A stretch of 64,000 bases of DNA, taken from positions 1,860,001 through 1,924,000 of the forward strand of contig NC_013791.2 of the NCBI RefSeq assembly GCF_000005825.2, in the 5' to 3' direction. Every line of letters starts with the position of its first letter. The stretch's first letter is position 1. Origin of the DNA: Alkalihalophilus pseudofirmus OF4 (GTDB lineage: Bacteria > Bacillota > Bacilli > Bacillales > Bacillaceae_D). Of the stretch, positions 1 to 64,000 are shown piece after piece. The position numbers and the translations under genes were made by a program. Under the pieces are notes generated by a model that saw only the letters and a list, made by a program, of their open reading frames with translations, had not been told where the DNA came from and made no database searches.

Positions 1-164
1 ACTCCCGTTTACTCTGTTTGATTTATTAAAACAGAGCCTTTGAACTATGAAATTACTTCGTGTTCAAAGTTTCTTGGCGTAATCTTCCTGCATGCATCAT
101 TTTTAACAACCCTCCTCTCATTAGTTACTATCTACTATACGTTAGTAGTGCAATTATTTCAACG

Positions 165-731
165 TTAAATTCTAACGGATCCGCGGAATCCTCGTGCGCC
201 AAAATAAGAATCAGCTCCATTATGATAGACAAAAATCGTGTCATAACGGCGGTCACAGAATAAGGCTCCGCCAAGATCTCTGATATGGCTAGGCGTCATA
301 ACCCAGCTGGATGTCTTTTTATCAAATTCTCCTAAAGTCTGCAGGTAGCGGTATTCCTCTTCTGTTAAAAGATCAATCCCTAGTTCCGCAGCCAAATCAA
401 TCGCACTTGTTTCTGGCTTGTATTTTTTTCGTGATTCCAAGGCTTCACGGTCATAGCACACACTTCTGCGGCCTTTCGGGCTTTCTTTTGAACAGTCATA
501 AAAGATGTATTCGTCTGCTTCCGCATCATAAGCAACAACATCTGGCTCGCCTTCTGTTTCTTCCATTTGAAACAGTGTCCAAAGTTTATCCGGGTGAGCG
601 TCGATTTTCGCTTGGACTGCATCCCATTCCATTCCTTCATGGCGGTTCATATGTTTCTCGAAGCGTTTTTTTAATTTTGTTAGTAATTCCTCACGTTGTT
701 CAGCAGTTAATTCCTTGTGTATTGTAGTCAT
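165..731 (-). CDS. DUF4256 family protein
   Basis: Soluble 188-residue protein that I place in the DUF4256 family from recall of Bacillus homologues. Its biochemical role is unknown. The N-terminal third is highly charged and helical-looking, the middle carries two cysteines, and the C-terminus ends in a glycine/arginine-rich stretch (FGARGFRG). No signal peptide or membrane segment is visible. The ATG has an AAGGAG box 8 nt upstream. It lies 63 nt downstream of the MFS gene on the same strand, so cotranscription with the ArsR-MFS pair is possible. The family assignment is fairly sure; function is not. Confidence 0.75.
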   Translation of the reverse strand: MTTIHKELTAEQREELLTKLKKRFEKHMNRHEGMEWDAVQAKIDAHPDKLWTLFQMEETEGEPDVVAYDAEADEYIFYDCSKESPKGRRSVCYDREALESRKKYKPETSAIDLAAELGIDLLTEEEYRYLQTLGEFDKKTSSWVMTPSHIRDLGGALFCDRRYDTIFVYHNGADSYFGARGFRGSVRI

Positions 732-794
732 TAAGAGAGCTCCTTATCTTTGGCTATTTGTCGTTAGTCATAATGTAACATGAAACGATTTCAT

Positions 795-2078
795 CTACAC
801 TGTTTCTGTTAAGATTATTTGTTTTGGTTCGTCTTTTATAAAGGTACTCTCGTTAATCTCGTTGATTTTTGGAAGGTTTCGCGTTTGCTTGTCGACAAGC
901 CAGATAAGTCCGACACATAGAACAACAATACCGCTTAATGCAATCACATACTGGCTGCCAATATACACCCCTAGCACCCCGCCGGCCATAGAGCCGAGTG
1001 GCAGTGCAATGCCTGAGACACTATAGGCAGCAGAGAACACGCGTCCCAAGAGGTTTTTTGGAATTCCTTTTTGCAGCACAGTGTTAATGAGAATGTTAGT
1101 AATCCCGCCTGGCAGCCATGCTAAGCCATAAAGAGTGACCACAAGCCACGTCCACGGACTGAAAATGGCAACCGACCATAGAATCCCGCTCACCATGAAC
1201 GCATAGGCATACACCTTTCCCAATCCAAACCGCTCAAGCTTCAAGTACGGGGTCAAAAGAGCACCGGTAAGGCTCCCGGCAGCTTGCGCCATAAGTAGAA
1301 ATCCATATATCTCTACCCCGCCTTTATAGTCACTGAATGCGGGCAGTACGACGAAGGTTGCGCCACCGACAAGATTGATCCCGATGACACCAATCAGCAG
1401 TTTAGATAAGGTTTTGTTGAAAAGGACACTTACTCCTTCTTTTAACTCACTTGCGTACGTTCGCATAAAGGTTGGCAGGCTTTTACTTTCCTTGCTCGTG
1501 TTCTTAGGAGCTGCTGGTACCCTTAAGAATGAAAATAAAATGGCTCCAATCAAAAACATTACCGAATCTAACACGTAAATCGATACGGCACCAATAGCCA
1601 CAATCAACACACCAGCAATCGCATTACAGCCAATTTCGATCCCTTGATAGGCCACGGTAAAATAAGAATTTGCTTTTGTTAAGTCGTCATTTTCAACAAG
1701 GGACGGTAGTGCGGCCATCTGGGCTGGATACACAAACATATTCAGCGTTGTTAGGATTGGAGAAATGATTAATACGAGCGTCACAGTGAGAAATCCATAG
1801 TAGGAAGCGACAGGTATGATGAGTAATAGAAGTGCTTGTGTGAGCTGTGTCGTGATGAGGAGTTTTCTAATAGGAAGACGGTCAATAATCGGCCCTGCGA
1901 GAAGCTGAATCATTCTAGGGAGAATCGTTAAAAAACCAGCAAGGCCGGTATAAAATGTCGAGCCTCCTAGATCATATACGAGCCACATCGCGGCAACAGC
2001 ATATAAGCTGTCACCTACATTCGTTAATATCCGGCCAAAAAACATGCAGGCAAAGTTGCGATTTAAGAACAGTTTCAT
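795..2078 (-). CDS. MFS transporter (probable drug exporter)
   Basis: Membrane protein of 427 residues with about 12 hydrophobic helices, the usual size of major facilitator superfamily drug/metabolite exporters. Helix 1 is preceded by the short basic start MKLFLNRNF, and the loop after helix 2 (residues about 60-75) carries basic residues (IDRLPIRK), as in MFS carriers. The ATG overlaps the TGA of the upstream ArsR-type regulator by 4 nt (ATGA), which implies translational coupling. The context predicts a carrier repressed by that regulator. The substrate cannot be read from sequence. Confidence 0.88.
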   Translation of the reverse strand: MKLFLNRNFACMFFGRILTNVGDSLYAVAAMWLVYDLGGSTFYTGLAGFLTILPRMIQLLAGPIIDRLPIRKLLITTQLTQALLLLIIPVASYYGFLTVTLVLIISPILTTLNMFVYPAQMAALPSLVENDDLTKANSYFTVAYQGIEIGCNAIAGVLIVAIGAVSIYVLDSVMFLIGAILFSFLRVPAAPKNTSKESKSLPTFMRTYASELKEGVSVLFNKTLSKLLIGVIGINLVGGATFVVLPAFSDYKGGVEIYGFLLMAQAAGSLTGALLTPYLKLERFGLGKVYAYAFMVSGILWSVAIFSPWTWLVVTLYGLAWLPGGITNILINTVLQKGIPKNLLGRVFSAAYSVSGIALPLGSMAGGVLGVYIGSQYVIALSGIVVLCVGLIWLVDKQTRNLPKINEINESTFIKDEPKQIILTETV

Positions 2079-2578
2079 TCTTCTTCCCCCTTTGGTTCAG
2101 TTGAGACGATTTTCACGCCGACACTGAACTCTTCTGTTTTCTCGTCTGCTTGAGTGTGGGAAGATTTCTCGACCCATGATTCCAAAAACTCTAAAAATTC
2201 TTCCTGAAGATTTTTACGCTGCTTGGCAGTCAGTTCTAAACGAATACTGATGAGCGAGGAATCACGTGAATTAAATCCCTCTTGTAAAACGGGATCCATT
2301 GCGCCTCCTGGTGAATTAAACCGGCTGGCTACGGCTTGATAGTACTTCTCCACCACTCCGCCAAATGGCTTTTCTTTCACTAATTCCACGAGGCCGCCTT
2401 CATGAAGCTTCTTCAGGTGATAATGCACATTTCCTGGCGAGTGTCCAAGCTGAGTTGCCACTTGCTTCGAGGTTTTCGGATCATCTAACAGCTGCTTCAT
2501 GATTTTTACACGGAGCGCGTTTCCTAATAATTTCGCCTGTTCCACTGAGATGTCGAGTGATTTTTTTGGGTTTGACAT
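2075..2578 (-). CDS. ArsR-type winged-helix transcriptional regulator
   Basis: Regulator of 167 residues. The N-terminal half (about residues 8-85) is a winged-helix domain with the ArsR-like motif SKQVATQLGHSPGNVHYHLKKL as recognition region; the C-terminal half is acidic. I chose the ATG at 2578 (AGAGGAG 8 nt upstream) over a TTG 18 nt further up that lies before the ribosome binding site. No metal-binding CxC pair is visible, so it probably does not sense metals in the classical way. It is coupled to the MFS exporter and probably represses both through the palindromes just upstream. Confidence 0.85.
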   Translation of the reverse strand: MSNPKKSLDISVEQAKLLGNALRVKIMKQLLDDPKTSKQVATQLGHSPGNVHYHLKKLHEGGLVELVKEKPFGGVVEKYYQAVASRFNSPGGAMDPVLQEGFNSRDSSLISIRLELTAKQRKNLQEEFLEFLESWVEKSSHTQADEKTEEFSVGVKIVSTEPKGEEE

Positions 2579-2595
2579 AATCCGTTCTCCTCTCA

Positions 2596-2658
2596 ATCTA
2601 ATAAATTAGATCATCAATCTGTAAAATTAGATTATCATATGCAGGTGGAGAGTTGCAA
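2596..2658 (-). promoter_or_regulatory. arsR-MFS promoter with two operator-like palindromes
   Basis: Reading on the minus strand, a -35 box TTGCAA (2653-2658) and a -10 box GATAAT (2631-2636) are 16 nt apart. Just downstream lies a perfect palindrome ATCTAAT-AA-ATTAGAT (2596-2611), and a poorer copy AATCT-N8-AGATT (2616-2633) touches the -10 box. This placement suits autorepression by the ArsR-type protein. The palindrome is seen directly; the binding protein is inferred. Confidence 0.6.
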
Positions 2659-2732
2659 GTGATTTTTGGAATAAACAGTAAAATGGGCAGCTGGCATAGT
2701 GCCGGCCTCCCTCTTTTATGATGAGAGGCTGT

Positions 2733-2918
2733 TAATTGTATTATTGCGGCAAGTAATTGAGTTGGTTGCTCGAGTTATTGCGCAGCTTTTCGGCTTAATT
2801 GAGTTGGTTGAGCGACTAATTGCGTCAGTCGGCTGTAATTGCGTCAGTTGCATTGGGATATGCGCCCGTTCAGTGAGGAATTGTATAGACTTTTGATATA
2901 ATTGCGTCCCCCTACCTG
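2733..2918 (+). repeat. Nine-unit phased dispersed repeat, copy A
   Basis: Intergenic array of nine degenerate units resembling TAATTGCGTCAGTTG. Units start at 2733, 2754, 2775, 2796, 2817, 2836, 2858, 2878 and 2899, a spacing of 21-21-21-21-19-22-20-21 nt. The same spacing occurs in copies B, C and D of this window. Unit 7 starts ATATGCG and unit 8 has ATTGTA, as in other copies. It sits between the divergent arsR-type and carbonic anhydrase genes. An open frame across it has no coding features. Confidence 0.85.
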
Positions 2919-3067
2919 CTCTAACTCCCTCAATGGTCTCAGGCTTTATTAGTACGCTTTTAGTCGGTTCTTACTTACTTTATCTGTCATAGATTTTTCA
3001 CATGATTCCGTTCCAATTTTTAGTATGGTAGTTGCTGGGAGTATTAACAGAGAAAAGGAGAGAGAGA

Positions 3068-3895
3068 ATGATGAAAAGGAAATCTATTTACTTATTAGTC
3101 GCTGCAAGTTTGGCATTAGCGGCTTGCGCAGAACAAACAGAAACCGCGCCTGTAGAAACCCCACCAATCACAGACTCGACGGAACCTAGTGATGAAACTC
3201 AGGAGGAATCTACTGAGGAACTTACGGAATGGTCTTATGAAGGGGAATCTGGACCTGAGCATTGGGGTCATTTACACGCTTCTTATTCGGCATGTGTTGA
3301 TGGCAGTGAACAATCACCGATTAATATTGATTTGGCTGAAATGGAGGCAAATCAACAAATAGAGGAGATTGATATTCAATACGAGCCTGCTTCTTTTTCA
3401 CTCGTTAACAATGGTCACACGATTCAAAAGAATGCAGTTGATGAGAATAATGCGATCACGTTAGATGGACAAGAATATCAGTTAGTTCAATTTCATTTCC
3501 ACACTCCAAGTGAACACCAATTTAACGGAGAGCATTATGACATGGAGCTGCATCTTGTACATCAAGATATTAATGGCAATCTAGCAGTCTTAGGTGTGAT
3601 GATTGAAGAAGGTGCGGAAAACGAAGAGCTCGCGCCTGCATGGGGAGAGCTGCCGGAAGAGGAAACAGAAAATGAGGTTGCATTAGAGGAGCCTATCAAC
3701 CTTCAAAATCTCTTGCCTGATGACCAATCCTCCTTCCATTACAACGGATCACTAACTACCCCGCCATGTACGGAAGAAGTAAAATGGATTGTATTCAAAG
3801 AGCCAATTCAAAAATCAGCGGAACAAATTCAAGCATTCCAAGAGATTTATGAAGAGAACCACCGCCCGGTTCAGCCTTTGAATGAACGAGGGTAA
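3068..3895 (+). CDS. Alpha-class carbonic anhydrase, lipoprotein
   Basis: Extracytoplasmic carbonic anhydrase (CO2 + water to bicarbonate + proton), 275 residues. The signal peptide ends in a lipobox LAAC with the lipidated Cys at residue 20, followed by a Thr/Glu/Pro-rich linker to about residue 58. The alpha-CA domain follows, with the zinc-ligand motifs QFHFHTPSEH and ELHLVH and the hallmark SLTTPPC near the C-terminus. I chose the ATG at 3068 (GGAG about 8 nt upstream) over a TTG 36 nt earlier that would add residues before the signal peptide. Single-gene unit with its own terminator. Acidic composition fits an exposed surface protein. Confidence 0.93.
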   Translation: MMKRKSIYLLVAASLALAACAEQTETAPVETPPITDSTEPSDETQEESTEELTEWSYEGESGPEHWGHLHASYSACVDGSEQSPINIDLAEMEANQQIEEIDIQYEPASFSLVNNGHTIQKNAVDENNAITLDGQEYQLVQFHFHTPSEHQFNGEHYDMELHLVHQDINGNLAVLGVMIEEGAENEELAPAWGELPEEETENEVALEEPINLQNLLPDDQSSFHYNGSLTTPPCTEEVKWIVFKEPIQKSAEQIQAFQEIYEENHRPVQPLNERG

Positions 3896-3938
3896 ACTAT
3901 TAAATAAGGTATTATATTTAAATCATTAAACGAGAAAG

Positions 3939-3971
3939 AAACCGACCTTCTTTTATTTAAAAGGTCGGTTT
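3939..3971. terminator. Bidirectional terminator between carbonic anhydrase and catD
   Basis: Perfect 11-bp stem AAACCGACCTT / AAGGTCGGTTT with an 11-nt loop, lying between two convergent genes. The minus-strand tail (TTTCTTTCT) is more T-rich than the plus-strand tail. Confidence 0.8.
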
Positions 3972-3979
3972 AATTAGTT

Positions 3980-4411
3980 TTATGCGCTTATTCTTGTACT
4001 CGAATTTTCGTTTTTGTTTCCAAAGAATTTATTGTCCAATGCAAGCAGTTTGCTGCCACTAATAACAAGGGCAGCTGCCATTGCCAATAAAGCTATGTCT
4101 AATTCATAACCTGCTGCTGCTTCTGCACCCATGAAACCGAGTGGTAATTTGACCATAAAGATCGCCCCTAGCATGATGAATCCAATCAATGCAGAAATTA
4201 TTCTTGTGCCAACTCCTAGGATTAAGGCAATTCCACCAACAAGCTCAATGCTCGCAACAACATAACCGAAAAAGCCCATAATACCGATACTTTCAAACCA
4301 CCCTGCTACGTTACCAAGCCCCATTTGAAACTTATCAATCCCGTGAATTAAAAATGTCACTCCTAATACGACACGAATTATTAATAGACTTACTTCAAAT
4401 TTTTGTGCCAC
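3980..4411 (-). CDS. catD: DoxX family membrane protein (CatD-like)
   Basis: Integral membrane protein, 143 residues, four hydrophobic segments, with the DoxX-type start LLIIRVVLGVTFLIHGIDKF and a glycine-rich second helix. In B. subtilis, CatD (DoxX family) works with the catechol dioxygenase CatE against catechol and quinone stress; here the gene follows a catE-like gene by 117 nt on the same strand. The order catE-catD is the reverse of B. subtilis. Starts at GTG with AGAGGAG 8 nt upstream. Orthology is inferred from family plus neighbourhood. Confidence 0.75.
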   Translation of the reverse strand: MAQKFEVSLLIIRVVLGVTFLIHGIDKFQMGLGNVAGWFESIGIMGFFGYVVASIELVGGIALILGVGTRIISALIGFIMLGAIFMVKLPLGFMGAEAAAGYELDIALLAMAAALVISGSKLLALDNKFFGNKNENSSTRISA

Positions 4412-4528
4412 TGTTCATTCTCCTCTATGTTTCTTAATTTCGTTTAAATAGAATTTTACTTATCGAATCTAGCTTTTATCCAAATGTTTTTACTATTTTC
4501 ATTCCAACTTCAATAGGTAGGGAGCCTT

Positions 4529-5383
4529 CTATTGTTTTGCTATCAACCGAATGCGATTTCCTGAAGGGTCTACAGTTACAGTAGAACCCTCGTCTTCTAT
4601 TACGGTTGCTCCGATTTCTTTTAACTGTGTAATAATTTGATTTCTCTTTTCCTCACTTGAGAGCATAAGATCAAATGATTCGAGTCCTACACTATTTAGC
4701 GGCGGTGTCGGAGCCCCTACCCCAGCCCACGTATTTAACCCGATATGATGATGGTACTGTCCATCTGCAATGAAAAGCGCCTGACTGCCGAATCGATTGA
4801 CAACCTCAAAACCAAGACCCTTGATATAAAACTCTTCAGTCTTTCTTAGTTCTGATACATGTAGATGGATATGGCCCATGACTGTACCTGCCGGAAGGCC
4901 TTTCCATGGCTGCTGTTTATGCGTTGTTAAAAGATCAGGGAAATTCAACGGATCAACTGCCATTTGTACCTCTCCATTGCTCCAGCTCCACTCGGATGGG
5001 TCTCTGTCTACATAGATCTCAATACCGTTTCCATCTGGATCAGATAAATAAAGAGCCTCACTTACAAGATGGTCAGAAGAACCTAACTGTACGTCATGTC
5101 TCACAAAATGATGGACAATCTGAGCTAAATCCTCTCGCTTTGGCAGAAGGAGAGCAAAGTGATATAAGCCCGTCGTTCTTGCTTGTTTTGGAACGACTTG
5201 GTCTGGTTGTTCTACTGATAATAATGCTGTTGTTCCATCCGCTGTGAATACGGCGGATCTGGGCGTTTGGTTTAGCACTTTAAACCCAATCACTTCTTTA
5301 TAAAAAGCAATAGAACGGTCTAAATCTTGTACTTTAAGGTTTACTTGACCTACATATGTAGTAGGCTCACGATGAAAATTCAT
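4529..5383 (-). CDS. catE: Catechol 2,3-dioxygenase, VOC superfamily (CatE-like)
   Basis: Two-domain vicinal-oxygen-chelate enzyme of 284 residues, the length of B. subtilis CatE, which opens the catechol ring and protects against catechol toxicity. The N-terminal VOC module includes YHFALLLPKRE and ALYLSDPDGNGIEIY (about residues 75-125); the C-terminal module has the metal-ligand stretch GHIHLHVSELR and HHHIGLNTW. The start is an ATG with AGGAGGT 8 nt upstream. A strong sigma-A promoter with a palindromic operator precedes it, and an HxlR regulator is divergent. Confident on family; catechol as substrate follows from close motif agreement with CatE. Confidence 0.85.
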   Translation of the reverse strand: MNFHREPTTYVGQVNLKVQDLDRSIAFYKEVIGFKVLNQTPRSAVFTADGTTALLSVEQPDQVVPKQARTTGLYHFALLLPKREDLAQIVHHFVRHDVQLGSSDHLVSEALYLSDPDGNGIEIYVDRDPSEWSWSNGEVQMAVDPLNFPDLLTTHKQQPWKGLPAGTVMGHIHLHVSELRKTEEFYIKGLGFEVVNRFGSQALFIADGQYHHHIGLNTWAGVGAPTPPLNSVGLESFDLMLSSEEKRNQIITQLKEIGATVIEDEGSTVTVDPSGNRIRLIAKQ

Positions 5384-5430
5384 TATAGTTACCTCCTGAA
5401 AATCCGAATAGATTTACACGTTTTATAATC

Positions 5431-5478
5431 AACTTACTTTATGTAAGTTAGTATATAATTGTAATTATATGACGTCAA
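5431..5478 (-). promoter_or_regulatory. catE promoter and candidate CatR/HxlR operator
   Basis: On the minus strand TTGACG (5473-5478) and TATACT (5450-5455) are separated by 17 nt, a near-consensus sigma-A promoter. Immediately downstream is a perfect palindrome AACTTAC-N5-GTAAGTT (5431-5449), covering the expected start of transcription. A second AT-rich palindrome ATATAATT-GT-AATTATAT (5453-5470) fills the spacer. A repressor bound to the first would block initiation; the divergent HxlR protein is the obvious candidate. Confidence 0.75.
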
Positions 5479-5553
5479 GTAACTTTTTGATATAAAATAA
5501 TTTTATTATTTCTCGTAGCAGTTTATAATATGTGAAGTGAGGAGTTGATTGAA

Positions 5554-5862
5554 TTGGATAAGTCGATTTGTCCTAGATTTGAAAAAGCTATGGGTTTAAT
5601 GAGTCAAAGATGGACAGGTTTAATCATTTACCAGCTTCTAACTGGTCCACAGCGTTTTTGCAGTATTGAATCGGCAATCGGTGTCAGTGGAAGAGTCCTC
5701 TCAGAAAGGTTAAAGGACCTTGAAAACGAAGGAATTGTAAAACGTGAAGTGTTTCCAGAAACTCCCGTTCGAATCGAATATTCTTTAACTAAAAAAGGAA
5801 TTTCACTTGAGCCTCTCATGCGAGAAATGGAAAGATGGTCACAAGACTGGTTAGAAGCATAA
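5554..5862 (+). CDS. catR: HxlR family transcriptional regulator (CatR-like)
   Basis: Regulator of 102 residues that is essentially one HxlR winged-helix domain. It has the family start CPRFEKAMGLMSQRWTGLII, with Cys near residue 5 (the redox-sensing Cys of B. subtilis CatR and YodB is at a similar place), and the wing VSGRVLSERLKDLENEGIVKR. I prefer the TTG at 5554, which has GAGGAG 9 nt upstream; a TTG at 5545 touches that box. Divergent from catE, with the operator-like palindrome in between, so probably the quinone-responsive repressor of catE-catD. Direct orthology to CatR is not proven. Confidence 0.82.
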   Translation: MDKSICPRFEKAMGLMSQRWTGLIIYQLLTGPQRFCSIESAIGVSGRVLSERLKDLENEGIVKREVFPETPVRIEYSLTKKGISLEPLMREMERWSQDWLEA

Positions 5863-5898
5863 TGTGGGAGATATATTTCTTAGAGTAAAGTTGAACAT

Positions 5899-5932
5899 AA
5901 AAAATAACCGTCTAATGAGGCGGTTATTTTTT
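5899..5932 (+). terminator. Terminator after catR-like gene
   Basis: AAAATAACCG stem pairing with CGGTTATTTT, continued inward by TCT/AGG pairs to a 4-nt loop, with a terminal T-run. Can act in both directions, towards the convergent gene at 5994. Confidence 0.85.
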
Positions 5933-5993
5933 ACTGGTGAAAGCGACGAAAAAATGAGAGGAACGAATTAAGTTTCAGTCTTTCTTTTTATTT

Positions 5994-6302
5994 TTAAGAT
6001 ACAACCATCTTAAAATCTACAGGGGTAAGTAGAATAAGATTTATCATTATTGTTATCAACGGGAGTAGAATAGCTAGAGCGTTGCAGGTGAGTGCAGCAA
6101 CAGCCAATGCTCTTCCCCGCTGTGCAGTGTAATGAATTTCTCTCAAACTTAGAAAAGCAAGAATAAAACCGATACTAGCTATGGCGATGCCCGCTAAACT
6201 AAAATAACCGATAAACAATGCGGTAACCCCAAAAGTAAGTGATACGATAGATTTTGTGTTCAGGTTAATATCTTTAGATTGTGTGATGGATGGGTTATTC
6301 AA
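5994..6302 (-). CDS. DUF4190-like small membrane protein
   Basis: Protein of 102 residues with a hydrophilic first 17 residues and two to three membrane helices. The spacing and the motif FLSLREIHYTAQRGRALAVAAL between helices match DUF4190-type proteins, in which a glycine-rich helix pair flanks a REIrr..-G loop. Function unknown. Single gene between two terminator or spacer regions; family assignment by recall. Confidence 0.65.
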   Translation of the reverse strand: MNNPSITQSKDINLNTKSIVSLTFGVTALFIGYFSLAGIAIASIGFILAFLSLREIHYTAQRGRALAVAALTCNALAILLPLITIMINLILLTPVDFKMVVS

Positions 6303-6349
6303 TGTTTTCTTCCTTTCTTATTCCCTGCCATAGTATGAATGATGTTTTT

Positions 6350-6835
6350 TTATAGTTTTTTCTCCAGATCGAACATCTGTTGGAACCCTAATTCTTCATA
6401 CATATTTTTTGCAAGCGAACTTGACCATAGCCTTGCCCTATTTGCTCCGTTTTCTTTCAACCATAAGCAAATTTCATCAATTAAATCCTTAGCTAAGCCC
6501 TGCTTTCGATGTGCTTTATTTGTATATACCGATATAATCCATCCAAATAACGTTGGTTCTTCTGCAAGAGGATAGGCATACTCAGTACGTATTAATCCAC
6601 CTGCGCATGCTATGATGCGATCCTCTTTATCAACTGCTACTCTAAAGGCTAAATGTCCTGCTTTATATTCGTTTATAAATAATTCTTTAACTTGATAGAC
6701 TCTTTCATTATCAGGTTCTGGCGTACCATCGTTATCAGCCATCTCATTTGCCATTAAACACCAATACTCGGACATAATCGGTAATTCGTCAGCTGTGGCC
6801 CAACGTGTCTTATACAAAAAATCACCTCTCTTCAC
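6350..6835 (-). CDS. GNAT family N-acetyltransferase
   Basis: Cytoplasmic acyl-CoA-dependent acetyltransferase of about 161 residues. The acetyl-CoA binding motif A is SVYTNKAHRKQGLAKDLI (R/Q-x-x-G-x-A), followed by motif B with LWSSSLAKNMYEELGFQ near the C-terminus. The start is ambiguous: GTG at 6835 has AGGAGG 6 nt upstream, while TTG at 6817 has AGAGGTGA just before it and gives the more typical GNAT N-terminus MYKTRWAT. A GTG at 6850 lies before both boxes. Substrate unknown; monocistronic by spacing. Confidence 0.82.
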   Translation of the reverse strand: MKRGDFLYKTRWATADELPIMSEYWCLMANEMADNDGTPEPDNERVYQVKELFINEYKAGHLAFRVAVDKEDRIIACAGGLIRTEYAYPLAEEPTLFGWIISVYTNKAHRKQGLAKDLIDEICLWLKENGANRARLWSSSLAKNMYEELGFQQMFDLEKKL

Positions 6836-6885
6836 GTTATTCCTCCTCACTTTGTTATGTAGATCCAGAACAGCATTTCTTCTAC

Positions 6886-7242
6886 CTAGCTCCCCACCAA
6901 AACAAACACATTCCCATCTGGTGCCTGCATCACTGCGACGTGTCCGCTTAACGAATTAGGAAAAGGTGTCCGAATCCACTTTATTTCAGGATTTGTTTTT
7001 AGAGTTTCATATGTATGTTGAACGTCCTCACAAACGATCTCGATTTCAGAAAAGTTAAGGTTGGGGTTGTTCTTCAACACGAGCTCAGACTCCCCATCAG
7101 GAAACCTCATACCGACGAGCATCCATTGTTCTTCGTCTTGATATGCTTCCCACGCTTTTGTTAACCCTAATGATTGATAGAAAGCGATGGATTCCTTAAT
7201 ATCCTCTGTAAAAATCGCAATGCATTCAAGTTTTTTCCACAT
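6886..7242 (-). CDS. VOC/glyoxalase-type protein
   Basis: Single-module vicinal-oxygen-chelate protein, 118 residues, with a start typical of glyoxalase-like folds (KKLECIAIFTEDIKESIAFYQ) and a C-terminal QAPDGNVFVLVG. Such proteins include glyoxalases, dioxygenases and antibiotic-binding proteins, and the specific role is not readable. The first metal-ligand His is not at the usual place (ECIAIF), so it may be non-catalytic or a binding protein. AGAAAGGA lies upstream of the ATG. Confidence 0.75.
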   Translation of the reverse strand: MWKKLECIAIFTEDIKESIAFYQSLGLTKAWEAYQDEEQWMLVGMRFPDGESELVLKNNPNLNFSEIEIVCEDVQHTYETLKTNPEIKWIRTPFPNSLSGHVAVMQAPDGNVFVLVGS

Positions 7243-7275
7243 GACTTTTAAATCCTTTCTTATAGGGAGCCTAAT

Positions 7276-7791
7276 CTATTTAGCAGATAATGATTGCTTA
7301 TATTCGTCTACCGATCTTTTATTTTTTACGATGAGTATTTTATCTTGTAATGGAGCATATTTCTTGAAAAATTCTGGCTTTGCAACATCCTCAAAGTGCT
7401 TGTTCCATTTAAACATATTAAACAAGATTTCTTTGGTTGGTTTATAATTTGAAGATTCAATTTTTAGTTTCTGTAACAAATATCTCCTCATGATTCTAAA
7501 CAATCTAGCGTGGTTAGCTGTATCTAAAAATATAATCAAATCGGCATTACGAAAACTAGTGTCAACCCATTCTTTCGTATGTACTCCCTCAATAATCCAC
7601 TGGTCTGATTGAACGAGGGTATGTAATAAGGCTGCACATTCTTCCTCTGTTCGCCTTCTATCTCCTGAAGTTCTTCTCTCCCAAGAAACATTATCTAATT
7701 CTATATGTGGGAGATTTAATATTGCGGATAATTCTCTTGCTAAAGTGGTTTTACCGCTTCCGACTGAGCCAATAATATGTATTTTGTTCAT
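7276..7791 (-). CDS. P-loop NTPase, adenylate-kinase-like (topology modulation type)
   Basis: Protein of about 171 residues. The Walker A motif GSVGSGKT starts at residue 8, as in small nucleoside-kinase-like P-loop proteins. LPHIELDNVSWERR and the later RIMRRYLLQKLK with basic residues match the family annotated as AAA/topology-modulation proteins in Bacilli. I prefer the ATG at 7791, which puts the P-loop where homologues have it and has AGG about 9 nt upstream; an ATG at 7806 would add five residues. Substrate unknown; probably phosphotransfer. Confidence 0.75.
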   Translation of the reverse strand: MNKIHIIGSVGSGKTTLARELSAILNLPHIELDNVSWERRTSGDRRRTEEECAALLHTLVQSDQWIIEGVHTKEWVDTSFRNADLIIFLDTANHARLFRIMRRYLLQKLKIESSNYKPTKEILFNMFKWNKHFEDVAKPEFFKKYAPLQDKILIVKNKRSVDEYKQSLSAK

Positions 7792-7832
7792 TGTTTCAAG
7801 CCTCATTTATATTTGTAGAAACGTTTTAAAAC

Positions 7833-8591
7833 TTATAAGAAAGTTAAATCGTGTTTATTAAGTGTGATGCCGTCTTCTTTAGCCCACTTTTCAAACGAGG
7901 TCCATAAGCAAGCCGTGCTTTGTTTTATTTTTGAGGCAGTGGTTTCTAGTGTTAATAATTCATGCATGTGCTCTTCATAACCATCAGGCAAATCGTTTAA
8001 ATGGAAACTTTCTTTATACATCGTTCTGCTAGATACATATCTATGTTTGTTGCTTAAGCCGACACACAGGGCGGCCCAATAAGCAATCTGCCTGGCTTCA
8101 TTTGTCATTGCCATTTCATCCCCTTCAGTAAGTGGGAATACTTTATATACATGCTCATACATATCTGCGATAGCCTCTGTTAACAAAAGCTTGAAGTTCG
8201 TTTCGCCTTCTGTCTTTTCAGCTATATTACGTAACTCTTTATACAACTCAGTTGGGTCATATACTATTTTAGAGGTGAATAGAGTATCACTTTTCACCGG
8301 CCATTCATAATCAATTTTGCTTGCTTCGGATAACATTTTTTCTCGCGAGCTCATGCTGATTCCAATGTACATTCCTTGAAAAAAGAAGGGGAACCACCCG
8401 TTTTCATAGTTATTGAGTACCACTCTTAACTCTAAATCCGAAAAAGGCGTGTTCATCCCCTTGGCTGTTGATCCCTCAATGGCAAGTGATAGTAGATCTT
8501 TCTTGTATTTTGTTTTGAAATGGTCGAGGATGTTGTCTGTCATTTTCAGTCTATCTTCAGCAGAGAACGTTTTGGGCTGCCAATTGATCAT
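7833..8591 (-). CDS. ANT(4')/KNTase-like aminoglycoside nucleotidyltransferase
   Basis: Protein of 252 residues, close to the 253 of staphylococcal ANT(4')-Ia. The nucleotidyltransferase core carries G40-S41 and D52-x-E54 in the frame EGSTAKGMNTPFSDLEL, which is the metal/nucleotide site of the family. C-terminal helical domain residues (AALCVGLSNKHRYVSSRTMY, LNDLPDGYEEH) align with KNTase equivalents (GLHHRICYTTS, SDLPSGYDH). ANT(4') adenylates 4'-OH of kanamycin-type drugs; whether this chromosomal protein does so is inference. No mobile element flanks it, which suggests an intrinsic gene. Confidence 0.8.
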   Translation of the reverse strand: MINWQPKTFSAEDRLKMTDNILDHFKTKYKKDLLSLAIEGSTAKGMNTPFSDLELRVVLNNYENGWFPFFFQGMYIGISMSSREKMLSEASKIDYEWPVKSDTLFTSKIVYDPTELYKELRNIAEKTEGETNFKLLLTEAIADMYEHVYKVFPLTEGDEMAMTNEARQIAYWAALCVGLSNKHRYVSSRTMYKESFHLNDLPDGYEEHMHELLTLETTASKIKQSTACLWTSFEKWAKEDGITLNKHDLTFL

Positions 8592-8595
8592 TTAA

Positions 8596-8889
8596 TTAGA
8601 CTCCTTTTTAATACTTTCAAGAGATTTATTGTTAAAAGCCTAGGTTTTAAATTCTCATTCTGCTTTTGCAAACACAACTTATTTTCTCATAATATTCATT
8701 AAAAACGTAATCACTTCTGATACATGTATAGGTTTGCTAAAGAAATTTGCATCCTTCTATCCCACCTCTTACTTGCCTGTCAATAAGGCTGTCTTCTCGC
8801 CATTCCTGCTAAGTCTTACCATTATTACTTTACCATAATTCTCCTTATTTATGGTTTTATTTACTAATATTCCTCTAGAAGTTAACTTC
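8596..8889. other. Intergenic spacer without recognised gene
   Basis: AT-rich stretch upstream of the nucleotidyltransferase gene. It should hold that gene's promoter, but I see no clear hexamer pair. On the minus strand near 8835 there is an AAGGAG box followed by a 17-codon frame with no recognised content. Nothing else is supported. Confidence 0.4.
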
Positions 8890-8924
8890 AAAAAGCTTAA
8901 CGACAGACATCTAGTCGTTAAGCT
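8890..8924 (-). terminator. Terminator of ABC exporter operon
   Basis: Perfect 11-bp stem AGCTTAACGAC / GTCGTTAAGCT with 9-nt loop; on the minus strand it is followed by TTTTTG. It lies just after the permease stop codon. Confidence 0.85.
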
Positions 8925-8933
8925 CAGCCACCC

Positions 8934-9773
8934 TTATTTCTTACGGTATAAATACATCGTCAAAGGTGCGAATATAGCCATTATTAGCACAGAGACAAAG
9001 AGCACCCAGCCAATTTGTTCAAGTGTAGCCGTCCCATGCATCAATCCACGAACAGCAGTCACTAGAAGTGAGATCGGGTTTACATCAACAAACTTTTCCA
9101 ACCAGCCTGGCAGCGTCTCTGGATCTACGAATACATTACTGACGAACGTGAGCGGAAAGAGTACCATCATGCTGACCATCATCAATGATTTCTCAGAGCG
9201 CATGATAAGTCCCAATGTCGTCCAGATCCATGATAAACTAAAGCAGAAAAATAACATTAACGCGACTGCTTGAATGATCCCAATAAACCCGCCATCCGGT
9301 CTGAAGCCAAGCAGAAAACCAAGTCCGATCATAATGGCCGAGGCAATTGAGTAACGAACAGTATCAACGAGTAATGCACCTACTAATGCAGAAGGAAGCC
9401 AAATCGGTAACGTGCGGAATCGATCAAAAATCCCCTTTCTAATATCATTGTTTAAGTCAATCCCGGTGTACATCGTAATTTGCGCTACAGTCATGACAAG
9501 AATACCGGGAAGGAGGAATTGTAAATATTCACTCGTCGATCCCGCAATCGCCCCTCCAAATAAATACGTAAACATTAATAGAAAGATAATCGGAAAGACA
9601 GTCACATCAAATAGCTGCTCAGGAATATGCTTAATCCGAAGCATAGCCCTTTTGGCAAATGTGAGAGATGAAGATAAGGCACTCGGCCGATCTGGGCGTT
9701 TACTTGAGGCAATCGCATCAAGTAGTTTTGCATCTGCTCCGTTTTGTTCTTTCGTCTCTGATTGATTATTCAT
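8934..9773 (-). CDS. ABC-2 type permease (DrrB-like)
   Basis: Membrane subunit of a two-gene exporter, 279 residues. A 45-residue hydrophilic N-terminus is followed by six membrane helices. The loop PEQLFDVTVFPIIFLLMFTYLF and the segment IRKGIFDRFRTLPI are typical of DrrB/NodJ-type ABC-2 permeases used for drug or lipid-linked export. The ATG overlaps the stop of the ATPase gene by 1 nt (TAATG), so the subunits are translationally coupled. Substrate not predictable. Confidence 0.87.
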   Translation of the reverse strand: MNNQSETKEQNGADAKLLDAIASSKRPDRPSALSSSLTFAKRAMLRIKHIPEQLFDVTVFPIIFLLMFTYLFGGAIAGSTSEYLQFLLPGILVMTVAQITMYTGIDLNNDIRKGIFDRFRTLPIWLPSALVGALLVDTVRYSIASAIMIGLGFLLGFRPDGGFIGIIQAVALMLFFCFSLSWIWTTLGLIMRSEKSLMMVSMMVLFPLTFVSNVFVDPETLPGWLEKFVDVNPISLLVTAVRGLMHGTATLEQIGWVLFVSVLIMAIFAPLTMYLYRKK

Positions 9774-10774
9774 TATCTTGCTTCCTCACTTTCTTTCGCT
9801 TCCTCCACAGACTGATCTGTTAACGTTAGAAACACCTCATCTAGACTAGGCTGACCGAGTGAGAAATTATGTACAGCTATTTTCTCCTTCGCTAATTCAC
9901 CAAGGGCCTCAGCTGCTAATGAAGCATCGGCGACTTGAGCGGTGAGAGAAGCAACATCGCCAGCGGGGGAAACCGTCACTTGCAGTTTTTGTGCCAGAAC
10001 ACTAATAGCCCTTGGACGATCTTCTGGATTAAGAAGTGATACATTCAACGTTCCTGTACCTACTGAAGCCTTTAAATCGTTACTCGTTCCTTCGGCAATA
10101 ATCTTTCCTTTATTTATCACAGCAATTCGATCCGCTAATTGATCGGCTTCCTCTAAATATTGAGTCGTTAATAACACTGTCGTGCCAGCATTCACTAAAG
10201 CACGAACGATATCCCACACTTGGTTGCGGCTCCGTGGATCTAATCCAGTCGTCGGCTCATCCAGAAATAACAGCTCTGGTGTCACAACGATACTCGCTGC
10301 AATATCAATACGACGGCGCATGCCGCCAGAATATGTCTTTACTTGTCTTTTTGATGCTTCTTCGAGGCCAAAGGCACTAAGTAATTCATTTGCACGTCCT
10401 TTTGCCTCTTTTTTTGAATAACCCATTAATCTGGCTATCATCACTAGATTCTCAACGCCGGTTAAATCCTCGTCAATTGAGGCATATTGACCCGTCAGGC
10501 TAATACGGCTTTTGATGGCCTCTGTTTCTTGAACCAAATCATGACCAAATATGCGAGCTGATCCCTCATCTGGCTGCAGCAATGTCGCAAGCATGCGAAT
10601 GGTCGTCGTCTTCCCTGCCCCGTTAGGCCCTAAAAAGCCATATACTGTTCCTTTTTGAATGGATAAATCAACTCCATCCACTGCTCGGTGATCCCCAAAA
10701 ACTTTGACAAGCCCTCTCGCTTCGACTGCTAAGTTACTGGATTGTTCGAGTTGTTGTTCTTTCATCTCATTCAC
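9773..10774 (-). CDS. ABC transporter ATP-binding protein (DrrA-like)
   Basis: ATPase subunit, 333 residues. Walker A is [12 protein letters not shown] (about residues 50-61), signature YSGGMRRR, Walker [14 protein letters not shown], and the family marker [14 protein letters not shown]. The about 100-residue C-terminal extension matches the DrrA C-terminal domain. It energises the permease encoded downstream; together they form a daunorubicin-type exporter. An internal ATG at codon 4 could also serve as start. No regulator is adjacent. Confidence 0.9.
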
Positions 10775-10853
10775 CCTCTCAAATACTCATTCCTATTAAA
10801 ACCATACTTGATTCATTCATGGAATAACATTTTCCAATTGAAAGCTCTCTATC

Positions 10854-11414
10854 TTACTCCACATTCATCAAATATGAGCGAGTATGCTCTAAAGCTTCTT
10901 CCTCCGTCACATAATCATTATTATACGCTAAACGATATTCTCCTCTTAAAGAAATGCTATGAATTGTAAAGGACATATCTTCTTGAATACCCACTTCTAC
11001 CTCTTCAAGCTCAACCACTTTATCAGCTTCCGTAGAGGTCACTCCCTCCTTGCTATAAGAAAGCATAAAAGCTACTTCACCCTCATAGGGGCCATAAAGT
11101 TTTTTTGCATGATGTTGTTCTTCCCACGCTGCTGTATTGCTTGGGTTCTGAAAATAATCGATGATCTCACTTGTTCGTCCTTCTGCATACTGTACATCAA
11201 TGCTTCTCACATGATCGGCTTCATCATATTGGACGTATACATAAGATACATCGAGCGCTTCAAATTTGGGGAGATACATCTTCTCACCAGTTTCTTCATA
11301 AATAAGATTCACTAACTCTTCCTGTGTCATCATTGGCTGCGTGGCAGAAGAACAAGCAGCAAGTAACAAGCAAAGACCACCTATAAAGAATGTCCTGACT
11401 GTTTTAAATTCCAA
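10854..11414 (-). CDS. Putative lipoprotein
   Basis: Secreted lipoprotein of 186 residues. A short basic start and hydrophobic core lead to a lipobox LAAC with Cys at residue 21. The mature part is acidic, mixed alpha/beta, with no recognised domain. It ends 79 nt upstream of the ABC ATPase start on the same strand, so it could be the first gene of that operon, but no coupling is visible. Function unknown. Confidence 0.75.
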   Translation of the reverse strand: MEFKTVRTFFIGGLCLLLAACSSATQPMMTQEELVNLIYEETGEKMYLPKFEALDVSYVYVQYDEADHVRSIDVQYAEGRTSEIIDYFQNPSNTAAWEEQHHAKKLYGPYEGEVAFMLSYSKEGVTSTEADKVVELEEVEVGIQEDMSFTIHSISLRGEYRLAYNNDYVTEEEALEHTRSYLMNVE

Positions 11415-11506
11415 TTTGAATTCCCCTTACTCTATGTAGTGTGCCGTGTTAATTATAACTAAAACTCATGTATTAGAACTATTGTTTAATAGGAAATTAA
11501 TAAAAG

Positions 11507-11773
11507 CTATTCTTTCGTTACTGATCTTTTAAGTAAGAAAATAATAACGCCAGAGATAATCGCCATTCCCACAAAGGTAAACGCGTATAAAAAAGGTGGA
11601 ATAACAACACCTCCAAACCCAACTTCACTTTGAAGATGATCTACTTTCTCCCATTGGCCGACTAGGTTCGGTTCATAGAACTTTGTTTGGAGATAACCAA
11701 ATCCGAGTGTCCCCATCAAGTAAACGACATGAATAATGAGGGAAGCTATACATGCTTGTATGACTACTTTCAT
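11507..11773 (-). CDS. Small two-helix membrane protein
   Basis: Protein of 88 residues with membrane helices at about residues 5-28 and 58-82, separated by a hydrophilic loop of about 30 residues and ending in a basic tail. No family recognised. The upstream box is weak (GGAAG before ATG). It lies alone, 92 nt from the lipoprotein gene start. Confidence 0.6.
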   Translation of the reverse strand: MKVVIQACIASLIIHVVYLMGTLGFGYLQTKFYEPNLVGQWEKVDHLQSEVGFGGVVIPPFLYAFTFVGMAIISGVIIFLLKRSVTKE

Positions 11774-12116
11774 TTAACTGCACTTCCTTCCAATCGCTGT
11801 CTGTGTGTCGAATTCATCACGACTTTCTAATACCGAATCCAATTCATCCTCGTACCCTTCAGAATGAAGATAAAAAGGGAATTGAAAACATTTAATTGCT
11901 GTATAGGTCACTCGCATTTACTCTTCTTGTCCTTACATATATAATTTTGTTACTACTTAAACCATTAACCCTTCATTTCCTAAAGACTGTATATGAATAG
12001 TATACATAATCACCCGAGGTCTGGCACCTGGCCTCTATCCGACAATAAACGTATTAAAAATATCGAGTATCTAGCTTACAAGGCAGGTATTCTTATAGAT
12101 GACAGGAGGGATTCAC
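11774..12116. other. Divergent intergenic region
   Basis: Spacer between the small membrane protein gene and the AraC-type gene. Near 12016-12035 there is a GC-richer imperfect palindrome (GAGG...CCTC around AGGT-ctggc-ACCT) in otherwise AT-rich DNA. The AGGAGGG box at 12103-12109 belongs to the downstream gene. I see no convincing promoter hexamers. Confidence 0.4.
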
Positions 12117-12995
12117 ATGCTCAAGCGCATGAATGATGCTATCGACTATATCGAAGACCATTTAAACGAAGAGATCGATTCACAAAAACTAGAAAAAATC
12201 ACTGGGACATCTATCTACCACTTTCGACGAATGTTCTCTTACTTATCAGGAATGAGTCTTGGTACGTACATTCGCAATAGAAGACTTTCAATGGCAATGT
12301 CTGACCTATTGCGTGAGAATGTTTCAGTAACTGAGACGGCGTTTAAATATGGTTACGAATCTGTTGATGGATTTACGCGAGCATTCAAAGAGTGGGTTGG
12401 TTTTACTCCCTCTGAAGTGAAGCAGCATGAATCGCATAAATTGCAAGCTTTTCCAAAGCTGTCCTTCCAATTAACTATTCAAGGAGGAATGAAGATGGAA
12501 TACAAAATAGTGAAAAAGGATGCCTTTAAAATAGCAGGGGTTAAAAAGAGAGTCCCGATTCAGTTTGAGGGCGTAAACAAAGAAATTGAAAATCTCGCAG
12601 CAAGCATTACGGAGAAACAGTACGAGACAATGAATGGATTGAAGAATATGGAACCGTATCAAGTAGTGAACGCGTCCTATCAATTTGATGAAGGTCGTTC
12701 GGAAGAAAAAGGTTATTTAGAACATATGATCGGCGTCCCGACAACGAAAGAAGGACCATATGACTCACTTGAAAGTCTTGAAATCGCAAGCCATACTTGG
12801 GCGATCTTCTCTTCTAAAGGCCGCTTCCCTAAAACGATGCAGGACACTTGGGCAAAAATTGCATCCGAATGGCTTCCAAGCTCCGACTATGAGTTAGTCG
12901 ATGCACCGGAACTATCTTATGTAGAAGATTATTCAAATTCAGAAAATGTGTATAGTGAAATTTGGATTGCTGTAAAGAAGAAGACTGCATTATAA
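12117..12995 (+). CDS. AraC family regulator with GyrI-like effector domain
   Basis: Two-domain regulator, 292 residues. Residues 1-105 form an AraC-type double helix-turn-helix (GTSIYHFRRMFSYLSGMSLGTYI and VTETAFKYGYESVDGFTRAFK). Residues about 125-290 form a GyrI-like/SOUL-type effector-binding domain (YKIVKKDAFKIAGVKKRVP). This architecture occurs in Bacillus multidrug or small-molecule responsive activators. The ATG at 12117 is preceded by AGGAGGG with 7-nt spacing; an earlier ATG lies upstream of that box and is rejected. No target operon is adjacent. Confidence 0.88.
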   Translation: MLKRMNDAIDYIEDHLNEEIDSQKLEKITGTSIYHFRRMFSYLSGMSLGTYIRNRRLSMAMSDLLRENVSVTETAFKYGYESVDGFTRAFKEWVGFTPSEVKQHESHKLQAFPKLSFQLTIQGGMKMEYKIVKKDAFKIAGVKKRVPIQFEGVNKEIENLAASITEKQYETMNGLKNMEPYQVVNASYQFDEGRSEEKGYLEHMIGVPTTKEGPYDSLESLEIASHTWAIFSSKGRFPKTMQDTWAKIASEWLPSSDYELVDAPELSYVEDYSNSENVYSEIWIAVKKKTAL

Positions 12996-13007
12996 CTAAT
13001 ACAAACT

Positions 13008-13038
13008 AAGACGATGTCCGATTATGGCATCGTCTTTT
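13008..13038 (+). terminator. Terminator after AraC-type gene
   Basis: AAGACGATG stem pairs with CATCGTCTT around an 11-nt loop and runs into TT. Located 13 nt after the stop codon. Confidence 0.8.
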
Positions 13039-13088
13039 GAAGTGGCAGAGATGTATTCAATGTTTTTAGTATTATGAAGAAATCGGAA

Positions 13089-13463
13089 TTAGATAGTTTG
13101 AAAAAGCATTATAAAGAATAAAAAGGTAATTCCTCCAACTAGAAATAGCCCCCCAGCAAAATCATTCACATTCTGATTATCTAAGAAACCCTTCCTGTTA
13201 ATAATTGCCATGCTTATATAGATTACAACGATCCCAATTATGGGTTCAACAGTATCTTTAAATAAATACTCGTAATCAATAAATAAATCGCTAATTTGTA
13301 AGGTAATCCCTAAAAGCACTATTCCTATAAAGAATTTCAAGTGATAATTCCTCTTATACCCCCCTACTGAAATCCCATTTTTGTTAAGAAATGTGATAAC
13401 TAAGATGACAATTGCAATTGATAAAATCATATGTAAATAGTAGATTGAAGATCCACCTTTCAC
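13089..13463 (-). CDS. Four-helix membrane protein, unknown
   Basis: Protein of 124 residues with four hydrophobic segments (about 8-25, 42-60, 73-90, 103-122). No recognised motif. It starts at GTG with AAGAAGG close upstream; a start at ATG codon 12 is possible and would trim a short polar N-terminus. Neighbouring minus-strand genes are not tightly spaced, so probably its own unit. Confidence 0.55.
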   Translation of the reverse strand: MKGGSSIYYLHMILSIAIVILVITFLNKNGISVGGYKRNYHLKFFIGIVLLGITLQISDLFIDYEYLFKDTVEPIIGIVVIYISMAIINRKGFLDNQNVNDFAGGLFLVGGITFLFFIMLFQTI

Positions 13464-13576
13464 CTTCTTTGAATAATTAATTTAGAAAAACATTTTATAT
13501 GACTATACGACAGCTCTGATTATATAAAAATAACCACCTACTCTAAAATTTCTCTAGTTCCTTGATTTACTCTCTC

Positions 13577-13774
13577 CTAAAAAAACATAGGAATGATGTA
13601 CAATAATGATGTTGCTGCTAAAACGGTAAAAAAGATTAAGATGCAGTTAAGGATAAATTTCATTGGTGGCAAATATGTAGGGTTTTCTAATCGATCAACT
13701 TTCTCATTTAATTTCTGAAGCTCTTTTAATATCTCTTTATTAATCTCATCTGACACAGCTATCTCTCCATTCAT
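13577..13774 (-). CDS. Small coiled-coil membrane protein
   Basis: Protein of 65 residues. Residues about 8-30 form a heptad-like charged helix (INKEILKELQKLNEKVDRLE), then a proline-containing linker (TYLPPMK) and one strong membrane helix at about 39-62. This suits a membrane-anchored oligomerising peptide, but no family is recognised. GGAAAG 10 nt upstream of the ATG. Confidence 0.6.
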   Translation of the reverse strand: MNGEIAVSDEINKEILKELQKLNEKVDRLENPTYLPPMKFILNCILIFFTVLAATSLLYIIPMFF

Positions 13775-13918
13775 GTGTAAATACTTTCCTAAATACTAGA
13801 CCTTCCAGCTTATACTCTACTTGATCACTTTAACATTAATCCCCTTTTATGTAATTATAATCTTTGTCTATCCAAACAAAAAAACATTCTATAATGAATG
13901 CTTAATCGCCCTTGTAAT

Positions 13919-13943
13919 AAAAAAGAGCTCCTTATAAAGAAGC
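13919..13943 (-). terminator. Terminator of MATE gene
   Basis: On the minus strand an imperfect hairpin GCTTCTT-tat-AAGGAGC is followed by TCTTTTTTATT, 36 nt after the MATE stop codon. Confidence 0.65.
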
Positions 13944-13978
13944 GCGAATCTAATCCCGTGGCGTAACAATAGGACTGC

Positions 13979-15349
13979 TTAGGGTTTATGTGGCGAATGA
14001 AACAGCATTCTATTTAATTTTGGAATAAATAATGATAGAAAGATAGATCTAGAGAGACTAAATATAATAAAAGCAAACCATATACCATGGTTTAAAAAGA
14101 CGGGAACTAATAACCAGATTACCAGTAAAAAGACAATGAGGGCATAAAAGATTGAATTTCTAATCGACTTGGCTTCTGTAGCCCCAGAAAATATTCCTTC
14201 AAGCTGCAATCCCCAAAATCCTACAATCGGAAATAAAACCATCCATATAAGAAAGGTATGGGCTGTAGCTCTTACCTCTGGAATAGTTGTAAATAAGGAT
14301 AGAATTTCCGGACCTAACAGCCACATAACTAAAGCCATTATAACTGCCGAACTTATGCCCCATTGGGCTGATAACTTATATGCCCGTTTGTAGACTTCCT
14401 TATTATTTTCACCGATTGCTCGACCAACTAGAATACTTGAAGCATTAGCAAATCCACCAAATAGATAGGCCATTAAATAATGGATTTGCAAAAGAATTGC
14501 GTTAGCAGCCAATGTAACCTCGCCCATGCTCGCACCCATAGCTGTAAAGATTCCAGTCATAATCAGCAAACAAATCGTACGTAAAAATAAATCCCTGTTC
14601 ACCTTTGCCATCTTAAGTAATGGATGCACGTCCATAATCTTTGAATAGGATATAGAAGAAAAGGTTATATCTTTTGTATAAAGGATGAGACCAATACCAA
14701 ATAATACTGCACTAACTTCTGCTATGAGGGTGGCGGAGGCTACGCCCTGAACGCCCATATTTAGGCCTAAAACAAACACTAAATCCAAGATGATATTTAG
14801 CAGATTCATAAATAGTTGTGTAATTAATGATAGGCGTACTCTCCCCATCCCGATCAGCCAGCCGATAATCACATAGTTTGCTAGCGCAAAGGGTGCTCCC
14901 CAAATACGTATTGAGAAATAACTCTCTGCAAAGGCAGAGACCGTTTCGCTTCCTCCAAGAATAGATATAGTGATTTTAATGATTGGCTGTTGAAAAGTGA
15001 TAAAGAAGAACCCAAAAAGAAGGGCTAGAATCATTGGGCGTATAAAAGACAACATCATCTCCTGATAATTATTGGCCCCGCTTGCTTGTGCGGTAAAGCC
15101 ACTTGTACTTACACGTAAAAAACCTAAAAGCCAGTACATTGTATTGAAAATTACAGCACCAATCGCCACACCACCAATTGCAGCCGCATCCGGCATACGA
15201 CCTATTACTGCTGTGTCTACTGCACCCAAGATAGGAGTAGAAATCCCTGAGATAATTAAAGGGATCGCCAATAGTAAATATTGACGCTGACTTACAGACT
15301 TAATTGTATAATCTTCTAAGGAATTACGTTTCGTTTGCATTCCATTCAC
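13979..15349 (-). CDS. MATE family multidrug/Na+ antiporter
   Basis: Membrane antiporter of 456 residues with 12 predicted helices in two homologous halves, the DinF/NorM-type MATE size. Helix 1 includes LLLAIPLIISGISTPILGAVDTAVIGR, with the D-T-A-x-I-G motif typical of the family, and the second half repeats the pattern (AMGASMGEVTLAANAILLQIHYL). It uses Na+ or H+ gradients to export drugs; substrate unknown. AAAGGTGA precedes the ATG. A small hairpin lies in its leader. Confidence 0.9.
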   Translation of the reverse strand: MNGMQTKRNSLEDYTIKSVSQRQYLLLAIPLIISGISTPILGAVDTAVIGRMPDAAAIGGVAIGAVIFNTMYWLLGFLRVSTSGFTAQASGANNYQEMMLSFIRPMILALLFGFFFITFQQPIIKITISILGGSETVSAFAESYFSIRIWGAPFALANYVIIGWLIGMGRVRLSLITQLFMNLLNIILDLVFVLGLNMGVQGVASATLIAEVSAVLFGIGLILYTKDITFSSISYSKIMDVHPLLKMAKVNRDLFLRTICLLIMTGIFTAMGASMGEVTLAANAILLQIHYLMAYLFGGFANASSILVGRAIGENNKEVYKRAYKLSAQWGISSAVIMALVMWLLGPEILSLFTTIPEVRATAHTFLIWMVLFPIVGFWGLQLEGIFSGATEAKSIRNSIFYALIVFLLVIWLLVPVFLNHGIWFAFIIFSLSRSIFLSLFIPKLNRMLFHSPHKP

Positions 15350-15371
15350 CTTTCTTTTGTAATAAAAATAA

Positions 15372-15395
15372 ACCCATCCAATAGTATAAATGGGT
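15372..15395 (-). promoter_or_regulatory. Hairpin in MATE gene leader, attenuator-like
   Basis: Minus strand: ACCCAT and ATGGGT, 12 nt apart, then TTTATTTTTATT before the ribosome binding site. The short stem with a T-rich tail could be a weak attenuator. Only the inverted repeat is certain. Confidence 0.3.
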
Positions 15396-15590
15396 CCACT
15401 TAAGTCCTTATGTATCTCGGAAGATTTAAACTCATCTATTGAAAATAGTAATTATTTCGATTTATATAGTATCGTAATCATGCTGATATAGCAAAGGTTT
15501 TTGATAGATAGATAGAGACTTGGTAAGGGTAATTTGAGGTAAAATGCGGGAAATCTTTCTTAGATGGAAAGGTAATTACTTTTGAAGGTC

Positions 15591-15693
15591 TCTATAGCTC
15601 TAAAAAAGGCTTCCCCTATAAAGGTAAAGCCGCTTGTGTCTTAAAATAGGTGTATCCCCTTTAAATTTGAGCAGAGTGCTGAAGAGCTATAGA
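15591..15693. other. Long-range inverted repeat around a terminator
   Basis: TCTATAGCTCT at 15591-15601 and its exact complement AGAGCTATAGA at 15683-15693 flank 81 nt that include a terminator-like hairpin. The arms could fold over the 3' end of the transcript from the gene at 15709. Seen directly; role unknown. Confidence 0.5.
15602..15631 (-). terminator. Terminator after small membrane protein gene
   Basis: Minus strand GGCTT...AAGCC stem, with an inner CC/GG pair, followed by TTTTTTA. Lies 77 nt after the stop codon at 15709. Confidence 0.7.
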
Positions 15694-15708
15694 TTTATAC
15701 CCTTCTTA

Positions 15709-15960
15709 TTAGTTAGTAGGCTTATGTAAAAAATAGTTTCTACATACTAACACGACACCTGCTACGAGTAGAATGAGACCTAAGAGATATGGAAACCACC
15801 CCATCATATCATTCATCATGGTAACAAACTTTCCAGGCGGACTACTCCAACTCGTAAGGTGGGGTAAGTATAAAGCAATGGCTAGATGCATTAATCCAAG
15901 CAATAGTGTGCCTGATAGGATGAATACAGAGCCTAATAGATAACCTTTTGTTTCGTTCAA
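15709..15960 (-). CDS. Two-helix membrane protein
   Basis: Protein of 83 residues with helices at about 8-30 and 50-70 and a short Lys-rich end. I chose TTG at 15960, which follows AAAAGGGG by 8 nt; the longer frame reaching 16029 would overlap the upstream TPR gene and lacks a box. Helix 1 has LGSVFILSGTLLLGLMHLAIAL. Function unknown. Probably cotranscribed with the TPR gene 49 nt upstream. Confidence 0.6.
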   Translation of the reverse strand: MNETKGYLLGSVFILSGTLLLGLMHLAIALYLPHLTSWSSPPGKFVTMMNDMMGWFPYLLGLILLVAGVVLVCRNYFLHKPTN

Positions 15961-16009
15961 ATGTAACGCCCCTTTTGTATGGTGGTTTAAGTATGAATTC
16001 GTTAGTACT

Positions 16010-16513
16010 CTATTTCCACACATGATCAAGTTTATCAGAATAGAATTCGATTGCTTTTTTGTACAATTTAATTTCTGGATCTGAGGTTGTCTGCACTAAG
16101 CAGTTTAGCAATAGATCCACTGCTTTGCTATGTTCATTCAAATTATATAAGGTCATGGCATAAAAAGTTTGAAGTGCTTTATTATGAGGAAATTTAGATA
16201 TTCCTTCTTTAAGTGTTTCTTTAGATTCATCATATAGTCCTAGTGTTCGATACGTACTGCCAAGCCTAAGGTATGCACCTTGAAGTTCATCTTTAGGTAA
16301 CCCAAGTGTAATCGCTTTTTTATAATATGGAACAGCAAGTGACTCTTCTCCCAATATGTCATAACTCCAAGCACATTGATAATTTATCATTGCATGGTCT
16401 GGGTGTTGCCGTACAAGTTCTAAAAGGAGCATGTTTGACGCTTTATACTCGTGGTTTTGCCTATATGAGATAGCCTTCTTTATTTCTACGTCTACTGGTT
16501 GCAATAGAACCAC
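16010..16513 (-). CDS. Tetratricopeptide repeat protein
   Basis: Soluble protein of 164-167 residues with about four TPR helix pairs (for example YQCAWSYDILGEESLAVPYYKKAI and LRLGSTYRTLGLYDESKETL). TPRs are protein-interaction scaffolds, and similar short proteins occur widely in Bacilli without assigned role. The start is unsure: GTG at 16513 has only a close AAGGCAG, while TTG at 16504 has GGTGG 5 nt upstream. The stop lies before the small membrane gene. Confidence 0.8.
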   Translation of the reverse strand: MVLLQPVDVEIKKAISYRQNHEYKASNMLLLELVRQHPDHAMINYQCAWSYDILGEESLAVPYYKKAITLGLPKDELQGAYLRLGSTYRTLGLYDESKETLKEGISKFPHNKALQTFYAMTLYNLNEHSKAVDLLLNCLVQTTSDPEIKLYKKAIEFYSDKLDHVWK

Positions 16514-16714
16514 CTGCCTTTATATGAAATTATCATCCTCAATCCATTTCACTAAGATTCTATTCAAGACATATCTTATCATTCTTAAATAGATAGTTCA
16601 GGAAAAGGATTGAATTAGCTTTTCATCATTAGTACGATAGCTTCATCATGATTCTAAAAGATTCTATGCTCCATGCTTAATACCCCATATTTAGCTTAAA
16701 TTTATTAATATTCT

Positions 16715-17191
16715 TCATAGCTTTAATTGCAAGATGTATTGTTCGCCTAATGGTCCAATTTTTCGTGAGCCTGTGTCGTAAAATCCTGCTTTTATGTATA
16801 AATTCTGAGCTGCATAATTTTTGTGATTTACAGCTAAAACTACTTCATTATAGTGGGGGAATTCTTCATTAATAAAATTCTTTAGTAACAGCATTGCTTG
16901 TTTTGCGTACCCTTTTCCTTGTTGGTTTTCAGTAATTAAAAAAGCAGTAAGCAACATACTTCGTGGATTAGAACTATATTCTTTAACTCTATCAGTTGAA
17001 TGGAGCAAGAAGAAACCAACCGGCTCTCCTTTATAATATATTCCTATCCGATATTGACCCTCTTTTACTTCTTTATAATTTTCAGGAAGCGAAGTATACA
17101 TTTCTTGATCTTTCGGTAGGTGAAAAGTATAAAATCCTTCCATTCCTTTATCAGATATCAGTTTTAATTCAAGCACGTTTGTTTGCTGCAA
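16715..17191 (-). CDS. GNAT family N-acetyltransferase
   Basis: Acetyltransferase of about 158 residues. Motif A appears as AFLITENQQGKGYAKQAMLLLKNF (Q-x-x-G-x-G/A), and motif B as VLAVNHKNYAAQNLYIKAGF. The TTG at 17191 lies 7 nt after AAAGGAGG; an ATG at 17224 sits upstream of that box and is rejected. Acceptor substrate unknown. Monocistronic, with about 480 nt of non-coding DNA upstream. Confidence 0.83.
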   Translation of the reverse strand: MQQTNVLELKLISDKGMEGFYTFHLPKDQEMYTSLPENYKEVKEGQYRIGIYYKGEPVGFFLLHSTDRVKEYSSNPRSMLLTAFLITENQQGKGYAKQAMLLLKNFINEEFPHYNEVVLAVNHKNYAAQNLYIKAGFYDTGSRKIGPLGEQYILQLKL

Positions 17192-17385
17192 ACTTTTTCC
17201 TCCTTTAATGGGAATAAAACTCATGTATTCGTATAACTATCAACTGAATAACAAACCAAGTCGGGATTGCGAGGAGATGAATTAATTTAACCTTTTAGAA
17301 AATAGCTATATACATAATCTACCAACTAATTATACATGATGTATCTGAATTTAAAAAAGTATTTTTTATAGTAGATAAATTTAAA

Positions 17386-17412
17386 GAGAGAACTGAGTTA
17401 TACAGTTCTCTC
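17386..17412 (-). terminator. Hairpin, possible terminator of the AAA+ operon
   Basis: Perfect 10-bp stem GAGAGAACTG / CAGTTCTCTC with 7-nt loop; on the minus strand followed by TTTAAATTTA, a weak tail. If it ends the operon at 17669, phased repeat B lies inside the 3' untranslated region. Confidence 0.6.
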
Positions 17413-17427
17413 CTTTAGTGTAGCTTA

Positions 17428-17613
17428 TAATTGTATCTTTTCACCCACTTATTGCGTGGCTTCCAAAGTTTATTGCGCGCCTCTTCGGCTTAATTGCGTT
17501 GGTTGAGCGAGTAATTGTGCCACTCTCTTTGAATTGCGTCAGTTGCGAGCGGATATGCGTTGGTCTAGCGCAGGATTGTATTAACTTTCACCATAATTGT
17601 GCCGGTTGCCTGT
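17428..17613 (+). repeat. Nine-unit phased dispersed repeat, copy B
   Basis: Units start at 17428, 17449, 17470, 17491, 17512, 17531, 17553, 17573 and 17594: spacing 21-21-21-21-19-22-20-21, identical to copy A. It is locally very close to copy A (for example TTATTGCG...TCTTCGGCT, then TTGGTTGAGCGA). Intergenic, downstream of the 17669 stop codon. Confidence 0.87.
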
Positions 17614-17668
17614 CCTGGCACTGCTCCCCTGCCCCGTGCCATGCACCCAACACCGCGCTCATCGTCCC

Positions 17669-18268
17669 CTAAGGCAACACGCTCGGCGTCAGTGTATACG
17701 CATTAGCCCCGCCTGGTGCGACGGCATTGAAAATCGTGTATTTCCGCTCTGGGAATTTGACTGCATACGTTGCCTGGCCTTCTAGTCCTTGAATGGTGAC
17801 AACACTTGGGACAGGGACGCTGTATGCTGCGGCATTTGATGTGAGCGTATGGCTTTCACGGATGATTTGTCCGTCTACCATGATCTGTACTCGGTCCTCA
17901 CTGTCACCGGTGAAGTCCCAGATCAGCATACGCGCCGTGCCCCCGTCAAAGTTGCCTACAGCAAAATCTTGTGAATTTAGTGCTACTTGGCTTGCATCAT
18001 CTAGTACAAAGCCTGACTCCATTTCAGTCGATGTACGGTTTGCGATTTCATCTAATGCTGCTTCATCTGACATCGTACCTGAGGAGAAGGCCATGCCTGA
18101 GATCGTAAGGATTAACGCCAAGAGTCCGATTGCTGTTCGTGCCAGTTTGGCCGATGGGGTCAGTTCTCTTTTCTGACTAGATCCCTCCCGCTCTTCATTT
18201 ATCAAGTTTTTCACTTGGCTCGCTTTATCTTGCTTCTTTTCGTTATGCATATATGGTCGCTTGTTCAT
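17669..18268 (-). CDS. Single-pass membrane protein with external beta domain, AAA+ operon
   Basis: Protein of 199 residues with a charged cytoplasmic N-terminus (about 1-42), one membrane helix at about 44-66, and an extracytoplasmic part rich in short beta segments (MLIWDFTGDSEDRVQIMVDG, YSVPVPSVVTIQGLEG). No known family recognised. Its ATG directly follows the TAG of the upstream gene, so it is the last gene of the tight four-gene operon. It may be the outward-facing or sensor part of that system; this is inference from topology. Confidence 0.7.
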   Translation of the reverse strand: MNKRPYMHNEKKQDKASQVKNLINEEREGSSQKRELTPSAKLARTAIGLLALILTISGMAFSSGTMSDEAALDEIANRTSTEMESGFVLDDASQVALNSQDFAVGNFDGGTARMLIWDFTGDSEDRVQIMVDGQIIRESHTLTSNAAAYSVPVPSVVTIQGLEGQATYAVKFPERKYTIFNAVAPGGANAYTLTPSVLP

Positions 18269-18715
18269 CTACATCGCCCTCCTGTTTGCGAACAGAGATG
18301 AGGCTGGATGACGGTGAAACCACCATGACATCAGTACTCTTACTCCAATGAAGCTTACAATTGCTAGGAAGATCGCAAAGCCTTTTGAAGGGAAATTATG
18401 CTCTGCCCAACTATTCAAAAAGGTCGCTCCAAGCCCAAGGCCGATTAGCATAAATAGCCCCATTTGCAAGATTGGCCAGAGAATCGGCCACTTTGTATAA
18501 ATCCAGCTTAAGGTCTCTATTCGGATTGATAAATAGAGGAAGAAGCTGCACAGACCGATCATGAACAGATAGACAGACCCGGTTGGTGTTCCGTATTGCA
18601 GCATCGTCCGTATATCATCAATGGCCAAAAACGGACCAATGAGGATACTTACAGCAATAAAGAAGAAAAACGGATAAAAGACCAGCCTTCCGCCGACACG
18701 TAATAAACGCATCAT
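18269..18715 (-). CDS. Four-helix membrane protein, AAA+ operon
   Basis: Integral membrane protein of 148 residues with helices at about 10-30, 42-62, 76-97 and 105-127 and a basic C-terminal tail. No family recognised. The ATG overlaps the TGA of the giant AAA+ gene by 4 nt, indicating coupled translation. With the next gene it gives the system a membrane component, a plausible docking site for the ATPase. Confidence 0.7.
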   Translation of the reverse strand: MMRLLRVGGRLVFYPFFFFIAVSILIGPFLAIDDIRTMLQYGTPTGSVYLFMIGLCSFFLYLSIRIETLSWIYTKWPILWPILQMGLFMLIGLGLGATFLNSWAEHNFPSKGFAIFLAIVSFIGVRVLMSWWFHRHPASSLFANRRAM

Positions 18716-21700
18716 GCGATCTCCTCCCTTCTAGAGACATCTTCTTTTGTGATCGTAATTAATTCTTCAAGCTCTGCATCAGGGACATCCATCAGTCTGA
18801 CGGAATGCTTGCGGATGGTCGCTTCCATTAAATTACGGACAAATCGCCCGTTGCCTCCGGATGCCTTTGCTGTTTCCATTTCACATTGCTCACGAATCGC
18901 CTCAAGAGCACCAGCCTCTATTTTGTAGCCTTTATGCGTGAACATCACGTTGGCAATTTTCACGAGCTCATCTGTTGAATAGTCAGGAAAGGCAATTTGA
19001 TGTGGGAAACGTGATCTTAACCCAGAATTTGACTTCCAGAATTCCGTCATTTCCTTTTCATAGCCGGCAACAATGACCACGAGCTCTCCTTTTAAATCTT
19101 CCATTGCTTTTACGATCGTATCAATCGCTTCTTGCCCGAATTGATCACCAGCCAGGCTGTAGGCTTCATCAATAAATAAGACGCCGCCTCTTGCCTCATC
19201 GATGATTTGTTTCGTTTTTAAGGCCGTCTGTCCGACATATCCAGCTACGAGACCGCTGCGATCGGTTTCAATTAAGCGGTCTGTCGCTATGACACCGAGT
19301 TCATGCAAGCGTTTAGCCGCTATGCGGGCGATGGTCGTCTTCCCTGTTCCTGGGTTACCGGTAAATGACATATGCAGACTTTGCCCGCTGATCTCAGGCA
19401 GGTTCAACGCCTTGCGCCTTTCGTTCATTGCGACTTGAGCAAAAAGATTTTCCATAAAGGTTTTCACATTTTGCAAGCCAATAATGTCATTTAACTGCTC
19501 CTTAGCCTGATCCTTGTTTTCTGTTTCCGCGTGGATGTCGAAATCTTCTGCTTGCAGCTCGATCAGTGCTTCAGGTTCATTTGACTCTATTTCAGCAATA
19601 CGCACTGACTGTCTTCGAATTGCTGCTTCTAATTCATTTCGAACCATCCGCCCATTTCCAGCCGCTTCACGATCGGCTGCTTGCTTCTTTCTAAAGGCCT
19701 CTTCAAGCTCTGTATCAAGCTCATGTGACAGCAGGAAACCACGGTGCTTGGTTAGGATATGAAGCATCTGTACAAGCTCCGTCGCCGTATAATCCGGAAA
19801 GTGAATATGCAGCGGAAAGCGCGAGTATAAGCCCGCATTGGTATCGAGTAATTTTTTCATATCGTCTTCATATCCTGCTAAAATGACAATCAAATTATCT
19901 TTATGAATTTCCATCAGCCGAACAATCTCGTTAATCGCTTCTTCCCCGTAGCCGCCGTGTCCGTCGACTAACGCATACGCCTCATCAATAAACAGCACAC
20001 CGCCAAGGGCTGACTCGACGACACTCTTCGTTTTTTCTGCCGTTTGACCAGCATAACCGGAAACGAGCTCACTTCTTCCGACTTCAACAAGATGCCCTTT
20101 TTTCAACACACCAAGCTCCTTCATCATGCGAGAAAGGGTTCTGGCGATCGTTGTTTTACCTGTTCCTGGATTTCCGGAGAACACCATGTTTAACACCTGT
20201 TCTGTGCGGATGGTATGGCCCGCTTCTTTTCTGCGTTTATTCGCAAGAAGCTGTTTCTCAAGCGTGCGGATCACATTTTTCACCGAATCTAATCCGACAT
20301 AAGCTGAGAGCTCTTCCTCAAGATCAAAATTGTGAGTATCCGTGATACCAAAGTCTTCCACTGTTAACAGTTGATAGTCGGCAGCTTCTTCCTCGTTTAC
20401 TCTCACCGATTGCTTGCGGATGGCTTCTTCTAATACGTTACGAACTAGGCGGCCGTTGCCGCTGTCATTACGGCCAGGAATTTGTTTTCGTTCAAATAGT
20501 TCAATTAAAGGTTTCTTCGACTCTTGATCAAGCTGGTAATCACGCTTTTGCGCCATTAACTCAAGCATCGTATAAAGTTCGTCGGCTTGGTAATCTGAGA
20601 ACTCAACTTGAAACGGGAAGCGTGAGCGCAGGCCAGGATTTGTTTTAAGAAAACCTTCCATTTCCTGCGTGTAACCTGCTAAGATAACGACTAAATCTTC
20701 ACGGTGATCTTCCATCCCTTTTACCAATGTATCGATGGCTTCCTGCCCGAAGCTGTCATGCTGATTTCTTGAAAGAGCGTAGGCCTCATCAATAAAGAGC
20801 ACCCCGCCTAGAGCTTCTTGGATTTTGCTCATCGTTTTTGGTCCAGTGTGACCAACATATTCTCCGACTAAATCCTGACGAGCGACCTCAACAAGCTGCC
20901 CTTTCGATAGAATACCCAGTCCTTTTAATATGTAGGAAATGAGTCTCGCAACCGTTGTTTTACCCGTACCAGGATTCCCAGAAAAGATCATATGAAGCGT
21001 CAGCGGAGTCGTTGATAAGCCCCTCTCTTTTCGCTTCATTTGCAGTTCAACCGTTTTCGTAAGTTCATGTACAAAAGTCTTCACTTCGGCTAATCCAATC
21101 AAGCTTTCGAGTTCATTAAATGCCTGCTCCACTGACGCTGCTTCTGCTTTTTCTAATGTGAGAAGCGGCTGTGCCTGACCTTCAATGTAAATCGCATGTT
21201 CAGCTGTGATGAGACGAGCCTGGTTATCTAATTGACCCCGGGCACGAGCTGCGACGAGACTGTCAATAAGCTGAATGCTGATCCATCTCTTTAAAGCACG
21301 GCCGTTTTCTTCAGCCTGCAAGGATAGCTCTGCTAATAGTTTTGCCACCGCATCATCATAGGTAATTTGTTTATTTGTGAGCTCGGCTACTTGTGACTGG
21401 GCTCGTTGCAGCATTAGATCTGCTATTTTTATGAGATGCTCGAGCTCTAACGGCTTTGTATGCAAGTGATCAGTGATATGTGACCGAATCGATTCTGGCA
21501 GATCTCGTTCTCTTTCAGCAATAAAGACGAGTCTATGATTTGCAGCATCAATCATGACGCCTGCTTCTGTTCGGAAATAGCCATTTTTCACTAATTGCTC
21601 TAAGTTAGTTAAAACCTGTGTATGTGCTTGGGTGATTCCTTTAAATACAATCGTTGAGCCCCCGTAGGAGAAGGCGCTTGAGAAATCTTTGACGAAATTA

Positions 21701-22224
21701 GAGTGTATATCTTTTTCACTGTAGAGGCTCACATCGAGTGTAATAACTTGCTGGTTGTTTAGCAGTTTATGATGATGAAGCATCTTAACGACTTCCGTCA
21801 ATCCTTCCGTTTTACCTGTTCCGATCGGCCCTGTCACAGAGATCACTTGGGCCCTCCCGTCAAGGCTTCCCTCAAGTAAGTATTGCTTTTTAAACCATAA
21901 GACAAGATCTTTCATATACTCCTTTTGTCCATATACACGCTGGCCTGCAGATGTTTCAACTAGATGAAATAATTGATCAATTTCTTCTTTATAAAGTCTT
22001 TTTCGTGAAGACTTCTCTTTGCCTGACTTTGTTGTTGAAACGGGCAGGATTGTCTCGCTTTTATGCTGAGAAGGGGCTGGCCTCATTGCTTCTAGTCCGC
22101 TTGGTGTGTGTGCTGCATGTGTCCCCGGCACTCTTGCATGCGCCTGATTTTCTTTTGTGTTGCGTTTAAAATCTAATAACTGTAATTCTGGTAAGATGAT
22201 CCGCGACCACTTTTTCCACATCAT
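18712..22224 (-). CDS. Giant AAA+ ATPase with three tandem CbbX/EccA-like domains
   Basis: Cytoplasmic protein of 1170 residues. Three CbbX/SpoVK/EccA-type AAA+ domains follow each other: Walker A GNPGTGKT at about 416, 684 and 956; Walker B VLFIDEAY at about 475, 743 and 1015; pore-loop motifs EYVGHT, GYAGQT, GYVGQT; arginine motif SRFP. An N-terminal region has a further P-loop GPIGTGKT at about 132 but no clear Walker B acid pair, so it may be a degenerate ATPase. Residues about 30-75 are a low-complexity linker. The ATG at 22224 follows AAGGAGAT; a frame extending to 22287 would overlap the DUF4236 gene. Family members remodel protein complexes; substrate here unknown. Confidence 0.9.
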   Translation of the reverse strand: MMWKKWSRIILPELQLLDFKRNTKENQAHARVPGTHAAHTPSGLEAMRPAPSQHKSETILPVSTTKSGKEKSSRKRLYKEEIDQLFHLVETSAGQRVYGQKEYMKDLVLWFKKQYLLEGSLDGRAQVISVTGPIGTGKTEGLTEVVKMLHHHKLLNNQQVITLDVSLYSEKDIHSNFVKDFSSAFSYGGSTIVFKGITQAHTQVLTNLEQLVKNGYFRTEAGVMIDAANHRLVFIAERERDLPESIRSHITDHLHTKPLELEHLIKIADLMLQRAQSQVAELTNKQITYDDAVAKLLAELSLQAEENGRALKRWISIQLIDSLVAARARGQLDNQARLITAEHAIYIEGQAQPLLTLEKAEAASVEQAFNELESLIGLAEVKTFVHELTKTVELQMKRKERGLSTTPLTLHMIFSGNPGTGKTTVARLISYILKGLGILSKGQLVEVARQDLVGEYVGHTGPKTMSKIQEALGGVLFIDEAYALSRNQHDSFGQEAIDTLVKGMEDHREDLVVILAGYTQEMEGFLKTNPGLRSRFPFQVEFSDYQADELYTMLELMAQKRDYQLDQESKKPLIELFERKQIPGRNDSGNGRLVRNVLEEAIRKQSVRVNEEEAADYQLLTVEDFGITDTHNFDLEEELSAYVGLDSVKNVIRTLEKQLLANKRRKEAGHTIRTEQVLNMVFSGNPGTGKTTIARTLSRMMKELGVLKKGHLVEVGRSELVSGYAGQTAEKTKSVVESALGGVLFIDEAYALVDGHGGYGEEAINEIVRLMEIHKDNLIVILAGYEDDMKKLLDTNAGLYSRFPLHIHFPDYTATELVQMLHILTKHRGFLLSHELDTELEEAFRKKQAADREAAGNGRMVRNELEAAIRRQSVRIAEIESNEPEALIELQAEDFDIHAETENKDQAKEQLNDIIGLQNVKTFMENLFAQVAMNERRKALNLPEISGQSLHMSFTGNPGTGKTTIARIAAKRLHELGVIATDRLIETDRSGLVAGYVGQTALKTKQIIDEARGGVLFIDEAYSLAGDQFGQEAIDTIVKAMEDLKGELVVIVAGYEKEMTEFWKSNSGLRSRFPHQIAFPDYSTDELVKIANVMFTHKGYKIEAGALEAIREQCEMETAKASGGNGRFVRNLMEATIRKHSVRLMDVPDAELEELITITKEDVSRREEIA

Positions 22225-22244
22225 TCTTATCTCCTTAACCTGTT

Positions 22245-23306
22245 TTAACGAATCGGCTGGAATCCCTTCGTTTTTAAGAATTTCCATGCCGGATCATACC
22301 CAGCTACTGCAGCTTTGGCATCAATATGTTCAAACCGCTTAGACTCCATTAGAGCACGGGTAAATGTCACTTCTATTAATCTACTATTCTTGTGATGACC
22401 ATCAGCTGGATCCATGCGCCTCTCCTCTACATGACAATGAACCGACGTGACATCTGGCAATGCATGCAGGCAGTCGCGCGCTGCTTTTAAGAGAAGAGAG
22501 CAAATGAATTGCTGATATAAATGATAGTAATTGGTTTTCGTATGTGCCTTTCTTGAAAGCTTTCCTGTCTTCGTTAAACTAAACGTCTCATCAGGAATCA
22601 CATCATCGTTTACTAAAAACGTCAAGATCACTTCACTTTTATCAATCGGCACAAGCTCTACAGCGGCACCATATTCTTCTGCTGTTTGGAAAAGGTCGGT
22701 TTCATCGAGTAATTCCTTGTATACTTCTACTCCGCCAGCAGCAAGAGTTTGTGCTTTTTTGACACGGTTAAGCCAAGCGGCATAGCTCTCTTTATCCTTT
22801 AAGATGGCATGTTCCAGCTTTTCCTCAAGCTCAGCCATTTCCTTCGCTTCTTTTTTTAGCAGCCGCGAAAAAAAGGACGGCTTATATTGTTCAATTTCTC
22901 TTCGTGCATCCGTCTCGATTGGCCCCATTTCACCTATTGAAAATGGCGGTGTTTCACTTGCTTTTTCCTTCCAATTAATCGGTTCTGACACACGTAAATG
23001 GAGTTCTTGTAATGCTTTTATGTGTTGTTCGTATTCTTCTACAAGTTGAGAGGCTTCATTAGATTGATCCGTTGCTTTTTTACTCAAAGCCTGGCTTGAG
23101 TTCGTTTTCCTTCCTTTCGCAGAGGAATGAGACTTAGAGTAGGACATACCTGTTCCTGGTATTCCCGCAGTCGTTGTCCGTCTTCCGCTCGTGTTAATAG
23201 AGTGTCTGAACCCTTTTCCTCCTAAACTTAATCCAATTGATTTTTTACTGACATTTATTCTTACGCCTGGAGCGATTTTCTTACTTCGCCGAAATCTGAA
23301 GGCCAT
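22245..23306 (-). CDS. DUF4236 protein with long C-terminal extension
   Basis: Protein of 353 residues. Residues 1-55 match DUF4236 (FRFRRSKKIAPGVRINVSKK and the glycine-rich stretch ending TAGIPGTGMSYS). A Ser/Lys-rich linker follows, then a coiled-coil-like segment (about 145-185) and a mixed alpha/beta C-terminal domain not recognised. DUF4236 modules occur in bacteria and phages and have no assigned function. First gene of the operon, 20 nt before the AAA+ gene, so it is a candidate partner or substrate of that ATPase. GGGGAG lies 10 nt before the ATG. Confidence 0.82.
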   Translation of the reverse strand: MAFRFRRSKKIAPGVRINVSKKSIGLSLGGKGFRHSINTSGRRTTTAGIPGTGMSYSKSHSSAKGRKTNSSQALSKKATDQSNEASQLVEEYEQHIKALQELHLRVSEPINWKEKASETPPFSIGEMGPIETDARREIEQYKPSFFSRLLKKEAKEMAELEEKLEHAILKDKESYAAWLNRVKKAQTLAAGGVEVYKELLDETDLFQTAEEYGAAVELVPIDKSEVILTFLVNDDVIPDETFSLTKTGKLSRKAHTKTNYYHLYQQFICSLLLKAARDCLHALPDVTSVHCHVEERRMDPADGHHKNSRLIEVTFTRALMESKRFEHIDAKAAVAGYDPAWKFLKTKGFQPIR

Positions 23307-23536
23307 TGCAATGCTGCTCCCCTTTCAATAGAAATATCCACTATTTATGTACATTTTTATTATCACTTAATTTTAGCATAGATCTCTTTATTGAGATTCA
23401 TTGATTACAATTATTGAAGAAAATTCCAAGGTCTTTAAATTTGTCTCCATCCAAGATTACTTTTCATATAAAATTGGTTTTACTGTATACATTTTGAAAT
23501 GCTGATTCGTTGTATAAGTGTTGGGAGGATAAAGAA

Positions 23537-24028
23537 ATGAAAAAAGAAGATGTGCTTGCCTCCTATCTTATCCAATTGGGAGAGGAAGTGTTTCGGTTGT
23601 TACTGGTGAGAGGTGCTGTGAAGGAAGACGCAGAGGATATTATTCAAAATACGTTTTATAAGGTGTACACCCTGCTCGATGATTTAACAGAAAGCAACTT
23701 GCGTCCTTGGTTTTTTCGGGTCGCTTTGAATGAACATATTGACTTGAAGAGGAAAAAGGAGAAACAAAATATTTACTTGAGTGATGACATTTATACAAAA
23801 CTTGCTCATGCAGATCGTGAATTTGACGCGGTCTTGAATAAGGATGAGATCTTCTACCTTTTAAAAGAGGTCAAAAAAGAATACAAAGAAATTTTTTTGC
23901 TGAAGTATTATTATGATTTTTCTTATGATGAAATTGCTGAAATGTTAGGCGTGAAGACAGATACAGTGAAACAAAAGTTGTACCGCGCCAGAAAGTTCAT
24001 TCACTCAAAGACCGGAGGAAAACGCTGA
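23537..24028 (+). CDS. ECF-type RNA polymerase sigma factor
   Basis: Sigma factor of 163 residues with region 2 (EDAEDIIQNTFYKVYTLLDD and the RPWFFRVALNEHIDLKRK segment) and region 4 (YKEIFLLKYYYDFSYDEIAEMLG, VKTDTVKQKLYRAR). There is no region 1 or 3, as in extracytoplasmic-function sigma factors. The ATG at 23537 has GGGAGG 8 nt upstream; an ATG 27 nt earlier lies before that box. Overlaps the anti-sigma gene by 1 nt. Such pairs usually activate their own promoter, but I cannot identify a clear ECF promoter in the 230-nt upstream spacer. Confidence 0.9.
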   Translation: MKKEDVLASYLIQLGEEVFRLLLVRGAVKEDAEDIIQNTFYKVYTLLDDLTESNLRPWFFRVALNEHIDLKRKKEKQNIYLSDDIYTKLAHADREFDAVLNKDEIFYLLKEVKKEYKEIFLLKYYYDFSYDEIAEMLGVKTDTVKQKLYRARKFIHSKTGGKR

Positions 24029-24942
24029 TGGATCACTCACTAAAAAAAGCCTTAAAGAAAGCTAAGCGAAAACAAATCCTAAAAATTACGATGATTTCTA
24101 TCCTTGTCTTCATGCTTTTACTGCTTGCCTTTTATCGAACGGGAAATTATTTCGCAGCAAAAAGTACAATGAGACTCCATGATGCACTAGTGATGCACCA
24201 TACCATCTCTCAGCCGAACGTGCAAATGGATTCACGAGTGACGAGTAACCGCTCGATGTTCGGCGGAAATATTGTCACAAACCGCTCGAAAAATATAAAT
24301 GGCTATGTTGTTCCTTGGAGTACTCTTACAAGTTCCTATGGCTGGATGAAAACGGAAATTGATTTTAATGAACTAATACCCGGATTTTACTGGTCTGATA
24401 CAGGTTTTTACGAGTATGATAAGCAAACAAAACAGAAAGTAGCCACCTTTTATCACCCATTGATCGAAGACTACCATGACGGGGTGCAGAACCAATTAGC
24501 AGCTGTTTCAGAAATGGAAAACTATGTAGCTGAAGTTGCTGTATCTTTTGACCGCCCCTACACATTCGCGGAGGTAGAAGAGCGTATTCCAGATAACTTA
24601 AACATTGTGTGGATGTACATGGTTTCTGAAATTAGTGATGAAAGCATGGGGCCGGCTGGGATGCCTGTTTACGGATTTGCTCCTGGTTCGTCGCCTGATG
24701 ATGCCTCCTATGCCTATTTTGTTGAGACACTAAAAGAGTATGATGACAAAGGATATAACGACGCGATCCAAGAGTTTTTAAGTAAAAACGAGGAAAAGCC
24801 ATTGGATGATGTTGAGATACTTGGTGTCATGTTGACAGGGCAAGCAGAGAATTTTGCACAATTAGTTGGTGAAGGTTTTATACGCGGGGCATCTGTTGGA
24901 GTGACTGCGGAGATGGTTCCTTATATTACGCCGGAGAAGTAA
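24028..24942 (+). CDS. Membrane-bound anti-sigma factor (Sigma_reg type)
   Basis: Protein of 304 residues with a short basic cytoplasmic N-terminus (MDHSLKKALKKAKRKQ), one membrane helix at about 19-39, and a large external domain. The layout matches anti-sigma proteins with sigma factor regulator N- and C-terminal domains, such as those of Bacillus ECF sigmas; I assign it from layout and from genetic coupling to the sigma gene (TGATG overlap). It probably holds the sigma factor inactive at the membrane until an envelope signal is sensed. Confidence 0.8.
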   Translation: MDHSLKKALKKAKRKQILKITMISILVFMLLLLAFYRTGNYFAAKSTMRLHDALVMHHTISQPNVQMDSRVTSNRSMFGGNIVTNRSKNINGYVVPWSTLTSSYGWMKTEIDFNELIPGFYWSDTGFYEYDKQTKQKVATFYHPLIEDYHDGVQNQLAAVSEMENYVAEVAVSFDRPYTFAEVEERIPDNLNIVWMYMVSEISDESMGPAGMPVYGFAPGSSPDDASYAYFVETLKEYDDKGYNDAIQEFLSKNEEKPLDDVEILGVMLTGQAENFAQLVGEGFIRGASVGVTAEMVPYITPEK

Positions 24943-24954
24943 GACTATTAAAAG

Positions 24955-24997
24955 AAGCCTAATCCCTGCTCACTAATGAGAGGAATTAGGCTTTTCT
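24955..24997. terminator. Bidirectional terminator between anti-sigma and dehydrogenase genes
   Basis: AAGCCTAAT pairs with ATTAGGCTT over a 21-nt loop; plus tail TTTTCTCTTT. Two genes converge here with only about 57 nt between stops. Confidence 0.78.
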
Positions 24998-24999
24998 CT

Positions 25000-26040
25000 T
25001 TATTCTTCAGGAAGCAAGACTACCTTTCCTAGCTTTCCTGCTTTTTTAAAATAGGCTTGAGCTTCTCTAGCTTGTTCTAGAGGAAACGTGCAATCAATGA
25101 CGGGTTTGATTTTGCCCGCAGATATAGCTTGAAGCATGCGTCTGAACTCATCTCTAGTACCCAATACAGAGCCGTAAAACGTAATATGTTTTAAGTAGAG
25201 TGTTCTAAAATCAAGTTCTGTCTTTTGACCGCCAGCAGAACCAGATATACAGAACTTCCCGCCTTTTTTCAGTACTTCGAGGGAAGTTGGGAATAATGCA
25301 TCCCCTACTACATCTAACACGGCATCAATTGGTCCGCCATTTACTTCGATTATTTCTCGAGCAAGATTAGGTGATTTATAAGATAATACATGGGTTGCGC
25401 CTAGCTCCTTTAATTGTGCTTCCAAACGTAGGTCGCCAACAATTGCAATCACCTTAGCGCCAAAAACGTTAGCCGCAATTTGCACATTAAGAGATCCCAC
25501 ACCACCATTTGAGCCTGTAACCATCACAGTCTCGCCGGGTTGAGCTTGAATTTGTTCAACCATATGCCAAGCCGTCAACCCGCTAACTGAAAAAACGGCA
25601 CTTTCGATATAATCGGCAAGCGGCATATCAAAGCATAGTTCAGCCGGCCATACGACGTATTCTGCATATCCCCCATCAAATTCTGAGCCGATAAAGGACA
25701 TATCATCTGAAATATGTTCGAATCCTTCCTCTCCACTCGATTTAAACGGGAAAAGAACGACATTTTTATTGAGCATCGATTGATCTACAAGGCTGCCCGC
25801 CTTTACGACGGTACCGGTAATATCAGAGCCTGGGATGCGTGGAAACTCTACCCCTTCTGGACGCCATCCAGACTTAGAGCCAGTTCCGTAAGCTCCTTCC
25901 CTCATCCAGATTTCTGTATTATTTATGGCACAAGCCTTTATTTTAATGAGCACTTCATTGTCTTTCGGTTCAGGAATGGCCCTTTCAACCATTTCTAATT
26001 TATCTACATCACCATACCCTGTTACTTGTACAGCTTTCAT
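25000..26040 (-). CDS. MDR-type zinc-less alcohol dehydrogenase/quinone reductase
   Basis: Medium-chain dehydrogenase/reductase, 346 residues. The GroES-like N-terminal domain (about 1-135) includes KIKACAINNTEIWMREG and the conserved FPRIPGSDITGTV; the Rossmann domain has VMVTGSNGGVGSLNVQIA. The usual catalytic Cys of zinc enzymes is replaced in NNTE, so it resembles the quinone oxidoreductase/YhdH-type members that use NADPH without catalytic zinc. Substrate unknown. Separate unit from its neighbours. Confidence 0.83.
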   Translation of the reverse strand: MKAVQVTGYGDVDKLEMVERAIPEPKDNEVLIKIKACAINNTEIWMREGAYGTGSKSGWRPEGVEFPRIPGSDITGTVVKAGSLVDQSMLNKNVVLFPFKSSGEEGFEHISDDMSFIGSEFDGGYAEYVVWPAELCFDMPLADYIESAVFSVSGLTAWHMVEQIQAQPGETVMVTGSNGGVGSLNVQIAANVFGAKVIAIVGDLRLEAQLKELGATHVLSYKSPNLAREIIEVNGGPIDAVLDVVGDALFPTSLEVLKKGGKFCISGSAGGQKTELDFRTLYLKHITFYGSVLGTRDEFRRMLQAISAGKIKPVIDCTFPLEQAREAQAYFKKAGKLGKVVLLPEE

Positions 26041-26154
26041 ATCTTTTCTCCTCTCTTCGTTTGATTAGTATAGAGTGTAATACTTTTCGTTTAAATATAC
26101 AAAATGAATGAGATGAGTGCTGCAGGTAGTGGGCAGCAATAGCCTTTAATCAAC

Positions 26155-26188
26155 GACAAAAAAGCAGCGCTTCTTGAAAAGTGCTGCT
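26155..26188 (-). terminator. Terminator of serine hydrolase gene
   Basis: Minus strand AGCAGCACTT-N6-AAGCGCTGCT (one G-T pair) followed by TTTTTTG, 38 nt after the stop codon at 26227. Confidence 0.85.
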
Positions 26189-26226
26189 CATGCTTACTAT
26201 ACAATCGTCATCCTATACTAACTACC

Positions 26227-28068
26227 CTAAAAATAAAACTCCCAGTACAGCATGTTTACACATAGAATAACCGTAAAAATAATAGTCATGATCCAAAATC
26301 GTTTTTCACCTTTACTTAAACGTTGATTTTTTAGCCTAACACTTAAAAATACACTATTTATAAGAGCGATCACGATATAGATTAGGTTCAGAGTTAAAAA
26401 GGGCTTGAGAAAGTCATAGCTGACCATGGATGCTGTCTTGTAAACGATCCAAAGAACGTTTGTGAATATAAGCAGATTTAAAAGATTTTGAGTAAATAGC
26501 AATCGATGCAGAGGTTGTTTAGTCCATATCCCTCTAATAGCAGCAATTATCACATAGATGAATGAAAACAGTATAGCTGCTGCACAGAGAACGAGTCCAC
26601 CCCACTCTAGCACATGTTTATAATAAGGCACGTAAAGGAGATCAGAATACGTATTAGATAACACGTTTCTCAGTTGTGGGTGCTCTGAATACACATCTAA
26701 GCTGTATAAGCTCGGGCTGTCCTCTGTTTTGTAGATGCCTGGTTCTAGCTGGGTATATTGTAAGCCATTAATAGCTAAATGATTCGTTTCACTTTGTGTC
26801 GTTTTCCCTCTTAAAAATAACCCGTACACCTTGCTGAATCCAGAGCTTGGAAGCCTGGCTGGCTCATACACACCACTCCACATAGATGACTCTTCAAGAT
26901 TTCCGTTATATTCAACATGTACATATTCATCAAAAATCAGTTCAGGTATTCCCATTGTGAACGTACTTTCATTTTTAATGTTTGTTAACACGATCACTCC
27001 GGTACGTTCGTTTCGATCTACATAAAAAGAGGAGCTAAAGGCTTTAGAATTACCGCCGTGACCATACACATGCTGACTTTTGGATGGTAAATAAAAGAAG
27101 CCATTTGCGATCCTTGGGATAGTGGTACCCGGATAATATAATGTTGGTTCAAACAGTTGATCAAGTGTCTCTTTATTTTTAAATAGAGGGGTATTATCTT
27201 CAGCTAATAAAGCTTGCATTAACCTTTGTAAATCTGCAGCTGTCCCGGTCGCGCTGCCAACTGGATACATAGGGATTGAGTAAAAATTAGGTTCAATAAG
27301 CTGCAGTGCATATGTATATCCCTGCACCTCTCCCCTCGCCTCTTTTACCCATTCTTTATCGGCTAGTTCGGGGTCGATTGCTGTTTTTGTCATATAAAGA
27401 GGGTCGAAAATCTTCTGCTGCACGTATTCAAGGTAGTCTAAGCCGCTAACCTCTTCTACAATATAGGCCGCAAGACCACTCCCATAATTTGAGTATGCCA
27501 CAACCTCACCAGGAGCAAAAGCTTGCTTGATATCTGCCTCTTCAAGTACTCCTCTTAAGGTGTGCCTTTTAGTTGGATTATGAATCATTAAATCTGTATA
27601 GCTGTCATCAAATCCGGCTGAATGATGCATTAAGTGACGCATCGTGACTGGTTCCTCATATGTTGTTTTGGTGCTGAAATCTTCTGGCAAGTAGGTTTTT
27701 ATATCTGTGTCTAAATCGAGTTGTCCTTGCTCGACTAATTGCATAACACTGATCCAAATAAGAAGCTTGGATACAGATCCCCATTCAAATACCGTATTCT
27801 CAGTAACGGGGATTTGATTTTCTATATCAGCGTAACCCTTCATTTTGTAAATGACTTTATCTTCGTCTATTACAATTGTTGCTAACCCAGCGATGTCTTG
27901 TTCGTGTTCTTTTAAATACTCCTTAACTTTATTTTCTATGGAATCAGCTACATTTGCAGATAGAGTTACTGGAAGATAAGTAAATAAAACTAAGAATAAT
28001 AGAATAAGGATGAATACGTTGGAGAGGTTATTGGTGTGATGATTCACTGTGGTTTGGCCCCTTTTCAT
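26227..28068 (-). CDS. Beta-lactamase-fold serine hydrolase with C-terminal membrane helices
   Basis: Cell-surface protein of 613 residues. A signal/anchor helix lies at about 17-37. The class C beta-lactamase/PBP4*-type domain has S98-V-S-K101, Y192-S-N194 and H337-G-G339, the three catalytic boxes. Residues about 480-613 carry four membrane helices. Such proteins include D-amino-acid peptidases, esterases and FmtA-like teichoic acid enzymes; the actual substrate is not predictable. It resembles the 481-residue protein at 51333 in layout. A 34-codon gene lies just upstream on the same strand. Confidence 0.87.
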   Translation of the reverse strand: MKRGQTTVNHHTNNLSNVFILILLFLVLFTYLPVTLSANVADSIENKVKEYLKEHEQDIAGLATIVIDEDKVIYKMKGYADIENQIPVTENTVFEWGSVSKLLIWISVMQLVEQGQLDLDTDIKTYLPEDFSTKTTYEEPVTMRHLMHHSAGFDDSYTDLMIHNPTKRHTLRGVLEEADIKQAFAPGEVVAYSNYGSGLAAYIVEEVSGLDYLEYVQQKIFDPLYMTKTAIDPELADKEWVKEARGEVQGYTYALQLIEPNFYSIPMYPVGSATGTAADLQRLMQALLAEDNTPLFKNKETLDQLFEPTLYYPGTTIPRIANGFFYLPSKSQHVYGHGGNSKAFSSSFYVDRNERTGVIVLTNIKNESTFTMGIPELIFDEYVHVEYNGNLEESSMWSGVYEPARLPSSGFSKVYGLFLRGKTTQSETNHLAINGLQYTQLEPGIYKTEDSPSLYSLDVYSEHPQLRNVLSNTYSDLLYVPYYKHVLEWGGLVLCAAAILFSFIYVIIAAIRGIWTKQPLHRLLFTQNLLNLLIFTNVLWIVYKTASMVSYDFLKPFLTLNLIYIVIALINSVFLSVRLKNQRLSKGEKRFWIMTIIFTVILCVNMLYWEFYF

Positions 28069-28103
28069 CGATTGAACGATCGGTAGAAACTTGCTGTGTT
28101 CAG

Positions 28104-28208
28104 TTACATCAAATTCGGAATGAAGAGATATTGAAAGAGTAAATAGCCGATGAGTCCAACACCTGCGCCTGCTAAGATGAGTAGCAGTGGAGTTAATTTA
28201 TCTCTCAT
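28104..28208 (-). CDS. 34-residue single-helix membrane peptide
   Basis: Short gene seen by reading the minus strand: ATG at 28208 preceded by AAAAGGAGAT with 5-nt spacing. Translation is MRDKLTPLLLILAGAGVGLI, then GYLLFQYLFIPNLM and TAA. One glycine-rich membrane helix with a charged N-terminus. It ends 35 nt before the serine hydrolase start, same strand, so probably cotranscribed. No homologue recalled. The box and clean frame support it. Confidence 0.65.
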   Translation of the reverse strand: MRDKLTPLLLILAGAGVGLIGYLLFQYLFIPNLM

Positions 28209-28270
28209 AGTTTATCTCCTTTTATAAAGGGTTAGGTAAAGTTCAGCTTATTGGTTTGGTGAGAATGAGT

Positions 28271-28456
28271 TAATTGTATGTATTGAACTGATTATTGCTC
28301 TGCTTGCCGGTGCAATTGCGTTGGTGTTCGTCTTAAATGCTCCTGTTGAGAGTGTAAATGCGTCGATTCTCACTTATTGCGCCAGTATTGATACTATATG
28401 CGCGGATATAGTTTGTTATTGTATTCACTTATGTATTAATTGCGCCCGTTAATACC
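28271..28456 (+). repeat. Nine-unit phased dispersed repeat, copy C
   Basis: Units start at 28271, 28292, 28313, 28334, 28355, 28374, 28396, 28416 and 28437: the same spacing 21-21-21-21-19-22-20-21 as copies A, B and D, with more diverged units (TAATTGTA, TTATTGCT, CAATTGCG, TAAATGCT, TAAATGCG, TTATTGCG, ATATGCG, TTATTGTA, TAATTGCG). Lies between divergent genes. Confidence 0.86.
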
Positions 28457-28576
28457 GGTCAGCTTCTTCACTCATCATTCATCATTATTATTTAGGTCTT
28501 TTTAAACCTATACAAGCAACCTAGGCTTATGCCTCACATAAGATAAACTAACGATTCTAAGTGAGGTGGTGGTGAC

Positions 28577-28900
28577 ATGAACAGGCAAATTCCTGCTACA
28601 TTTGCTAACAATGATTCGGATAATTCGCTCCCATCTAACCAACCTGGTCCTTCACCACAAGATAATCCTTATAACGTTAGCTTGAGCCTGCGATTAGGAT
28701 TAATAGCAGGGATTATTACGACCATTGGTGATGCTTTAGCTGTTTATTCAGCAAGAATTGCAATAGATGAGGAGGTCTCTAGTAATTTTGATAATCTTAA
28801 ATCTCAACAGGAGCAGGACGAACGTTTTGCCAAATTAGAGAGCCAAATGGAGCAATTACAGCAACAATTAGCAAAGATGTCAGATCAGAATAAGAAGTAA
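28577..28900 (+). CDS. Membrane-anchored coiled-coil protein
   Basis: Protein of 107 residues: a Pro/Asn/Ser-rich hydrophilic start (1-35), one hydrophobic segment at about 38-62 (LRLGLIAGIITTIGDALAVY), then a Gln/Glu-rich coiled coil (about 70-103). GAGGTGGTGG precedes the ATG. No family assigned. It converges on the ASCH gene with a 4-nt gap and no terminator of its own. Confidence 0.65.
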   Translation: MNRQIPATFANNDSDNSLPSNQPGPSPQDNPYNVSLSLRLGLIAGIITTIGDALAVYSARIAIDEEVSSNFDNLKSQQEQDERFAKLESQMEQLQQQLAKMSDQNKK

Positions 28901-28904
28901 CATC

Positions 28905-29360
28905 TTACTTATAAACGACTTCAAACCTCTCACAAACAACGGGCATTTTATAGGTGAATTCTTTTTCAATTTGCTCAAATTCTTTTCTAAAAAACGTCTC
29001 ATGCACTTCACGCCAATAAGCTAACGACCGGTCCCCTTCGCCTTCTAAATACGCATGTTCTTTTGTCACTTCATCAAATGGAATAACCTCGACTGACTTT
29101 GTTTGCACAATTGCTGCGGCATCTCCTTCTCCATTTAAAATGATATTCAGCTGACCCACTTGCGGCAAAGCCTCATTTTCGAGTTCATACAGCGTAAAGT
29201 TTGATGCCGTCGCTGTTTTCACTCCATCAACGACTAATAAGGCAAGCTCATCTGCCATTTCCTTGGAATCTCCAAAGGCCCAGGCTGAATATTTTTCTGG
29301 TGCATTGGGATTGTTTTTACGGAAGGTTTCCCATAGGTGATTAATAGACTGTTTGTTCAT
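28905..29360 (-). CDS. ASCH domain protein
   Basis: Protein of 151 residues matching the ASCH fold (PUA-like, proposed RNA/nucleotide binding). It shows the typical pattern AWAFGDSKEMADELALLVVDGVKTATAS, where the K-T-A/S-x-S segment is the conserved site, and the later YLEGEGDRSLAYWREVHETFF. Similar to YhfF-type proteins of Bacillus from recall. Role unknown, perhaps RNA-linked. The gene ends 4 nt from a convergent gene. Confidence 0.85.
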   Translation of the reverse strand: MNKQSINHLWETFRKNNPNAPEKYSAWAFGDSKEMADELALLVVDGVKTATASNFTLYELENEALPQVGQLNIILNGEGDAAAIVQTKSVEVIPFDEVTKEHAYLEGEGDRSLAYWREVHETFFRKEFEQIEKEFTYKMPVVCERFEVVYK

Positions 29361-29369
29361 TTTATTTTC

Positions 29370-29810
29370 CTACTCTCTAAGTGTATTAAGGACTTCTGAA
29401 ATCGTACGGTTTAACTCAAGGTGGGCATTAAAATGGATGGCTGCTAATACGATGAGCAGCAGGATAAAACCCGCTGTAATCCACTTTGAATATGTTTGCG
29501 GCTTAATAACTTTTGGATAAATCAAGTTAAAGGTTGCTACAAGTATTGCAAAGATGGCTACGTTCAATTCCCATAGTTGATTCGCTTCTGTAATTGGCAA
29601 AACAATGCGTAATGCTTCACTTGTTTCCACTTCGAACTGGTACACTTCTTTTGTTAGATATCCCTCTTCAATCGTTATCACACTCAAATCATCACTTAAG
29701 GAGTAAGCATACCCAACTGGATTAAGTTTGTTTGTTACAATAAGAACGACGGCAAGGACGATTACTGCTATGTAAATCGTTATGAGAACAGTTTTGGTGA
29801 CACGATTCAT
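29370..29810 (-). CDS. Three-helix membrane protein, unknown
   Basis: Protein of 146 residues with membrane helices at about 8-26, 80-97 and 112-129. The segment between the first two (about 28-72) is hydrophilic and probably external. No family recognised. It ends 9 nt upstream of the ASCH gene and starts 25 nt after the small gene at 29836, so genes 30644-28905 probably form one minus-strand operon. Confidence 0.6.
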   Translation of the reverse strand: MNRVTKTVLITIYIAVIVLAVVLIVTNKLNPVGYAYSLSDDLSVITIEEGYLTKEVYQFEVETSEALRIVLPITEANQLWELNVAIFAILVATFNLIYPKVIKPQTYSKWITAGFILLLIVLAAIHFNAHLELNRTISEVLNTLRE

Positions 29811-29835
29811 ATGAATCAGTCCCTTCCTTTCATCA

Positions 29836-30060
29836 TTATGTGACGCTGTTACGTTTTTTCTTTTTCACTAATTTAAGATAAGAAATAATGGAATAGATCC
29901 CAATCACACAAAGAAAAAATATAACAACATTTATAATAATATGAAAGAAATTATCTGCTGGCAGGTATAAGAATAATAGAGTGGCAGGTACAAACAAACT
30001 GACCTCCCAGATGGTGATCCCTTTAAACAGTTGTATAACATCTTCTTGATCGTGCTTCAT
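29836..30060 (-). CDS. Small two-helix membrane protein
   Basis: Protein of 74 residues with helices at about 17-33 and 39-60, and a basic tail KKKKRNSVT that should face the cytoplasm. Its ATG overlaps the stop of the upstream acetyltransferase gene by 4 nt. No family recognised. Confidence 0.6.
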   Translation of the reverse strand: MKHDQEDVIQLFKGITIWEVSLFVPATLLFLYLPADNFFHIIINVVIFFLCVIGIYSIISYLKLVKKKKRNSVT

Positions 30061-30644
30061 GATTCTATTCCTTCTATAGTAGATGATGTGTTATAGATTA
30101 ATTCCCATTCGCTTCTCAACATCCCCATCTTAATCGCATCATAATATTCTCCGTTCACGGTTCTAGCCTGCCTGATTCGTGCTTCTTCTTTCATTCCGAT
30201 CTTTTCGGCTGCTTTCATCATCCGCACATTTCCTGACCAAGTAGACATTCCTAAGCGATGTAAGTCTGTAGTGGTAAATAAATAATCAATCCAGAGACGA
30301 TAGGCTTCTGTACCGTAGCCCCCATTCCAGTATTCCTTGTCATAGATGACGATTCCCGTTTCCAGCCAGTTTGTATGTTTATCTACCCAATAACAGCTGA
30401 CAATGCCAATCAGCTTTTCATTAGTATGGATGGTTAGTGCGCTTGGAGTGTTTGGAATGATTTCATTAGTCTCTTGCCAATGCTGCTTAAATTCCATTTT
30501 TGATATTTCAGGCTCAGGTATGTAAGGTGCATTCCACTTTTTAGCGGCTTGTTCTTCTTCTACGTACTTCCAATAATACAGTTCATCTAGATCTTTTTCG
30601 GTTGCTTCTTTAAGAGTGACTAACTTGCCTGAAATGTTGATCAT
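30057..30644 (-). CDS. GNAT acetyltransferase, RimJ/RimL type
   Basis: Protein of 195 residues with the RimJ-type N-terminus (SGKLVTLKEATEKDLDELYYW), motif A EYWNGGYGTEAYRLWIDYLF, and motif B LHRLGMSTWSGNVRMMKAAEKIGM. RimJ-like enzymes acetylate protein N-termini, amino acids or antibiotics; acceptor unknown. First gene of a probable four-gene operon. A 63-bp piece of its 5' end is duplicated at 37255. Confidence 0.88.
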   Translation of the reverse strand: MINISGKLVTLKEATEKDLDELYYWKYVEEEQAAKKWNAPYIPEPEISKMEFKQHWQETNEIIPNTPSALTIHTNEKLIGIVSCYWVDKHTNWLETGIVIYDKEYWNGGYGTEAYRLWIDYLFTTTDLHRLGMSTWSGNVRMMKAAEKIGMKEEARIRQARTVNGEYYDAIKMGMLRSEWELIYNTSSTIEGIES

Positions 30645-30757
30645 GATAACCCTCCAGCCATTCTCTATTAGTCTCCTATTTTATCGTAATAACCCACTTT
30701 TATCAAAGGTTAGAATAATATGGTATAATTATGCCAAGATAGGTGGTGTTGATTGAT

Positions 30758-31564
30758 ATGATGAAGTATATATGGGGGCTTGTCTCAGTCGTCGGAACAG
30801 TAATGATTTCTTCTCTTCTGCTTTTATTAGGATCACCTGTTCACTCTTTTGCGGTGTGGGTGTTCCCTCTAGGTGCCTTTATACTCGGCTTATTATCTTC
30901 ACTTGGCTATTTCATTTATCTAAGAAAGAAAAGAAAGTGGCAGGTAGGTGATTTAGTATTTGTTAGTTTCACTTCACTTCTTACTTTTATCGCGATCTTT
31001 TTTATACACTATCACGCGACATTTATTTCTGATCATGGGTTTATTAATTATTTCGGCGATGGAACGCATATTAGTGATCCGAGTGTGGTTTTAATGGCCG
31101 GGCAGCAGGTAGATTTCTTCTCATTTATGAATAATCTTTATTCAGATCGAAACTTTCAACATCTAATACCTGTAGATCAAGTATTAATTGTTCCTGCCCT
31201 ATGGGTGGAGGTTGCTGGATATGTAGCAGGAGCTTTAGCTATTCCGTTTTTGTTGTCAGCAAATGTTTATAAATGCAAAAGGTGTACGACAGGCTATTAT
31301 TCTACTACTAAATTATTCGATGTTCTTCCTGAAGAATATGAAAAAGAGAGGGCAATTTTGCACCACTTATATCAATCAAACAGCTCTGATTTATCTAGTT
31401 ATCTGATTGAAAAACAAATGTCATCAGACCTAAGACATTCAACTAATAAGGTGACAATATATAACATTACTTGTAACACCTGCAACACTAGACACTTAGC
31501 AGCAAGACACTATACAACTGAAAAAGATGCACCACCTTTAAAAGTTGAGCTAGAACAAATTTAG
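30758..31564 (+). CDS. Membrane protein with C-terminal zinc-ribbon-like cysteines
   Basis: Protein of 268 residues. Three helices in the first 90 residues and a fourth at about 155-175 are followed by a cytoplasmic C-terminal part. That part has CKRC at about 178 and CNTC near 250, a CxxC...CxxC pair able to bind zinc, with a helical stretch between. No family recognised. ATG at 30758 has AGGTGGTG about 9 nt upstream; in-frame GTG and TTG codons before it overlap that box. Confidence 0.65.
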   Translation: MMKYIWGLVSVVGTVMISSLLLLLGSPVHSFAVWVFPLGAFILGLLSSLGYFIYLRKKRKWQVGDLVFVSFTSLLTFIAIFFIHYHATFISDHGFINYFGDGTHISDPSVVLMAGQQVDFFSFMNNLYSDRNFQHLIPVDQVLIVPALWVEVAGYVAGALAIPFLLSANVYKCKRCTTGYYSTTKLFDVLPEEYEKERAILHHLYQSNSSDLSSYLIEKQMSSDLRHSTNKVTIYNITCNTCNTRHLAARHYTTEKDAPPLKVELEQI

Positions 31565-31775
31565 TATAGAGCGACAGCTGTTAATGGAGGGCTTTATCTA
31601 CGTAACAAGTTGTCATGCATATACTACCCAAGGTTGCTTCCCTCTTCATTCTATGAATAACTCAACTAAAATGGGTTAGATCAACCGTGATACGTTTGTG
31701 TTGTTTATTTAAAATTTCCACGTTAGTTTGTGGGTCTTTAAAAAACCACTGTGGCACTATATAGGTTAAATCTGA

Positions 31776-31802
31776 AAGACGATCACCTTAGCAGTGATCG
31801 TC
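31776..31802 (+). terminator. Strong hairpin without clear T-run
   Basis: Perfect 10-bp stem AGACGATCAC / GTGATCGTCT, 7-nt loop, about 210 nt after the plus-strand stop at 31564. Neither strand has a good T-run, so the terminator role is uncertain. The rest of 31565-31876 shows nothing recognisable. Confidence 0.4.
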
Positions 31803-31876
31803 TGGTGATAGATAATTCATTTGACAGTATCGTAGTACAAATATGTCATTTTAAATGAGATAGCTCTTATTAAGCA

Positions 31877-31908
31877 AAAGAAAAACGTTCCTGCTTACGA
31901 CAGAAACG
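31877..31908 (-). terminator. Terminator of NCS2-like permease gene
   Basis: Minus strand CGTTTCTG-N7-CAGGAACG followed by TTTTTCTTTT, 31 nt after the permease stop codon. Confidence 0.75.
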
Positions 31909-31938
31909 CATGATTTTTTTAATATCAATATAGAAGCT

Positions 31939-33300
31939 TTATGAAACTTGCTTATCCTCCTTCGATGCAGTACCTTCCATAGCACCACCATTTTTGCCGA
32001 TTAAGAGCAAGTATAGAACGATACCGGCTCCTATTCCCCATGCTGGACTTACAAAGGCAGTGATCATCCCAATCGCTAATGCATATCCACGTGAGATGTT
32101 ATCATTTACCATCGACATCGCAACATAGGCACAGGCAAACCCTGTTAATAATAACGTAAGAGATAGAGCAACTGGTAATAACGGGACGATGAGCCCGATA
32201 ATTGGCAATAAAAACCCTAATGGTAACGATAGTAAATACCAGCTGATGGTACCAGAGTAGATGGAATCTAATGCTTTTCGACCAGACTTGTAACGCTCCA
32301 TAATAAATACTTGAATTCCCGTCCACATCGGCCCATGCAAGGGAATGAGCACCCCGCCTGTAAACATTTGACCAACGTTACGAATGGCTAACGCCCAGTG
32401 TGTCCGAGTGTGATTGACATCAACCTTTTCATCTTGTCTTGATTTAGATGCTTCCTTTAATAGCGAATCGGCTACAAGAAGGTCTCCAAAAACTAAAACA
32501 TAAATCATTAGGGAAATGGGAACTGCAGATAGGATCAATGACCATGATGGCATGCCGACTCCCCATGGAGAAACCGTAGCCAGCAATTCACCAAATTGCG
32601 GGATGAAGAATCCCCACTCAATGGAAAATGTTAATTCCCCTGCAAATGTTCCAACAATCCCGGCTACGATAAAACCTACTAGCATCGCATTAGATGCCAT
32701 CAATACTTTTGCCTTCGTATTTGGTAAACGTCCGAATGGTATTGAAAACATGAGTACTAATACAACAACCCATGAGGTGATCAGGGTAAAGGGTAATGTT
32801 TGTACTCGATTAATCTCCGACATAAATGCAGCTATGGCAGCACCAAGGATTATCCCTGCTTTTAAGGGCCCTGGGACTAGTTGATTAAACTTTTGTCCAA
32901 GGCCTGTTATCGCGAAGAAAATAAATAAGAACGAGACTACTAAAGTAATCGCTATCATCGCTTGCACGGCTTCAGATCCAGGTGATACACCACCTAAAAA
33001 GACTAATACTAAAGGGAGAGCTGGGGTGATCCAACCAGCAGCATAAGCATCTCCAAATAGTACCGTTTGCGACCATACCCAGAATAGTTGAATCGTTAAG
33101 ATCGACCATGCTACTTCGAAAGGCACTTCAAAAAATTGCATCATGAGCGGTGCTAGAGCTCCCCCTGTAGCAAGCGATAAAAATGCCCCTTGAATGGCTT
33201 CAGGCCACGAAATCGCCACATGTACCCCAGGTAGCCGCATCGTAAAAGGTCCCCACTTAACACCTGGCTGAATTCCGCCGTATGTACGTTTTTTTCCCAT
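31939..33300 (-). CDS. NCS2-like (xanthine/uracil-type) permease
   Basis: Integral membrane carrier of 453 residues with 12 or more helices. The N-terminal ISWPEAIQGAFLSLATGGALAPLM and the glycine-rich helices resemble the nucleobase/ascorbate (NCS2, SLC23) fold. The substrate need not be a nucleobase: it lies next to acyl-CoA ligase, thioesterase and thiolase genes and could carry an organic acid. Separate unit, with its own terminator and a palindromic operator-like site about 90 nt upstream. Confidence 0.65.
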   Translation of the reverse strand: MGKKRTYGGIQPGVKWGPFTMRLPGVHVAISWPEAIQGAFLSLATGGALAPLMMQFFEVPFEVAWSILTIQLFWVWSQTVLFGDAYAAGWITPALPLVLVFLGGVSPGSEAVQAMIAITLVVSFLFIFFAITGLGQKFNQLVPGPLKAGIILGAAIAAFMSEINRVQTLPFTLITSWVVVLVLMFSIPFGRLPNTKAKVLMASNAMLVGFIVAGIVGTFAGELTFSIEWGFFIPQFGELLATVSPWGVGMPSWSLILSAVPISLMIYVLVFGDLLVADSLLKEASKSRQDEKVDVNHTRTHWALAIRNVGQMFTGGVLIPLHGPMWTGIQVFIMERYKSGRKALDSIYSGTISWYLLSLPLGFLLPIIGLIVPLLPVALSLTLLLTGFACAYVAMSMVNDNISRGYALAIGMITAFVSPAWGIGAGIVLYLLLIGKNGGAMEGTASKEDKQVS

Positions 33301-33388
33301 ATTTCAACCTCCCTAATGTCATCATTACTTTTGTTTAGATGAAAATAACACCCATAAGTAAACGCTTTCATTTTTATTTAAGTGATAA

Positions 33389-33402
33389 ACTAACCGGTCA
33401 GT
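33389..33402 (-). promoter_or_regulatory. TetR-type palindrome upstream of permease gene
   Basis: ACTAACCGGTCAGT is palindromic with one mismatched pair (6 of 7), centred between 33395 and 33396. It resembles the core of the palindrome upstream of the thioesterase gene (ACC-N-ACTAGT-N-GGT), so one regulator may control both. No TetR gene is visible in the window. Confidence 0.45.
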
Positions 33403-33493
33403 ATGTTGATTTATATTTACTCTAAATCGATTTGTTTACGATGTCAACAAGAAGATTGAATTTTCTAATTTTTGTTCCGTTAATTCTAAAAAT

Positions 33494-33533
33494 GAAAAAT
33501 CCATTAAGGATCTAGCTTTTCTTAATGGATTTA
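33494..33533 (-). terminator. Terminator of acyl-CoA ligase gene
   Basis: 12-bp perfect stem AAATCCATTAAG / CTTAATGGATTT, 12-nt loop, minus-strand tail TTTTTCATTTTT, 16 nt after the ligase stop codon. Confidence 0.85.
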
Positions 33534-33549
33534 CGAACGATACAGACCT

Positions 33550-35187
33550 TTATGAACGAGCCTTGTTTATTTCCTCATCACGTAGCTTTCTTCTTAATAA
33601 TTTCCCGACAGCTGATTTTGGTAGTTCATCGCGTACTTCTACAATGCTTGGAACTTTGTACGGAGCAAGTAATTTTCTTGCAAAAGCAATTACATCCTCT
33701 TCAGTCGCCTTTTCACCTGATTTTAAGTTAATAAAAGCTTTTACAGTTTCTCCTCTGTATTCATCTGGAACACCGACGACAATCACCTCTTGAATGGCAG
33801 GATGTTGATAAAGGATTTCCTCAATTTCGCGAGGATAGACATTGAATCCACTTGCAATAATCATATCCTTTTTGCGATCGACAATATAAAAGTACCCTTC
33901 CTCATCCATTCGCGCCAAGTCCCCTGTATAGAGCCATCCTTCTTTTAATGCGGCGTTTGTCTCCTCTTCTCTCTGCCAATAGCCTTTCATCACCTGTGGC
34001 CCTCTAACGAGTAACTCACCTACTTCACCTACAGGTACGTCAATCGGACCACGATCAGTCTCTTTAATTATTTTTGATTCTAACCCAGGAAGTGGTATAC
34101 CGACGCTTCCCACTTTTCTATCTCGCGTTGGAGGATTAAAGTGAGTGGTTGGTGAGGCTTCAGACAGACCATAGCCCTCGCATAAATTGGAATTCGTTCT
34201 TTTTTCAAAAGTCTGTAGCTGCTCAATAGGCATAGCTGAGCCTCCGCTATTAAAATAGGATATTTGATCAAATCCGTATTCTTCTAATTTCGGATGACTA
34301 TTTAATGCTACATACATGGTCGGCACACCCGAAAACTGGAAAGGCTTCTCTCGTTTAACCGTTTCGACGACTTCTTGGAGCTCGAAACGAGGTAAAATAA
34401 TTTGATTACATCCACACTTGAATCCCAAAAAGACGTTACATGTTAAGCCGTAAATATGAAACATAGGTAAAACACTCATGATTTTCGGATTGTCTGGGTA
34501 CTCAATAGGTTTAAACATAAACTCATAGATTTGTTCTATATTCGTCATTAAATTACGATGTGTAAGCATAACCCCTTTTGACACACCTGTTGTACCACCT
34601 GTATATTGAAGCATCGCAATATCTTCCACTGGATCAATCTCTACATGAGGTGGTTGTTCTGTTCCCAAGGATAAGAAGTCATTAAAAAAGAAATCATTCT
34701 CCTCTATTTCCGTTACTTCTGACCCCAAGCTTACAACGATGACATGTTTCAGATTTGTTTTCTTTTGAACTTGTTTGACGCGTGGATATAGTTGATCTAA
34801 AACAATCATGTATTCTGCCCCGGAGTCTTTGAGCACATGTTCAATCTCTCTTTCGATATACATCGGATTGACTTGAACTCCGATACCACCAAGTTTTGAC
34901 ACACTAAACAACGTAAAGAGATAGTGAGGAGTATTCGGAAGCATAACAGCGAAGCGATCTCCTTTTGTAAATCCTAAACTATGAAGAGATGCCGTATATT
35001 GCTTGGTGATTCCATCAACCTGCTCATAGGTAAAGGTTCGGTCATAGAAAGTTAAAGCGGTTTTGTTCTTGTATTTTTCAACCGTTTGGGTAAATAAATC
35101 ATTTAACGAGAGATCCTTTACTTCAATCCTTTCTTCTACACTTTCATGATAAAGCGATAACCATGGCTTATCGTTGTAAATGGACAT
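33550..35187 (-). CDS. Long-chain acyl-CoA ligase (AMP-binding)
   Basis: Adenylate-forming enzyme of 545 residues that activates a carboxylic acid with ATP and CoA. The ATP-loop is LQYTGGTTGVSKGVMLTH; later motifs are NLCEGYGLSEASP, WLYTGDLARMDEEGYFYIVDRKKD and the C-terminal catalytic-lysine region PKSAVGKLLRRKLR. The ATG at 35187 has AAGGAGG 7 nt upstream; a longer frame adds 19 residues before it and is rejected. Downstream of a YbgC-type thioesterase in one probable operon. Likely fatty or aromatic acid activation for beta-oxidation. Confidence 0.92.
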   Translation of the reverse strand: MSIYNDKPWLSLYHESVEERIEVKDLSLNDLFTQTVEKYKNKTALTFYDRTFTYEQVDGITKQYTASLHSLGFTKGDRFAVMLPNTPHYLFTLFSVSKLGGIGVQVNPMYIEREIEHVLKDSGAEYMIVLDQLYPRVKQVQKKTNLKHVIVVSLGSEVTEIEENDFFFNDFLSLGTEQPPHVEIDPVEDIAMLQYTGGTTGVSKGVMLTHRNLMTNIEQIYEFMFKPIEYPDNPKIMSVLPMFHIYGLTCNVFLGFKCGCNQIILPRFELQEVVETVKREKPFQFSGVPTMYVALNSHPKLEEYGFDQISYFNSGGSAMPIEQLQTFEKRTNSNLCEGYGLSEASPTTHFNPPTRDRKVGSVGIPLPGLESKIIKETDRGPIDVPVGEVGELLVRGPQVMKGYWQREEETNAALKEGWLYTGDLARMDEEGYFYIVDRKKDMIIASGFNVYPREIEEILYQHPAIQEVIVVGVPDEYRGETVKAFINLKSGEKATEEDVIAFARKLLAPYKVPSIVEVRDELPKSAVGKLLRRKLRDEEINKARS

Positions 35188-35261
35188 AGTGATCCTCCTT
35201 GTATTAAGTCGTTTCAAGATTACTGATCGTAAGCTTTCGTCCATTACGTGAAAGGTGCCTT

Positions 35262-35675
35262 CTAGTTGGATGATATCTTTTCTTGGTAATACTTATTTAA
35301 ACGTTCTTTCATAAAATCTGGTAGTGGTTCAGTTGTTTGCGAATGAAAATCAAAATGGACCACAGCAGCCCGGCCTCTCGCTACAACTTCTTTAGCGGGA
35401 TTAAACACTTCATGGACAATATGGAAGCTAGATGTACCGATTTTTTCAACCGACGTCTCTATCGAAAGAATTTCGTCAAAATAAACTTGTTTAATAAAGT
35501 CACATGAAGTTGATGCTAAAATGATATTCCAATTTTCGATTGTCATATCTGGATTGAGGGCTTTAAAAAATTCTACACGTGCTTCCTCCAAATAGATAAA
35601 GTAGCTGACATTGTTAAGATGACCTAAGGCATCCGTTTCACAGAAGCGCACTTTTACATTGGTTTCGAATTTCAT
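35262..35675 (-). CDS. Acyl-CoA thioesterase, hotdog fold (YbgC/4HBT)
   Basis: Protein of 137 residues with the 4-hydroxybenzoyl-CoA thioesterase active-site pattern RFCETDALGHLNNVSYFIYLEEAR, where the Asp of D-A-L-G-H is the usual catalytic residue. It hydrolyses acyl-CoA to free acid and CoA. AAGGAGG precedes the ATG by 6 nt. First gene of the thioesterase-ligase operon, 74 nt before the ligase start, with a long palindrome in its upstream region. Acyl specificity unknown. Confidence 0.88.
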   Translation of the reverse strand: MKFETNVKVRFCETDALGHLNNVSYFIYLEEARVEFFKALNPDMTIENWNIILASTSCDFIKQVYFDEILSIETSVEKIGTSSFHIVHEVFNPAKEVVARGRAAVVHFDFHSQTTEPLPDFMKERLNKYYQEKISSN

Positions 35676-35728
35676 TTCTGCCTCCTTAGTATAATGGTGT
35701 TCTGAACACTCACATTTATATCCTTTGC

Positions 35729-35764
35729 AACTAAAACATACCTACTAGTTGGTATGTTTTAGTT
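35729..35764 (-). promoter_or_regulatory. 36-bp near-perfect palindrome before thioesterase-ligase operon
   Basis: 14-bp arms AACTAAAACATACC / GGTATGTTTTAGTT flank TACTAGTT, itself centred on ACTAGT, so 17 of 18 base pairs match. It lies 54-89 nt upstream of the thioesterase ATG and overlaps the likely promoter region (a TATAAA box lies about 20 nt further downstream). No T-run follows, so I favour a TetR-type operator over a terminator. Confidence 0.6.
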
Positions 35765-35792
35765 ACGTACGTTCATTTCTCTTTCCTTTTTG

Positions 35793-36965
35793 TTATTCCC
35801 TTTCAATCAAGGTAGCAATTCCTTGCCCTCCACCTATGCAAGCGGTAATTAAGGCTGTTGCTTGATTTCTCCTTTGTAATTCATAGATTGCCTTTGTTAA
35901 AAGAATCGCTCCTGTCGCCCCTAATGGATGTCCGTGTGCAATCGCCCCACCATTAACATTTAATTTTTCAGGGTCAAATTCTAATTCGCGATCACAGGCG
36001 ATAACCTGTGCTGCAAAAGCTTCATTTAATTCAATTAAATCGATCCTATTCAATTGAATTCCTGCTTTGTTTAACAGCTTTCTGGTCGCTGGTACTGGCC
36101 CGATCCCCATAATCGTAGGGTCGACACCACTCACCGCATAATCTCGTATGACCGCTAAAGGTTGTAAACCGCAAGCTTTTGCTTTTTCTCTAGACATGAT
36201 CACAACAGCACTAGCAGCATCATTTAATCCAGAACTACTCCCTGCTGTTACAGTCCCATCCTTAAGAAATGCTGGGGATAGCTTTGTTAAAGCTTCGAGA
36301 CTGGTCGAAGGTCGTGGATGCTCATCGGTATCAAATCTAATACTTTCCCCTCGTTTAACCGGGATCTCTACCGGAACAATTTGATCTTTAAAATAACCTT
36401 CTTGCATAGCTCTAGCCATTCTTTGTTGACTTCGCACAGAGAATTCATCTTGTTCTTCTCTGGAAATACGGTATTTTTTTGCAAGATTTTCGGCTGTAAT
36501 CCCCATAGGCGGGTCGCCAATTTCTTTAGGTGATAGTTGAGAAGCACGGAATTTAGGAGGAACTGGTGAATAGGCTTTCGTTGGACGATCCATTAAGTAA
36601 GGTGCCCGACTCATGCTCTCGACCCCGCCGGCAATGAACACATCCCCATCACCTGCTTTAATCGCTTGGGCTGCAAGATTAATAGAATTGATACCAGATC
36701 CACATTGGCGGTCAATCGTTAGACCAGGGATTTCTAAGGACAAACCAGTTTGCAGAGCTGTTAAGCGAGCGATATTACCGCCACCACTTAAAACATTCCC
36801 CATAATCACGTCATCCACCATATCGGCTGAAACAGAAACCCGCTCAAGCGCTTCTTTAATCACAACCGCTCCGTATTGATGGGCCTCTAAACCTGCTAGT
36901 GCACCACCTTGTTTAGCTATTGCCGTTCGAACTGCTGAAACAATCACCGCATCTCTATTCGACAT
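35793..36965 (-). CDS. Acetyl-CoA acyltransferase (thiolase)
   Basis: Thiolase of 390 residues, the standard length. The nucleophile Cys is C88 in DRQCGSGINS, the catalytic His lies in GGAIAHGHPLGATG, and the second Cys in ACIGGGQG. It cleaves 3-ketoacyl-CoA with CoA to acetyl-CoA, or runs in reverse. The ATG at 36965 has AAGGAGG 6 nt upstream; a 21-residue N-terminal extension of the frame is not credible. Near acyl-CoA ligase and thioesterase genes, consistent with fatty acid breakdown. Confidence 0.93.
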   Translation of the reverse strand: MSNRDAVIVSAVRTAIAKQGGALAGLEAHQYGAVVIKEALERVSVSADMVDDVIMGNVLSGGGNIARLTALQTGLSLEIPGLTIDRQCGSGINSINLAAQAIKAGDGDVFIAGGVESMSRAPYLMDRPTKAYSPVPPKFRASQLSPKEIGDPPMGITAENLAKKYRISREEQDEFSVRSQQRMARAMQEGYFKDQIVPVEIPVKRGESIRFDTDEHPRPSTSLEALTKLSPAFLKDGTVTAGSSSGLNDAASAVVIMSREKAKACGLQPLAVIRDYAVSGVDPTIMGIGPVPATRKLLNKAGIQLNRIDLIELNEAFAAQVIACDRELEFDPEKLNVNGGAIAHGHPLGATGAILLTKAIYELQRRNQATALITACIGGGQGIATLIERE

Positions 36966-37100
36966 TCTCTTCCTCCTTTTATCAATTTTTGAGGTCTTCA
37001 TCTTTACCTTTCTAGATAAGTGAAACAATTCCTTTAAATTTATATGCTCGTTCTATTTAAATAAAATCATTTCCCTCAAAAAATTTCTTATTCCAACAGT

Positions 37101-37133
37101 AACAACCTACCTCAGTTGGTGAGGTAGGTTGTT
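37101..37133 (-). other. Strong hairpin upstream of thiolase gene
   Basis: Perfect 14-bp stem AACAACCTACCTCA / TGAGGTAGGTTGTT with 5-nt loop GTTGG, 136 nt upstream of the thiolase ATG and downstream of padR. The tails are not T-rich on either strand. Could be a weak terminator for the SDR-padR operon or an operator. The surrounding 36966-37254 holds no gene. Confidence 0.5.
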
Positions 37134-37254
37134 ATTTCTATTGAATTACGTCTTACAAAAGGTTCGATAAGGACGATCTGATTGCGGGAGCAGTGTGGCC
37201 TACTCATCTCTAGGCTTATTTCTTCTGGTGGAAACGTTTCTTCATAACTTCAAA

Positions 37255-37317
37255 TAATAAAGTTCATCTAGATCTTTAACGGTTGCTTCTTTAAGAGTGA
37301 CTAATTTACCTGTTAAT
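37255..37317 (-). pseudogene. 63-bp duplicated fragment of RimJ-type acetyltransferase 5' end
   Basis: On the minus strand this stretch encodes TGKLVTLKEATVKDLDELYY, nearly identical to residues 5-24 of the acetyltransferase at 30057 (SGKLVTLKEATEKDLDELYY), and the DNA matches 30572-30635 at most positions. The similarity stops abruptly after the YY codons, and there is no start codon. It abuts the padR stop codon. A gene remnant or a small segmental duplication. Confidence 0.8.
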
Positions 37318-37322
37318 TTAAT

Positions 37323-37835
37323 TTAAGAATCTTCCTCTCTTAGAACCTCATTTACTCGCTTCAACCAATTGTACTGCAGCTCTAATTGTTCATAATAATG
37401 CTCTTGAATCAATTGATTGATTTTATCATTGTACTCTTTGCGCTGATTCAACTCTTCACTTAATTCATTCATCCATCTTCCAATATGCTGCAGCACGTTT
37501 GATTTATCTGCATGCTCAATATAAGCGAGAGCTGGATAAAGGGTTCTTGCGTCTGTTTGCTGCTTTTCAAATACTGATACAATAGATGCTTGTAGATGTT
37601 TTTCCCCAGTAGGGGTGAGCTCATAGATGGTGCGGTTAGGACGATTATTCTCTTTCTCCGATTTCACTTCACGAATGCAATCTAATTTAGTTAACGTTCG
37701 GATCGCTTGGTATAGGTTGCCATCTGTAATCAGGATTAATTTATTCCATCCATCTTTATAAAGCGTTTGTTTGATTTCATATGGGTGATTCGGCTTCTTT
37801 TTAAGTGTAGCCAACACTAGAATTTGCATGGACAT
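37323..37835 (-). CDS. PadR family transcriptional regulator
   Basis: Regulator of 170 residues. The N-terminal winged helix (about 1-85) shows the PadR pattern ILVLATLKKKPNHPYEIKQTL and the wing EKENNRPNRTIYELTPTGEKHL. The C-terminal part is a long helical dimerisation region (about 100-165). It lies 21 nt downstream of the SDR gene on the same strand and probably autoregulates that operon via palindromes at 38613-38643. Ligand unknown. Confidence 0.88.
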   Translation of the reverse strand: MSMQILVLATLKKKPNHPYEIKQTLYKDGWNKLILITDGNLYQAIRTLTKLDCIREVKSEKENNRPNRTIYELTPTGEKHLQASIVSVFEKQQTDARTLYPALAYIEHADKSNVLQHIGRWMNELSEELNQRKEYNDKINQLIQEHYYEQLELQYNWLKRVNEVLREEDS

Positions 37836-37856
37836 AAGAACATTCCCTTATTTAAA

Positions 37857-38588
37857 TTATTGAGCAGAGAAACCTCCGTCAATTACAATTTCAGCTCCTG
37901 TAATATAGGATGACTCATCAGAAGATAAGAAAAGAACGGTATTAGCAATATCTTCTGGCTTCCCTAATCTCCCAAGTGGTGTTGCTTGAATAAGCTGGTT
38001 CAACATTTGACTTGATGATTGCAAGGCTTGGGTCATCGGTGTTTCAATCACTCCTGGGAAAATGGCATTTACTCGTACTCCTTGGCGGCCGTAGTGAGTA
38101 GCTGCTGCCTTAGATAGAGCTCTCACGGCTCCTTTTGAAGCGGAATATGCATTCAACCCGAGGCCGATTTGAGCTGTATAACTAGAGATGTTTACGATTG
38201 ATCCTGATTTCTGTTTTTCCATAATAGGAGCCACATGCTTAATCCCTGCAAATGGACCAAAGCTGTTAATACGCATCATTATATCCCAATCATTAATTGA
38301 TATGTCTTCCAACGGCTTCTCACTTGAGATTCCTGCATTATTTACTAATATATCTATTCTACCAAATTCATCCTCTACCGTCGAAGCGAGTGCTGACCAA
38401 GATTCTTCAGAAGATACATCAAGTACCTTCGCATGGACAAGATCCCATTTTGCCACTTCTTTTAAGGCTTCTTCATTGATATCAGCAGCAATTACCGTTG
38501 CACCTTCCTGTTGAAATAATCGTACAATCTCTTTTCCAATCCCTGATGCTCCACCTGTTACAATCGCTACTTTATCTTTTACTCTCAT
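37857..38588 (-). CDS. Short-chain dehydrogenase/reductase
   Basis: Classical SDR, 243 residues, the family's usual length. NAD(P)-binding TGGASGIG at about 11, NNAG near 87, catalytic Ser in NISSYTAQIG and the YSASK tetrad Tyr/Lys at about 150. The Asp after strand 2 (AADIN) suggests preference for NAD over NADP. Substrate unknown; paired with a PadR regulator in one operon. Near acyl-CoA genes, so a hydroxyacyl or alcohol substrate is possible but unproven. Confidence 0.9.
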   Translation of the reverse strand: MRVKDKVAIVTGGASGIGKEIVRLFQQEGATVIAADINEEALKEVAKWDLVHAKVLDVSSEESWSALASTVEDEFGRIDILVNNAGISSEKPLEDISINDWDIMMRINSFGPFAGIKHVAPIMEKQKSGSIVNISSYTAQIGLGLNAYSASKGAVRALSKAAATHYGRQGVRVNAIFPGVIETPMTQALQSSSQMLNQLIQATPLGRLGKPEDIANTVLFLSSDESSYITGAEIVIDGGFSAQ

Positions 38589-38612
38589 TTTTAATCCCCC
38601 TGGACGTCTTTT

Positions 38613-38679
38613 TTACTTTGTTCAAATTACTTTGTGCAAAGTATAAGTATAGTATACGTTAGCTCTACTAGATATTCAA
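38613..38679 (-). promoter_or_regulatory. SDR-padR promoter and tandem PadR-type operators
   Basis: Minus strand: TTGAAT (38674-38679), 17-nt spacer, TATACT (38651-38656), a good sigma-A promoter. Directly downstream is the perfect palindrome TACTTTG-TG-CAAAGTA (38628-38643), and next to it a degenerate copy TACTTTG-TT-CAAATTA (38614-38629), end to end. Placement over the transcription start indicates repression, most simply by the PadR protein of the same operon. Confidence 0.72.
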
Positions 38680-38711
38680 AGGAATAGTCTTATACGATTA
38701 GCATGTTTTGC

Positions 38712-38743
38712 ATAAAAAAGAGCTGATCCTTGTCAGCTCTTTT
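38712..38743. terminator. Bidirectional terminator after the 39.5-38.9 kb gene group
   Basis: 11-bp perfect stem AAAAGAGCTGA / TCAGCTCTTTT, 6-nt loop, minus tail TTTTTTATG. It lies about 190 nt after the stop at 38935; phased repeat D fills the gap and would be in the 3' untranslated region. Confidence 0.82.
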
Positions 38744-38752
38744 GAGGTTTGG

Positions 38753-38938
38753 TGATTGCACCTTTTGAGAGGTTAATTGTGTTGGTTAAGAGGGATATTT
38801 CTCTAGTCTACTGTTTTATTGCGTCGGTTGAATGTTTATATGCGCTTATGTGGCTCAATTGCTCCTATTCATTTTAAGGATGTGTCAGGTGAAAGTTTAA
38901 TTGTCTCTACTTCCTGACCAATTGCGCCAATTACCTAC
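38753..38938 (+). repeat. Nine-unit phased dispersed repeat, copy D
   Basis: Units at 38753, 38774, 38795, 38816, 38837, 38856, 38878, 38898 and 38919 reproduce the spacing 21-21-21-21-19-22-20-21 exactly. Units are the most diverged (TGATTGCA, TAATTGTG, ATATTTCT, TTATTGCG, TATATGCG, CAATTGCT, GGATGTG, TAATTGTC, CAATTGCG). It was recognisable mainly from the spacing. The last unit touches the stop codon at 38935. Confidence 0.8.
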
Positions 38939-39243
38939 CCCTTTATACGGTTTAATCTCACATTTATTGTATTTAATATAAATGTGATGATAAGCAGCAC
39001 CGTAGCAGCAAGCACGACACCGCCAGCTGTATCATAAATGGCACTTATATCTTCAATTCTAACAAGATGATAGCTATACAGGATTTGACAAAAAAGGGCG
39101 ATGGCACACGCGCTTAAACTCATGATTGAATAACTAGCCCAATTTTTATTTGGCTTTCTTTTATCACGCATAATACTGATTACGGGCAGGAACCACGCAG
39201 TCAGTCCAAGCACGAGGCTCCCTACATTCAACCAGTCTGCCAT
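38935..39243 (-). CDS. Three-helix membrane protein, unknown
   Basis: Protein of 102 residues with helices at about 5-22, 37-58 and 72-92. A basic loop (RDKRKPNKNW) lies between helices 1 and 2. The start overlaps the upstream gene's last base. No family recognised. Probably the last gene of the operon containing 39243-39512. Confidence 0.6.
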   Translation of the reverse strand: MADWLNVGSLVLGLTAWFLPVISIMRDKRKPNKNWASYSIMSLSACAIALFCQILYSYHLVRIEDISAIYDTAGGVVLAATVLLIITFILNTINVRLNRIKG

Positions 39244-39512
39244 TACTTCTGTTCCTCAGGATAGACCAAATTGTGATCAACAAAGATTTTGCATTGAATT
39301 TTTACAGTTCCGCCAAGAGTTACTTTAATCGTTTTAATATCCCCGTTTGCTGCTTTTAACTGGCCTTGTAACGTTGACCTTAAAGCAAGACCTAGGTTCT
39401 GATCTTGTAATTTCCCATCTACATACAGCTTTTCCCCGTTAAACCAGCTATTTTCCACTCGTATTTGACGTCCTTCATACGTTGCTTCAAATATCTTTGT
39501 CACATTAATCAC
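39243..39512 (-). CDS. Hypothetical protein, LGG-QCK domain
   Basis: Soluble protein of 89 residues that looks all-beta. Its pattern (IRVENSWFNGEKLYVDGKLQ ... IKVTLGGTVKIQCKIFVD ... LVY) recurs at the C-terminus of the 192-residue membrane protein at 45725 (IKVKLGGLVSLQCKVYIN ... LVF), so both share one domain that I cannot name. It is the first of two overlapping genes with a membrane protein downstream, which suggests a membrane-linked partner. Confidence 0.65.
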   Translation of the reverse strand: MINVTKIFEATYEGRQIRVENSWFNGEKLYVDGKLQDQNLGLALRSTLQGQLKAANGDIKTIKVTLGGTVKIQCKIFVDHNLVYPEEQK

Positions 39513-39531
39513 TCCTCTATTATGTTTCTCT

Positions 39532-40185
39532 CTACTTAGTTGTCACTTTTTTAATAAATGCTTCGACCATATGAATGGCTTCCTCGCGGGAATCATAATC
39601 GAGCAAATGGAAATTTATATCATAAACCATACCAGATTCTTGGAAACTTAGTCTATTAATATTATGGTTATCCTGTTCAATTAGCTGATGTTTTACAGAT
39701 GTGCCAGCCAATTCAATGCTCTCTCCATTTAGTGGGAGGTTAGGATCAAATTCAGATATATGAATAACGATTGTAGCATCCTCTTCATTTAAATGATTGA
39801 GATAAAGAAAGTCCCCATTTTCTATCAAGAACTCACGCTCAGTTTCATTAATAAAAGGTTCATCTATAGCATCGTTAATGTACACAATCATTGCATTTTT
39901 GGGAGCAGTTAACTCATCATTCATCTCTTTGTCTGCAGTCCAGATCATTCCTAGAGGATAGCTGTACATATGAGGTAGATATACTTGTTGATCAAAATAA
40001 GAAGAAAGCTGTTCTTCATGTAAAAGAATCTGGGTAGCTGCCACGCCCATTGCGATCTGATCTTCATCTACATGAGCCACTGTATCTGGAGTCAAGCGAA
40101 TCATTGCAACAAAAATGAACGTTGAAACTATTAACGCAGATACGACGAGAATAAGCAGACGGTTCGTACTTTTTAAAGGCTTCAT
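39532..40185 (-). CDS. Membrane-anchored protein of unknown function
   Basis: Protein of 217 residues: N-terminal membrane anchor at about 9-30, then an acidic external domain. The C-terminal 60 residues (about GTSVKHQL ... YDINFHLLDYDSREEAIHMVEAF) resemble the end of DUF4367-type sporulation/anti-sigma associated domains, but weakly. 19 nt upstream of the 89-residue gene, 37 nt downstream of the serine hydrolase gene, all on one strand, so possibly one operon. Confidence 0.6.
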   Translation of the reverse strand: MKPLKSTNRLLILVVSALIVSTFIFVAMIRLTPDTVAHVDEDQIAMGVAATQILLHEEQLSSYFDQQVYLPHMYSYPLGMIWTADKEMNDELTAPKNAMIVYINDAIDEPFINETEREFLIENGDFLYLNHLNEEDATIVIHISEFDPNLPLNGESIELAGTSVKHQLIEQDNHNINRLSFQESGMVYDINFHLLDYDSREEAIHMVEAFIKKVTTK

Positions 40186-40222
40186 TCAACTTCTCCTTTC
40201 TTTTAGTTTCAAATATGTACGA

Positions 40223-41374
40223 TCACTCTTCAAATAACTTTAATAAAAATTGCTCCGTAATTTGTTCAAAATACAGACCATACGAATCGTTTGGCAAGTT
40301 GCTTGTAAATACAGCTGTAAAATCGAAATGAGGAATGACGATCAGTTTCTGTCCAAAGGCGCCAGACCCATAATAGCTATGAATTAATTCGCCTGAATCA
40401 AGTTGCAGCGTCTTGACCCACCACTGATACCCATAATCTCCAAAGCCTGCTTCATTTAATTCAGTTGTGGTGTGATAACTAGTTGAGGCGTCCACCCATT
40501 CTAAAGGGATGATCTGAACTCCATCCCACCTGCCTCCATTTAAAAATAAATAGCCGATTTTTGCGAGGTCAGCAGGAACCATTTCCATTTTATATCCACC
40601 TGTATAATAACCATTTGAATCAATATCCCAGAAATAATCCATTGTCCCAATGGCTAGCGGCGAAAACAAATGCTTATCAGCAAAATGCTTTGTTGACTGA
40701 CCTGAAGCTCTTTCAAGTATGACAGACAATAAATGAGAGGCCCCTGTATTATAGTTAAATTGAGTTCCAGGATCATTTACCAGCTCACGAGAAATAATGA
40801 AATCCACCCAGTTATCACTAGACTCTAATGGGAACATGATATCATTCCATCGGGTTGTCTCCGGCCAATACAATCCATCTGTTAAAGTTAAAAAATGCTC
40901 AATTGTCCATTCATGTTTACGAATGTCTTCTTGCTCAAGTATTTCTGGGATGAAGTCTGAGGCTTTCTGATCGATTCCCTCAATATAGCCTTGGTCGATT
41001 GCTATGCCAATTAAGGAAGAGGTGATACTTTTTGCAATCGAATTGATAGGAGTTCTTGAATCATTAAAGGTGATCGATTTGTAATATTCTTCAGCTAGAT
41101 AGCCGTCTTTGATTAACAGCATGCTGTACACATCTTCTTGACGGACTTTTTCTATTAATTCTTCTAGCACATCCTCGTTTAAACCAAGTTCAGCAGGAGA
41201 TTTTATCTTCCAATTTTGCGTAGGATAATAATCTCTCTCTTTATCTAATTGCGTTCTTACTGCTTCAGCTGGTAAATCTTCTGAAGTTGGTAATGAGGAG
41301 GTTTGAGTTTCTATGCATCCAGCAAGGAACAAAGACAGTAATGTGTACACTAAAATATTATGTATTCGTTTCAT
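40223..41374 (-). CDS. Beta-lactamase-fold serine hydrolase, lipoprotein
   Basis: Surface lipoprotein of 383 residues. Lipobox LAGC with Cys20. The beta-lactamase/esterase-type domain has S112-I-A-K115, Y208-N-T and a C-terminal YYGSGAFGQ box in place of KTG. Proteins of this type include 6-aminohexanoate-hydrolase-like and EstB-like esterases; substrate unknown. One of three serine hydrolases of this fold in the window. GGAAGGAGC lies before the ATG. Confidence 0.86.
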   Translation of the reverse strand: MKRIHNILVYTLLSLFLAGCIETQTSSLPTSEDLPAEAVRTQLDKERDYYPTQNWKIKSPAELGLNEDVLEELIEKVRQEDVYSMLLIKDGYLAEEYYKSITFNDSRTPINSIAKSITSSLIGIAIDQGYIEGIDQKASDFIPEILEQEDIRKHEWTIEHFLTLTDGLYWPETTRWNDIMFPLESSDNWVDFIISRELVNDPGTQFNYNTGASHLLSVILERASGQSTKHFADKHLFSPLAIGTMDYFWDIDSNGYYTGGYKMEMVPADLAKIGYLFLNGGRWDGVQIIPLEWVDASTSYHTTTELNEAGFGDYGYQWWVKTLQLDSGELIHSYYGSGAFGQKLIVIPHFDFTAVFTSNLPNDSYGLYFEQITEQFLLKLFEE

Positions 41375-41495
41375 CGTAGCTCCTTCCTTGAATATATTAA
41401 ATTTTACTTTATTTCTAATTTATACCTTTACGTATTATTTGTTGTCGTGGTTTCAGGTTGGGCGTAATTCATTATCTTTCTTAAATTGAAAAAAC

Positions 41496-41530
41496 AACAA
41501 AAAAGCTAAGAACATACCGCTCTCAGCTCT
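41496..41530 (-). terminator. Terminator of small lipoprotein gene
   Basis: Minus strand AGCTGAGA-N9-TCTTAGCT (one G-T pair) followed by TTTTTTG, close behind the stop codon at 41539. Confidence 0.75.
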
Positions 41531-41538
41531 TCTACCCT

Positions 41539-41910
41539 TTAATTTAAATGAATGTTTTCTAAATAAAACTCCCCTGCTTCTCGTTCATCACTCGTTTCAA
41601 AAACAATTCCGTTTGTATCTAGAAATACATAATAAGGAGCTTCACCTATCGCTAATTCAGAGTATTCTAAGTTAAAGTTTTCAAGCGACATCATGGTTCC
41701 GAGTGTTAAGTTTGAATTTTGTTCATACCCTCTCATAAATTCAGGTATCCTATGCTCTGTATGTTCGTTTGGATAAATCACTACATAAGAGTACTTCCCG
41801 TCTTCTGCCGGAAGTAGCTGTGGATATGAAAACTGGCTAGTATTTACTTCGTTCTTACAACCTGAAACTAAACAAAGAACAATGATTAGAAGAATAAATT
41901 TATTATTCAT
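41539..41910 (-). CDS. Small putative lipoprotein
   Basis: Lipoprotein of 123 residues with signal peptide ending in VSGC (Cys18). The mature part is acidic with no recognised domain. It lies just downstream of a broken lipoprotein gene on the same strand. RBS GGAGAC is close to the ATG. Function unknown. Confidence 0.7.
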   Translation of the reverse strand: MNNKFILLIIVLCLVSGCKNEVNTSQFSYPQLLPAEDGKYSYVVIYPNEHTEHRIPEFMRGYEQNSNLTLGTMMSLENFNLEYSELAIGEAPYYVFLDTNGIVFETSDEREAGEFYLENIHLN

Positions 41911-41938
41911 AAACGTCTCCTTTATTATAGGACCAAGC

Positions 41939-42541
41939 TCAATTCATAAATTTACTTCTCAGCAGGTAAACCACTTCATACTTTTCAATCTCATGCATTC
42001 GTCCTTCCACATCATGATAAAATTCTGAAGAAAGTGAACTCATACCTGCTTCGTCCCATGAATAACATATACTACCTAGAACAAGCTCATCGTTTGTAAT
42101 ATCGATCTCTTAGTTAAGGGTATCCCACACTGTTTGCATCCCTTCTGAGTCTTTATTAGAAATGATGTCAGAAAGCGCAGAAGATCCTGTACTTCCATTA
42201 CTGGAAATGCCTAAACGAAAAAAGGCTTCGTTAGACTCTACACTTGATTGATTAGTAGTAAAGAAAATAGAACCGTTCTCCTCAATCTCCGTTCTAATGT
42301 GACCTATTGGTTCATCAACCAACTTCCCAAATTCATATTTTTCAATCCACACATCTAGTTCGTTAAATTCACTGCCGGTAGTGAAGTCAAAAATAAATGT
42401 TTGATCCGTTGTTGCCGAAAGAATGGTTTTTTCTCTTTCGGTTAACTCTGCATTTACAATTGTATTTGAGGGTACGTCATTATTCCCACAAGCACTTAAA
42501 ACAAAGGCTGCTAATAGAACTGTCGTTATTAACTTTTTCAT
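41939..42541 (-). pseudogene. Lipoprotein gene interrupted by an in-frame TAA
   Basis: The ATG at 42541 (GAAAGGA upstream) opens a lipoprotein with lipobox LSAC. The frame reads to a TAA at 42110-42112, giving 143 residues. Without any frame change the same frame continues for 56 sense codons to TGA at 41939. The continuation (NDELVLGSICYSWDEAG ... EIEKYEVVYLLRSKF) aligns with the C-terminus of the intact paralogue at 56320 (VELGETVLLAAYRQSS ... HTTVLLLKMKI), and the part before the stop aligns with its middle (LDVWIEKYEFGKL / VNLWVERYHMGEL). So a single nonsense codon breaks a gene of about 199 residues; true readthrough or a sequencing error are alternatives. Confidence 0.8.
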
Positions 42542-42643
42542 TTTGATTCCTTTCTTATTCAAACTCTGCAGGATCATATCTATTCTTTATTTTAACATTA
42601 AATACCAACAAGGAATTAAAAGTTTTTACCTTACTTTAGGCTC

Positions 42644-43051
42644 TTAACCTTCCAACCTCATCATCGCTCCAAAATACTGTGAAGCTGTCGTAAATGTAAT
42701 GAAGGCAATCAGTTCACTTATTTCTTCTTCTGTAAATAATTCTTCGAGTATTTGAAACTGCCGATCTGAGATTGTACCTTTTTGCTTTAAAAATACTTCA
42801 GATAGCGCAACTGCAACGGATGTTTTTTCATCGCTATGCACATCGTCTGGTTTTCCCTTTGCCTTACAATACTCACACCCGTTGCCCTGTGCTAATGTTC
42901 TTCTGACTTGTTCTTTTAGATCAGCAGAGATTAATGCATCCCGCTCTAATACATTACCTAAATTTGACCATGCATTCATCACTTCGGGGTTATGTCCCAA
43001 TAGTCGTTGAAATGGTGTACTGCCTGTTTTTGATTCCGTTATCCTTGCCAT
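42644..43051 (-). CDS. Carboxymuconolactone decarboxylase/AhpD-like protein
   Basis: All-helical protein of 135 residues. The redox-active CxxC motif appears as GCEYCKAKG at about residues 58-66, as in AhpD-type peroxidatic helper proteins. NPEVMNAWSNLGNVL precedes it, and EEISELIAFITFTTASQYFG follows. It is likely a small thiol-disulfide enzyme; the substrate is unknown. Divergent from an Lrp/AsnC regulator across 120 nt, so it may be that regulator's target. Confidence 0.82.
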   Translation of the reverse strand: MARITESKTGSTPFQRLLGHNPEVMNAWSNLGNVLERDALISADLKEQVRRTLAQGNGCEYCKAKGKPDDVHSDEKTSVAVALSEVFLKQKGTISDRQFQILEELFTEEEISELIAFITFTTASQYFGAMMRLEG

Positions 43052-43171
43052 TTAGATCTCCTCCTTGTATGATTCATTATAATAAGTTGATAATATAAAT
43101 CACATTAAATAGTAAACGTATATTTAAGATTTACTTATATAATTTAATTAATTTAAGGAGAATAACGTTAA

Positions 43172-43612
43172 ATGAAAATTGATGAGGTTGATCGAAGGAT
43201 ATTAGATGAATTAAAGCAGGACAGCCGGCTGTCGATGAGCGAGCTTGGAAGGAGGGTGAATCTCTCCTCTCCCTCAGTTACAGAACGCGTAAGGCAAATG
43301 GAATCGTTTGGTATTATTAAAGGCTATACCTTGACGATTAACTATGAGAAATTAGGACAGTCTATACAATGCATGGTTGAAGCGACGGTCAAAAATGGAG
43401 ATTATAATGGATTTAAACGCTATATTCAGACCCTTTCGAATGTAGAATTCTGCTACCGTATCGCTGGCCCGGCTTGCTTTATGATGAAGCTGCATTTTCA
43501 AAGTTTTAAAGAAGCAGAACAATTTATAGAAGACGTAAATCCCTATGCACGTACTGTTACGCATTTTATTTTTTCAGAAGTGCCAACGGAGGTTAAGGTA
43601 AAAGATGAGTAA
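43172..43612 (+). CDS. Lrp/AsnC family transcriptional regulator
   Basis: Regulator of 146 residues. N-terminal helix-turn-helix DEVDRRILDELKQDSRLSMSELGRRVNLSSPSVTERV region (about 3-40), then the RAM ligand-binding domain (about 66-140). AAGGAGAATAACGTTAA precedes the ATG. Members respond to amino acids. Divergent from the AhpD-like gene, the most likely target; autoregulation is common in the family. Confidence 0.9.
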   Translation: MKIDEVDRRILDELKQDSRLSMSELGRRVNLSSPSVTERVRQMESFGIIKGYTLTINYEKLGQSIQCMVEATVKNGDYNGFKRYIQTLSNVEFCYRIAGPACFMMKLHFQSFKEAEQFIEDVNPYARTVTHFIFSEVPTEVKVKDE

Positions 43613-43616
43613 TAAA

Positions 43617-43650
43617 AGAAGAGTCCACTTACTTAAGTGAACTCTTCTTT
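43617..43650 (+). terminator. Terminator after lrp-like gene (bidirectional)
   Basis: AAGAGTCCACTT / AAGTGAACTCTT stem with one mismatch and 4-nt loop, followed by CTTTT; it also serves the convergent 48-residue gene. Confidence 0.78.
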
Positions 43651-43659
43651 TACTTTTCT

Positions 43660-43806
43660 TCATATTCGCTTAGCTCTTTTCTTCTCCTCTTTTCTAACAT
43701 GCATTTGCATTCCTGTGTATACACCGACAGCTATCACAACAACAGCCAATGCACCAAACCATATATACATGAATAAACTAAGCAGCAAACTTCCTACCAT
43801 ATCCAT
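43660..43806 (-). CDS. 48-residue single-helix membrane protein
   Basis: Small gene found on the minus strand. ATG at 43806 with AAGGAG 8 nt upstream. Translation starts MDMVGSLLLSLFMYIWFG, continues with a hydrophobic stretch through about residue 32, and ends with a strongly basic tail KEEKKRAKRI, the cytoplasmic side. It follows the gene at 43832 by 25 nt, so it is probably the last gene of a three-gene operon. No family recognised. Confidence 0.65.
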   Translation of the reverse strand: MDMVGSLLLSLFMYIWFGALAVVVIAVGVYTGMQMHVRKEEKKRAKRI

Positions 43807-43831
43807 CAAGTATTCTCCTTTTCAAGAATAT

Positions 43832-44575
43832 TTACTCCAGTTCATCGTCACTTATCCGTAAGATACTTTCTCCATAAAACCTACCATACCTGCTGGAATA
43901 ACCGTTTGTAATGTTGAGATCCTTTAATAGACCGTTATGATCACGCGGAATCCAGCCATAGCTGAGGCTGCTCACATGAAAGTGAGTTGAGAAAAAATCA
44001 TCCGTGCTTTTAGCGCCTTCAACTTCTAAATAAGTTTCAAGAAAAGTAATCCACTCTTTTGGCAAGCGTTCTACACCGTATGATGCCTCATCAAGGTTAG
44101 TTTCAATTTGATGCCGCAGCTGGACTCCAGGTGTATAAGTGTTCGTTTGGTAATAGTTACTTGATCGAAATCCCCTGCGATTTATGAGGTACAAATCGAT
44201 TTGTGAAAGATCATTGGCTGGATCAAGATTCCAGGTAACATAGAAGGTGTTCGGGTCATTAGGATCAAGCTGCCATAAATAAGGATCTGCCCTTGTATTA
44301 AATCCTTTCATCTCCCAGTTACGTTTCTCCCATTTCCAAAAGCTAGTTCCGTAAATTTGGTCCTGTGCAAATGGGACAAACACATGTTTATCATCTAAGT
44401 AGATCGTATCTAGAATTTCGAGTGAGTCAAAACCATATTGTGGTTCATTGATGATGTCAATTAGTTCACCCTCTGATAAAAACTCCGACGGGTTTGAGAA
44501 ATAATTGTAATAGACACTAGCTACAATGACCATAGTTATGATGCCACTAAGTGAGATCCATACTTTCTTCTTCAT
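43832..44575 (-). CDS. Membrane-anchored protein, unknown
   Basis: Protein of 247 residues with a signal-anchor helix at about 5-25 and a tryptophan/tyrosine-rich external domain. No recognised motif. Overlaps the end of the upstream membrane gene by 4 nt, implying coupled expression. Its partner at 44572 also has an extracytoplasmic C-terminal domain. Confidence 0.65.
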   Translation of the reverse strand: MKKKVWISLSGIITMVIVASVYYNYFSNPSEFLSEGELIDIINEPQYGFDSLEILDTIYLDDKHVFVPFAQDQIYGTSFWKWEKRNWEMKGFNTRADPYLWQLDPNDPNTFYVTWNLDPANDLSQIDLYLINRRGFRSSNYYQTNTYTPGVQLRHQIETNLDEASYGVERLPKEWITFLETYLEVEGAKSTDDFFSTHFHVSSLSYGWIPRDHNGLLKDLNITNGYSSRYGRFYGESILRISDDELE

Positions 44576-45312
44576 TCGATTCCCCCGCCCTTCAACACGG
44601 AGTCATCCGCTCGGAAATATCTCTGCTCATCGGGCAACTCAATTAAAATACCTTTCCCATCTCTCTCCACATATAGTATTGCAGGCAGTCCGCTTCCCCA
44701 TTTCGTATATGTGCCCGTAAGCATGTATGGAAATTGCTCGTTTTGTTCTGATCGTTCTCCATAGGCTATTTCTTCGTACCAGCTCAAATCCATTAATGAT
44801 GACTGCTCAAACAAAGGAAGTTGTTGCTCTAGTCTCTCCACATCTAATATGACCTCATCTGCCGAGGGATGGGTTGCCATCAATTCAGCATGTTCATAGT
44901 TAGCTATAAACGTTGTCAGATCATCTTTCGGGAAAACCAGATTATGTATTGCTAGTGATAAAATCATAATGACAATCGTTACATAATTACTCAGAAATCC
45001 AAGCCAGGCAAATGGGCGATACCTCTCCCATGCTCCGTTTTTTCTTGTTGAGGCATACCATAGCAGCAGCCATACACCGATAGGTAAAATAGGCAGACTG
45101 AGATCGGTGTGAAACATCGTGGTATTAATGTTAAAGCTGATAACCCCTGCAAATGCGGCAAGACATGCCTTCCAAAGCGTCAGTTCTTTTTCTTGCTTCT
45201 GATAAAAATAATAAATGAAATAAATAAAAATTCCCCACGATAAAACTGTACCAACTAGATCGATCACATTCATTGGTACGTGAAGTGAAAACTGCAAATA
45301 TATTCCCTCCAA
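44572..45312 (-). CDS. Membrane protein with soluble C-terminal domain
   Basis: Protein of 246 residues. Four hydrophobic helices in the first 130 residues, then a soluble domain of about 115 residues without cysteines. No known family. It begins a probable operon of three genes (45312 to 43660) joined by an ATGA overlap and a 25-nt gap. GGAGGGAAT lies near the start. A 14-bp palindrome lies 35 nt upstream. Confidence 0.65.
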   Translation of the reverse strand: MEGIYLQFSLHVPMNVIDLVGTVLSWGIFIYFIYYFYQKQEKELTLWKACLAAFAGVISFNINTTMFHTDLSLPILPIGVWLLLWYASTRKNGAWERYRPFAWLGFLSNYVTIVIMILSLAIHNLVFPKDDLTTFIANYEHAELMATHPSADEVILDVERLEQQLPLFEQSSLMDLSWYEEIAYGERSEQNEQFPYMLTGTYTKWGSGLPAILYVERDGKGILIELPDEQRYFRADDSVLKGGGIE

Positions 45313-45325
45313 CTAAGCAATAATG

Positions 45326-45360
45326 ACTGTGCCAAAAAAAGACACAGTTACGATCGTAAC
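45326..45360 (-). promoter_or_regulatory. Palindromes upstream of the 45312 operon
   Basis: Perfect 14-bp palindrome GTTACGATCGTAAC (45347-45360), next to an inverted repeat ACTGTG-N11-CACAGT (45326-45331 / 45343-45348). Both lie 14-48 nt upstream of the gene start, where operators are usual. No regulator is identified. Confidence 0.5.
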
Positions 45361-45528
45361 ATAGATTACTAAACGTTGGAATAAAAGGAAATAGATTTAA
45401 GGAAGTGATTTTAAGGATAGAAAGTAGAAGACCTTCTTTTAAAAATTGTAGAAAGTTTATTGAAGGGTTGTTTGGAATTTCTTAAGAGGAGTAGAAGTAT
45501 AAAGCCAGAAATGAAACTCAAGCGAACG

Positions 45529-45670
45529 GGATTGGGCGGTCAATTCCTGCAGGATGAGAGAGAGATCATGCTGAAATCCACTGGCAAAGCCAATTAGTTC
45601 AGCGCACGCCTGCGGAAAAAGCGTACCCCCAATCCAGGGAGCGACAAGGATTGCTCAACATTAGTAGGAA
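45529..45670. repeat. Degenerate REP-like structured intergenic element
   Basis: GC-richer stretch in an AT-rich 412-nt spacer, with nested inverted repeats: GGATTGGG (45529-45536) with CCCAATCC (45628-45635), and GCTGAA (45570-45575) with TTCAGC (45598-45603). The part CGCCTGCGGAAAAAGCG and the ending GATTGCTCAACA resemble, from memory, the dispersed structured intergenic repeats of Bacilli that contain CGCCCGCGGAAAGCG. Probably an old, decaying copy. The rest of 45313-45724 shows nothing else. Confidence 0.5.
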
Positions 45671-45724
45671 GAAAGATTTACCTTAGTAGTAAAGCATATA
45701 AGTGGTATCCCTTTTATTTCATGC

Positions 45725-46303
45725 TCAATCCTTTTCTTTGATAGTACCTGATAACCAGTCGTACTTAATTTTCTCTTTGAAAACTAACTTTTTATTAATA
45801 TACACTTTGCATTGCAAGCTTACTAAGCCGCCTAACTTCACCTTGATGTCCATCGGTTGATGATCAACTTCAATGAGTGCCTTAAGTGACTGGAAGGGGA
45901 TGAGAAATGAATACCAAGACGTTCGCTTTCTAGAGTCAACAAGCGTATCGTTTATATATAACTGTTCTTCATTATATTGATTGACGATTTTTATGTGGTA
46001 GTCTTTATATGGGATTTCCCATGTTTTATGAAATTCTGTTTTTAATTCTTGCATTAAATCTACTAATGATTGCTCTTCTGCACTCTCTGCATTTTCTTCC
46101 ATTTGAGTGTTCTGATTCCGAACTTTACTTTTTCGAATTTTTCTTTTTCTAATCATGCTAAATAACCATTCAACTAAGAATATGATTACAAACAAGGTTA
46201 AAAGCATGATTAAAAAATGATCAAATATAGTACCTTTTGTAATAATTGCATAGTTATAACCAATAACAAAGAAAATCACGACATACATTAAAAACTTAAT
46301 CAC
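45725..46303 (-). CDS. Two-helix membrane protein with C-terminal LGG-QCK domain
   Basis: Protein of 192 residues. Two membrane helices at about 4-20 and 28-48, then a very basic stretch (RKRKIRKSKVR) and an acidic linker. A C-terminal beta domain of about 90 residues has DIKVKLGGLVSLQCKVYINKK, shared with the 89-residue protein at 39243. Likely a cytoplasmic domain tethered to the membrane. The shared domain is not one I can name. Next upstream on the strand is the 51-residue gene. Confidence 0.65.
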   Translation of the reverse strand: MIKFLMYVVIFFVIGYNYAIITKGTIFDHFLIMLLTLFVIIFLVEWLFSMIRKRKIRKSKVRNQNTQMEENAESAEEQSLVDLMQELKTEFHKTWEIPYKDYHIKIVNQYNEEQLYINDTLVDSRKRTSWYSFLIPFQSLKALIEVDHQPMDIKVKLGGLVSLQCKVYINKKLVFKEKIKYDWLSGTIKEKD

Positions 46304-46330
46304 GACAACGACTCCTGCCTTATTTAATTG

Positions 46331-46486
46331 TTAAAATAATAGATTGTACAACAATATCGTTCCATATATCAGAGTAGTTCCAATCACAATGAACAACCCG
46401 ATCATGACAAATCCATAAAGAAACCCTTTTCCCATTGAAAATAGATCGAGAAACATATTTTTAAATCCATCTACGACTCTAAACAT
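46331..46486 (-). CDS. 51-residue two-helix membrane protein
   Basis: Small gene on the minus strand: AAGGAGG, 6-nt spacer, ATG at 46486. Translation starts MFRVVDGFKNMFLDLFSMGK, followed by a long hydrophobic stretch (about 21-50) ending in LLYNLLF and TAA. Lies between 46508 and 45725 in a run of small membrane protein genes, all minus strand. No homologue recalled; the ribosome binding site and context are the support. Confidence 0.68.
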   Translation of the reverse strand: MFRVVDGFKNMFLDLFSMGKGFLYGFVMIGLFIVIGTTLIYGTILLYNLLF

Positions 46487-46507
46487 TCAAATCCTCCTTC
46501 TTATTTA

Positions 46508-46786
46508 TTACGATTCACTGATCCCCATACCTAGCAGTAATAACGCAGCTATAACCACAAAAAAGCCATTACCCAGCAGGCTGAAGATAAATAATAGATG
46601 ACGTTTCTTCAAATACCAAGAAACTGAAGCGGATGCGATTCCAAGAGCAGCAAGCACCCCATATGTTAAGATCACAAAATAAATATCAATAGTTGGTCCT
46701 CTATAAACATAATAGATCATGATGTTTGCAATAACAGGGATCAATGAGCATACATAAAGGATTGTACTTAATTGTGTTTTCTTCAT
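46508..46786 (-). CDS. Three-helix membrane protein, unknown
   Basis: Protein of 92 residues with helices at about 7-24, 32-55 and 63-86. The ATG overlaps the stop of the gene upstream by 4 nt. Part of a string of four small membrane-protein genes (47316 to 46331), which suggests one operon. No family recognised. Confidence 0.62.
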   Translation of the reverse strand: MKKTQLSTILYVCSLIPVIANIMIYYVYRGPTIDIYFVILTYGVLAALGIASASVSWYLKKRHLLFIFSLLGNGFFVVIAALLLLGMGISES

Positions 46787-46989
46787 TTAACAACCCTCCT
46801 TAAAAGGATAGGAACGGCAAAAAGTAAAGCGACAAATGACACTTTCACAAGTGATACTTGTTCAACCATCGGCGTGTGAGTCGATCGGTCTGATGAGAAA
46901 ATCGACCACCAGCTTGGTTCTGGGTATAAGAAGGAGAGGATCACCCAAGAAACAAAGATAAAACCTACGAAAAAGGAATATATTTTCAT
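46783..46989 (-). CDS. Two-helix membrane protein, unknown
   Basis: Protein of 68 residues with helices at about 3-20 and 45-62, and a polar Ser/Thr/Asp-rich loop between. GAGGGG upstream of the ATG. Coupled to the next gene by ATGA overlap and 12 nt after the previous gene. Unknown function. Confidence 0.6.
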   Translation of the reverse strand: MKIYSFFVGFIFVSWVILSFLYPEPSWWSIFSSDRSTHTPMVEQVSLVKVSFVALLFAVPILLRRVVK

Positions 46990-47001
46990 ACGTTTCCCCT
47001 C

Positions 47002-47316
47002 TTAAGGTCCGAATTCAATCAAACCCGTAAATAATGCAACGAAAAGAATAACTAAGTAGATCGGAAATGATAAAGATAGAATAATGGAAAAGATCAGTAA
47101 CGGGCTGCGGCCATATTTTTTCAGCAAGATGCTTGTTAACGTAACCCCGATGAACATAAGAGAAATAGAAATCATATCCCCCCACGCATGACCTGTCATG
47201 GTGATTCTGGTAAAAGGAATGAAAACAATACTGAAGCAAAGAATGCCAATGATGAATGCAATAAGTTCAAGCCGTTTTTTGTTATGAATATAACTGCTAT
47301 TATCCGCTTTTTCCAT
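47002..47316 (-). CDS. Three-helix membrane protein, first gene of a small-membrane-protein operon
   Basis: Protein of 104 residues with a polar N-terminus (MEKADNSSYIHNKKR) and helices at about 15-33, 45-62 and 73-95. AGGGGAG lies before the ATG. Divergent from the CPBP protease gene over about 117 nt, which must hold both promoters. No family recognised. Confidence 0.62.
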   Translation of the reverse strand: MEKADNSSYIHNKKRLELIAFIIGILCFSIVFIPFTRITMTGHAWGDMISISLMFIGVTLTSILLKKYGRSPLLIFSIILSLSFPIYLVILFVALFTGLIEFGP

Positions 47317-47433
47317 ACATAACTCCCCTTTTCCTCTACGATGCTATTAATATAGCATAAATCCCCTTAAACGGTATCTAAATATGGTAAAATAAACCTG
47401 ATTATTCCATCTTATTTTTGTGAGGGTTGGTTC

Positions 47434-48663
47434 ATGCTTATTATGAAACAATTACAGTGCAGGTCTTACTTACAGATCATTCTTATTACAATTGGCATTT
47501 ACCTTTTGTTAAATTGGTTTATCGTACTGCCCGTATTAGATACAGCGGCTGCACTATCTAGTAACGGTGAGTATGCTTTTGTTCTATTTACGTTTATGAT
47601 TATGTTGCTTCATACATACAAACCTTTAAATCGTTTTCTTCTGATTAGTTTGCTTTTGTTTAGCTATGCCGGAGCTGCTTATGTATCTTCCTACTTTGGA
47701 AATCCGTCTTCGCTATTAAGCTTCATCCTACTCTACGCAGCCTTATTCGTGATGGGTTTGTTCTTTTATGTAAACAGCCAGTCCATCGAGAAGTCAAAAG
47801 AGAGTGTTTTACCCACTGTCTCCTCTTTTGTACTCTTTGTGATCGCTTTTTTTAGCCTTACTTCATTCGTAGTGACCTTTAATATGGACCTTATAAAGTT
47901 TCTACTCCCTCTATCAGTGTGGAGTATGGAACTTATTAGCCCAGTTTTACTCACTAGCGTTGGGATATTAATTATTGTTCTGCTGTTAATGAAAATATTG
48001 ACTGGAGAATCTATATTTAATGTACTTAAGAAGAGCGGCCTATTAAGCCTGCGAAATGTGGCTGAAGGGTTTATGGTATTCTTGATTGTATTTTCATTAA
48101 TTCACATTCAAATTTGGATGTATAGTTTATATAATGGTGTTTCATTAATTTCGACCTTTAGTTTGAATGAAGTCAGCTTTACTATGTGGACAGGCGGCCT
48201 TATTGCACAGATATTTGGAGTTGGAATCATGGAAGAGATCGTATTTCGTTTTATTATTTTCTGGTCTTTGTATTCACTTATTACATTGAAAAGAAAATCT
48301 GTCCGGATTTTATGGGCGCTGCTTATTACACAGATTTTATTCAGCCTTATACATTTTCCTATAGATTTTATAAGATACCCTGATATCAACTTTTTTTCAA
48401 TAAGATTTAGTATACTTCTTTTTCTAGGAATGTTCTTGTCTGTTCTCTATTTATATACGAAGAATCTTTGGATTGCGGTCTTCATTCACGGATTACTTAA
48501 TCTACCTATGCCTGTGATTCTTCCTTATAATGAAAGCCGCTTTTTTCAAGAAATGAATTTCTCCTCCATGGTTATTGTCTATTCTCTTCTGGTTGTAATA
48601 ATTATGAAGGCAGCTAGGGGACGTTCGACAGTTAGTAAGAAGATATTTGAGAAAGCGTCATAG
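47434..48663 (+). CDS. CPBP family intramembrane glutamic endopeptidase
   Basis: Polytopic membrane protein of 409 residues. The C-terminal CPBP (Abi/CAAX) domain has the catalytic E267-E268-x-x-x-R272, H307 in FSLIHF, and H352/N356 in IHGLLNLPM. It lacks the family's usual short length because about 190 residues of extra helices precede the domain. In Gram-positives such proteases process peptide pheromones or bacteriocin-immunity substrates; the target here is unknown. GAGGG lies 7 nt before the ATG. Confidence 0.85.
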   Translation: MLIMKQLQCRSYLQIILITIGIYLLLNWFIVLPVLDTAAALSSNGEYAFVLFTFMIMLLHTYKPLNRFLLISLLLFSYAGAAYVSSYFGNPSSLLSFILLYAALFVMGLFFYVNSQSIEKSKESVLPTVSSFVLFVIAFFSLTSFVVTFNMDLIKFLLPLSVWSMELISPVLLTSVGILIIVLLLMKILTGESIFNVLKKSGLLSLRNVAEGFMVFLIVFSLIHIQIWMYSLYNGVSLISTFSLNEVSFTMWTGGLIAQIFGVGIMEEIVFRFIIFWSLYSLITLKRKSVRILWALLITQILFSLIHFPIDFIRYPDINFFSIRFSILLFLGMFLSVLYLYTKNLWIAVFIHGLLNLPMPVILPYNESRFFQEMNFSSMVIVYSLLVVIIMKAARGRSTVSKKIFEKAS

Positions 48664-48697
48664 TTTTCGAGAACTATTTATATAAGGATGTTTTGTC

Positions 48698-49060
48698 ATG
48701 CTAAATATAGTAACTGCTTTTATTGCTCCGCTTATTTTGTATTTAATGGTTATCCTACTTGGAACTTTCCAAATGATCTTAGAGGGACAGGTTCCAGAGA
48801 GTATCTTACATCCACTATTTGTGTATATTTATGCTTTCCCTGTTTATTTGACACTTGGGGTACCGGTTGCCTTTATGATTGAACGTTTCTTATCAAAAGG
48901 TCCAGTCTTCCTCTACTATGTAATGGTAGGAATAGTAGGTAGTATAATCCTTCCGTTCGGTTTTTCTGGGAATTACCGTTTTAGCTTTATGGATACCATG
49001 TTTTACATCACTGCAGCACTCGTTTTTTTTTTTAGTGCATACGTGCTTACACTCGATTGA
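48698..49060 (+). CDS. Four-helix membrane protein, unknown
   Basis: Protein of 120 residues with four hydrophobic helices, so a compact membrane protein with very short loops. AAGGATG lies upstream of the ATG. It follows the CPBP protease gene by 34 nt on the same strand and is probably cotranscribed. No family recognised. Confidence 0.62.
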   Translation: MLNIVTAFIAPLILYLMVILLGTFQMILEGQVPESILHPLFVYIYAFPVYLTLGVPVAFMIERFLSKGPVFLYYVMVGIVGSIILPFGFSGNYRFSFMDTMFYITAALVFFFSAYVLTLD

Positions 49061-49157
49061 TCAAAAACTAGGTGAGAATGGTTAGATTAGTTTAAGAATA
49101 AAAGATGTAATGTGCTAACTAATCAACTAACTAAATTATATTTAACGAGGTGTTCAT

Positions 49158-49376
49158 TTGAAAAACATAAATTCGATTGCTCTACTTTTATACTTCACTT
49201 CTTTGTGCGCCATTTTTTTTAGTGTTTATGCTCAGGTGCAGTTTGATACATCAAGTGACGGGTTGATATTGCTAGTAAGTGTAGGTAGTTTAGTGGGAGG
49301 AGTGCTTTTACTAGGCATAGCAGAAATGATTAGACTGCTTTCAAAGATTAGTCGGAAGCTTCATACAACCAAGTAA
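49158..49376 (+). CDS. Two-helix membrane protein, unknown
   Basis: Protein of 72 residues starting at TTG with GAGGTG 5 nt upstream. Helices at about 5-25 and 34-57, then a basic tail (KISRKLHTTK). Last gene before a bidirectional terminator. Unknown function. Confidence 0.6.
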   Translation: MKNINSIALLLYFTSLCAIFFSVYAQVQFDTSSDGLILLVSVGSLVGGVLLLGIAEMIRLLSKISRKLHTTK

Positions 49377-49421
49377 TAAGTTAAATTTTGAGCAAAGCAA
49401 ATCGTATTAGGAATGTATAAT

Positions 49422-49450
49422 AAAAAAGCTCATAATTTGAGCTTTTTTAT
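49422..49450. terminator. Bidirectional terminator
   Basis: AAAAAAGCTCA / TGAGCTTTTTT, 11-bp perfect stem, 5-nt loop, between convergent genes. Confidence 0.88.
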
Positions 49451-49461
49451 TTTATCATTCA

Positions 49462-50841
49462 TTACTCTGTCTTTTCATTGACCAGCTCGTCAATTTTTTC
49501 TCTCATCTGCTCTCTATTTTCTTCATTTGCGTTATACAGTTCATCATACACTTCTTCGCCGATATCATACGCTGCTTGTTGTCTTTCGAGTAAAATATCC
49601 CATATTTCAATTGTATGAACTGGAGCGACTTTATCGATATCATTAAGATATTGAACTAGATCCACCATGTATAAACGTTCGTCCTGAGTTAAAAGGCGCC
49701 ATTTTACTCGTTCATCCATAATTTCAACAGCTTGTTCGGTACGAGTTGCCTCAATTTCAACTCTAGCATCCGTTTGAAACATCATCCATGCTTTAGCTAG
49801 TTCGGCACTTCGGTCGAGTTCGGCGCTTAACTGCGCTTGATCATTTACGGTAGCAAATGCACTTCCTGAAGCTTGTGCCATCTCTCTTAACTGCTGCTGC
49901 TCGTTTGCAGGGACATCAAACCCGATGATTGAAATAAGCGGTGTCACATCCAGTTCACTCAAATCTTTAACGGCTTGCACAGGATCACCACCGCATGTGT
50001 CCATTCCGTCACTCACCACGAGCACCATATTTGTCGCATCTTTTGAAGCATTTCGATAATCGTCACTTGTTACCTCGATTGCCTTTGCAAGAGGTGTCCA
50101 GCCATTAGCCATGACCCCATCGATCGCATCTTGGAAGCTGCTCTCATCATAAGGTTGAAGGTCATACACACGGTCAATGCCTTCGCATGATTTTTCCGGA
50201 CTTTCTCCTACGTGTCCATAGACTCGAAGCGCCACATTTGCTTGATCAGGCAGCTCCTCGACAAATCCTTGGATCGCTTCACGCGCCAGGGTCATCTTAT
50301 CTACCCCATCGACTTCATCTCTCATGCTGCCGCTTGCATCTAGTAAAATCTCGACATTCAATTCCTTTTCTTCTGGACCTAACTCTCCCTCTTCATTTGG
50401 GGCTAAGAAACTTAATTGCTCCCAGCGATTCGCTAATAAGCGAGGGTCGGGATACGCTGGTGACGTTAACGTTGACAAGTGAATGATGTATGTACGAATT
50501 TCTTCTGATGTGGCTTCTTCTCTGAGGATAGGGAGTTCTGCCAGTACGTCTTGGAATTCTTCAGACTCTGAAGGATCAACAAGGGCAAATTCACCCACAG
50601 GGTATGTGAGCACATCCTCCATAGACTCTGGCACATAAGGGGCTTCAGGTTGATTAAATGAAAAATCGTTTGTTTCTTGAATACTTTTCTCTGACGATCC
50701 TTCTTCTAATGATTCACTCTCCTCGTTTGCCACATTTTCTACAGCTATATCTTGCACTTCGTCCGTTTGTGTTTCAGATGATTCCGTTGAGCAGGCTGCT
50801 AACATGCAGGCAGCTACCGTGATCCATACTATTTTCTTCAT
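49462..50841 (-). CDS. VWA domain lipoprotein
   Basis: Surface lipoprotein of 459 residues with lipobox LAAC (Cys17) and an acidic linker to about residue 90. A von Willebrand factor A domain at about 160-360 has an intact MIDAS start D168-A-S170-G-S172 and the later SDGMDTCGGD. VWA domains bind metal and protein ligands. The helical C-terminal part (about 360-459) is Glu-rich. Role at the cell surface unknown; single gene. Confidence 0.86.
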   Translation of the reverse strand: MKKIVWITVAACMLAACSTESSETQTDEVQDIAVENVANEESESLEEGSSEKSIQETNDFSFNQPEAPYVPESMEDVLTYPVGEFALVDPSESEEFQDVLAELPILREEATSEEIRTYIIHLSTLTSPAYPDPRLLANRWEQLSFLAPNEEGELGPEEKELNVEILLDASGSMRDEVDGVDKMTLAREAIQGFVEELPDQANVALRVYGHVGESPEKSCEGIDRVYDLQPYDESSFQDAIDGVMANGWTPLAKAIEVTSDDYRNASKDATNMVLVVSDGMDTCGGDPVQAVKDLSELDVTPLISIIGFDVPANEQQQLREMAQASGSAFATVNDQAQLSAELDRSAELAKAWMMFQTDARVEIEATRTEQAVEIMDERVKWRLLTQDERLYMVDLVQYLNDIDKVAPVHTIEIWDILLERQQAAYDIGEEVYDELYNANEENREQMREKIDELVNEKTE

Positions 50842-51022
50842 TCTATATTGTCCCTCCTATATCCCCGCCAACAGGGAACTACATACTGATTAGCAGTCAC
50901 TTTCCACCGTAGATCATACCAAATCTTCATGCCAATCCGAATACATTCGACAAACTTCGATGAAAAGACGGGAGAATGCTCCTATCTATACAAAAAAATC
51001 CTAGATCAATAGTTTGAGGATG

Positions 51023-51214
51023 TTACATCGTTTTATTAAACCACCATGATACTAGAAAAAGACAGATCACTCCCCAACCAGTTACCGCGATTATCCATCT
51101 GACAACAGGTTCAGGATTCGAACTTTCTCTCTTATCTATTTTCTTTTTTATTAATATAAGAACCAGCCATCCGCCGAAAAAGAAAAGCAACATAAATGAT
51201 AGTAATGGATCCAT
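51023..51214 (-). CDS. Small two-helix membrane protein
   Basis: Protein of 63 residues with helices at about 4-22 and 40-60, a basic loop (KKKIDKRES) between them. AAGGAG lies 9 nt before the ATG. Unknown function; no neighbour close enough to suggest an operon. Confidence 0.62.
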   Translation of the reverse strand: MDPLLSFMLLFFFGGWLVLILIKKKIDKRESSNPEPVVRWIIAVTGWGVICLFLVSWWFNKTM

Positions 51215-51320
51215 TGGTTATCCGCTCCTTTGTGAGTTTAAATGAGTTAGTTTTATCTTAGCACTTTAACATTAAATACCATATTGTTTTTATTGAAATT
51301 GTATTTTTAACTATCATTAA

Positions 51321-51353
51321 AAACCTCTCAGATTAAAGGTTTCTAAGAGGTTT
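51321..51353 (-). terminator. Terminator overlapping the end of the serine hydrolase gene
   Basis: AAACCTCT / AGAGGTTT stem with a long loop; minus tail TTTTTAATG. The hairpin includes the stop-codon region at 51333. Confidence 0.65.
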
Positions 51354-52778
51354 CTTAATCGAATAGAAAATGTGTATAGATGAGTTTAGTAATAAAAAAA
51401 TAAAGAACATACTTATTAAAAAAGCGAGATCAGGAGCAAAAGCTTTAACCGTATGCCAGGGTACACCAACCAACTCGGTGAGCATAGGAAATAAAGCAAT
51501 AGCTATTAGTAATTGTAAAATACCTGCTATACGCCAGGTAAGGATGTTTTTTATTTCACCTTTTTTTAATTTTACCAAGCTATAGGTAAGCACGCATAAA
51601 AAGATAAGATTCAGAGCTGAGATAAGAACCGGAATGATTTGAAACGGAGGATTTACTGGCTCTGGTTGCTCTCCATTTAGAATACGAATAATTCCGTTCC
51701 TTAAATTAATCAAAGAAGCCTCCTCTAAAAAGTGATTCTTGTTTGTAAGGATGACTCCGCCCCATCCTGTATCAGGCAAGAAGAATAACTCTGAGCGTGA
51801 ATTCGGTGTGGAACCAGAATGCCAGATCATCTCTTCAGGCGTATCAGGATTCGATACTCTAATGCCTAACCCATAAAATCGTTCTTCCCCTGTCTGTACA
51901 TGTGGGTAATTGTATAATTCAATAAATTCTCCCCCTATAAGTTTGTGGTCAGTTTGCTGTAGAAAAGTTATATATTCAACCATATCGATGGTACTTGCGC
52001 TCATATAGCCGTATGGTGCCCCTCCGTGATCATACATGCGTTGACTTTTAACTGGTATGCCAAACCAAGATTGATAGCCTGATAAGTATCCATTTTTTGC
52101 AGCATTGTTGAAGTCAGCTGCGGCAGTATGCATTACTAGGGGCGCAAATACACTTTCAGCCATATACTCAGCAAAAGGTTGATTCGTCACTTCTTCAATA
52201 AGAGCTCCCAGAATGAGATAGTTGGCATTGCTATATTGATGTTTGTCTCCGGGAAGTGCAGTAAGTTGTACGTTGGCCAATCGTTTTACACGAGCTTTAA
52301 TTGGATTGACTGTCGTTTCTTCCTGATCAGATAATGCTAGCCCATCATAGGTACTAATTCCGCTTGTATGGGTTAATGCTTGCTTGATTGTGATTTGGCG
52401 GGCTGCTTGGTCGTCTTGCATGGTAAACCAAGGAAGATGGAGGGTAATAGGGTCATTCAGATCAATCTCCCCGTCATCCACTAATTTCATCACGGCTAAC
52501 CCCGTTAGTGATTTACTTATGGATCCTATGGTAAAAGGCGTCTCGGTAGTTACCTCTTCCTCTCTTTCCCCTGTTATTCCCCATGTTTTTGTATAGTAGA
52601 TTCCTTCTTCATTCGTTAGAGCTATTGAGGCTCCGGGGATTCGATGTTCTTCTATGAATGTTTGAAGATAATCATCTAACGCATCTAACTCCTGTTCAGC
52701 AAATGCCTGCCCATTAAAAAATGCTAATAAACAAATAGCGAAGAACAGTACCCACCATATTCTGAACCGTACGTTCAT
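51333..52778 (-). CDS. Beta-lactamase-fold serine hydrolase with C-terminal membrane helices
   Basis: Secreted/anchored protein of 481 residues. Signal peptide ends near AFA-EQE (about residue 28). Catalytic boxes S86-I-S-K89 and Y182-S-N184, and HSG in MIWHSGSTPNS as the third box. Residues about 380-475 hold three membrane helices. The same layout (beta-lactamase domain plus C-terminal helices) is seen in the protein at 26227. Substrate unknown. Confidence 0.86.
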   Translation of the reverse strand: MNVRFRIWWVLFFAICLLAFFNGQAFAEQELDALDDYLQTFIEEHRIPGASIALTNEEGIYYTKTWGITGEREEEVTTETPFTIGSISKSLTGLAVMKLVDDGEIDLNDPITLHLPWFTMQDDQAARQITIKQALTHTSGISTYDGLALSDQEETTVNPIKARVKRLANVQLTALPGDKHQYSNANYLILGALIEEVTNQPFAEYMAESVFAPLVMHTAAADFNNAAKNGYLSGYQSWFGIPVKSQRMYDHGGAPYGYMSASTIDMVEYITFLQQTDHKLIGGEFIELYNYPHVQTGEERFYGLGIRVSNPDTPEEMIWHSGSTPNSRSELFFLPDTGWGGVILTNKNHFLEEASLINLRNGIIRILNGEQPEPVNPPFQIIPVLISALNLIFLCVLTYSLVKLKKGEIKNILTWRIAGILQLLIAIALFPMLTELVGVPWHTVKAFAPDLAFLISMFFIFLLLNSSIHIFYSIKKPLRNL

Positions 52779-52987
52779 CCATTTTCCCCCTTATATTCTC
52801 ATCGTTATTTCATTAAACCATTTTATGTAAATTAGATCATCGTGCTGAGGTCGTTTCTCAGCTCCGTCTCTAGGAGGAGATTCTGAATATGAGGACCTTA
52901 TGAAGGGTCTTTTGCAGAGTTATTTTTAAAGAGTTTTTATCTACCAATTATAGGGAAGAATAAGTATGGATAACGGAGGTGTTCACA

Positions 52988-54229
52988 GTGTTTATCGCAT
53001 TAGTCTTTTTTTTATTTATGTCATTTTTCTTATCTGGCAGTGAAACGGCATTAACAGCAGTTAATAAAACAAGAGTCCAATCAAGAGCAGAAAATAATGA
53101 TATAAAAGCTCAAAAGCTTTTAGAGTTAATTTCTAAACCAGATCAATTTATCACAGGCATCCTAATAGGTAATAATATTTCAAACATTATGCTCCCTACT
53201 CTTGTTACCATTATTGCTATTGAGTATGGAATTAATATTGGTATAGCTACTGGAATCTTAACCGTCGTACTCATTATTTTTGCAGAAGTACTGCCAAAAT
53301 CGGTCGCTGCCACTTTTTCAACAAGAATTGCTTATCTCGTCGCTCCAGTCATTAGGGTATTAATAGTATTATTTAAACCACTCATTTATTTATTATCTAA
53401 ATTTACAAATATCGTCATTAACATTCTTTCAAAGGGAAACAATGAAGAAAACGGATTTTCTAAAGAAGAAATCAAAACCATGGTTGACATTGCCTTAACG
53501 GAAGGAACTTTTGTTAAAGAGGAATCACAACGAATTAAGGGAGCAATTGATTTTTATACAAAGGATGTTCGAGATGCACTTAAAACCCCTCGAACAGAAA
53601 TTGACGGACTTCCTTGCAATGTGACTTTCGAAGATGCGAGACAAATAGTCATGGAAAGTAATTATACCAGGTACCCAGTATATAAAGATAATATGGATAA
53701 TATTGTTGGGGTGTTTCATTCTAAGCTTTTGCTTAAGTGGTCATTAAATCCTTCAATGGAAATAAAAGATTTTATGGATAACTCCCCTCTTTTTGTTACA
53801 GAATTTATATCCATCGAGAGAGTGTTCAAAATGATGCTGAAAGAAAAAAAGCACTTAGCTATTGTAATTGATGAATACGGCGGTACGACTGGGATCATTA
53901 GTCATGAAGATATTATTGAAGCAATGATAGGACAAGACATTGAGGATGAGACAGATGATGCAGGAGAAGTGTTAATACAGGAATTAACCGACACCCATAT
54001 TACATGCAATGGTAAACTAACGATTCGTCGGTTTAATGAAATATTTAAAGCAAAAGTTCCAGAAGAATTTGATACAATCTCCGGATTTATTTACAAAGAA
54101 CTCGGTCATATTCCTAATGAAGGTGAAACCTTTGAGTTCCATCATCTACATTTTGAAGTTAGAGAAATGAACGACAATAAGATAGTCCAAGTAAGAGTAA
54201 CAAAAAAGCTTAAAACACAGCTTGAATAG
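52988..54229 (+). CDS. CNNM/CorC family membrane protein with CBS pair
   Basis: Protein of 413 residues. DUF21/CNNM membrane domain (about 1-180, SGSETALTAVNKTR at the first loop, FAEVLPKSVAATF), then two CBS motifs (about 195-315, including VTFEDARQIVMESNYTRYPVYK and DEYGGTTGIISHEDIIEAMIG). A C-terminal CorC-HlyC domain (about 330-413) follows. The family transports or regulates Mg2+/divalent cation flux. GTG at 52988 has CGGAGG 8 nt upstream; a GTG at 52979 overlaps that box. Confidence 0.92.
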   Translation: MFIALVFFLFMSFFLSGSETALTAVNKTRVQSRAENNDIKAQKLLELISKPDQFITGILIGNNISNIMLPTLVTIIAIEYGINIGIATGILTVVLIIFAEVLPKSVAATFSTRIAYLVAPVIRVLIVLFKPLIYLLSKFTNIVINILSKGNNEENGFSKEEIKTMVDIALTEGTFVKEESQRIKGAIDFYTKDVRDALKTPRTEIDGLPCNVTFEDARQIVMESNYTRYPVYKDNMDNIVGVFHSKLLLKWSLNPSMEIKDFMDNSPLFVTEFISIERVFKMMLKEKKHLAIVIDEYGGTTGIISHEDIIEAMIGQDIEDETDDAGEVLIQELTDTHITCNGKLTIRRFNEIFKAKVPEEFDTISGFIYKELGHIPNEGETFEFHHLHFEVREMNDNKIVQVRVTKKLKTQLE

Positions 54230-54250
54230 TTCAAACGAAAAAGGTGCTAT

Positions 54251-54284
54251 GGTGCTATCTAAAACAAATGATAGCACCTTTTTT
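54251..54284 (+). terminator. Terminator after cnnm-like gene
   Basis: GGTGCTATC / GATAGCACC stem, 10-nt loop, tail TTTTTT. The left arm's GGTGCTAT is duplicated in tandem just upstream (54243-54258), so two alternative hairpins can form. Confidence 0.87.
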
Positions 54285-54396
54285 CCAGAAAATTCATGAA
54301 AAACTGTTTAATAATTATAAGTTATATAGATAATCTCTCATCATTTTCACTGAAGTGAATCCAGTTTTATTTAAATTAGCTTGAATAATCATTCCC

Positions 54397-54948
54397 TTAA
54401 TCCTGATAGCAGCGTTCATATGTATTCTTCATTAATATACTTTTACATGCCCACCCATTTTCGTGATAAATCTCTTTTTCAATGTTTAACGTGATACTTC
54501 GGTCTGATCCTGGATAGTCAGGTTCATCATTTATAATAGAAAGAGTTTTTTCATCCTTCCATTGCATTGAAAAATCACTTTTCGCATCAGCATAATAAAC
54601 AATATTGGTCTTATTTTCTTCAAGATTAGTCTTTTCAACCCACACATTCACACCACCTACAGCCCCTCCATATGGTTCATAATATGCCTTTACACTGTAT
54701 TTTTCAGAGGGAGAAATGATCGGTCCAGGTCCTTTTTGAGTATATTCATCATTTATTCGATCAAATGAAAAAAAGTAAACCCTATGTATGTAGATAGAGA
54801 AAAGCAAGACCACTCCTGTTAACGTTGCTATAAATAATTTCTTCGGAAAAGCCTTACTTTTAACTCTAGAATAAATGAATTGTGCAGTGAAAAGTAAAAA
54901 TAAAGTAAACGTTGTTAGTAAAATGAAAATGGTGAATAAAATGAGCAT
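54397..54948 (-). CDS. Membrane protein, DUF5412-like
   Basis: Protein of 183 residues with two N-terminal membrane helices (about 3-27 and 37-58) and an external domain containing ISPSEKYSVKAYYEPYGGAVGG, reminiscent of DUF5412 proteins of Bacilli (SP-KY-v-aYy-GG pattern) from recall. Two cysteines lie in the C-terminal part (WACKS, YERCYQD), possibly a disulfide. Function unknown. Confidence 0.62.
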   Translation of the reverse strand: MLILFTIFILLTTFTLFLLFTAQFIYSRVKSKAFPKKLFIATLTGVVLLFSIYIHRVYFFSFDRINDEYTQKGPGPIISPSEKYSVKAYYEPYGGAVGGVNVWVEKTNLEENKTNIVYYADAKSDFSMQWKDEKTLSIINDEPDYPGSDRSITLNIEKEIYHENGWACKSILMKNTYERCYQD

Positions 54949-54978
54949 GCTTGCCTCCTAAAAATATTAACTGAAGAA

Positions 54979-55806
54979 TTAGTCTTTTTTGTGGATTCCA
55001 TGTAACCACTCTTCAATCATTGGCAGAACGAAGTCGCGCTTCTCTATATGGAGCAAATGACCTGCATTATTAATTGCAACATATGATTTGTTTGGAAACT
55101 TCTTAAAATAATCTAAGTGATCTTGACATCCACAAATATGGTCTTGCTTCCCGACAATGATTAATACTTTATGGTTTGCCCCTGCAACCTTTGCTAGAGG
55201 CATTTCGGAAAATAAATAATGATTCTCTTTCCACTCAGTATTTATGACGTCTTTATTTATAAGCATTCTTCCAGGTTGAATTTCGTCTATAAATCGTTGT
55301 GCGTTTACACTGTTTTGATACGTGACTAAGGAGTGATACGCATTTTTTACATCTGCATTCCATTGCTTAATAATAGGTTCGTCTGTACGATCTGAAACCA
55401 TTGTTTGCATTGGAAGATTTCTTTCTTTTAGGTGCAATACTGGCGCAAGGAGGCATAGACTTTTAACTTGATTTATTTTACGATCTAAAATTCCTTGTGC
55501 AATATATCCTCCAAAAGAGCAGCCAATCATCGAAAATTGTTGTTTATCCATCATCATATCAATAAATTCGAGTACATTTAGCAGCATTTCATCGGTTGTC
55601 TTTAGTTGATGAGAGGCGGTGCTTTCACCATGTCCTGGGAGATCTATATAAATTCGTTGAAAACCAGTACATCTCTTGAACAGTGGTTCTAACCATAGAT
55701 ACATAGAGCGATAGTCTGTACCTAAAGGATGGAGAATTAATATAGGAGTTCCTTCTCCTTCTATCTTATAGTGAATCGTACCCTTTGAAGCATGACAAAT
55801 ACCCAT
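54979..55806 (-). CDS. Alpha/beta hydrolase
   Basis: Hydrolase of 275 residues. Nucleophile S97 in GCSFGG, acid D223 in VGKQDHICG, and H251 in NNAGHLLHIEK form the expected triad. Oxyanion segment HPLGTDYRSM is at about 26. The cap region is about 120-200. No signal peptide. Ester, lactone or epoxide substrate cannot be told. Starts at ATG with AAGGAGA upstream; monocistronic. Confidence 0.88.
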   Translation of the reverse strand: MGICHASKGTIHYKIEGEGTPILILHPLGTDYRSMYLWLEPLFKRCTGFQRIYIDLPGHGESTASHQLKTTDEMLLNVLEFIDMMMDKQQFSMIGCSFGGYIAQGILDRKINQVKSLCLLAPVLHLKERNLPMQTMVSDRTDEPIIKQWNADVKNAYHSLVTYQNSVNAQRFIDEIQPGRMLINKDVINTEWKENHYLFSEMPLAKVAGANHKVLIIVGKQDHICGCQDHLDYFKKFPNKSYVAINNAGHLLHIEKRDFVLPMIEEWLHGIHKKD

Positions 55807-55928
55807 GAATTCATCTCCTTATTGCCTGCTCGATCGTAAATTCCACACTTCCTTAGTTAGCTATACCCCATATTATACATTTAGTGGTAATATAAAGGAA
55901 TGAATGTTCAGTCAAAAGGAGAATCGTA

Positions 55929-56330
55929 ATGAGTAATCGGATATATACAGCAACACAAATTTCAGCGGCTGGATTCTTCATTTTAATGCTCGTCAAAGAC
56001 TTTTTCCCTGCTGTTCCAGTTAGTATGACAGTGGCTGCCTTAGGCGTAGTTTTTTCTATTTTGCTTAGTGTGGTTTTCCGGCCAAAAGGTAAACCTGTCT
56101 TTCAGTCTGCTAAGCAGGAATTGATGTTTATTATCGTAACAAGCGCTGGTTTTTTCGGTTTGTTAGCTTTGCTGCCTGTTTTTGGCGGTACATCAGAAAG
56201 AGGAATCAGTGTCACAAGCCCAATCCTCTGGGGAGTCTTTCTGATTAGCCTATTTACTGCATATAATCGATATAAAAAAGAAAAACAACAGTCTACTTTC
56301 CCGAGAGGAGCTCATCAAAATGAGTCGTAA
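55929..56330 (+). CDS. Membrane protein, unknown
   Basis: Protein of 133 residues with about four hydrophobic segments and a hydrophilic tail. AAAAGGAG lies upstream of the ATG. Overlaps the following lipoprotein gene by 11 nt, so translation is coupled. No family recognised. Confidence 0.65.
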   Translation: MSNRIYTATQISAAGFFILMLVKDFFPAVPVSMTVAALGVVFSILLSVVFRPKGKPVFQSAKQELMFIIVTSAGFFGLLALLPVFGGTSERGISVTSPILWGVFLISLFTAYNRYKKEKQQSTFPRGAHQNES

Positions 56331-56952
56331 GAAGATCACTGCTCTATGTATAGCGGGCTTGCTAACACTTTTTTCTGCAGGATGCTCAACTGGAGTGTTT
56401 CAATCTAATAACAATCCGACAATCAAAGCAGCGCCAAATTCTGATTATGTAAAGGCGTTTGAAGCGATGCATCTAGGAATCTTATTTGATTTTGAACTTT
56501 ATGTTCCTGATGCTGATAAGAGATGGGTGAACCTTTGGGTGGAGAGATATCATATGGGTGAATTAGATCCTGAGCCGCTCACACACCTTTCATACGGCAG
56601 TCAACCTTCAGATAAATCAGAAGGTCCTTTAGGTTTTGGGTTAATCAATCCGAATACAGAAGATCCTCTTATCTTCCTTTACGCTCCGGGAGTCAGTATT
56701 ATCCCATCATCAATTGAAGAGAAACTTCAAGCTGAGGCTGGGGTGGCGAGTACATGGGATTATGCCATATCTGAAGATAAAGCGAAAAATGTAGAGCTAG
56801 GTGAAACCGTTCTTTTAGCTGCCTATAGACAGTCTTCTAATGGCTCGATCTCTGGCTTTAATTTTGAAAATGAGGAAGATCTAGAACAGATGGTAAAAAA
56901 ACATACGACGGTGTTGCTGCTGAAAATGAAGATTGAGGAAGATATAGAGTAA
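56320..56952 (+). CDS. Lipoprotein, paralogue of the broken gene at 41939
   Basis: Lipoprotein of 210 residues, signal peptide ending in SAGC (Cys22). The mature part contains FDFELYVPDADKRWVNLWVE and RYHMGELDPEPLTHLSYG, shared in pattern with the pseudogene (FDFTTGSEFNELDVWIEKYEFGKLVDEP). Function unknown. Coupled to the small membrane protein gene upstream. It shows what the intact form of the 41939 gene should look like. Confidence 0.75.
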   Translation: MSRKKITALCIAGLLTLFSAGCSTGVFQSNNNPTIKAAPNSDYVKAFEAMHLGILFDFELYVPDADKRWVNLWVERYHMGELDPEPLTHLSYGSQPSDKSEGPLGFGLINPNTEDPLIFLYAPGVSIIPSSIEEKLQAEAGVASTWDYAISEDKAKNVELGETVLLAAYRQSSNGSISGFNFENEEDLEQMVKKHTTVLLLKMKIEEDIE

Positions 56953-57028
56953 GCAGTACATTTACTTATGCATAATTCTTCCTCTTGTTGAAGACACTAC
57001 TCTCATATATGAGAAGGAGGTTTTCAAC

Positions 57029-57193
57029 ATGTCCACTGGTAAAAGCCATAATCATAAGCGAAAAGGTCATCCGGGTGCCTTTCCTGAAGGCAGCGAAAAC
57101 GTGCAGGCTAAAAATACGGATACTAAAACACCTGAAGAAGAAGGATACTTATCTACAAAAGAAGCATTTAAAAACCGTGTAACTGAGGAATAA
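57029..57193 (+). CDS. 54-residue hydrophilic protein
   Basis: Small gene with GAAGGAGG 7 nt before the ATG at 57029. Translation begins MSTGKSHNHKRKGHPGAFPE and ends FKNRVTEE. Very charged, no hydrophobic segment; basic/His-rich N-terminal half, acidic C-terminal half. Composition is compatible with spore-associated or DNA-binding small proteins of Bacilli, but I do not recognise a family. A longer frame on the same strand (56985-57182) is out of phase and lacks a ribosome binding site. Confidence 0.65.
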   Translation: MSTGKSHNHKRKGHPGAFPEGSENVQAKNTDTKTPEEEGYLSTKEAFKNRVTEE

Positions 57194-57212
57194 GATTGGA
57201 AGCTGCGGCCTG

Positions 57213-57295
57213 AGATTGTAGGATTTCAGGCTGTTTATGCGTTGGTTCGTTAGGTTATTGCGCGGGTCCCTCGCGTAATAGTGCCGTTTGCTGAA
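57213..57295 (+). repeat. Phased dispersed repeat, truncated copy E
   Basis: Units at 57213, 57235, 57255 and 57276 show the last three intervals (22-20-21) of the nine-unit pattern, with TTATGCGTTGG as the unit-7 equivalent. The first five units are missing or replaced by the end of the 54-residue gene. A possible remnant of unit 5 at 57193 is off by 1 nt. Confidence 0.7.
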
Positions 57296-57301
57296 CCAGT
57301 T

Positions 57302-57336
57302 AAAAAAGTGCTGCCCACAATGGACAGCACTTTAAT
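57302..57336. terminator. Bidirectional terminator
   Basis: AAAGTGCTGCCC / GGACAGCACTTT stem (9 bp perfect plus inner pairs), 5-nt loop, between the 54-residue gene and the convergent lnr-like operon. Confidence 0.83.
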
Positions 57337-57362
57337 TATATAAATAACTGACAAGTATATTT

Positions 57363-57446
57363 AAACGAACTTAGCATTTTATGAGCGAATTTGCTAATTT
57401 TTAAACGAAATAAGCATTTTTATAAACAAACGGAGCAAATTTTTGG
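57363..57446 (-). repeat. Second phased array: four AAACGAA...AGCATTTTT units
   Basis: Units begin at 57363, 57383, 57403 and 57424 (intervals 20, 20, 21) and read AAACGAACTTAGCATTTTAT, GAGCGAATTTGCTAATTTTT and so on. The motif differs from the TAATTGCG family, but the period is nearly the same. It lies between the terminator at 57302 and the lnrN-like stop codon. Confidence 0.7.
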
Positions 57447-57472
57447 AAAACACTTCTTCCTAATCATCGGTA

Positions 57473-58579
57473 CTACCCCCGTCTTTCTATCAAATTCATT
57501 CCTACTCCCATACATAAGACACCTATGAGCAACAAGAAGGAGATTGGTTCAGCGAGAGCGACGATTCCTCTGTCATAAAGAGCTGCACCTTTTAATGCTT
57601 CCATTCCATACAAAATCGGCATGCCTTTTGATAAGGTTAACAGAATATCATTTGATACCGCTTCGATTGGCCAATACGCTCCGCCAAGCATCGCCATCCC
57701 GCTTGCTACGATGGGTATAATCGCATTTAACTGCTGAGATGATTTGGAGAGTCCAATCAACAAGATTCCAACGGCAACAATGGTAAATGTGTAGCATGCA
57801 ATGACAAACAGAATTGTACCTATTCGATCCCCTAAATCAAAACCAAATCCAAAGATAAACAGGATAAATATTAGGATGATTTGTAAATATCCGATCACAA
57901 AGCTGAATGCTAAGTGGCCAAGATACACCTGCCACTTTTTAATCGGTGATATGATTAAACGATCCCACGTTCCAAGCTGCTTTTCATCTACTACATTCAT
58001 TAAACTATAGATAATCGTATAAATGACAAAGAATAAAGTCATTCCAACTAAAGCATGCACTTGCTCAAATTGATTAGAAGAAGACTGGTCCCCTCCTAAT
58101 GTCGACGTTTTCACTTGTAACGCAGGCTCCTGCATGTATTCAATAACGTCTGATCGAAACTCCTTATTTTCAAGGGATGAATCTAACTGCTGCAAGCGTA
58201 GTTCTTCTCGGTAAACCTTTTGTAGATAAGTTTCAATTGCAAATTGTGAAGGATCTTCCGTTGCTACGACAATCCTGTAGTCATCTGGTAAAAGCTTAAG
58301 TGCCAGACTTTCTTCTCCTAATGATACAGATTGTTTAGCTGTATCTTCTTTTACCCAAACAAACTCATAAGCATCGGATTCATTTAAAGTCGTAATCCAA
58401 GCTTCTTTTTCTTCTTCAGTTAAAGAATCATCAGCAAAAGTAGAGATTGTTAGCTGGTGATCGCCCGATGAAAATCCTGCGATAAACACAACAAAGATGA
58501 TCGTTAAGACAAAGAAAGAAAGCACTAACATAGGAGATCTTCTGAACCTTTGCCATTGTAGTAAAAAGACAGATTTCAT
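57473..58579 (-). CDS. lnrN: ABC-2 permease (LnrN-like)
   Basis: Permease of 368 residues with the N-terminal helix (QWQRFRRSPMLVLSFFVLT), a long external loop (about 50-170), and five C-terminal helices, the ABC2_membrane_3 layout. ATG at 58579 lies 10 nt after GGAGG; a 12-residue upstream extension of the frame is rejected because it starts inside the preceding gene. Last gene of HK-RR-ATPase-permease-permease, the order of B. subtilis lnrJKLMN, which confers resistance to linearmycins and related polyenes. Symbol by synteny. Confidence 0.75.
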   Translation of the reverse strand: MKSVFLLQWQRFRRSPMLVLSFFVLTIIFVVFIAGFSSGDHQLTISTFADDSLTEEEKEAWITTLNESDAYEFVWVKEDTAKQSVSLGEESLALKLLPDDYRIVVATEDPSQFAIETYLQKVYREELRLQQLDSSLENKEFRSDVIEYMQEPALQVKTSTLGGDQSSSNQFEQVHALVGMTLFFVIYTIIYSLMNVVDEKQLGTWDRLIISPIKKWQVYLGHLAFSFVIGYLQIILIFILFIFGFGFDLGDRIGTILFVIACYTFTIVAVGILLIGLSKSSQQLNAIIPIVASGMAMLGGAYWPIEAVSNDILLTLSKGMPILYGMEALKGAALYDRGIVALAEPISFLLLIGVLCMGVGMNLIERRG

Positions 58580-58580
58580 C

Positions 58581-59858
58581 TTACACGGACCTCCTTTTTG
58601 GAAACACAAGAACACTGAGCGCTAATAACACAAAAGTGATTATTATAATCCGGAGTAAAAGCGGCCAAACAGCCACCATTCCAAGTCCTTGCATCCACTG
58701 CAAGTAAGCCGTTAATGCTGCCCCGTTCGGCGTCCAGTTTCCAATTTCGCGAACAATTTCAGGCATTCCTGTGGTTGGGAAAAAGCTTCCTCCTGCAAAG
58801 GCAAGGATCGTTACAAGTCCTCCAGCAAATACATATGACACACTGTCTGTATCCCATTTAGTTGAAAGAGCAGTTAATAATGCGGCAAATCCTCCAACAC
58901 ATAGAGAAAGCAAAAATGAAATCAATCCCATACCTGCCCAGAACTCCACTGATTCAAAGGAAAAGGATTGGAATAATAAGGATGACAAACTAAATAAAAT
59001 AACAAGCTGCAAAAATGATATGACTGTGGCTGCGATTGCTTTTCCACTTAAATACGCCATTGGTGATGTACCTGCGAGCATAATTCGGTGAAAAACATGC
59101 TGCTTCTTTTCTACAAACGCCTTACTTGAAATGGTTGAGCCTACAAATAGAACAAACATGACTGCCATCCCAATCGTGTAATACTGAAAAGATGATATCG
59201 GTTCCTTTGCCGTAATGGATTCCACCCCTCCAACCTCGATCGGCTCTGCTTCACTGATTCCGGCGGCACCACTCTCCCCCGCTGCTTGTGCAACGGCTGT
59301 CTCAAAATTCAAGGTATCAACAAAGCTTTCCATCAAATTTTCAAGCACATTTGTTTTCATTGAGTATTCATTTAAAGTGATTTTTAATTCACTTCCGCTG
59401 TCTTGGTTTATTATTATTTTGTTTAAAATACGGTATGTGAAATTATCTGGTATAGTAATGATTGCATCAACGCTGCCTTCTTTTAATTGCTGTTTTGCAG
59501 CAGCTTCGCTTAGCTCGGTGATTTCGATTATTCCTTTCACTTCTTCACTTAAAAACATCTGATGAAGCATTGGAATCGGACTGACTTCAACAGCTGTTGC
59601 TCCTAACGTGTCTATTGCCTCATCAGGCAGTCCGCTCGCCTTAAGATCTTCAATAAACTGTGCGATCCCCTCTTCTTCATGATCATTTTGCACAATGGCT
59701 ACGTTCATGTGCAAGGCTTCCATATCTCCGCCAAGCAGCCCTCTTAATGCAAAGCCGAGAATTGTTAAAAGGATAAACGGCATGGCAAGCAGGACAATTA
59801 ATTCACTTCGATCGCGGATCAGCACGAGAATATCTTTTTTCAAAAATGTACCCATCAT
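58581..59858 (-). CDS. lnrM: ABC-2 permease (LnrM-like)
   Basis: Permease of 425 residues, longer than LnrM of B. subtilis (about 396 by memory), with an N-terminal helix at about 19-41, a large external domain (about 45-240) and six C-terminal helices. Starts at one of two adjacent ATGs after GGGGGGAT, 7 nt beyond the ATPase stop. With the second permease it forms a heterodimeric channel for the LnrL-like ATPase. Confidence 0.75.
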   Translation of the reverse strand: MMGTFLKKDILVLIRDRSELIVLLAMPFILLTILGFALRGLLGGDMEALHMNVAIVQNDHEEEGIAQFIEDLKASGLPDEAIDTLGATAVEVSPIPMLHQMFLSEEVKGIIEITELSEAAAKQQLKEGSVDAIITIPDNFTYRILNKIIINQDSGSELKITLNEYSMKTNVLENLMESFVDTLNFETAVAQAAGESGAAGISEAEPIEVGGVESITAKEPISSFQYYTIGMAVMFVLFVGSTISSKAFVEKKQHVFHRIMLAGTSPMAYLSGKAIAATVISFLQLVILFSLSSLLFQSFSFESVEFWAGMGLISFLLSLCVGGFAALLTALSTKWDTDSVSYVFAGGLVTILAFAGGSFFPTTGMPEIVREIGNWTPNGAALTAYLQWMQGLGMVAVWPLLLRIIIITFVLLALSVLVFPKRRSV

Positions 59859-59865
59859 ATCCCCC

Positions 59866-60798
59866 CTAGTCTCTTAGCTTTCTGCCCGTTAAGTGTAAGA
59901 AAACATCTTCTAAGGTTGGGACTTGGACGTTTACATTTAAAATATGCGCTTGATGTTTTTCTGCCTCTTGGAAAATCGTTGCTAAAAGCCTGCTTCCCTT
60001 AGGTACAATCAGCTTCAATCCTTTCTCCGTTTCAATCGTCTGCCGGATGCTGTCATGCGTTTTTAAATCGGCTGTGAGACTAGGGTATGGTTTATCGAGT
60101 TCTAGAATGATTGTTTCTTCACCAGATAGAATGCTTTTTAACTCTTCTTTTGTGCCGCTCGCCATGACCCTGCCGTGATCCATAATGTAGACGCGGTCAC
60201 ACAGCCTCTCCACTTCTTCCATGTAGTGACTAGTGTAGAGGACAGTCAGACCTTTCTCTTCATTTAGATGACGTACGGTTTCTAGAATATGACTGCGAGA
60301 TTGAGGGTCGATCCCGACAGTCGGTTCATCCATAATAAGAATCTCTGGTTCATGCAGCATCGCAGCAGCCATATTAATCCTGCGCTGCATCCCGCCAGAA
60401 TATGTTTTGACAATCTCCTTTTGTCTTCCTTCTAGTCCTACAATCTCAAGCACCTCTTGGATTCTCTTGTCTAAGGTTTTTCCTTTTAGCCCGTAGAGCC
60501 TTCCGAAGAACTTAAGGTTTTCATATGCCGTGAGCTCGGTGTATAACGCAATTTCCTGTGGTACGATGCCTAACACATTTCTCATTTTACTGGGATTCTT
60601 AATCACACTTTCCCCGTGCAAATACACCTCACCTGACGTTGGTTTGACTAATGTAGAAATCATGGAGATCGTCGTTGATTTTCCTGCCCCGTTCGGTCCT
60701 AGCAGGCCGACTGATTCCCCTTTATCTAAATACAGACTCACCCCGTCTACTGCAGGCTTTGTTTTAAATACTTTTTTCAATGCTTCTGTCTCAAGCAT
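59866..60798 (-). CDS. lnrL: ABC transporter ATP-binding protein (LnrL-like)
   Basis: ATPase of 310 residues, nearly the length of LnrL. Walker [14 protein letters not shown]-loop IVPQEIALY, signature YSGGMQRRIN, Walker B ILIMDEPTVGIDPQ, and switch HYMEEVERLCD. It drives export through the two downstream permeases. A hairpin and a palindrome-containing control region separate it from the response regulator gene upstream, so it may have its own promoter. Confidence 0.85.
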   Translation of the reverse strand: MLETEALKKVFKTKPAVDGVSLYLDKGESVGLLGPNGAGKSTTISMISTLVKPTSGEVYLHGESVIKNPSKMRNVLGIVPQEIALYTELTAYENLKFFGRLYGLKGKTLDKRIQEVLEIVGLEGRQKEIVKTYSGGMQRRINMAAAMLHEPEILIMDEPTVGIDPQSRSHILETVRHLNEEKGLTVLYTSHYMEEVERLCDRVYIMDHGRVMASGTKEELKSILSGEETIILELDKPYPSLTADLKTHDSIRQTIETEKGLKLIVPKGSRLLATIFQEAEKHQAHILNVNVQVPTLEDVFLHLTGRKLRD

Positions 60799-60836
60799 GC
60801 TTCATCCCTCCCACTCAAAACTTCAATCTATCAAAC

Positions 60837-60909
60837 AGTATATAAACGAAAAGACAGTGCGCACACTGTCTTCAGTCATCACTTATGTATGAACCCATGA
60901 CTTGAGTCA
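60837..60909 (-). promoter_or_regulatory. Candidate LnrK-dependent promoter of lnrLMN
   Basis: Minus strand, between response regulator and ATPase genes: a TATACT -10 box (60837-60842) lacks a -35 box at 17 nt. Upstream are a hairpin AAGACAGT-N6-ACTGTCTT (60851-60872), an inverted repeat AGTCAT-N17-ATGACT (60874-60902) and a palindrome TGACT-TG-AGTCA (60898-60909), at about -45 to -80 from the expected start. A missing -35 with upstream palindromes is what an activator-controlled promoter looks like. The hairpin could also be a terminator that separates TCS from ABC transcripts. Confidence 0.5.
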
Positions 60910-60915
60910 CTTTTT

Positions 60916-61548
60916 CTACACGACATTGTGGCGGATCGCATAAATCGCCAGCTGTGTGCGGTCACGTAAGCTTAATTTATCAAGAATCGCACTAATATGA
61001 TTTTTGATCGTGCCGACAGATAATGAAAGCTCTTCTGAGATCTCTTTATTGCTTAGCCCTTCGCCAACAAGCTTCATAATCGCTAACTCCCTTGGGGTAA
61101 TAGCTGGGTCTACCGCGGCATCATTAGTTTTCTTCATTAATCGTGGCATCACTTTTGCTGCAACATGCTCCTCGATTGAGAGCCCGCCCGATAAACAGCT
61201 CCTGATCGCCCGGATTAACTCAACGGCATCAGCATCTTTCAGCATATAGCCGCGAGCCCCGTTACGCAGCGCCTCAAGTGCGTATTCATCGTCATTAAAC
61301 GTCGTCAAGATTAATACCTTTCGCTCAGGCCAGCGAGAATGCATAATCCGTGCTGCTTCTAGTCCGTCCATTACAGGCATACGGATATCCAGAATGATTA
61401 GATCATAATGATGGCTCTCACATAAAGTGACTGCCTCTTTCCCGTTCACAGCCTCACCAGTCACCTTCAGCTCAGGATCTGTTTCAATCATCATTTTCAA
61501 TCCTTGTCTGACCATTCCCTGATCCTCGGCTAATAAAATACGTACCAT
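60916..61548 (-). CDS. lnrK: NarL/LuxR-type response regulator (LnrK-like)
   Basis: Response regulator of 210 residues. The receiver domain has the phosphoacceptor D54 (IILDIRMP), with acidic pocket LAEDQ and Lys in MLKDA. A LuxR-type helix-turn-helix (ITPRELAIMKLVGEGLSNKEISEEL) is at the C-terminus. ATG at 61548 has GGAGGGG upstream and overlaps the histidine kinase stop region; a 30-residue longer frame is rejected. Probably activates lnrLMN when phosphorylated by the kinase next door. Confidence 0.86.
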   Translation of the reverse strand: MVRILLAEDQGMVRQGLKMMIETDPELKVTGEAVNGKEAVTLCESHHYDLIILDIRMPVMDGLEAARIMHSRWPERKVLILTTFNDDEYALEALRNGARGYMLKDADAVELIRAIRSCLSGGLSIEEHVAAKVMPRLMKKTNDAAVDPAITPRELAIMKLVGEGLSNKEISEELSLSVGTIKNHISAILDKLSLRDRTQLAIYAIRHNVV

Positions 61549-61549
61549 C

Positions 61550-62674
61550 CTACCCCTCCTTCCTATCTTGTATCGGCAATGTACCGCGTACAACAAACTG
61601 ACGATTTCCTTGATAGATTTCAAGCTGTCCTGAAACATTCTCTACTCTCTCTCGCATCGATTTCAGTCCAAACCCTTCTGTGTAAGGCGTTTCTTCCTTT
61701 AATGGATTCGTGACTTCAAAGCGAAATACCTCCCCGGCAGGTGCTTCAAATGTGATCTTCACTTCACGCCCGCCGCTGTGGCGCATCATATTCGTCAGAG
61801 CTTCTTGAACTGCGCGATAAACGGTAATCATTTGCTCATTAGAAAGAGAGGCTGAGAAGGCACCTGGTTTTAATGAAAATTGAATGCGTAAAAAATTCTC
61901 CGCTTCTAACTTCCTGATTAAATTAATAATCGCAGATATCCCACCAACCTCATCTTGTTTTAATGTTTTAACCGCACTTCTTGTTTCATCCAAGCTTTCC
62001 TTTGCTAGTTCCTTTAGATTCAGCAAATCGGATGCTGTCTGCACGTCAGCTTTAAGCCTTGAGACTTCAATCTGCATCAAGAGGGCCGTTAATTTATGTC
62101 CAACTGAATCATGGATATCACGAGCAATCTGCGTACGTTCCTCCTGCCTTGCAAGGTGCTCGCTTGCAGCTACCTGTCGCTTTACTTTACGGTATTCACT
62201 TAAAAGAGCTTCATTTCGCGCAGTAACCTCTTTGTGACTGTTGTAATAATGATAGAAAGCAATGAAGCCCAACCCAGCCATGCTGAAATAAAGGATCAGA
62301 AACATTGCTGAAAAAGAAGGATGCCCAAGAAAGGCTGGGGTTAATGCAGCACACAAAAGGAGAACACCCACCCCTCCTGCATACCATTTATGTAGATGCA
62401 GCAGAGCCTTACCCCAAATAATTGAATAGATAAACAATGTAAATGGATTTGGGGCAGCAATTGGCTCAGGCCACAATGTAAGTGTAGTCACGATTGCTGC
62501 AGATACTAGGATGATTGTATAGATCGCTTCTCGCTTTTTAAATAAAGCAGATAAAAAGAATAAGGCGAAAAAGATCGCTGCCCCAATCAAGTGCAGCGGT
62601 GTGAGGGGTGTGTGCATCAAGGCCGCTGTCCAAGAAATGCCTAGTATAGCCAGCCATAACCAGTATGAAGGCAT
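61550..62674 (-). CDS. lnrJ: Sensor histidine kinase, HisKA_3 type (LnrJ-like)
   Basis: Membrane histidine kinase of 374 residues. Five to six membrane helices in the first 145 residues with almost no external loop suggest sensing within the membrane. A coiled coil (about 150-175) leads to the HisKA_3 dimerisation motif with phospho-His H188 in RDIHDSVGHKL. The ATPase domain includes EALTNMMRHSGGR and GFGLKSMRERVENV. It pairs with the regulator immediately downstream. In B. subtilis LnrJ senses polyene linearmycins; the ligand here is inferred from synteny only. Confidence 0.84.
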   Translation of the reverse strand: MPSYWLWLAILGISWTAALMHTPLTPLHLIGAAIFFALFFLSALFKKREAIYTIILVSAAIVTTLTLWPEPIAAPNPFTLFIYSIIWGKALLHLHKWYAGGVGVLLLCAALTPAFLGHPSFSAMFLILYFSMAGLGFIAFYHYYNSHKEVTARNEALLSEYRKVKRQVAASEHLARQEERTQIARDIHDSVGHKLTALLMQIEVSRLKADVQTASDLLNLKELAKESLDETRSAVKTLKQDEVGGISAIINLIRKLEAENFLRIQFSLKPGAFSASLSNEQMITVYRAVQEALTNMMRHSGGREVKITFEAPAGEVFRFEVTNPLKEETPYTEGFGLKSMRERVENVSGQLEIYQGNRQFVVRGTLPIQDRKEG

Positions 62675-62779
62675 GGTGTCCCTCCTTTCTGATGTTGAAT
62701 AGTTATGGTAGATGTCTTTTTTAACCAGTTAATTGTAGCAGAGATGGGGGTGTGAGGGGAAGGTTTGAAGTAACATGTA

Positions 62780-63109
62780 TTGGGTGAACATCTAGTGTGG
62801 AGCACCCGAATGTTAGAGGATAATTCATATAACGGACTTTTTGAAGAGCTAGTAACAAAAGATAAAATTATCTCTCATGGCTCTTCGTTTTGGGATTCTA
62901 ATGATCCAAGGGGCGACAAAAAAGATCCAAATAAATATAACGCAAATGTATTTTTCGGACTCATAGTTGATACTGATTCACATCGTTCAATAGTAATTAA
63001 CTACTCAACAATTTGTTATAAAGAGGAACTAAGCTGCGATTTAAATAGTGATAAAGAATATGAGTTTGCTTTGAAATTAATGAAAAGTATTGAATTCCTT
63101 AACCCTTAA
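62780..63109 (+). pseudogene. N-terminally truncated copy of the gene at 63293
   Basis: The frame ends in HGSSFWDSNDPRGDKKDPNKY ... NANVFFGL ... NYSTICYKEELSCD ... FALKLMKSIEFL, matching the C-terminal half of the next gene (HGSSYWDASEPRGHLKDPNQY ... NANRFFGL ...) along about 100 residues. The signal/anchor helix and first about 110 residues are missing. The first about 10 codons of the open frame do not match anything. No ribosome binding site precedes the TTG. A tandem duplicate that lost its 5' half. Confidence 0.82.
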
Positions 63110-63292
63110 GCGAACTAAGAATCGCCTTCTATACCTTTATAACTACCCCACTCGCCCCCCCTACTCTTTTAATTAGTCCTTATGGATCAAATTGCAACTA
63201 TAATCTGCTTAATGCGTTAAAGTAATTGTGATTATATGGTAAATTTTAATAAATGTTATTTTTCTATGAATACATGATTAGGTGTGATGTCG

Positions 63293-63955
63293 GTGCAAAA
63301 GCGAATTGTAATGATTAGTTTATTCTTTTTACTTGTGTTAGGAGGTTTTTTTGTAATGAAAGCCATGAATGGTGAAGCGACTGCTTTGAACGATTCATTT
63401 ACGAAAGAATTCATTGTAGAGGAGTTTGTTGAGGAGGATTTTCATTTATTCGAATCTAAAACTGGTCAATATCGGATGTTGTTTCCGAATAAGTTTCAGA
63501 TGATTAGTGAGCCGCCAGAGTATTATGGGAGACAGGGAGAAGGCTTTGAAATGTGGAGCGCTTTAATCTATGACGATACGAATAATGGGAATAGTTACGA
63601 AATTAGGGCAATGTTTAGGGAAACCGAAGAGGATTTATCTGAAACGCGCTTAAATATTTTACTAGAAGACCATGCTTTCAAAAATCATTATGTTGAGCTT
63701 AAGCAAGATGAAACGATCCTCTATCATGGGTCCTCTTACTGGGATGCTTCCGAACCAAGGGGGCATTTGAAAGATCCTAACCAATATGGTGCGAATCGAT
63801 TTTTTGGACTTATAAGAGATCTAAATACAAATCGCATTATTGAATTCGTTTATTCTACTAATTGTTATAATGAAGAGCTCGGTTGTGAGGATGAAAGTGA
63901 AGACCAATATAATTTTGCTTTAAAGATAATGAAGAGTATAAAATTTTTAGATTAA
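63293..63955 (+). CDS. Membrane-anchored protein of unknown function
   Basis: Protein of about 220 residues with a signal-anchor at about 4-22 (IVMISLFFLLVLGGFFVM), then an external domain containing two cysteines (TNCYNEELGCED) that could form a disulfide. No known family. GTG at 63293 has AGGTG 8 nt upstream; GTG 63284 and ATG 63287 touch that box. The preceding gene is a truncated copy, so this family has undergone local duplication. Confidence 0.65.
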   Translation: MQKRIVMISLFFLLVLGGFFVMKAMNGEATALNDSFTKEFIVEEFVEEDFHLFESKTGQYRMLFPNKFQMISEPPEYYGRQGEGFEMWSALIYDDTNNGNSYEIRAMFRETEEDLSETRLNILLEDHAFKNHYVELKQDETILYHGSSYWDASEPRGHLKDPNQYGANRFFGLIRDLNTNRIIEFVYSTNCYNEELGCEDESEDQYNFALKIMKSIKFLD

Positions 63956-63965
63956 GAGGTCTGTT

Positions 63966-64000
63966 ATGAATAAACCATATTTTGATAACCGTACCCGAAA
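63966..64000 (+). CDS. Start of a further gene (runs off the window)
   Basis: ATG at 63966 preceded by AAGAGGTCTGTT, opening MNKPYFDNRTR, cut by the window end. It follows the 63293 gene by 10 nt on the same strand, so probably cotranscribed. Too short to identify. Confidence 0.5.
   Translation, partial: MNKPYFDNRTR

Follow-up and report, generated by a model that had tools for sequence, protein, structure and literature searches.

The window, as we call the whole stretch of 64,000 nucleotides of the Alkalihalophilus pseudofirmus OF4 genome analysed here, contains four full copies (at 2733, 17428, 28271 and 38753) and one partial copy (at 57213) of a repeat array, all on one strand and all intergenic, as the original prediction had described. 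A position profile built from 46 arrays that all lie outside the window placed copies A, B, C and D at exactly these four positions, with scores of 138.6, 149.1, 111.4 and 92.4, against a maximum of -59.7 across 40 dinucleotide-shuffled windows and of -82.4 on the minus strand of the window. Tandem Repeats Finder, at score 30, reported none of the five arrays, which it overlooked because they are too degenerate. The features are as follows:

2733-2914, plus strand: array A, nine units with steps 21-21-21-21-19-21-21-21, between diverging genes
17386-17412: inverted repeat GAGAGAACTG...CAGTTCTCTC, preceding unit 1 of array B (by eye from the sequence)
17428-17611, plus strand: array B, nine units, unit 9 towards the 3' end of the gene at 17669-18268 (minus strand)
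28271-28454, plus strand: array C, nine units, between diverging genes
38714-38743: hairpin with A-run and T-run, directly before unit 1 of array D (by eye from the sequence)
38753-38936, plus strand: array D, nine units, the most diverged copy; its final bases adjoin the end of a weak gene call at 38935-39243 (minus strand)
57213-57293, plus strand: array E, a partial copy limited to units 1-4 (model positions 5-85)
57302-57334: hairpin with an A-run before and a short T-run after it, lying between truncated array E and the end of the called gene at 57473-58579 (minus strand) (by eye)

Array E had been said to keep the last three intervals of the full copies; those that it retains are the first three. 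The common orientation and the recurrence every 10-19 kb hold locally, within the window; genome-wide, the arrays lie on both strands with very uneven spacing.

A profile search of the contigs of the Alkalihalophilus genome, in which 150 of 752 candidates were scored so that match counts are lower bounds, gave at least 84 matches at E<1e-5, all on the main contig; none of the 92 matches scored fell on the two smaller contigs. The chromosome carries one nine-unit element in about 80 copies, whole or partial, and some of these have lost units and persist as fragments. For the analyses below, 87 matches were condensed into 83 arrays by merging three neighbouring pairs and leaving out one weak match (L080:4078), and the 70 copies of at least 150 bp are termed long arrays. 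Arrays are distributed very unevenly along the chromosome, with none detected between 2.10 and 3.10 Mb. A tie between array orientation and replication was set aside as weak, the count being 46 to 56 of 83 depending on where the terminus is assumed to lie.

The spacing is kept beyond the copies in the window. The modal step pattern, 21-21-21-21-19-21-21-21, is exact in 50 of the 70 long copies (42 of 70 when the spacing is left free), and 64 of the 70 have 19 as their fifth step. The pattern first proposed, 21-21-21-21-19-22-20-21, was right in its first five steps and its last, while its 22 and 20 come from a register at unit 7 that was off by one base. The unit consensus comprises about 8-13 degenerate bases with a core of the WTGCG/TTGCG type; judged on this consensus the arrays are not CRISPR arrays, which have near-identical repeats of more than 20 nt, unique spacers and cas genes. 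A coding repeat was likewise rejected, as the 19-bp steps break the frame and only 7 of 83 arrays overlap weak short ORFs, the remainder lying between genes. Position-specific variants are common to the copies, units 1 and 8 favouring TTGTAT, which points to descent from one array.

It had been suggested that no described family matches these arrays. Tandem repeats of 20-21 nt, constant in size and variable in sequence, have however been published for Bacillus and Paenibacillus, with the proposals that a protein polymerises on the DNA in a nucleoid role or that the repeats are transcribed as small RNA, and with the remark that their size equals two helical turns (Subirana and Messeguer 2021, PMC8161180). 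As described in the portions of that paper considered here, they share with our arrays a 20-21-nt unit of constant size and variable sequence, a short core common to most arrays of a species, a mostly non-coding location, many arrays per genome and species specificity. Assigned from the step sizes and unit counts found here rather than with SATFIND, the program of Subirana and Messeguer, our arrays belong to this class: seven of the eight steps of the modal array are 21 (period 20-21 nt), nine units are typical, with smaller fragments also occurring (at least four repeats), the arrays lie between genes and contain frame-breaking 19 steps (non-coding), and sequence varies at constant size across species, the 21-nt unit of a same-genus genome and the units of other Bacillaceae being different. 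The 52-nt tandem repeats of Bacillus (PMC8161180), compared by description alone, are similar in their constant size and variable sequence and differ in period. The same portions of that paper give no fixed unit number, fixed 19-nt step, polar gene-end placement, in-unit AT phasing or substitution data, and a word-start search confined to its main text found '19 nt', 'pseudofirmus' and 'TGCG' absent. New with respect to the published class are the nine-unit architecture, the 19-bp step, the gene-end polarity and the selection. The published repeats are enigmatic, being constant in size and obscure in function; the A. pseudofirmus genome holds a standardised version, in which about 80 copies show a usual number of units, one fixed defect, gene-end polarity and measurable selection, and such a standardised element makes the question of their function testable.

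The AT content of the arrays peaks every 10.5 bp, with a power of 5.9 against 1.1 at 21 bp, and in 9 of the 11 further species that were sampled the 10.5-bp harmonic is likewise the stronger of the two. Within the unit, AT falls at positions 2-4 and T at positions 12-13, about 10 bp apart. This dominant periodicity bears out the earlier proposal that the units face one side of the helix, with the 19-bp step shifting the phase by 2 bp. A wedge model predicts that the arrays bend by 92 degrees, as against 45 for shuffled sequences and 46 for flanking ones, and replacing the 19-bp step by 21 raises the prediction from 92 to 114 degrees; the idea that mid-array dephasing creates curvature was rejected, since the 21-bp centre is the more bent in this model. 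A 'leap-step' idea, in which 19-bp steps correct helical drift, was weakened by array means of 20.2 to 20.94 and by the existence of pure 21-bp arrays, in a survey whose search pattern selected arrays with one 19 step each, and also by the finding that recurring 19-bp steps in other Bacillaceae mostly follow superunit duplication.

The arrays are placed at gene ends, a feature that the first reading of this DNA had missed. According to gene calls, 68 of 79 arrays have their unit-9 side turned towards the end of a converging gene. Converging genes enclose 38 of the 79, and 3 are at divergent junctions, a class that makes up 77 of 282 sampled gaps; arrays A and C, between diverging genes, are exceptions to the rule. 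In tandem gaps, 30 arrays run against transcription vs 8 along it (P=0.0005). A GC-rich hairpin lies no more than 110 bp away on the unit-9 side of 38 of the 70 long arrays and on the unit-1 side of 9, the criterion being a stem of at least 8 with 5 G-C pairs and no T-run required, so that these are not counts of terminators. The TGYG core of the units resembles a transcription-pause consensus; a sense-strand pause element was discarded, as the tandem-gap arrays lie mostly against transcription and a pause requires no fixed spacing.

Placement and orientation also bear on whether the array might act as RNA, forming a 3' UTR or small RNA that ends at a shared bidirectional terminator and binds protein or RNAs via UUGCG repeats. 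Of 79 arrays, 46 have a gene next to unit 1 that runs into them in the sense direction, often with no terminator seen between gene and array (by eye in 40 arrays; a hairpin is there in 9 of 70), and satellite transcripts have been reported from B. coagulans (PMC8625621). We nevertheless consider this quite unlikely: 33 of 79 arrays lack an upstream gene in the sense direction, nothing is conserved before unit 1, and phasing at 10.5 bp is a property of duplex DNA. For 30 of 79 arrays, the genes on either side are both transcribed against the array, so that no sense transcript is expected. In keeping with the original doubt about an RNA structure, RNAalifold predicts no pairs over 87 aligned copies and, for a set of 14 copies, 12 weak pairs with no compensatory one among them. 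Rfam gave no match in the window at gathering level, and array B at a lax threshold gave one chance-level miRNA match only.

The E. coli REP/BIME elements, palindromic stem-loop units with proposed roles in supercoiling and nucleoid organisation, resemble the arrays in being intergenic, sited at gene 3' ends and present in dozens to hundreds of copies; unlike those palindromes, the units here are direct repeats, with no pairs predicted over the 87 copies. BIME elements have reportedly been proposed as preferred sites of gyrase, and the arrays might be preferred gyrase or topoisomerase sites, as gene ends and converging genes gather positive supercoils and phased, bendable DNA aids wrapping. 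The 38 arrays between converging genes, the helical AT phasing, the predicted curvature and the 2-bp phase slip near the array centre would fit such sites. Gyrase, however, is two-fold symmetric with a footprint of about 140 bp, whereas the units all run head to tail, their TTGCG-type cores are constrained, and arrays elsewhere reach 35 units, far over one footprint; we regard this possibility as very unlikely.

A same-place array was found in this genome for 27 of 32 A. marmarensis arrays sampled. Per-position rates come from 27 pairs, of which the comparison of cores, spacers and indels drops three (one at a contig end and two non-orthologous across the array). Between the two genomes, substitution rates are 0.070 in cores and 0.141 in array spacers (P=3e-14, sites taken as independent); other non-coding flanks diverge at 0.074, below the spacers and barely above the cores. 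The least-changed unit positions are 2 (9/231) and 12 (7/228). Indels of 1-2 nt are depleted in arrays, with 29 per 4427 array sites vs 55 per 4996 non-coding flank sites (P=0.028). The selection on geometry originally proposed is thus upheld, in that spacing is held genome-wide and short indels are depleted though spacers differ at 0.141 per site.

The geometry might instead be inherited and not needed, if the arrays were a satellite-like or selfish repeat that arose by unit slippage and block duplication, spread, and was tolerated only at gene ends, where it breaks no promoter or operon. The position-specific variants shared among copies, the superunit duplication behind most recurring 19-bp steps in other Bacillaceae, the fragments left by losses and the fast-evolving spacers all speak for such an origin, and gene-end placement is the outcome expected of purging. 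Purging alone, however, does not lead one to expect the 30:8 strand bias, and spacing persists despite diverged spacers, with cores and short indels constrained between species and same-place arrays matching 27 of 32. In addition, flank conservation is at most 0.2 bits per position, array B as query found no phage or plasmid match, and the one A. marmarensis array locus read in detail is array-less in this genome but retains a remnant unit 9, leaving no clean empty site. We therefore consider a selfish repeat unlikely. These last three observations also led us to reject a mobile element, and the flanks and the remnant unit 9 to reject a MITE or insertion sequence, which would have terminal inverted repeats, target duplication and clean empty sites.

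Head-to-tail protein-binding repeats at helical spacing are known from iteron- and centromere-like arrays (sopC, parS, plasmid iterons), which occur in one or few copies, usually beside the cognate gene; our arrays share the head-to-tail repeats and helical spacing and differ in their about 80 dispersed copies. The best explanation, which we hold at just short of an even chance, is that the arrays are DNA-level protein assembly sites at transcription-unit ends. It builds on the observed geometry, AT phasing, constraint, placement, restriction to the main contig and absence of RNA pairing, from which we infer protein binding, polymerisation or wrapping, and a boundary role. Nine head-to-tail units, each touching two successive turns of one helix face, would draw in the protomers of a DNA-binding protein that has a direction and associates with itself, a candidate that would cover about 190 bp as a filament or a wrap, the single step of 19 bp lying near the centre. 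Such complexes, at gene ends and often just outside a hairpin or between converging genes, may act as a boundary that stops read-through, holds supercoils or anchors nucleoid loops. The 1-Mb stretch without copies is odd for a general boundary. The assembly-site model leaves unexplained the fast spacers and the cores near the flank rate, and the lower predicted bend with the 19-bp step, the unit number that is not general, the persisting fragments and the position of arrays A and C between diverging genes also count against it.

It is conceivable, though doubtful, that the arrays belong to a previously undescribed chromosome system of the Bacillaceae, in which a directional DNA-binding protein would assemble in defined register, as a filament or wrap, on helically phased WTGCG-type arrays at transcription-unit ends, the Alkalihalophilus standard being nine protomers, one 19-bp step and about 80 boundary points. 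A survey of array lengths and steps covered 39 of 80 listed loci (35 presumed to be Bacillales loci and 4 of the 10 A. marmarensis loci, with 35 loci of other groups left out), with gene calls based on codon statistics trained on the A. pseudofirmus genome; the cross-genome profile search scored 43 candidates per genome, making its counts lower bounds. In other genomes the unit number ranges from 4 to 35, often with 21-bp steps only, so nine is not general. Units in other Bacillaceae differ in sequence, and spacer identity there peaks at lags 2-7 in most arrays tested. The scan of one further genome of the same genus gave 24 hits in 240 kb, of which two were read as arrays and the others as noise, and 10 hits in 140 kb of array-free stretches of the A. 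pseudofirmus genome; these two arrays have five units each, of a different sequence, at 21 nt.

Nine-unit arrays occur in the window as four complete copies (A, B, C and D, starting at 2733, 17428, 28271 and 38753) and one truncated copy (E, at 57213). The unit consensus is close to TAATTGCGTCAGTT, with the strongest conservation at ATTGCG and at T12. A gapless profile, built only from 46 arrays of the same genome outside the window, scored A–D at 138.6, 149.1, 111.4 and 92.4; the maximum was −59.7 in 40 dinucleotide-shuffled windows and −82.4 on the window's minus strand. The original prediction had placed the units at identical offsets with steps of 21-21-21-21-19-22-20-21; these offsets are correct for all but unit 7, where the 22/20 is a one-base register slip. 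Copy E, which had been read as the last three intervals, instead represents units 1–4, the 5' part of the array, by its model positions.

A sequence-only search model derived from 14 copies allowed mapping of the array across the Alkalihalophilus pseudofirmus OF4 genome. We found at least 92 places at E≤1, including 84 at E<1e-5, these counts being lower bounds as scoring covered only 150 of the 752 candidates from the first look. All matches lie on the 3.86-Mb contig (dnaA at position 837); the two smaller contigs (285 kb and 105 kb) have none. Among the 70 long copies (at least 150 bp), 50 have exactly the spacing 21-21-21-21-19-21-21-21 when fitted to a template with penalties, and 42 do when each step is free to vary between 17 and 25; with free spacing, 64 of the 70 have 19 as their fifth step. 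The fixed spacing proposed from the window copies thus extends genome-wide, as do the position-specific unit variants: TTGTAT is favoured by units 1 and 8, ATATGCG by unit 7 and TAATTGCGCC by unit 9. Since the units have position-individual sequences, the copies stem from one array. No shared sequence was found around the arrays (at most 0.2 bits per position).

Comparison with A. marmarensis, the nearest genome, showed how the arrays change. Sampling of A. marmarensis yielded 32 arrays, and for 27 of them A. pseudofirmus has an array at the matching place; three of the other five fall outside the fetched DNA, one is array B with a rearranged flank, and one is a remnant with only unit 9 left in A. 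pseudofirmus. In the reverse case (L083:4042), A. pseudofirmus carries an array and the model found none in A. marmarensis. Over 24 orthologous pairs, differences number 135 in 1924 core sites (the conserved unit positions) and 353 in 2503 spacer sites, with 858 in 17591 coding and 371 in 4996 non-coding flank sites; over 27 pairs, position 12 differs in 7 of 228 cases and position 2 in 9 of 231. Indels of 1–2 nt are rarer in arrays (29 in 4427 sites) than in the non-coding flanks (55 in 4996; P=0.028), supporting the proposed selection on geometry. Indels of 3–17 nt number 14 in arrays and 60 in non-coding flanks, and longer ones 5 in each. The array is a genuine, genome-wide, selected DNA element of fixed geometry.

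Array spacers diverge about twice as much between the two genomes as other nearby non-coding DNA (0.141 vs 0.074), one possibility being ectopic exchange between arrays. Beside one site in A. marmarensis where the model detected no array (A. pseudofirmus has one there), L166:2550-2690 carries a direct repeat (CGAAAGTGTAACACCTCTTAACATTCCCGGGCACCATTCTAT) of roughly 42-bp period. Past array B, the A. marmarensis DNA resumes at the equivalent of window 22235. About 4.6 kb of the window (17614-22234) is thus absent there or moved; this segment holds most of gene 18712-22287, whose protein has three stretches matching the SpoVK family.

With respect to genes, we placed 83 arrays using a simple gene finder, with both neighbours known for 79. 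Oriented from unit 1 to unit 9, 38 lie between converging genes, 30 have both genes against the array, 8 have both with it (30 vs 8, P=0.0005) and 3 lie between diverging genes; the gene past unit 9 ends toward the array in 68 of the 79. Diverging gaps are scarce (P=1e-6) next to their share among 282 sampled gaps of 150 bp or more, where 77 are diverging; this sample includes the array gaps themselves. Two of the three diverging exceptions are window arrays A and C. A GC-rich hairpin, counted with or without a T-run, occurs no further than 110 bp from the unit-9 end in 38 of 70 arrays and from the unit-1 end in 9, against a background of 50 of 218 gene ends overall and 22 of 600 random 110-mers. 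In the array sequences inspected, many of these hairpins have an A-run ahead and a T-run behind, resembling bidirectional terminators. Along the contig the copies are unevenly spread (chi-square 69.5 in 20 bins, the last one short): none was found in the full megabase from 2.10 to 3.10 Mb, and they are dense on either side. In 120 kb sampled from this megabase, 16 of 18 converging gaps are shorter than 130 bp.

Within the unit, AT content is dominated by the 10.5-bp harmonic (units registered on positions −1 to 7 only, in arrays found with the full profile), in line with the suggestion that the units lie on one helical face. This harmonic also exceeds the 21-bp one in 9 of 11 other species sampled. 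In these species the scoring itself imposes one AT block, and three have a 5.25-bp harmonic that is stronger still. Arrays have a predicted bend of 92 degrees; shuffled sequences give 45 and flanks 46. RNA structure had been judged unlikely, and indeed zero pairs were predicted across 87 copies.

Although no described family had been known to match the array, PMC8161180 describes constant-size tandem repeats of 20–21 nt and 52 nt in 176 Bacillus genomes, a class that takes in these arrays. It calls such repeats abundant in Paenibacillus, points out that 20–21 nt equals two helical turns, and proposes either a protein polymerising on DNA or small-RNA transcription; satellite transcription in B. 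coagulans is reported in a passage of PMC8625621. A term search of PMC6749651 returned no mention of the 20–21-nt class. Fixed architecture, gene-end placement and selection data were not found in the parts of PMC8161180 covered here, and its supplements or a 2020 J. Bacteriol. paper may partly report them. The array is a standardised variant of this published, as yet unexplained class. A putative directional protein-assembly site at transcription-unit ends is the best supported of the proposed readings.

Matches at E≤0.01 occur in 21 of 59 related genomes, strong only in A. marmarensis and often as one weak match; better ones are in G014, G018, G044, G025, G041 and G017. Chains in relatives contain 4 to 30 units, mainly at 21-bp steps (20 and 21 alternate in G025), with a WWWTGYG-like core that the search itself favours. 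The model missed G002, another genome of the genus, in which a motif-free autocorrelation scan (sensitivity 45 of 70 known arrays, with numerous false matches in coding DNA) detected two 5-unit 21-bp arrays in 240 kb; on the opposite strand their unit is TTTGCGCGAAAA, with TTGCG present again. Scanning the collection for four WTGCG at 21-19-21 gave at least 106 stretches, the 80 listed comprising 10 from A. marmarensis, 35 taken as other Bacillales and 35 from other groups. Among the matches listed, 36 arrays from these 35 other-Bacillales loci have steps of 21 (421), 19 (88, at least 36 of them imposed by the search pattern), 20 (37) and 22 (5), and only 2 of 29 lie between diverging genes. 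Recurring 19-steps in Bacillales arrays mostly trace to block duplication. A second 21-bp array family, with a unit near GTGAAATTCTTGAATAACGCA, was seen in G014, from another family of the order, at L291:15547-16148.

A second dispersed repeat (GAAGCTAGACARGAAAAGCGG...), in pieces of 55–362 bp with 82–99% identity, was found in the fetched stretches:

L118:2641-3000, second dispersed repeat
L118:16391-16790, second dispersed repeat
L070:15816-16183, second dispersed repeat
L070:6879-7021, second dispersed repeat
L103:4309-4688, second dispersed repeat
L088:14905-15040, second dispersed repeat

Its pieces lie 7–295 bp from an array, save L070:6879 at 1074 bp; this nearness may reflect sampling, the repeat being known only from stretches around arrays. 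Rfam gave no match at the repeat in L070, L118 and L103. Elsewhere in L070, at 3537-3919, a cspA thermoregulator RNA matches above the Rfam gathering score.
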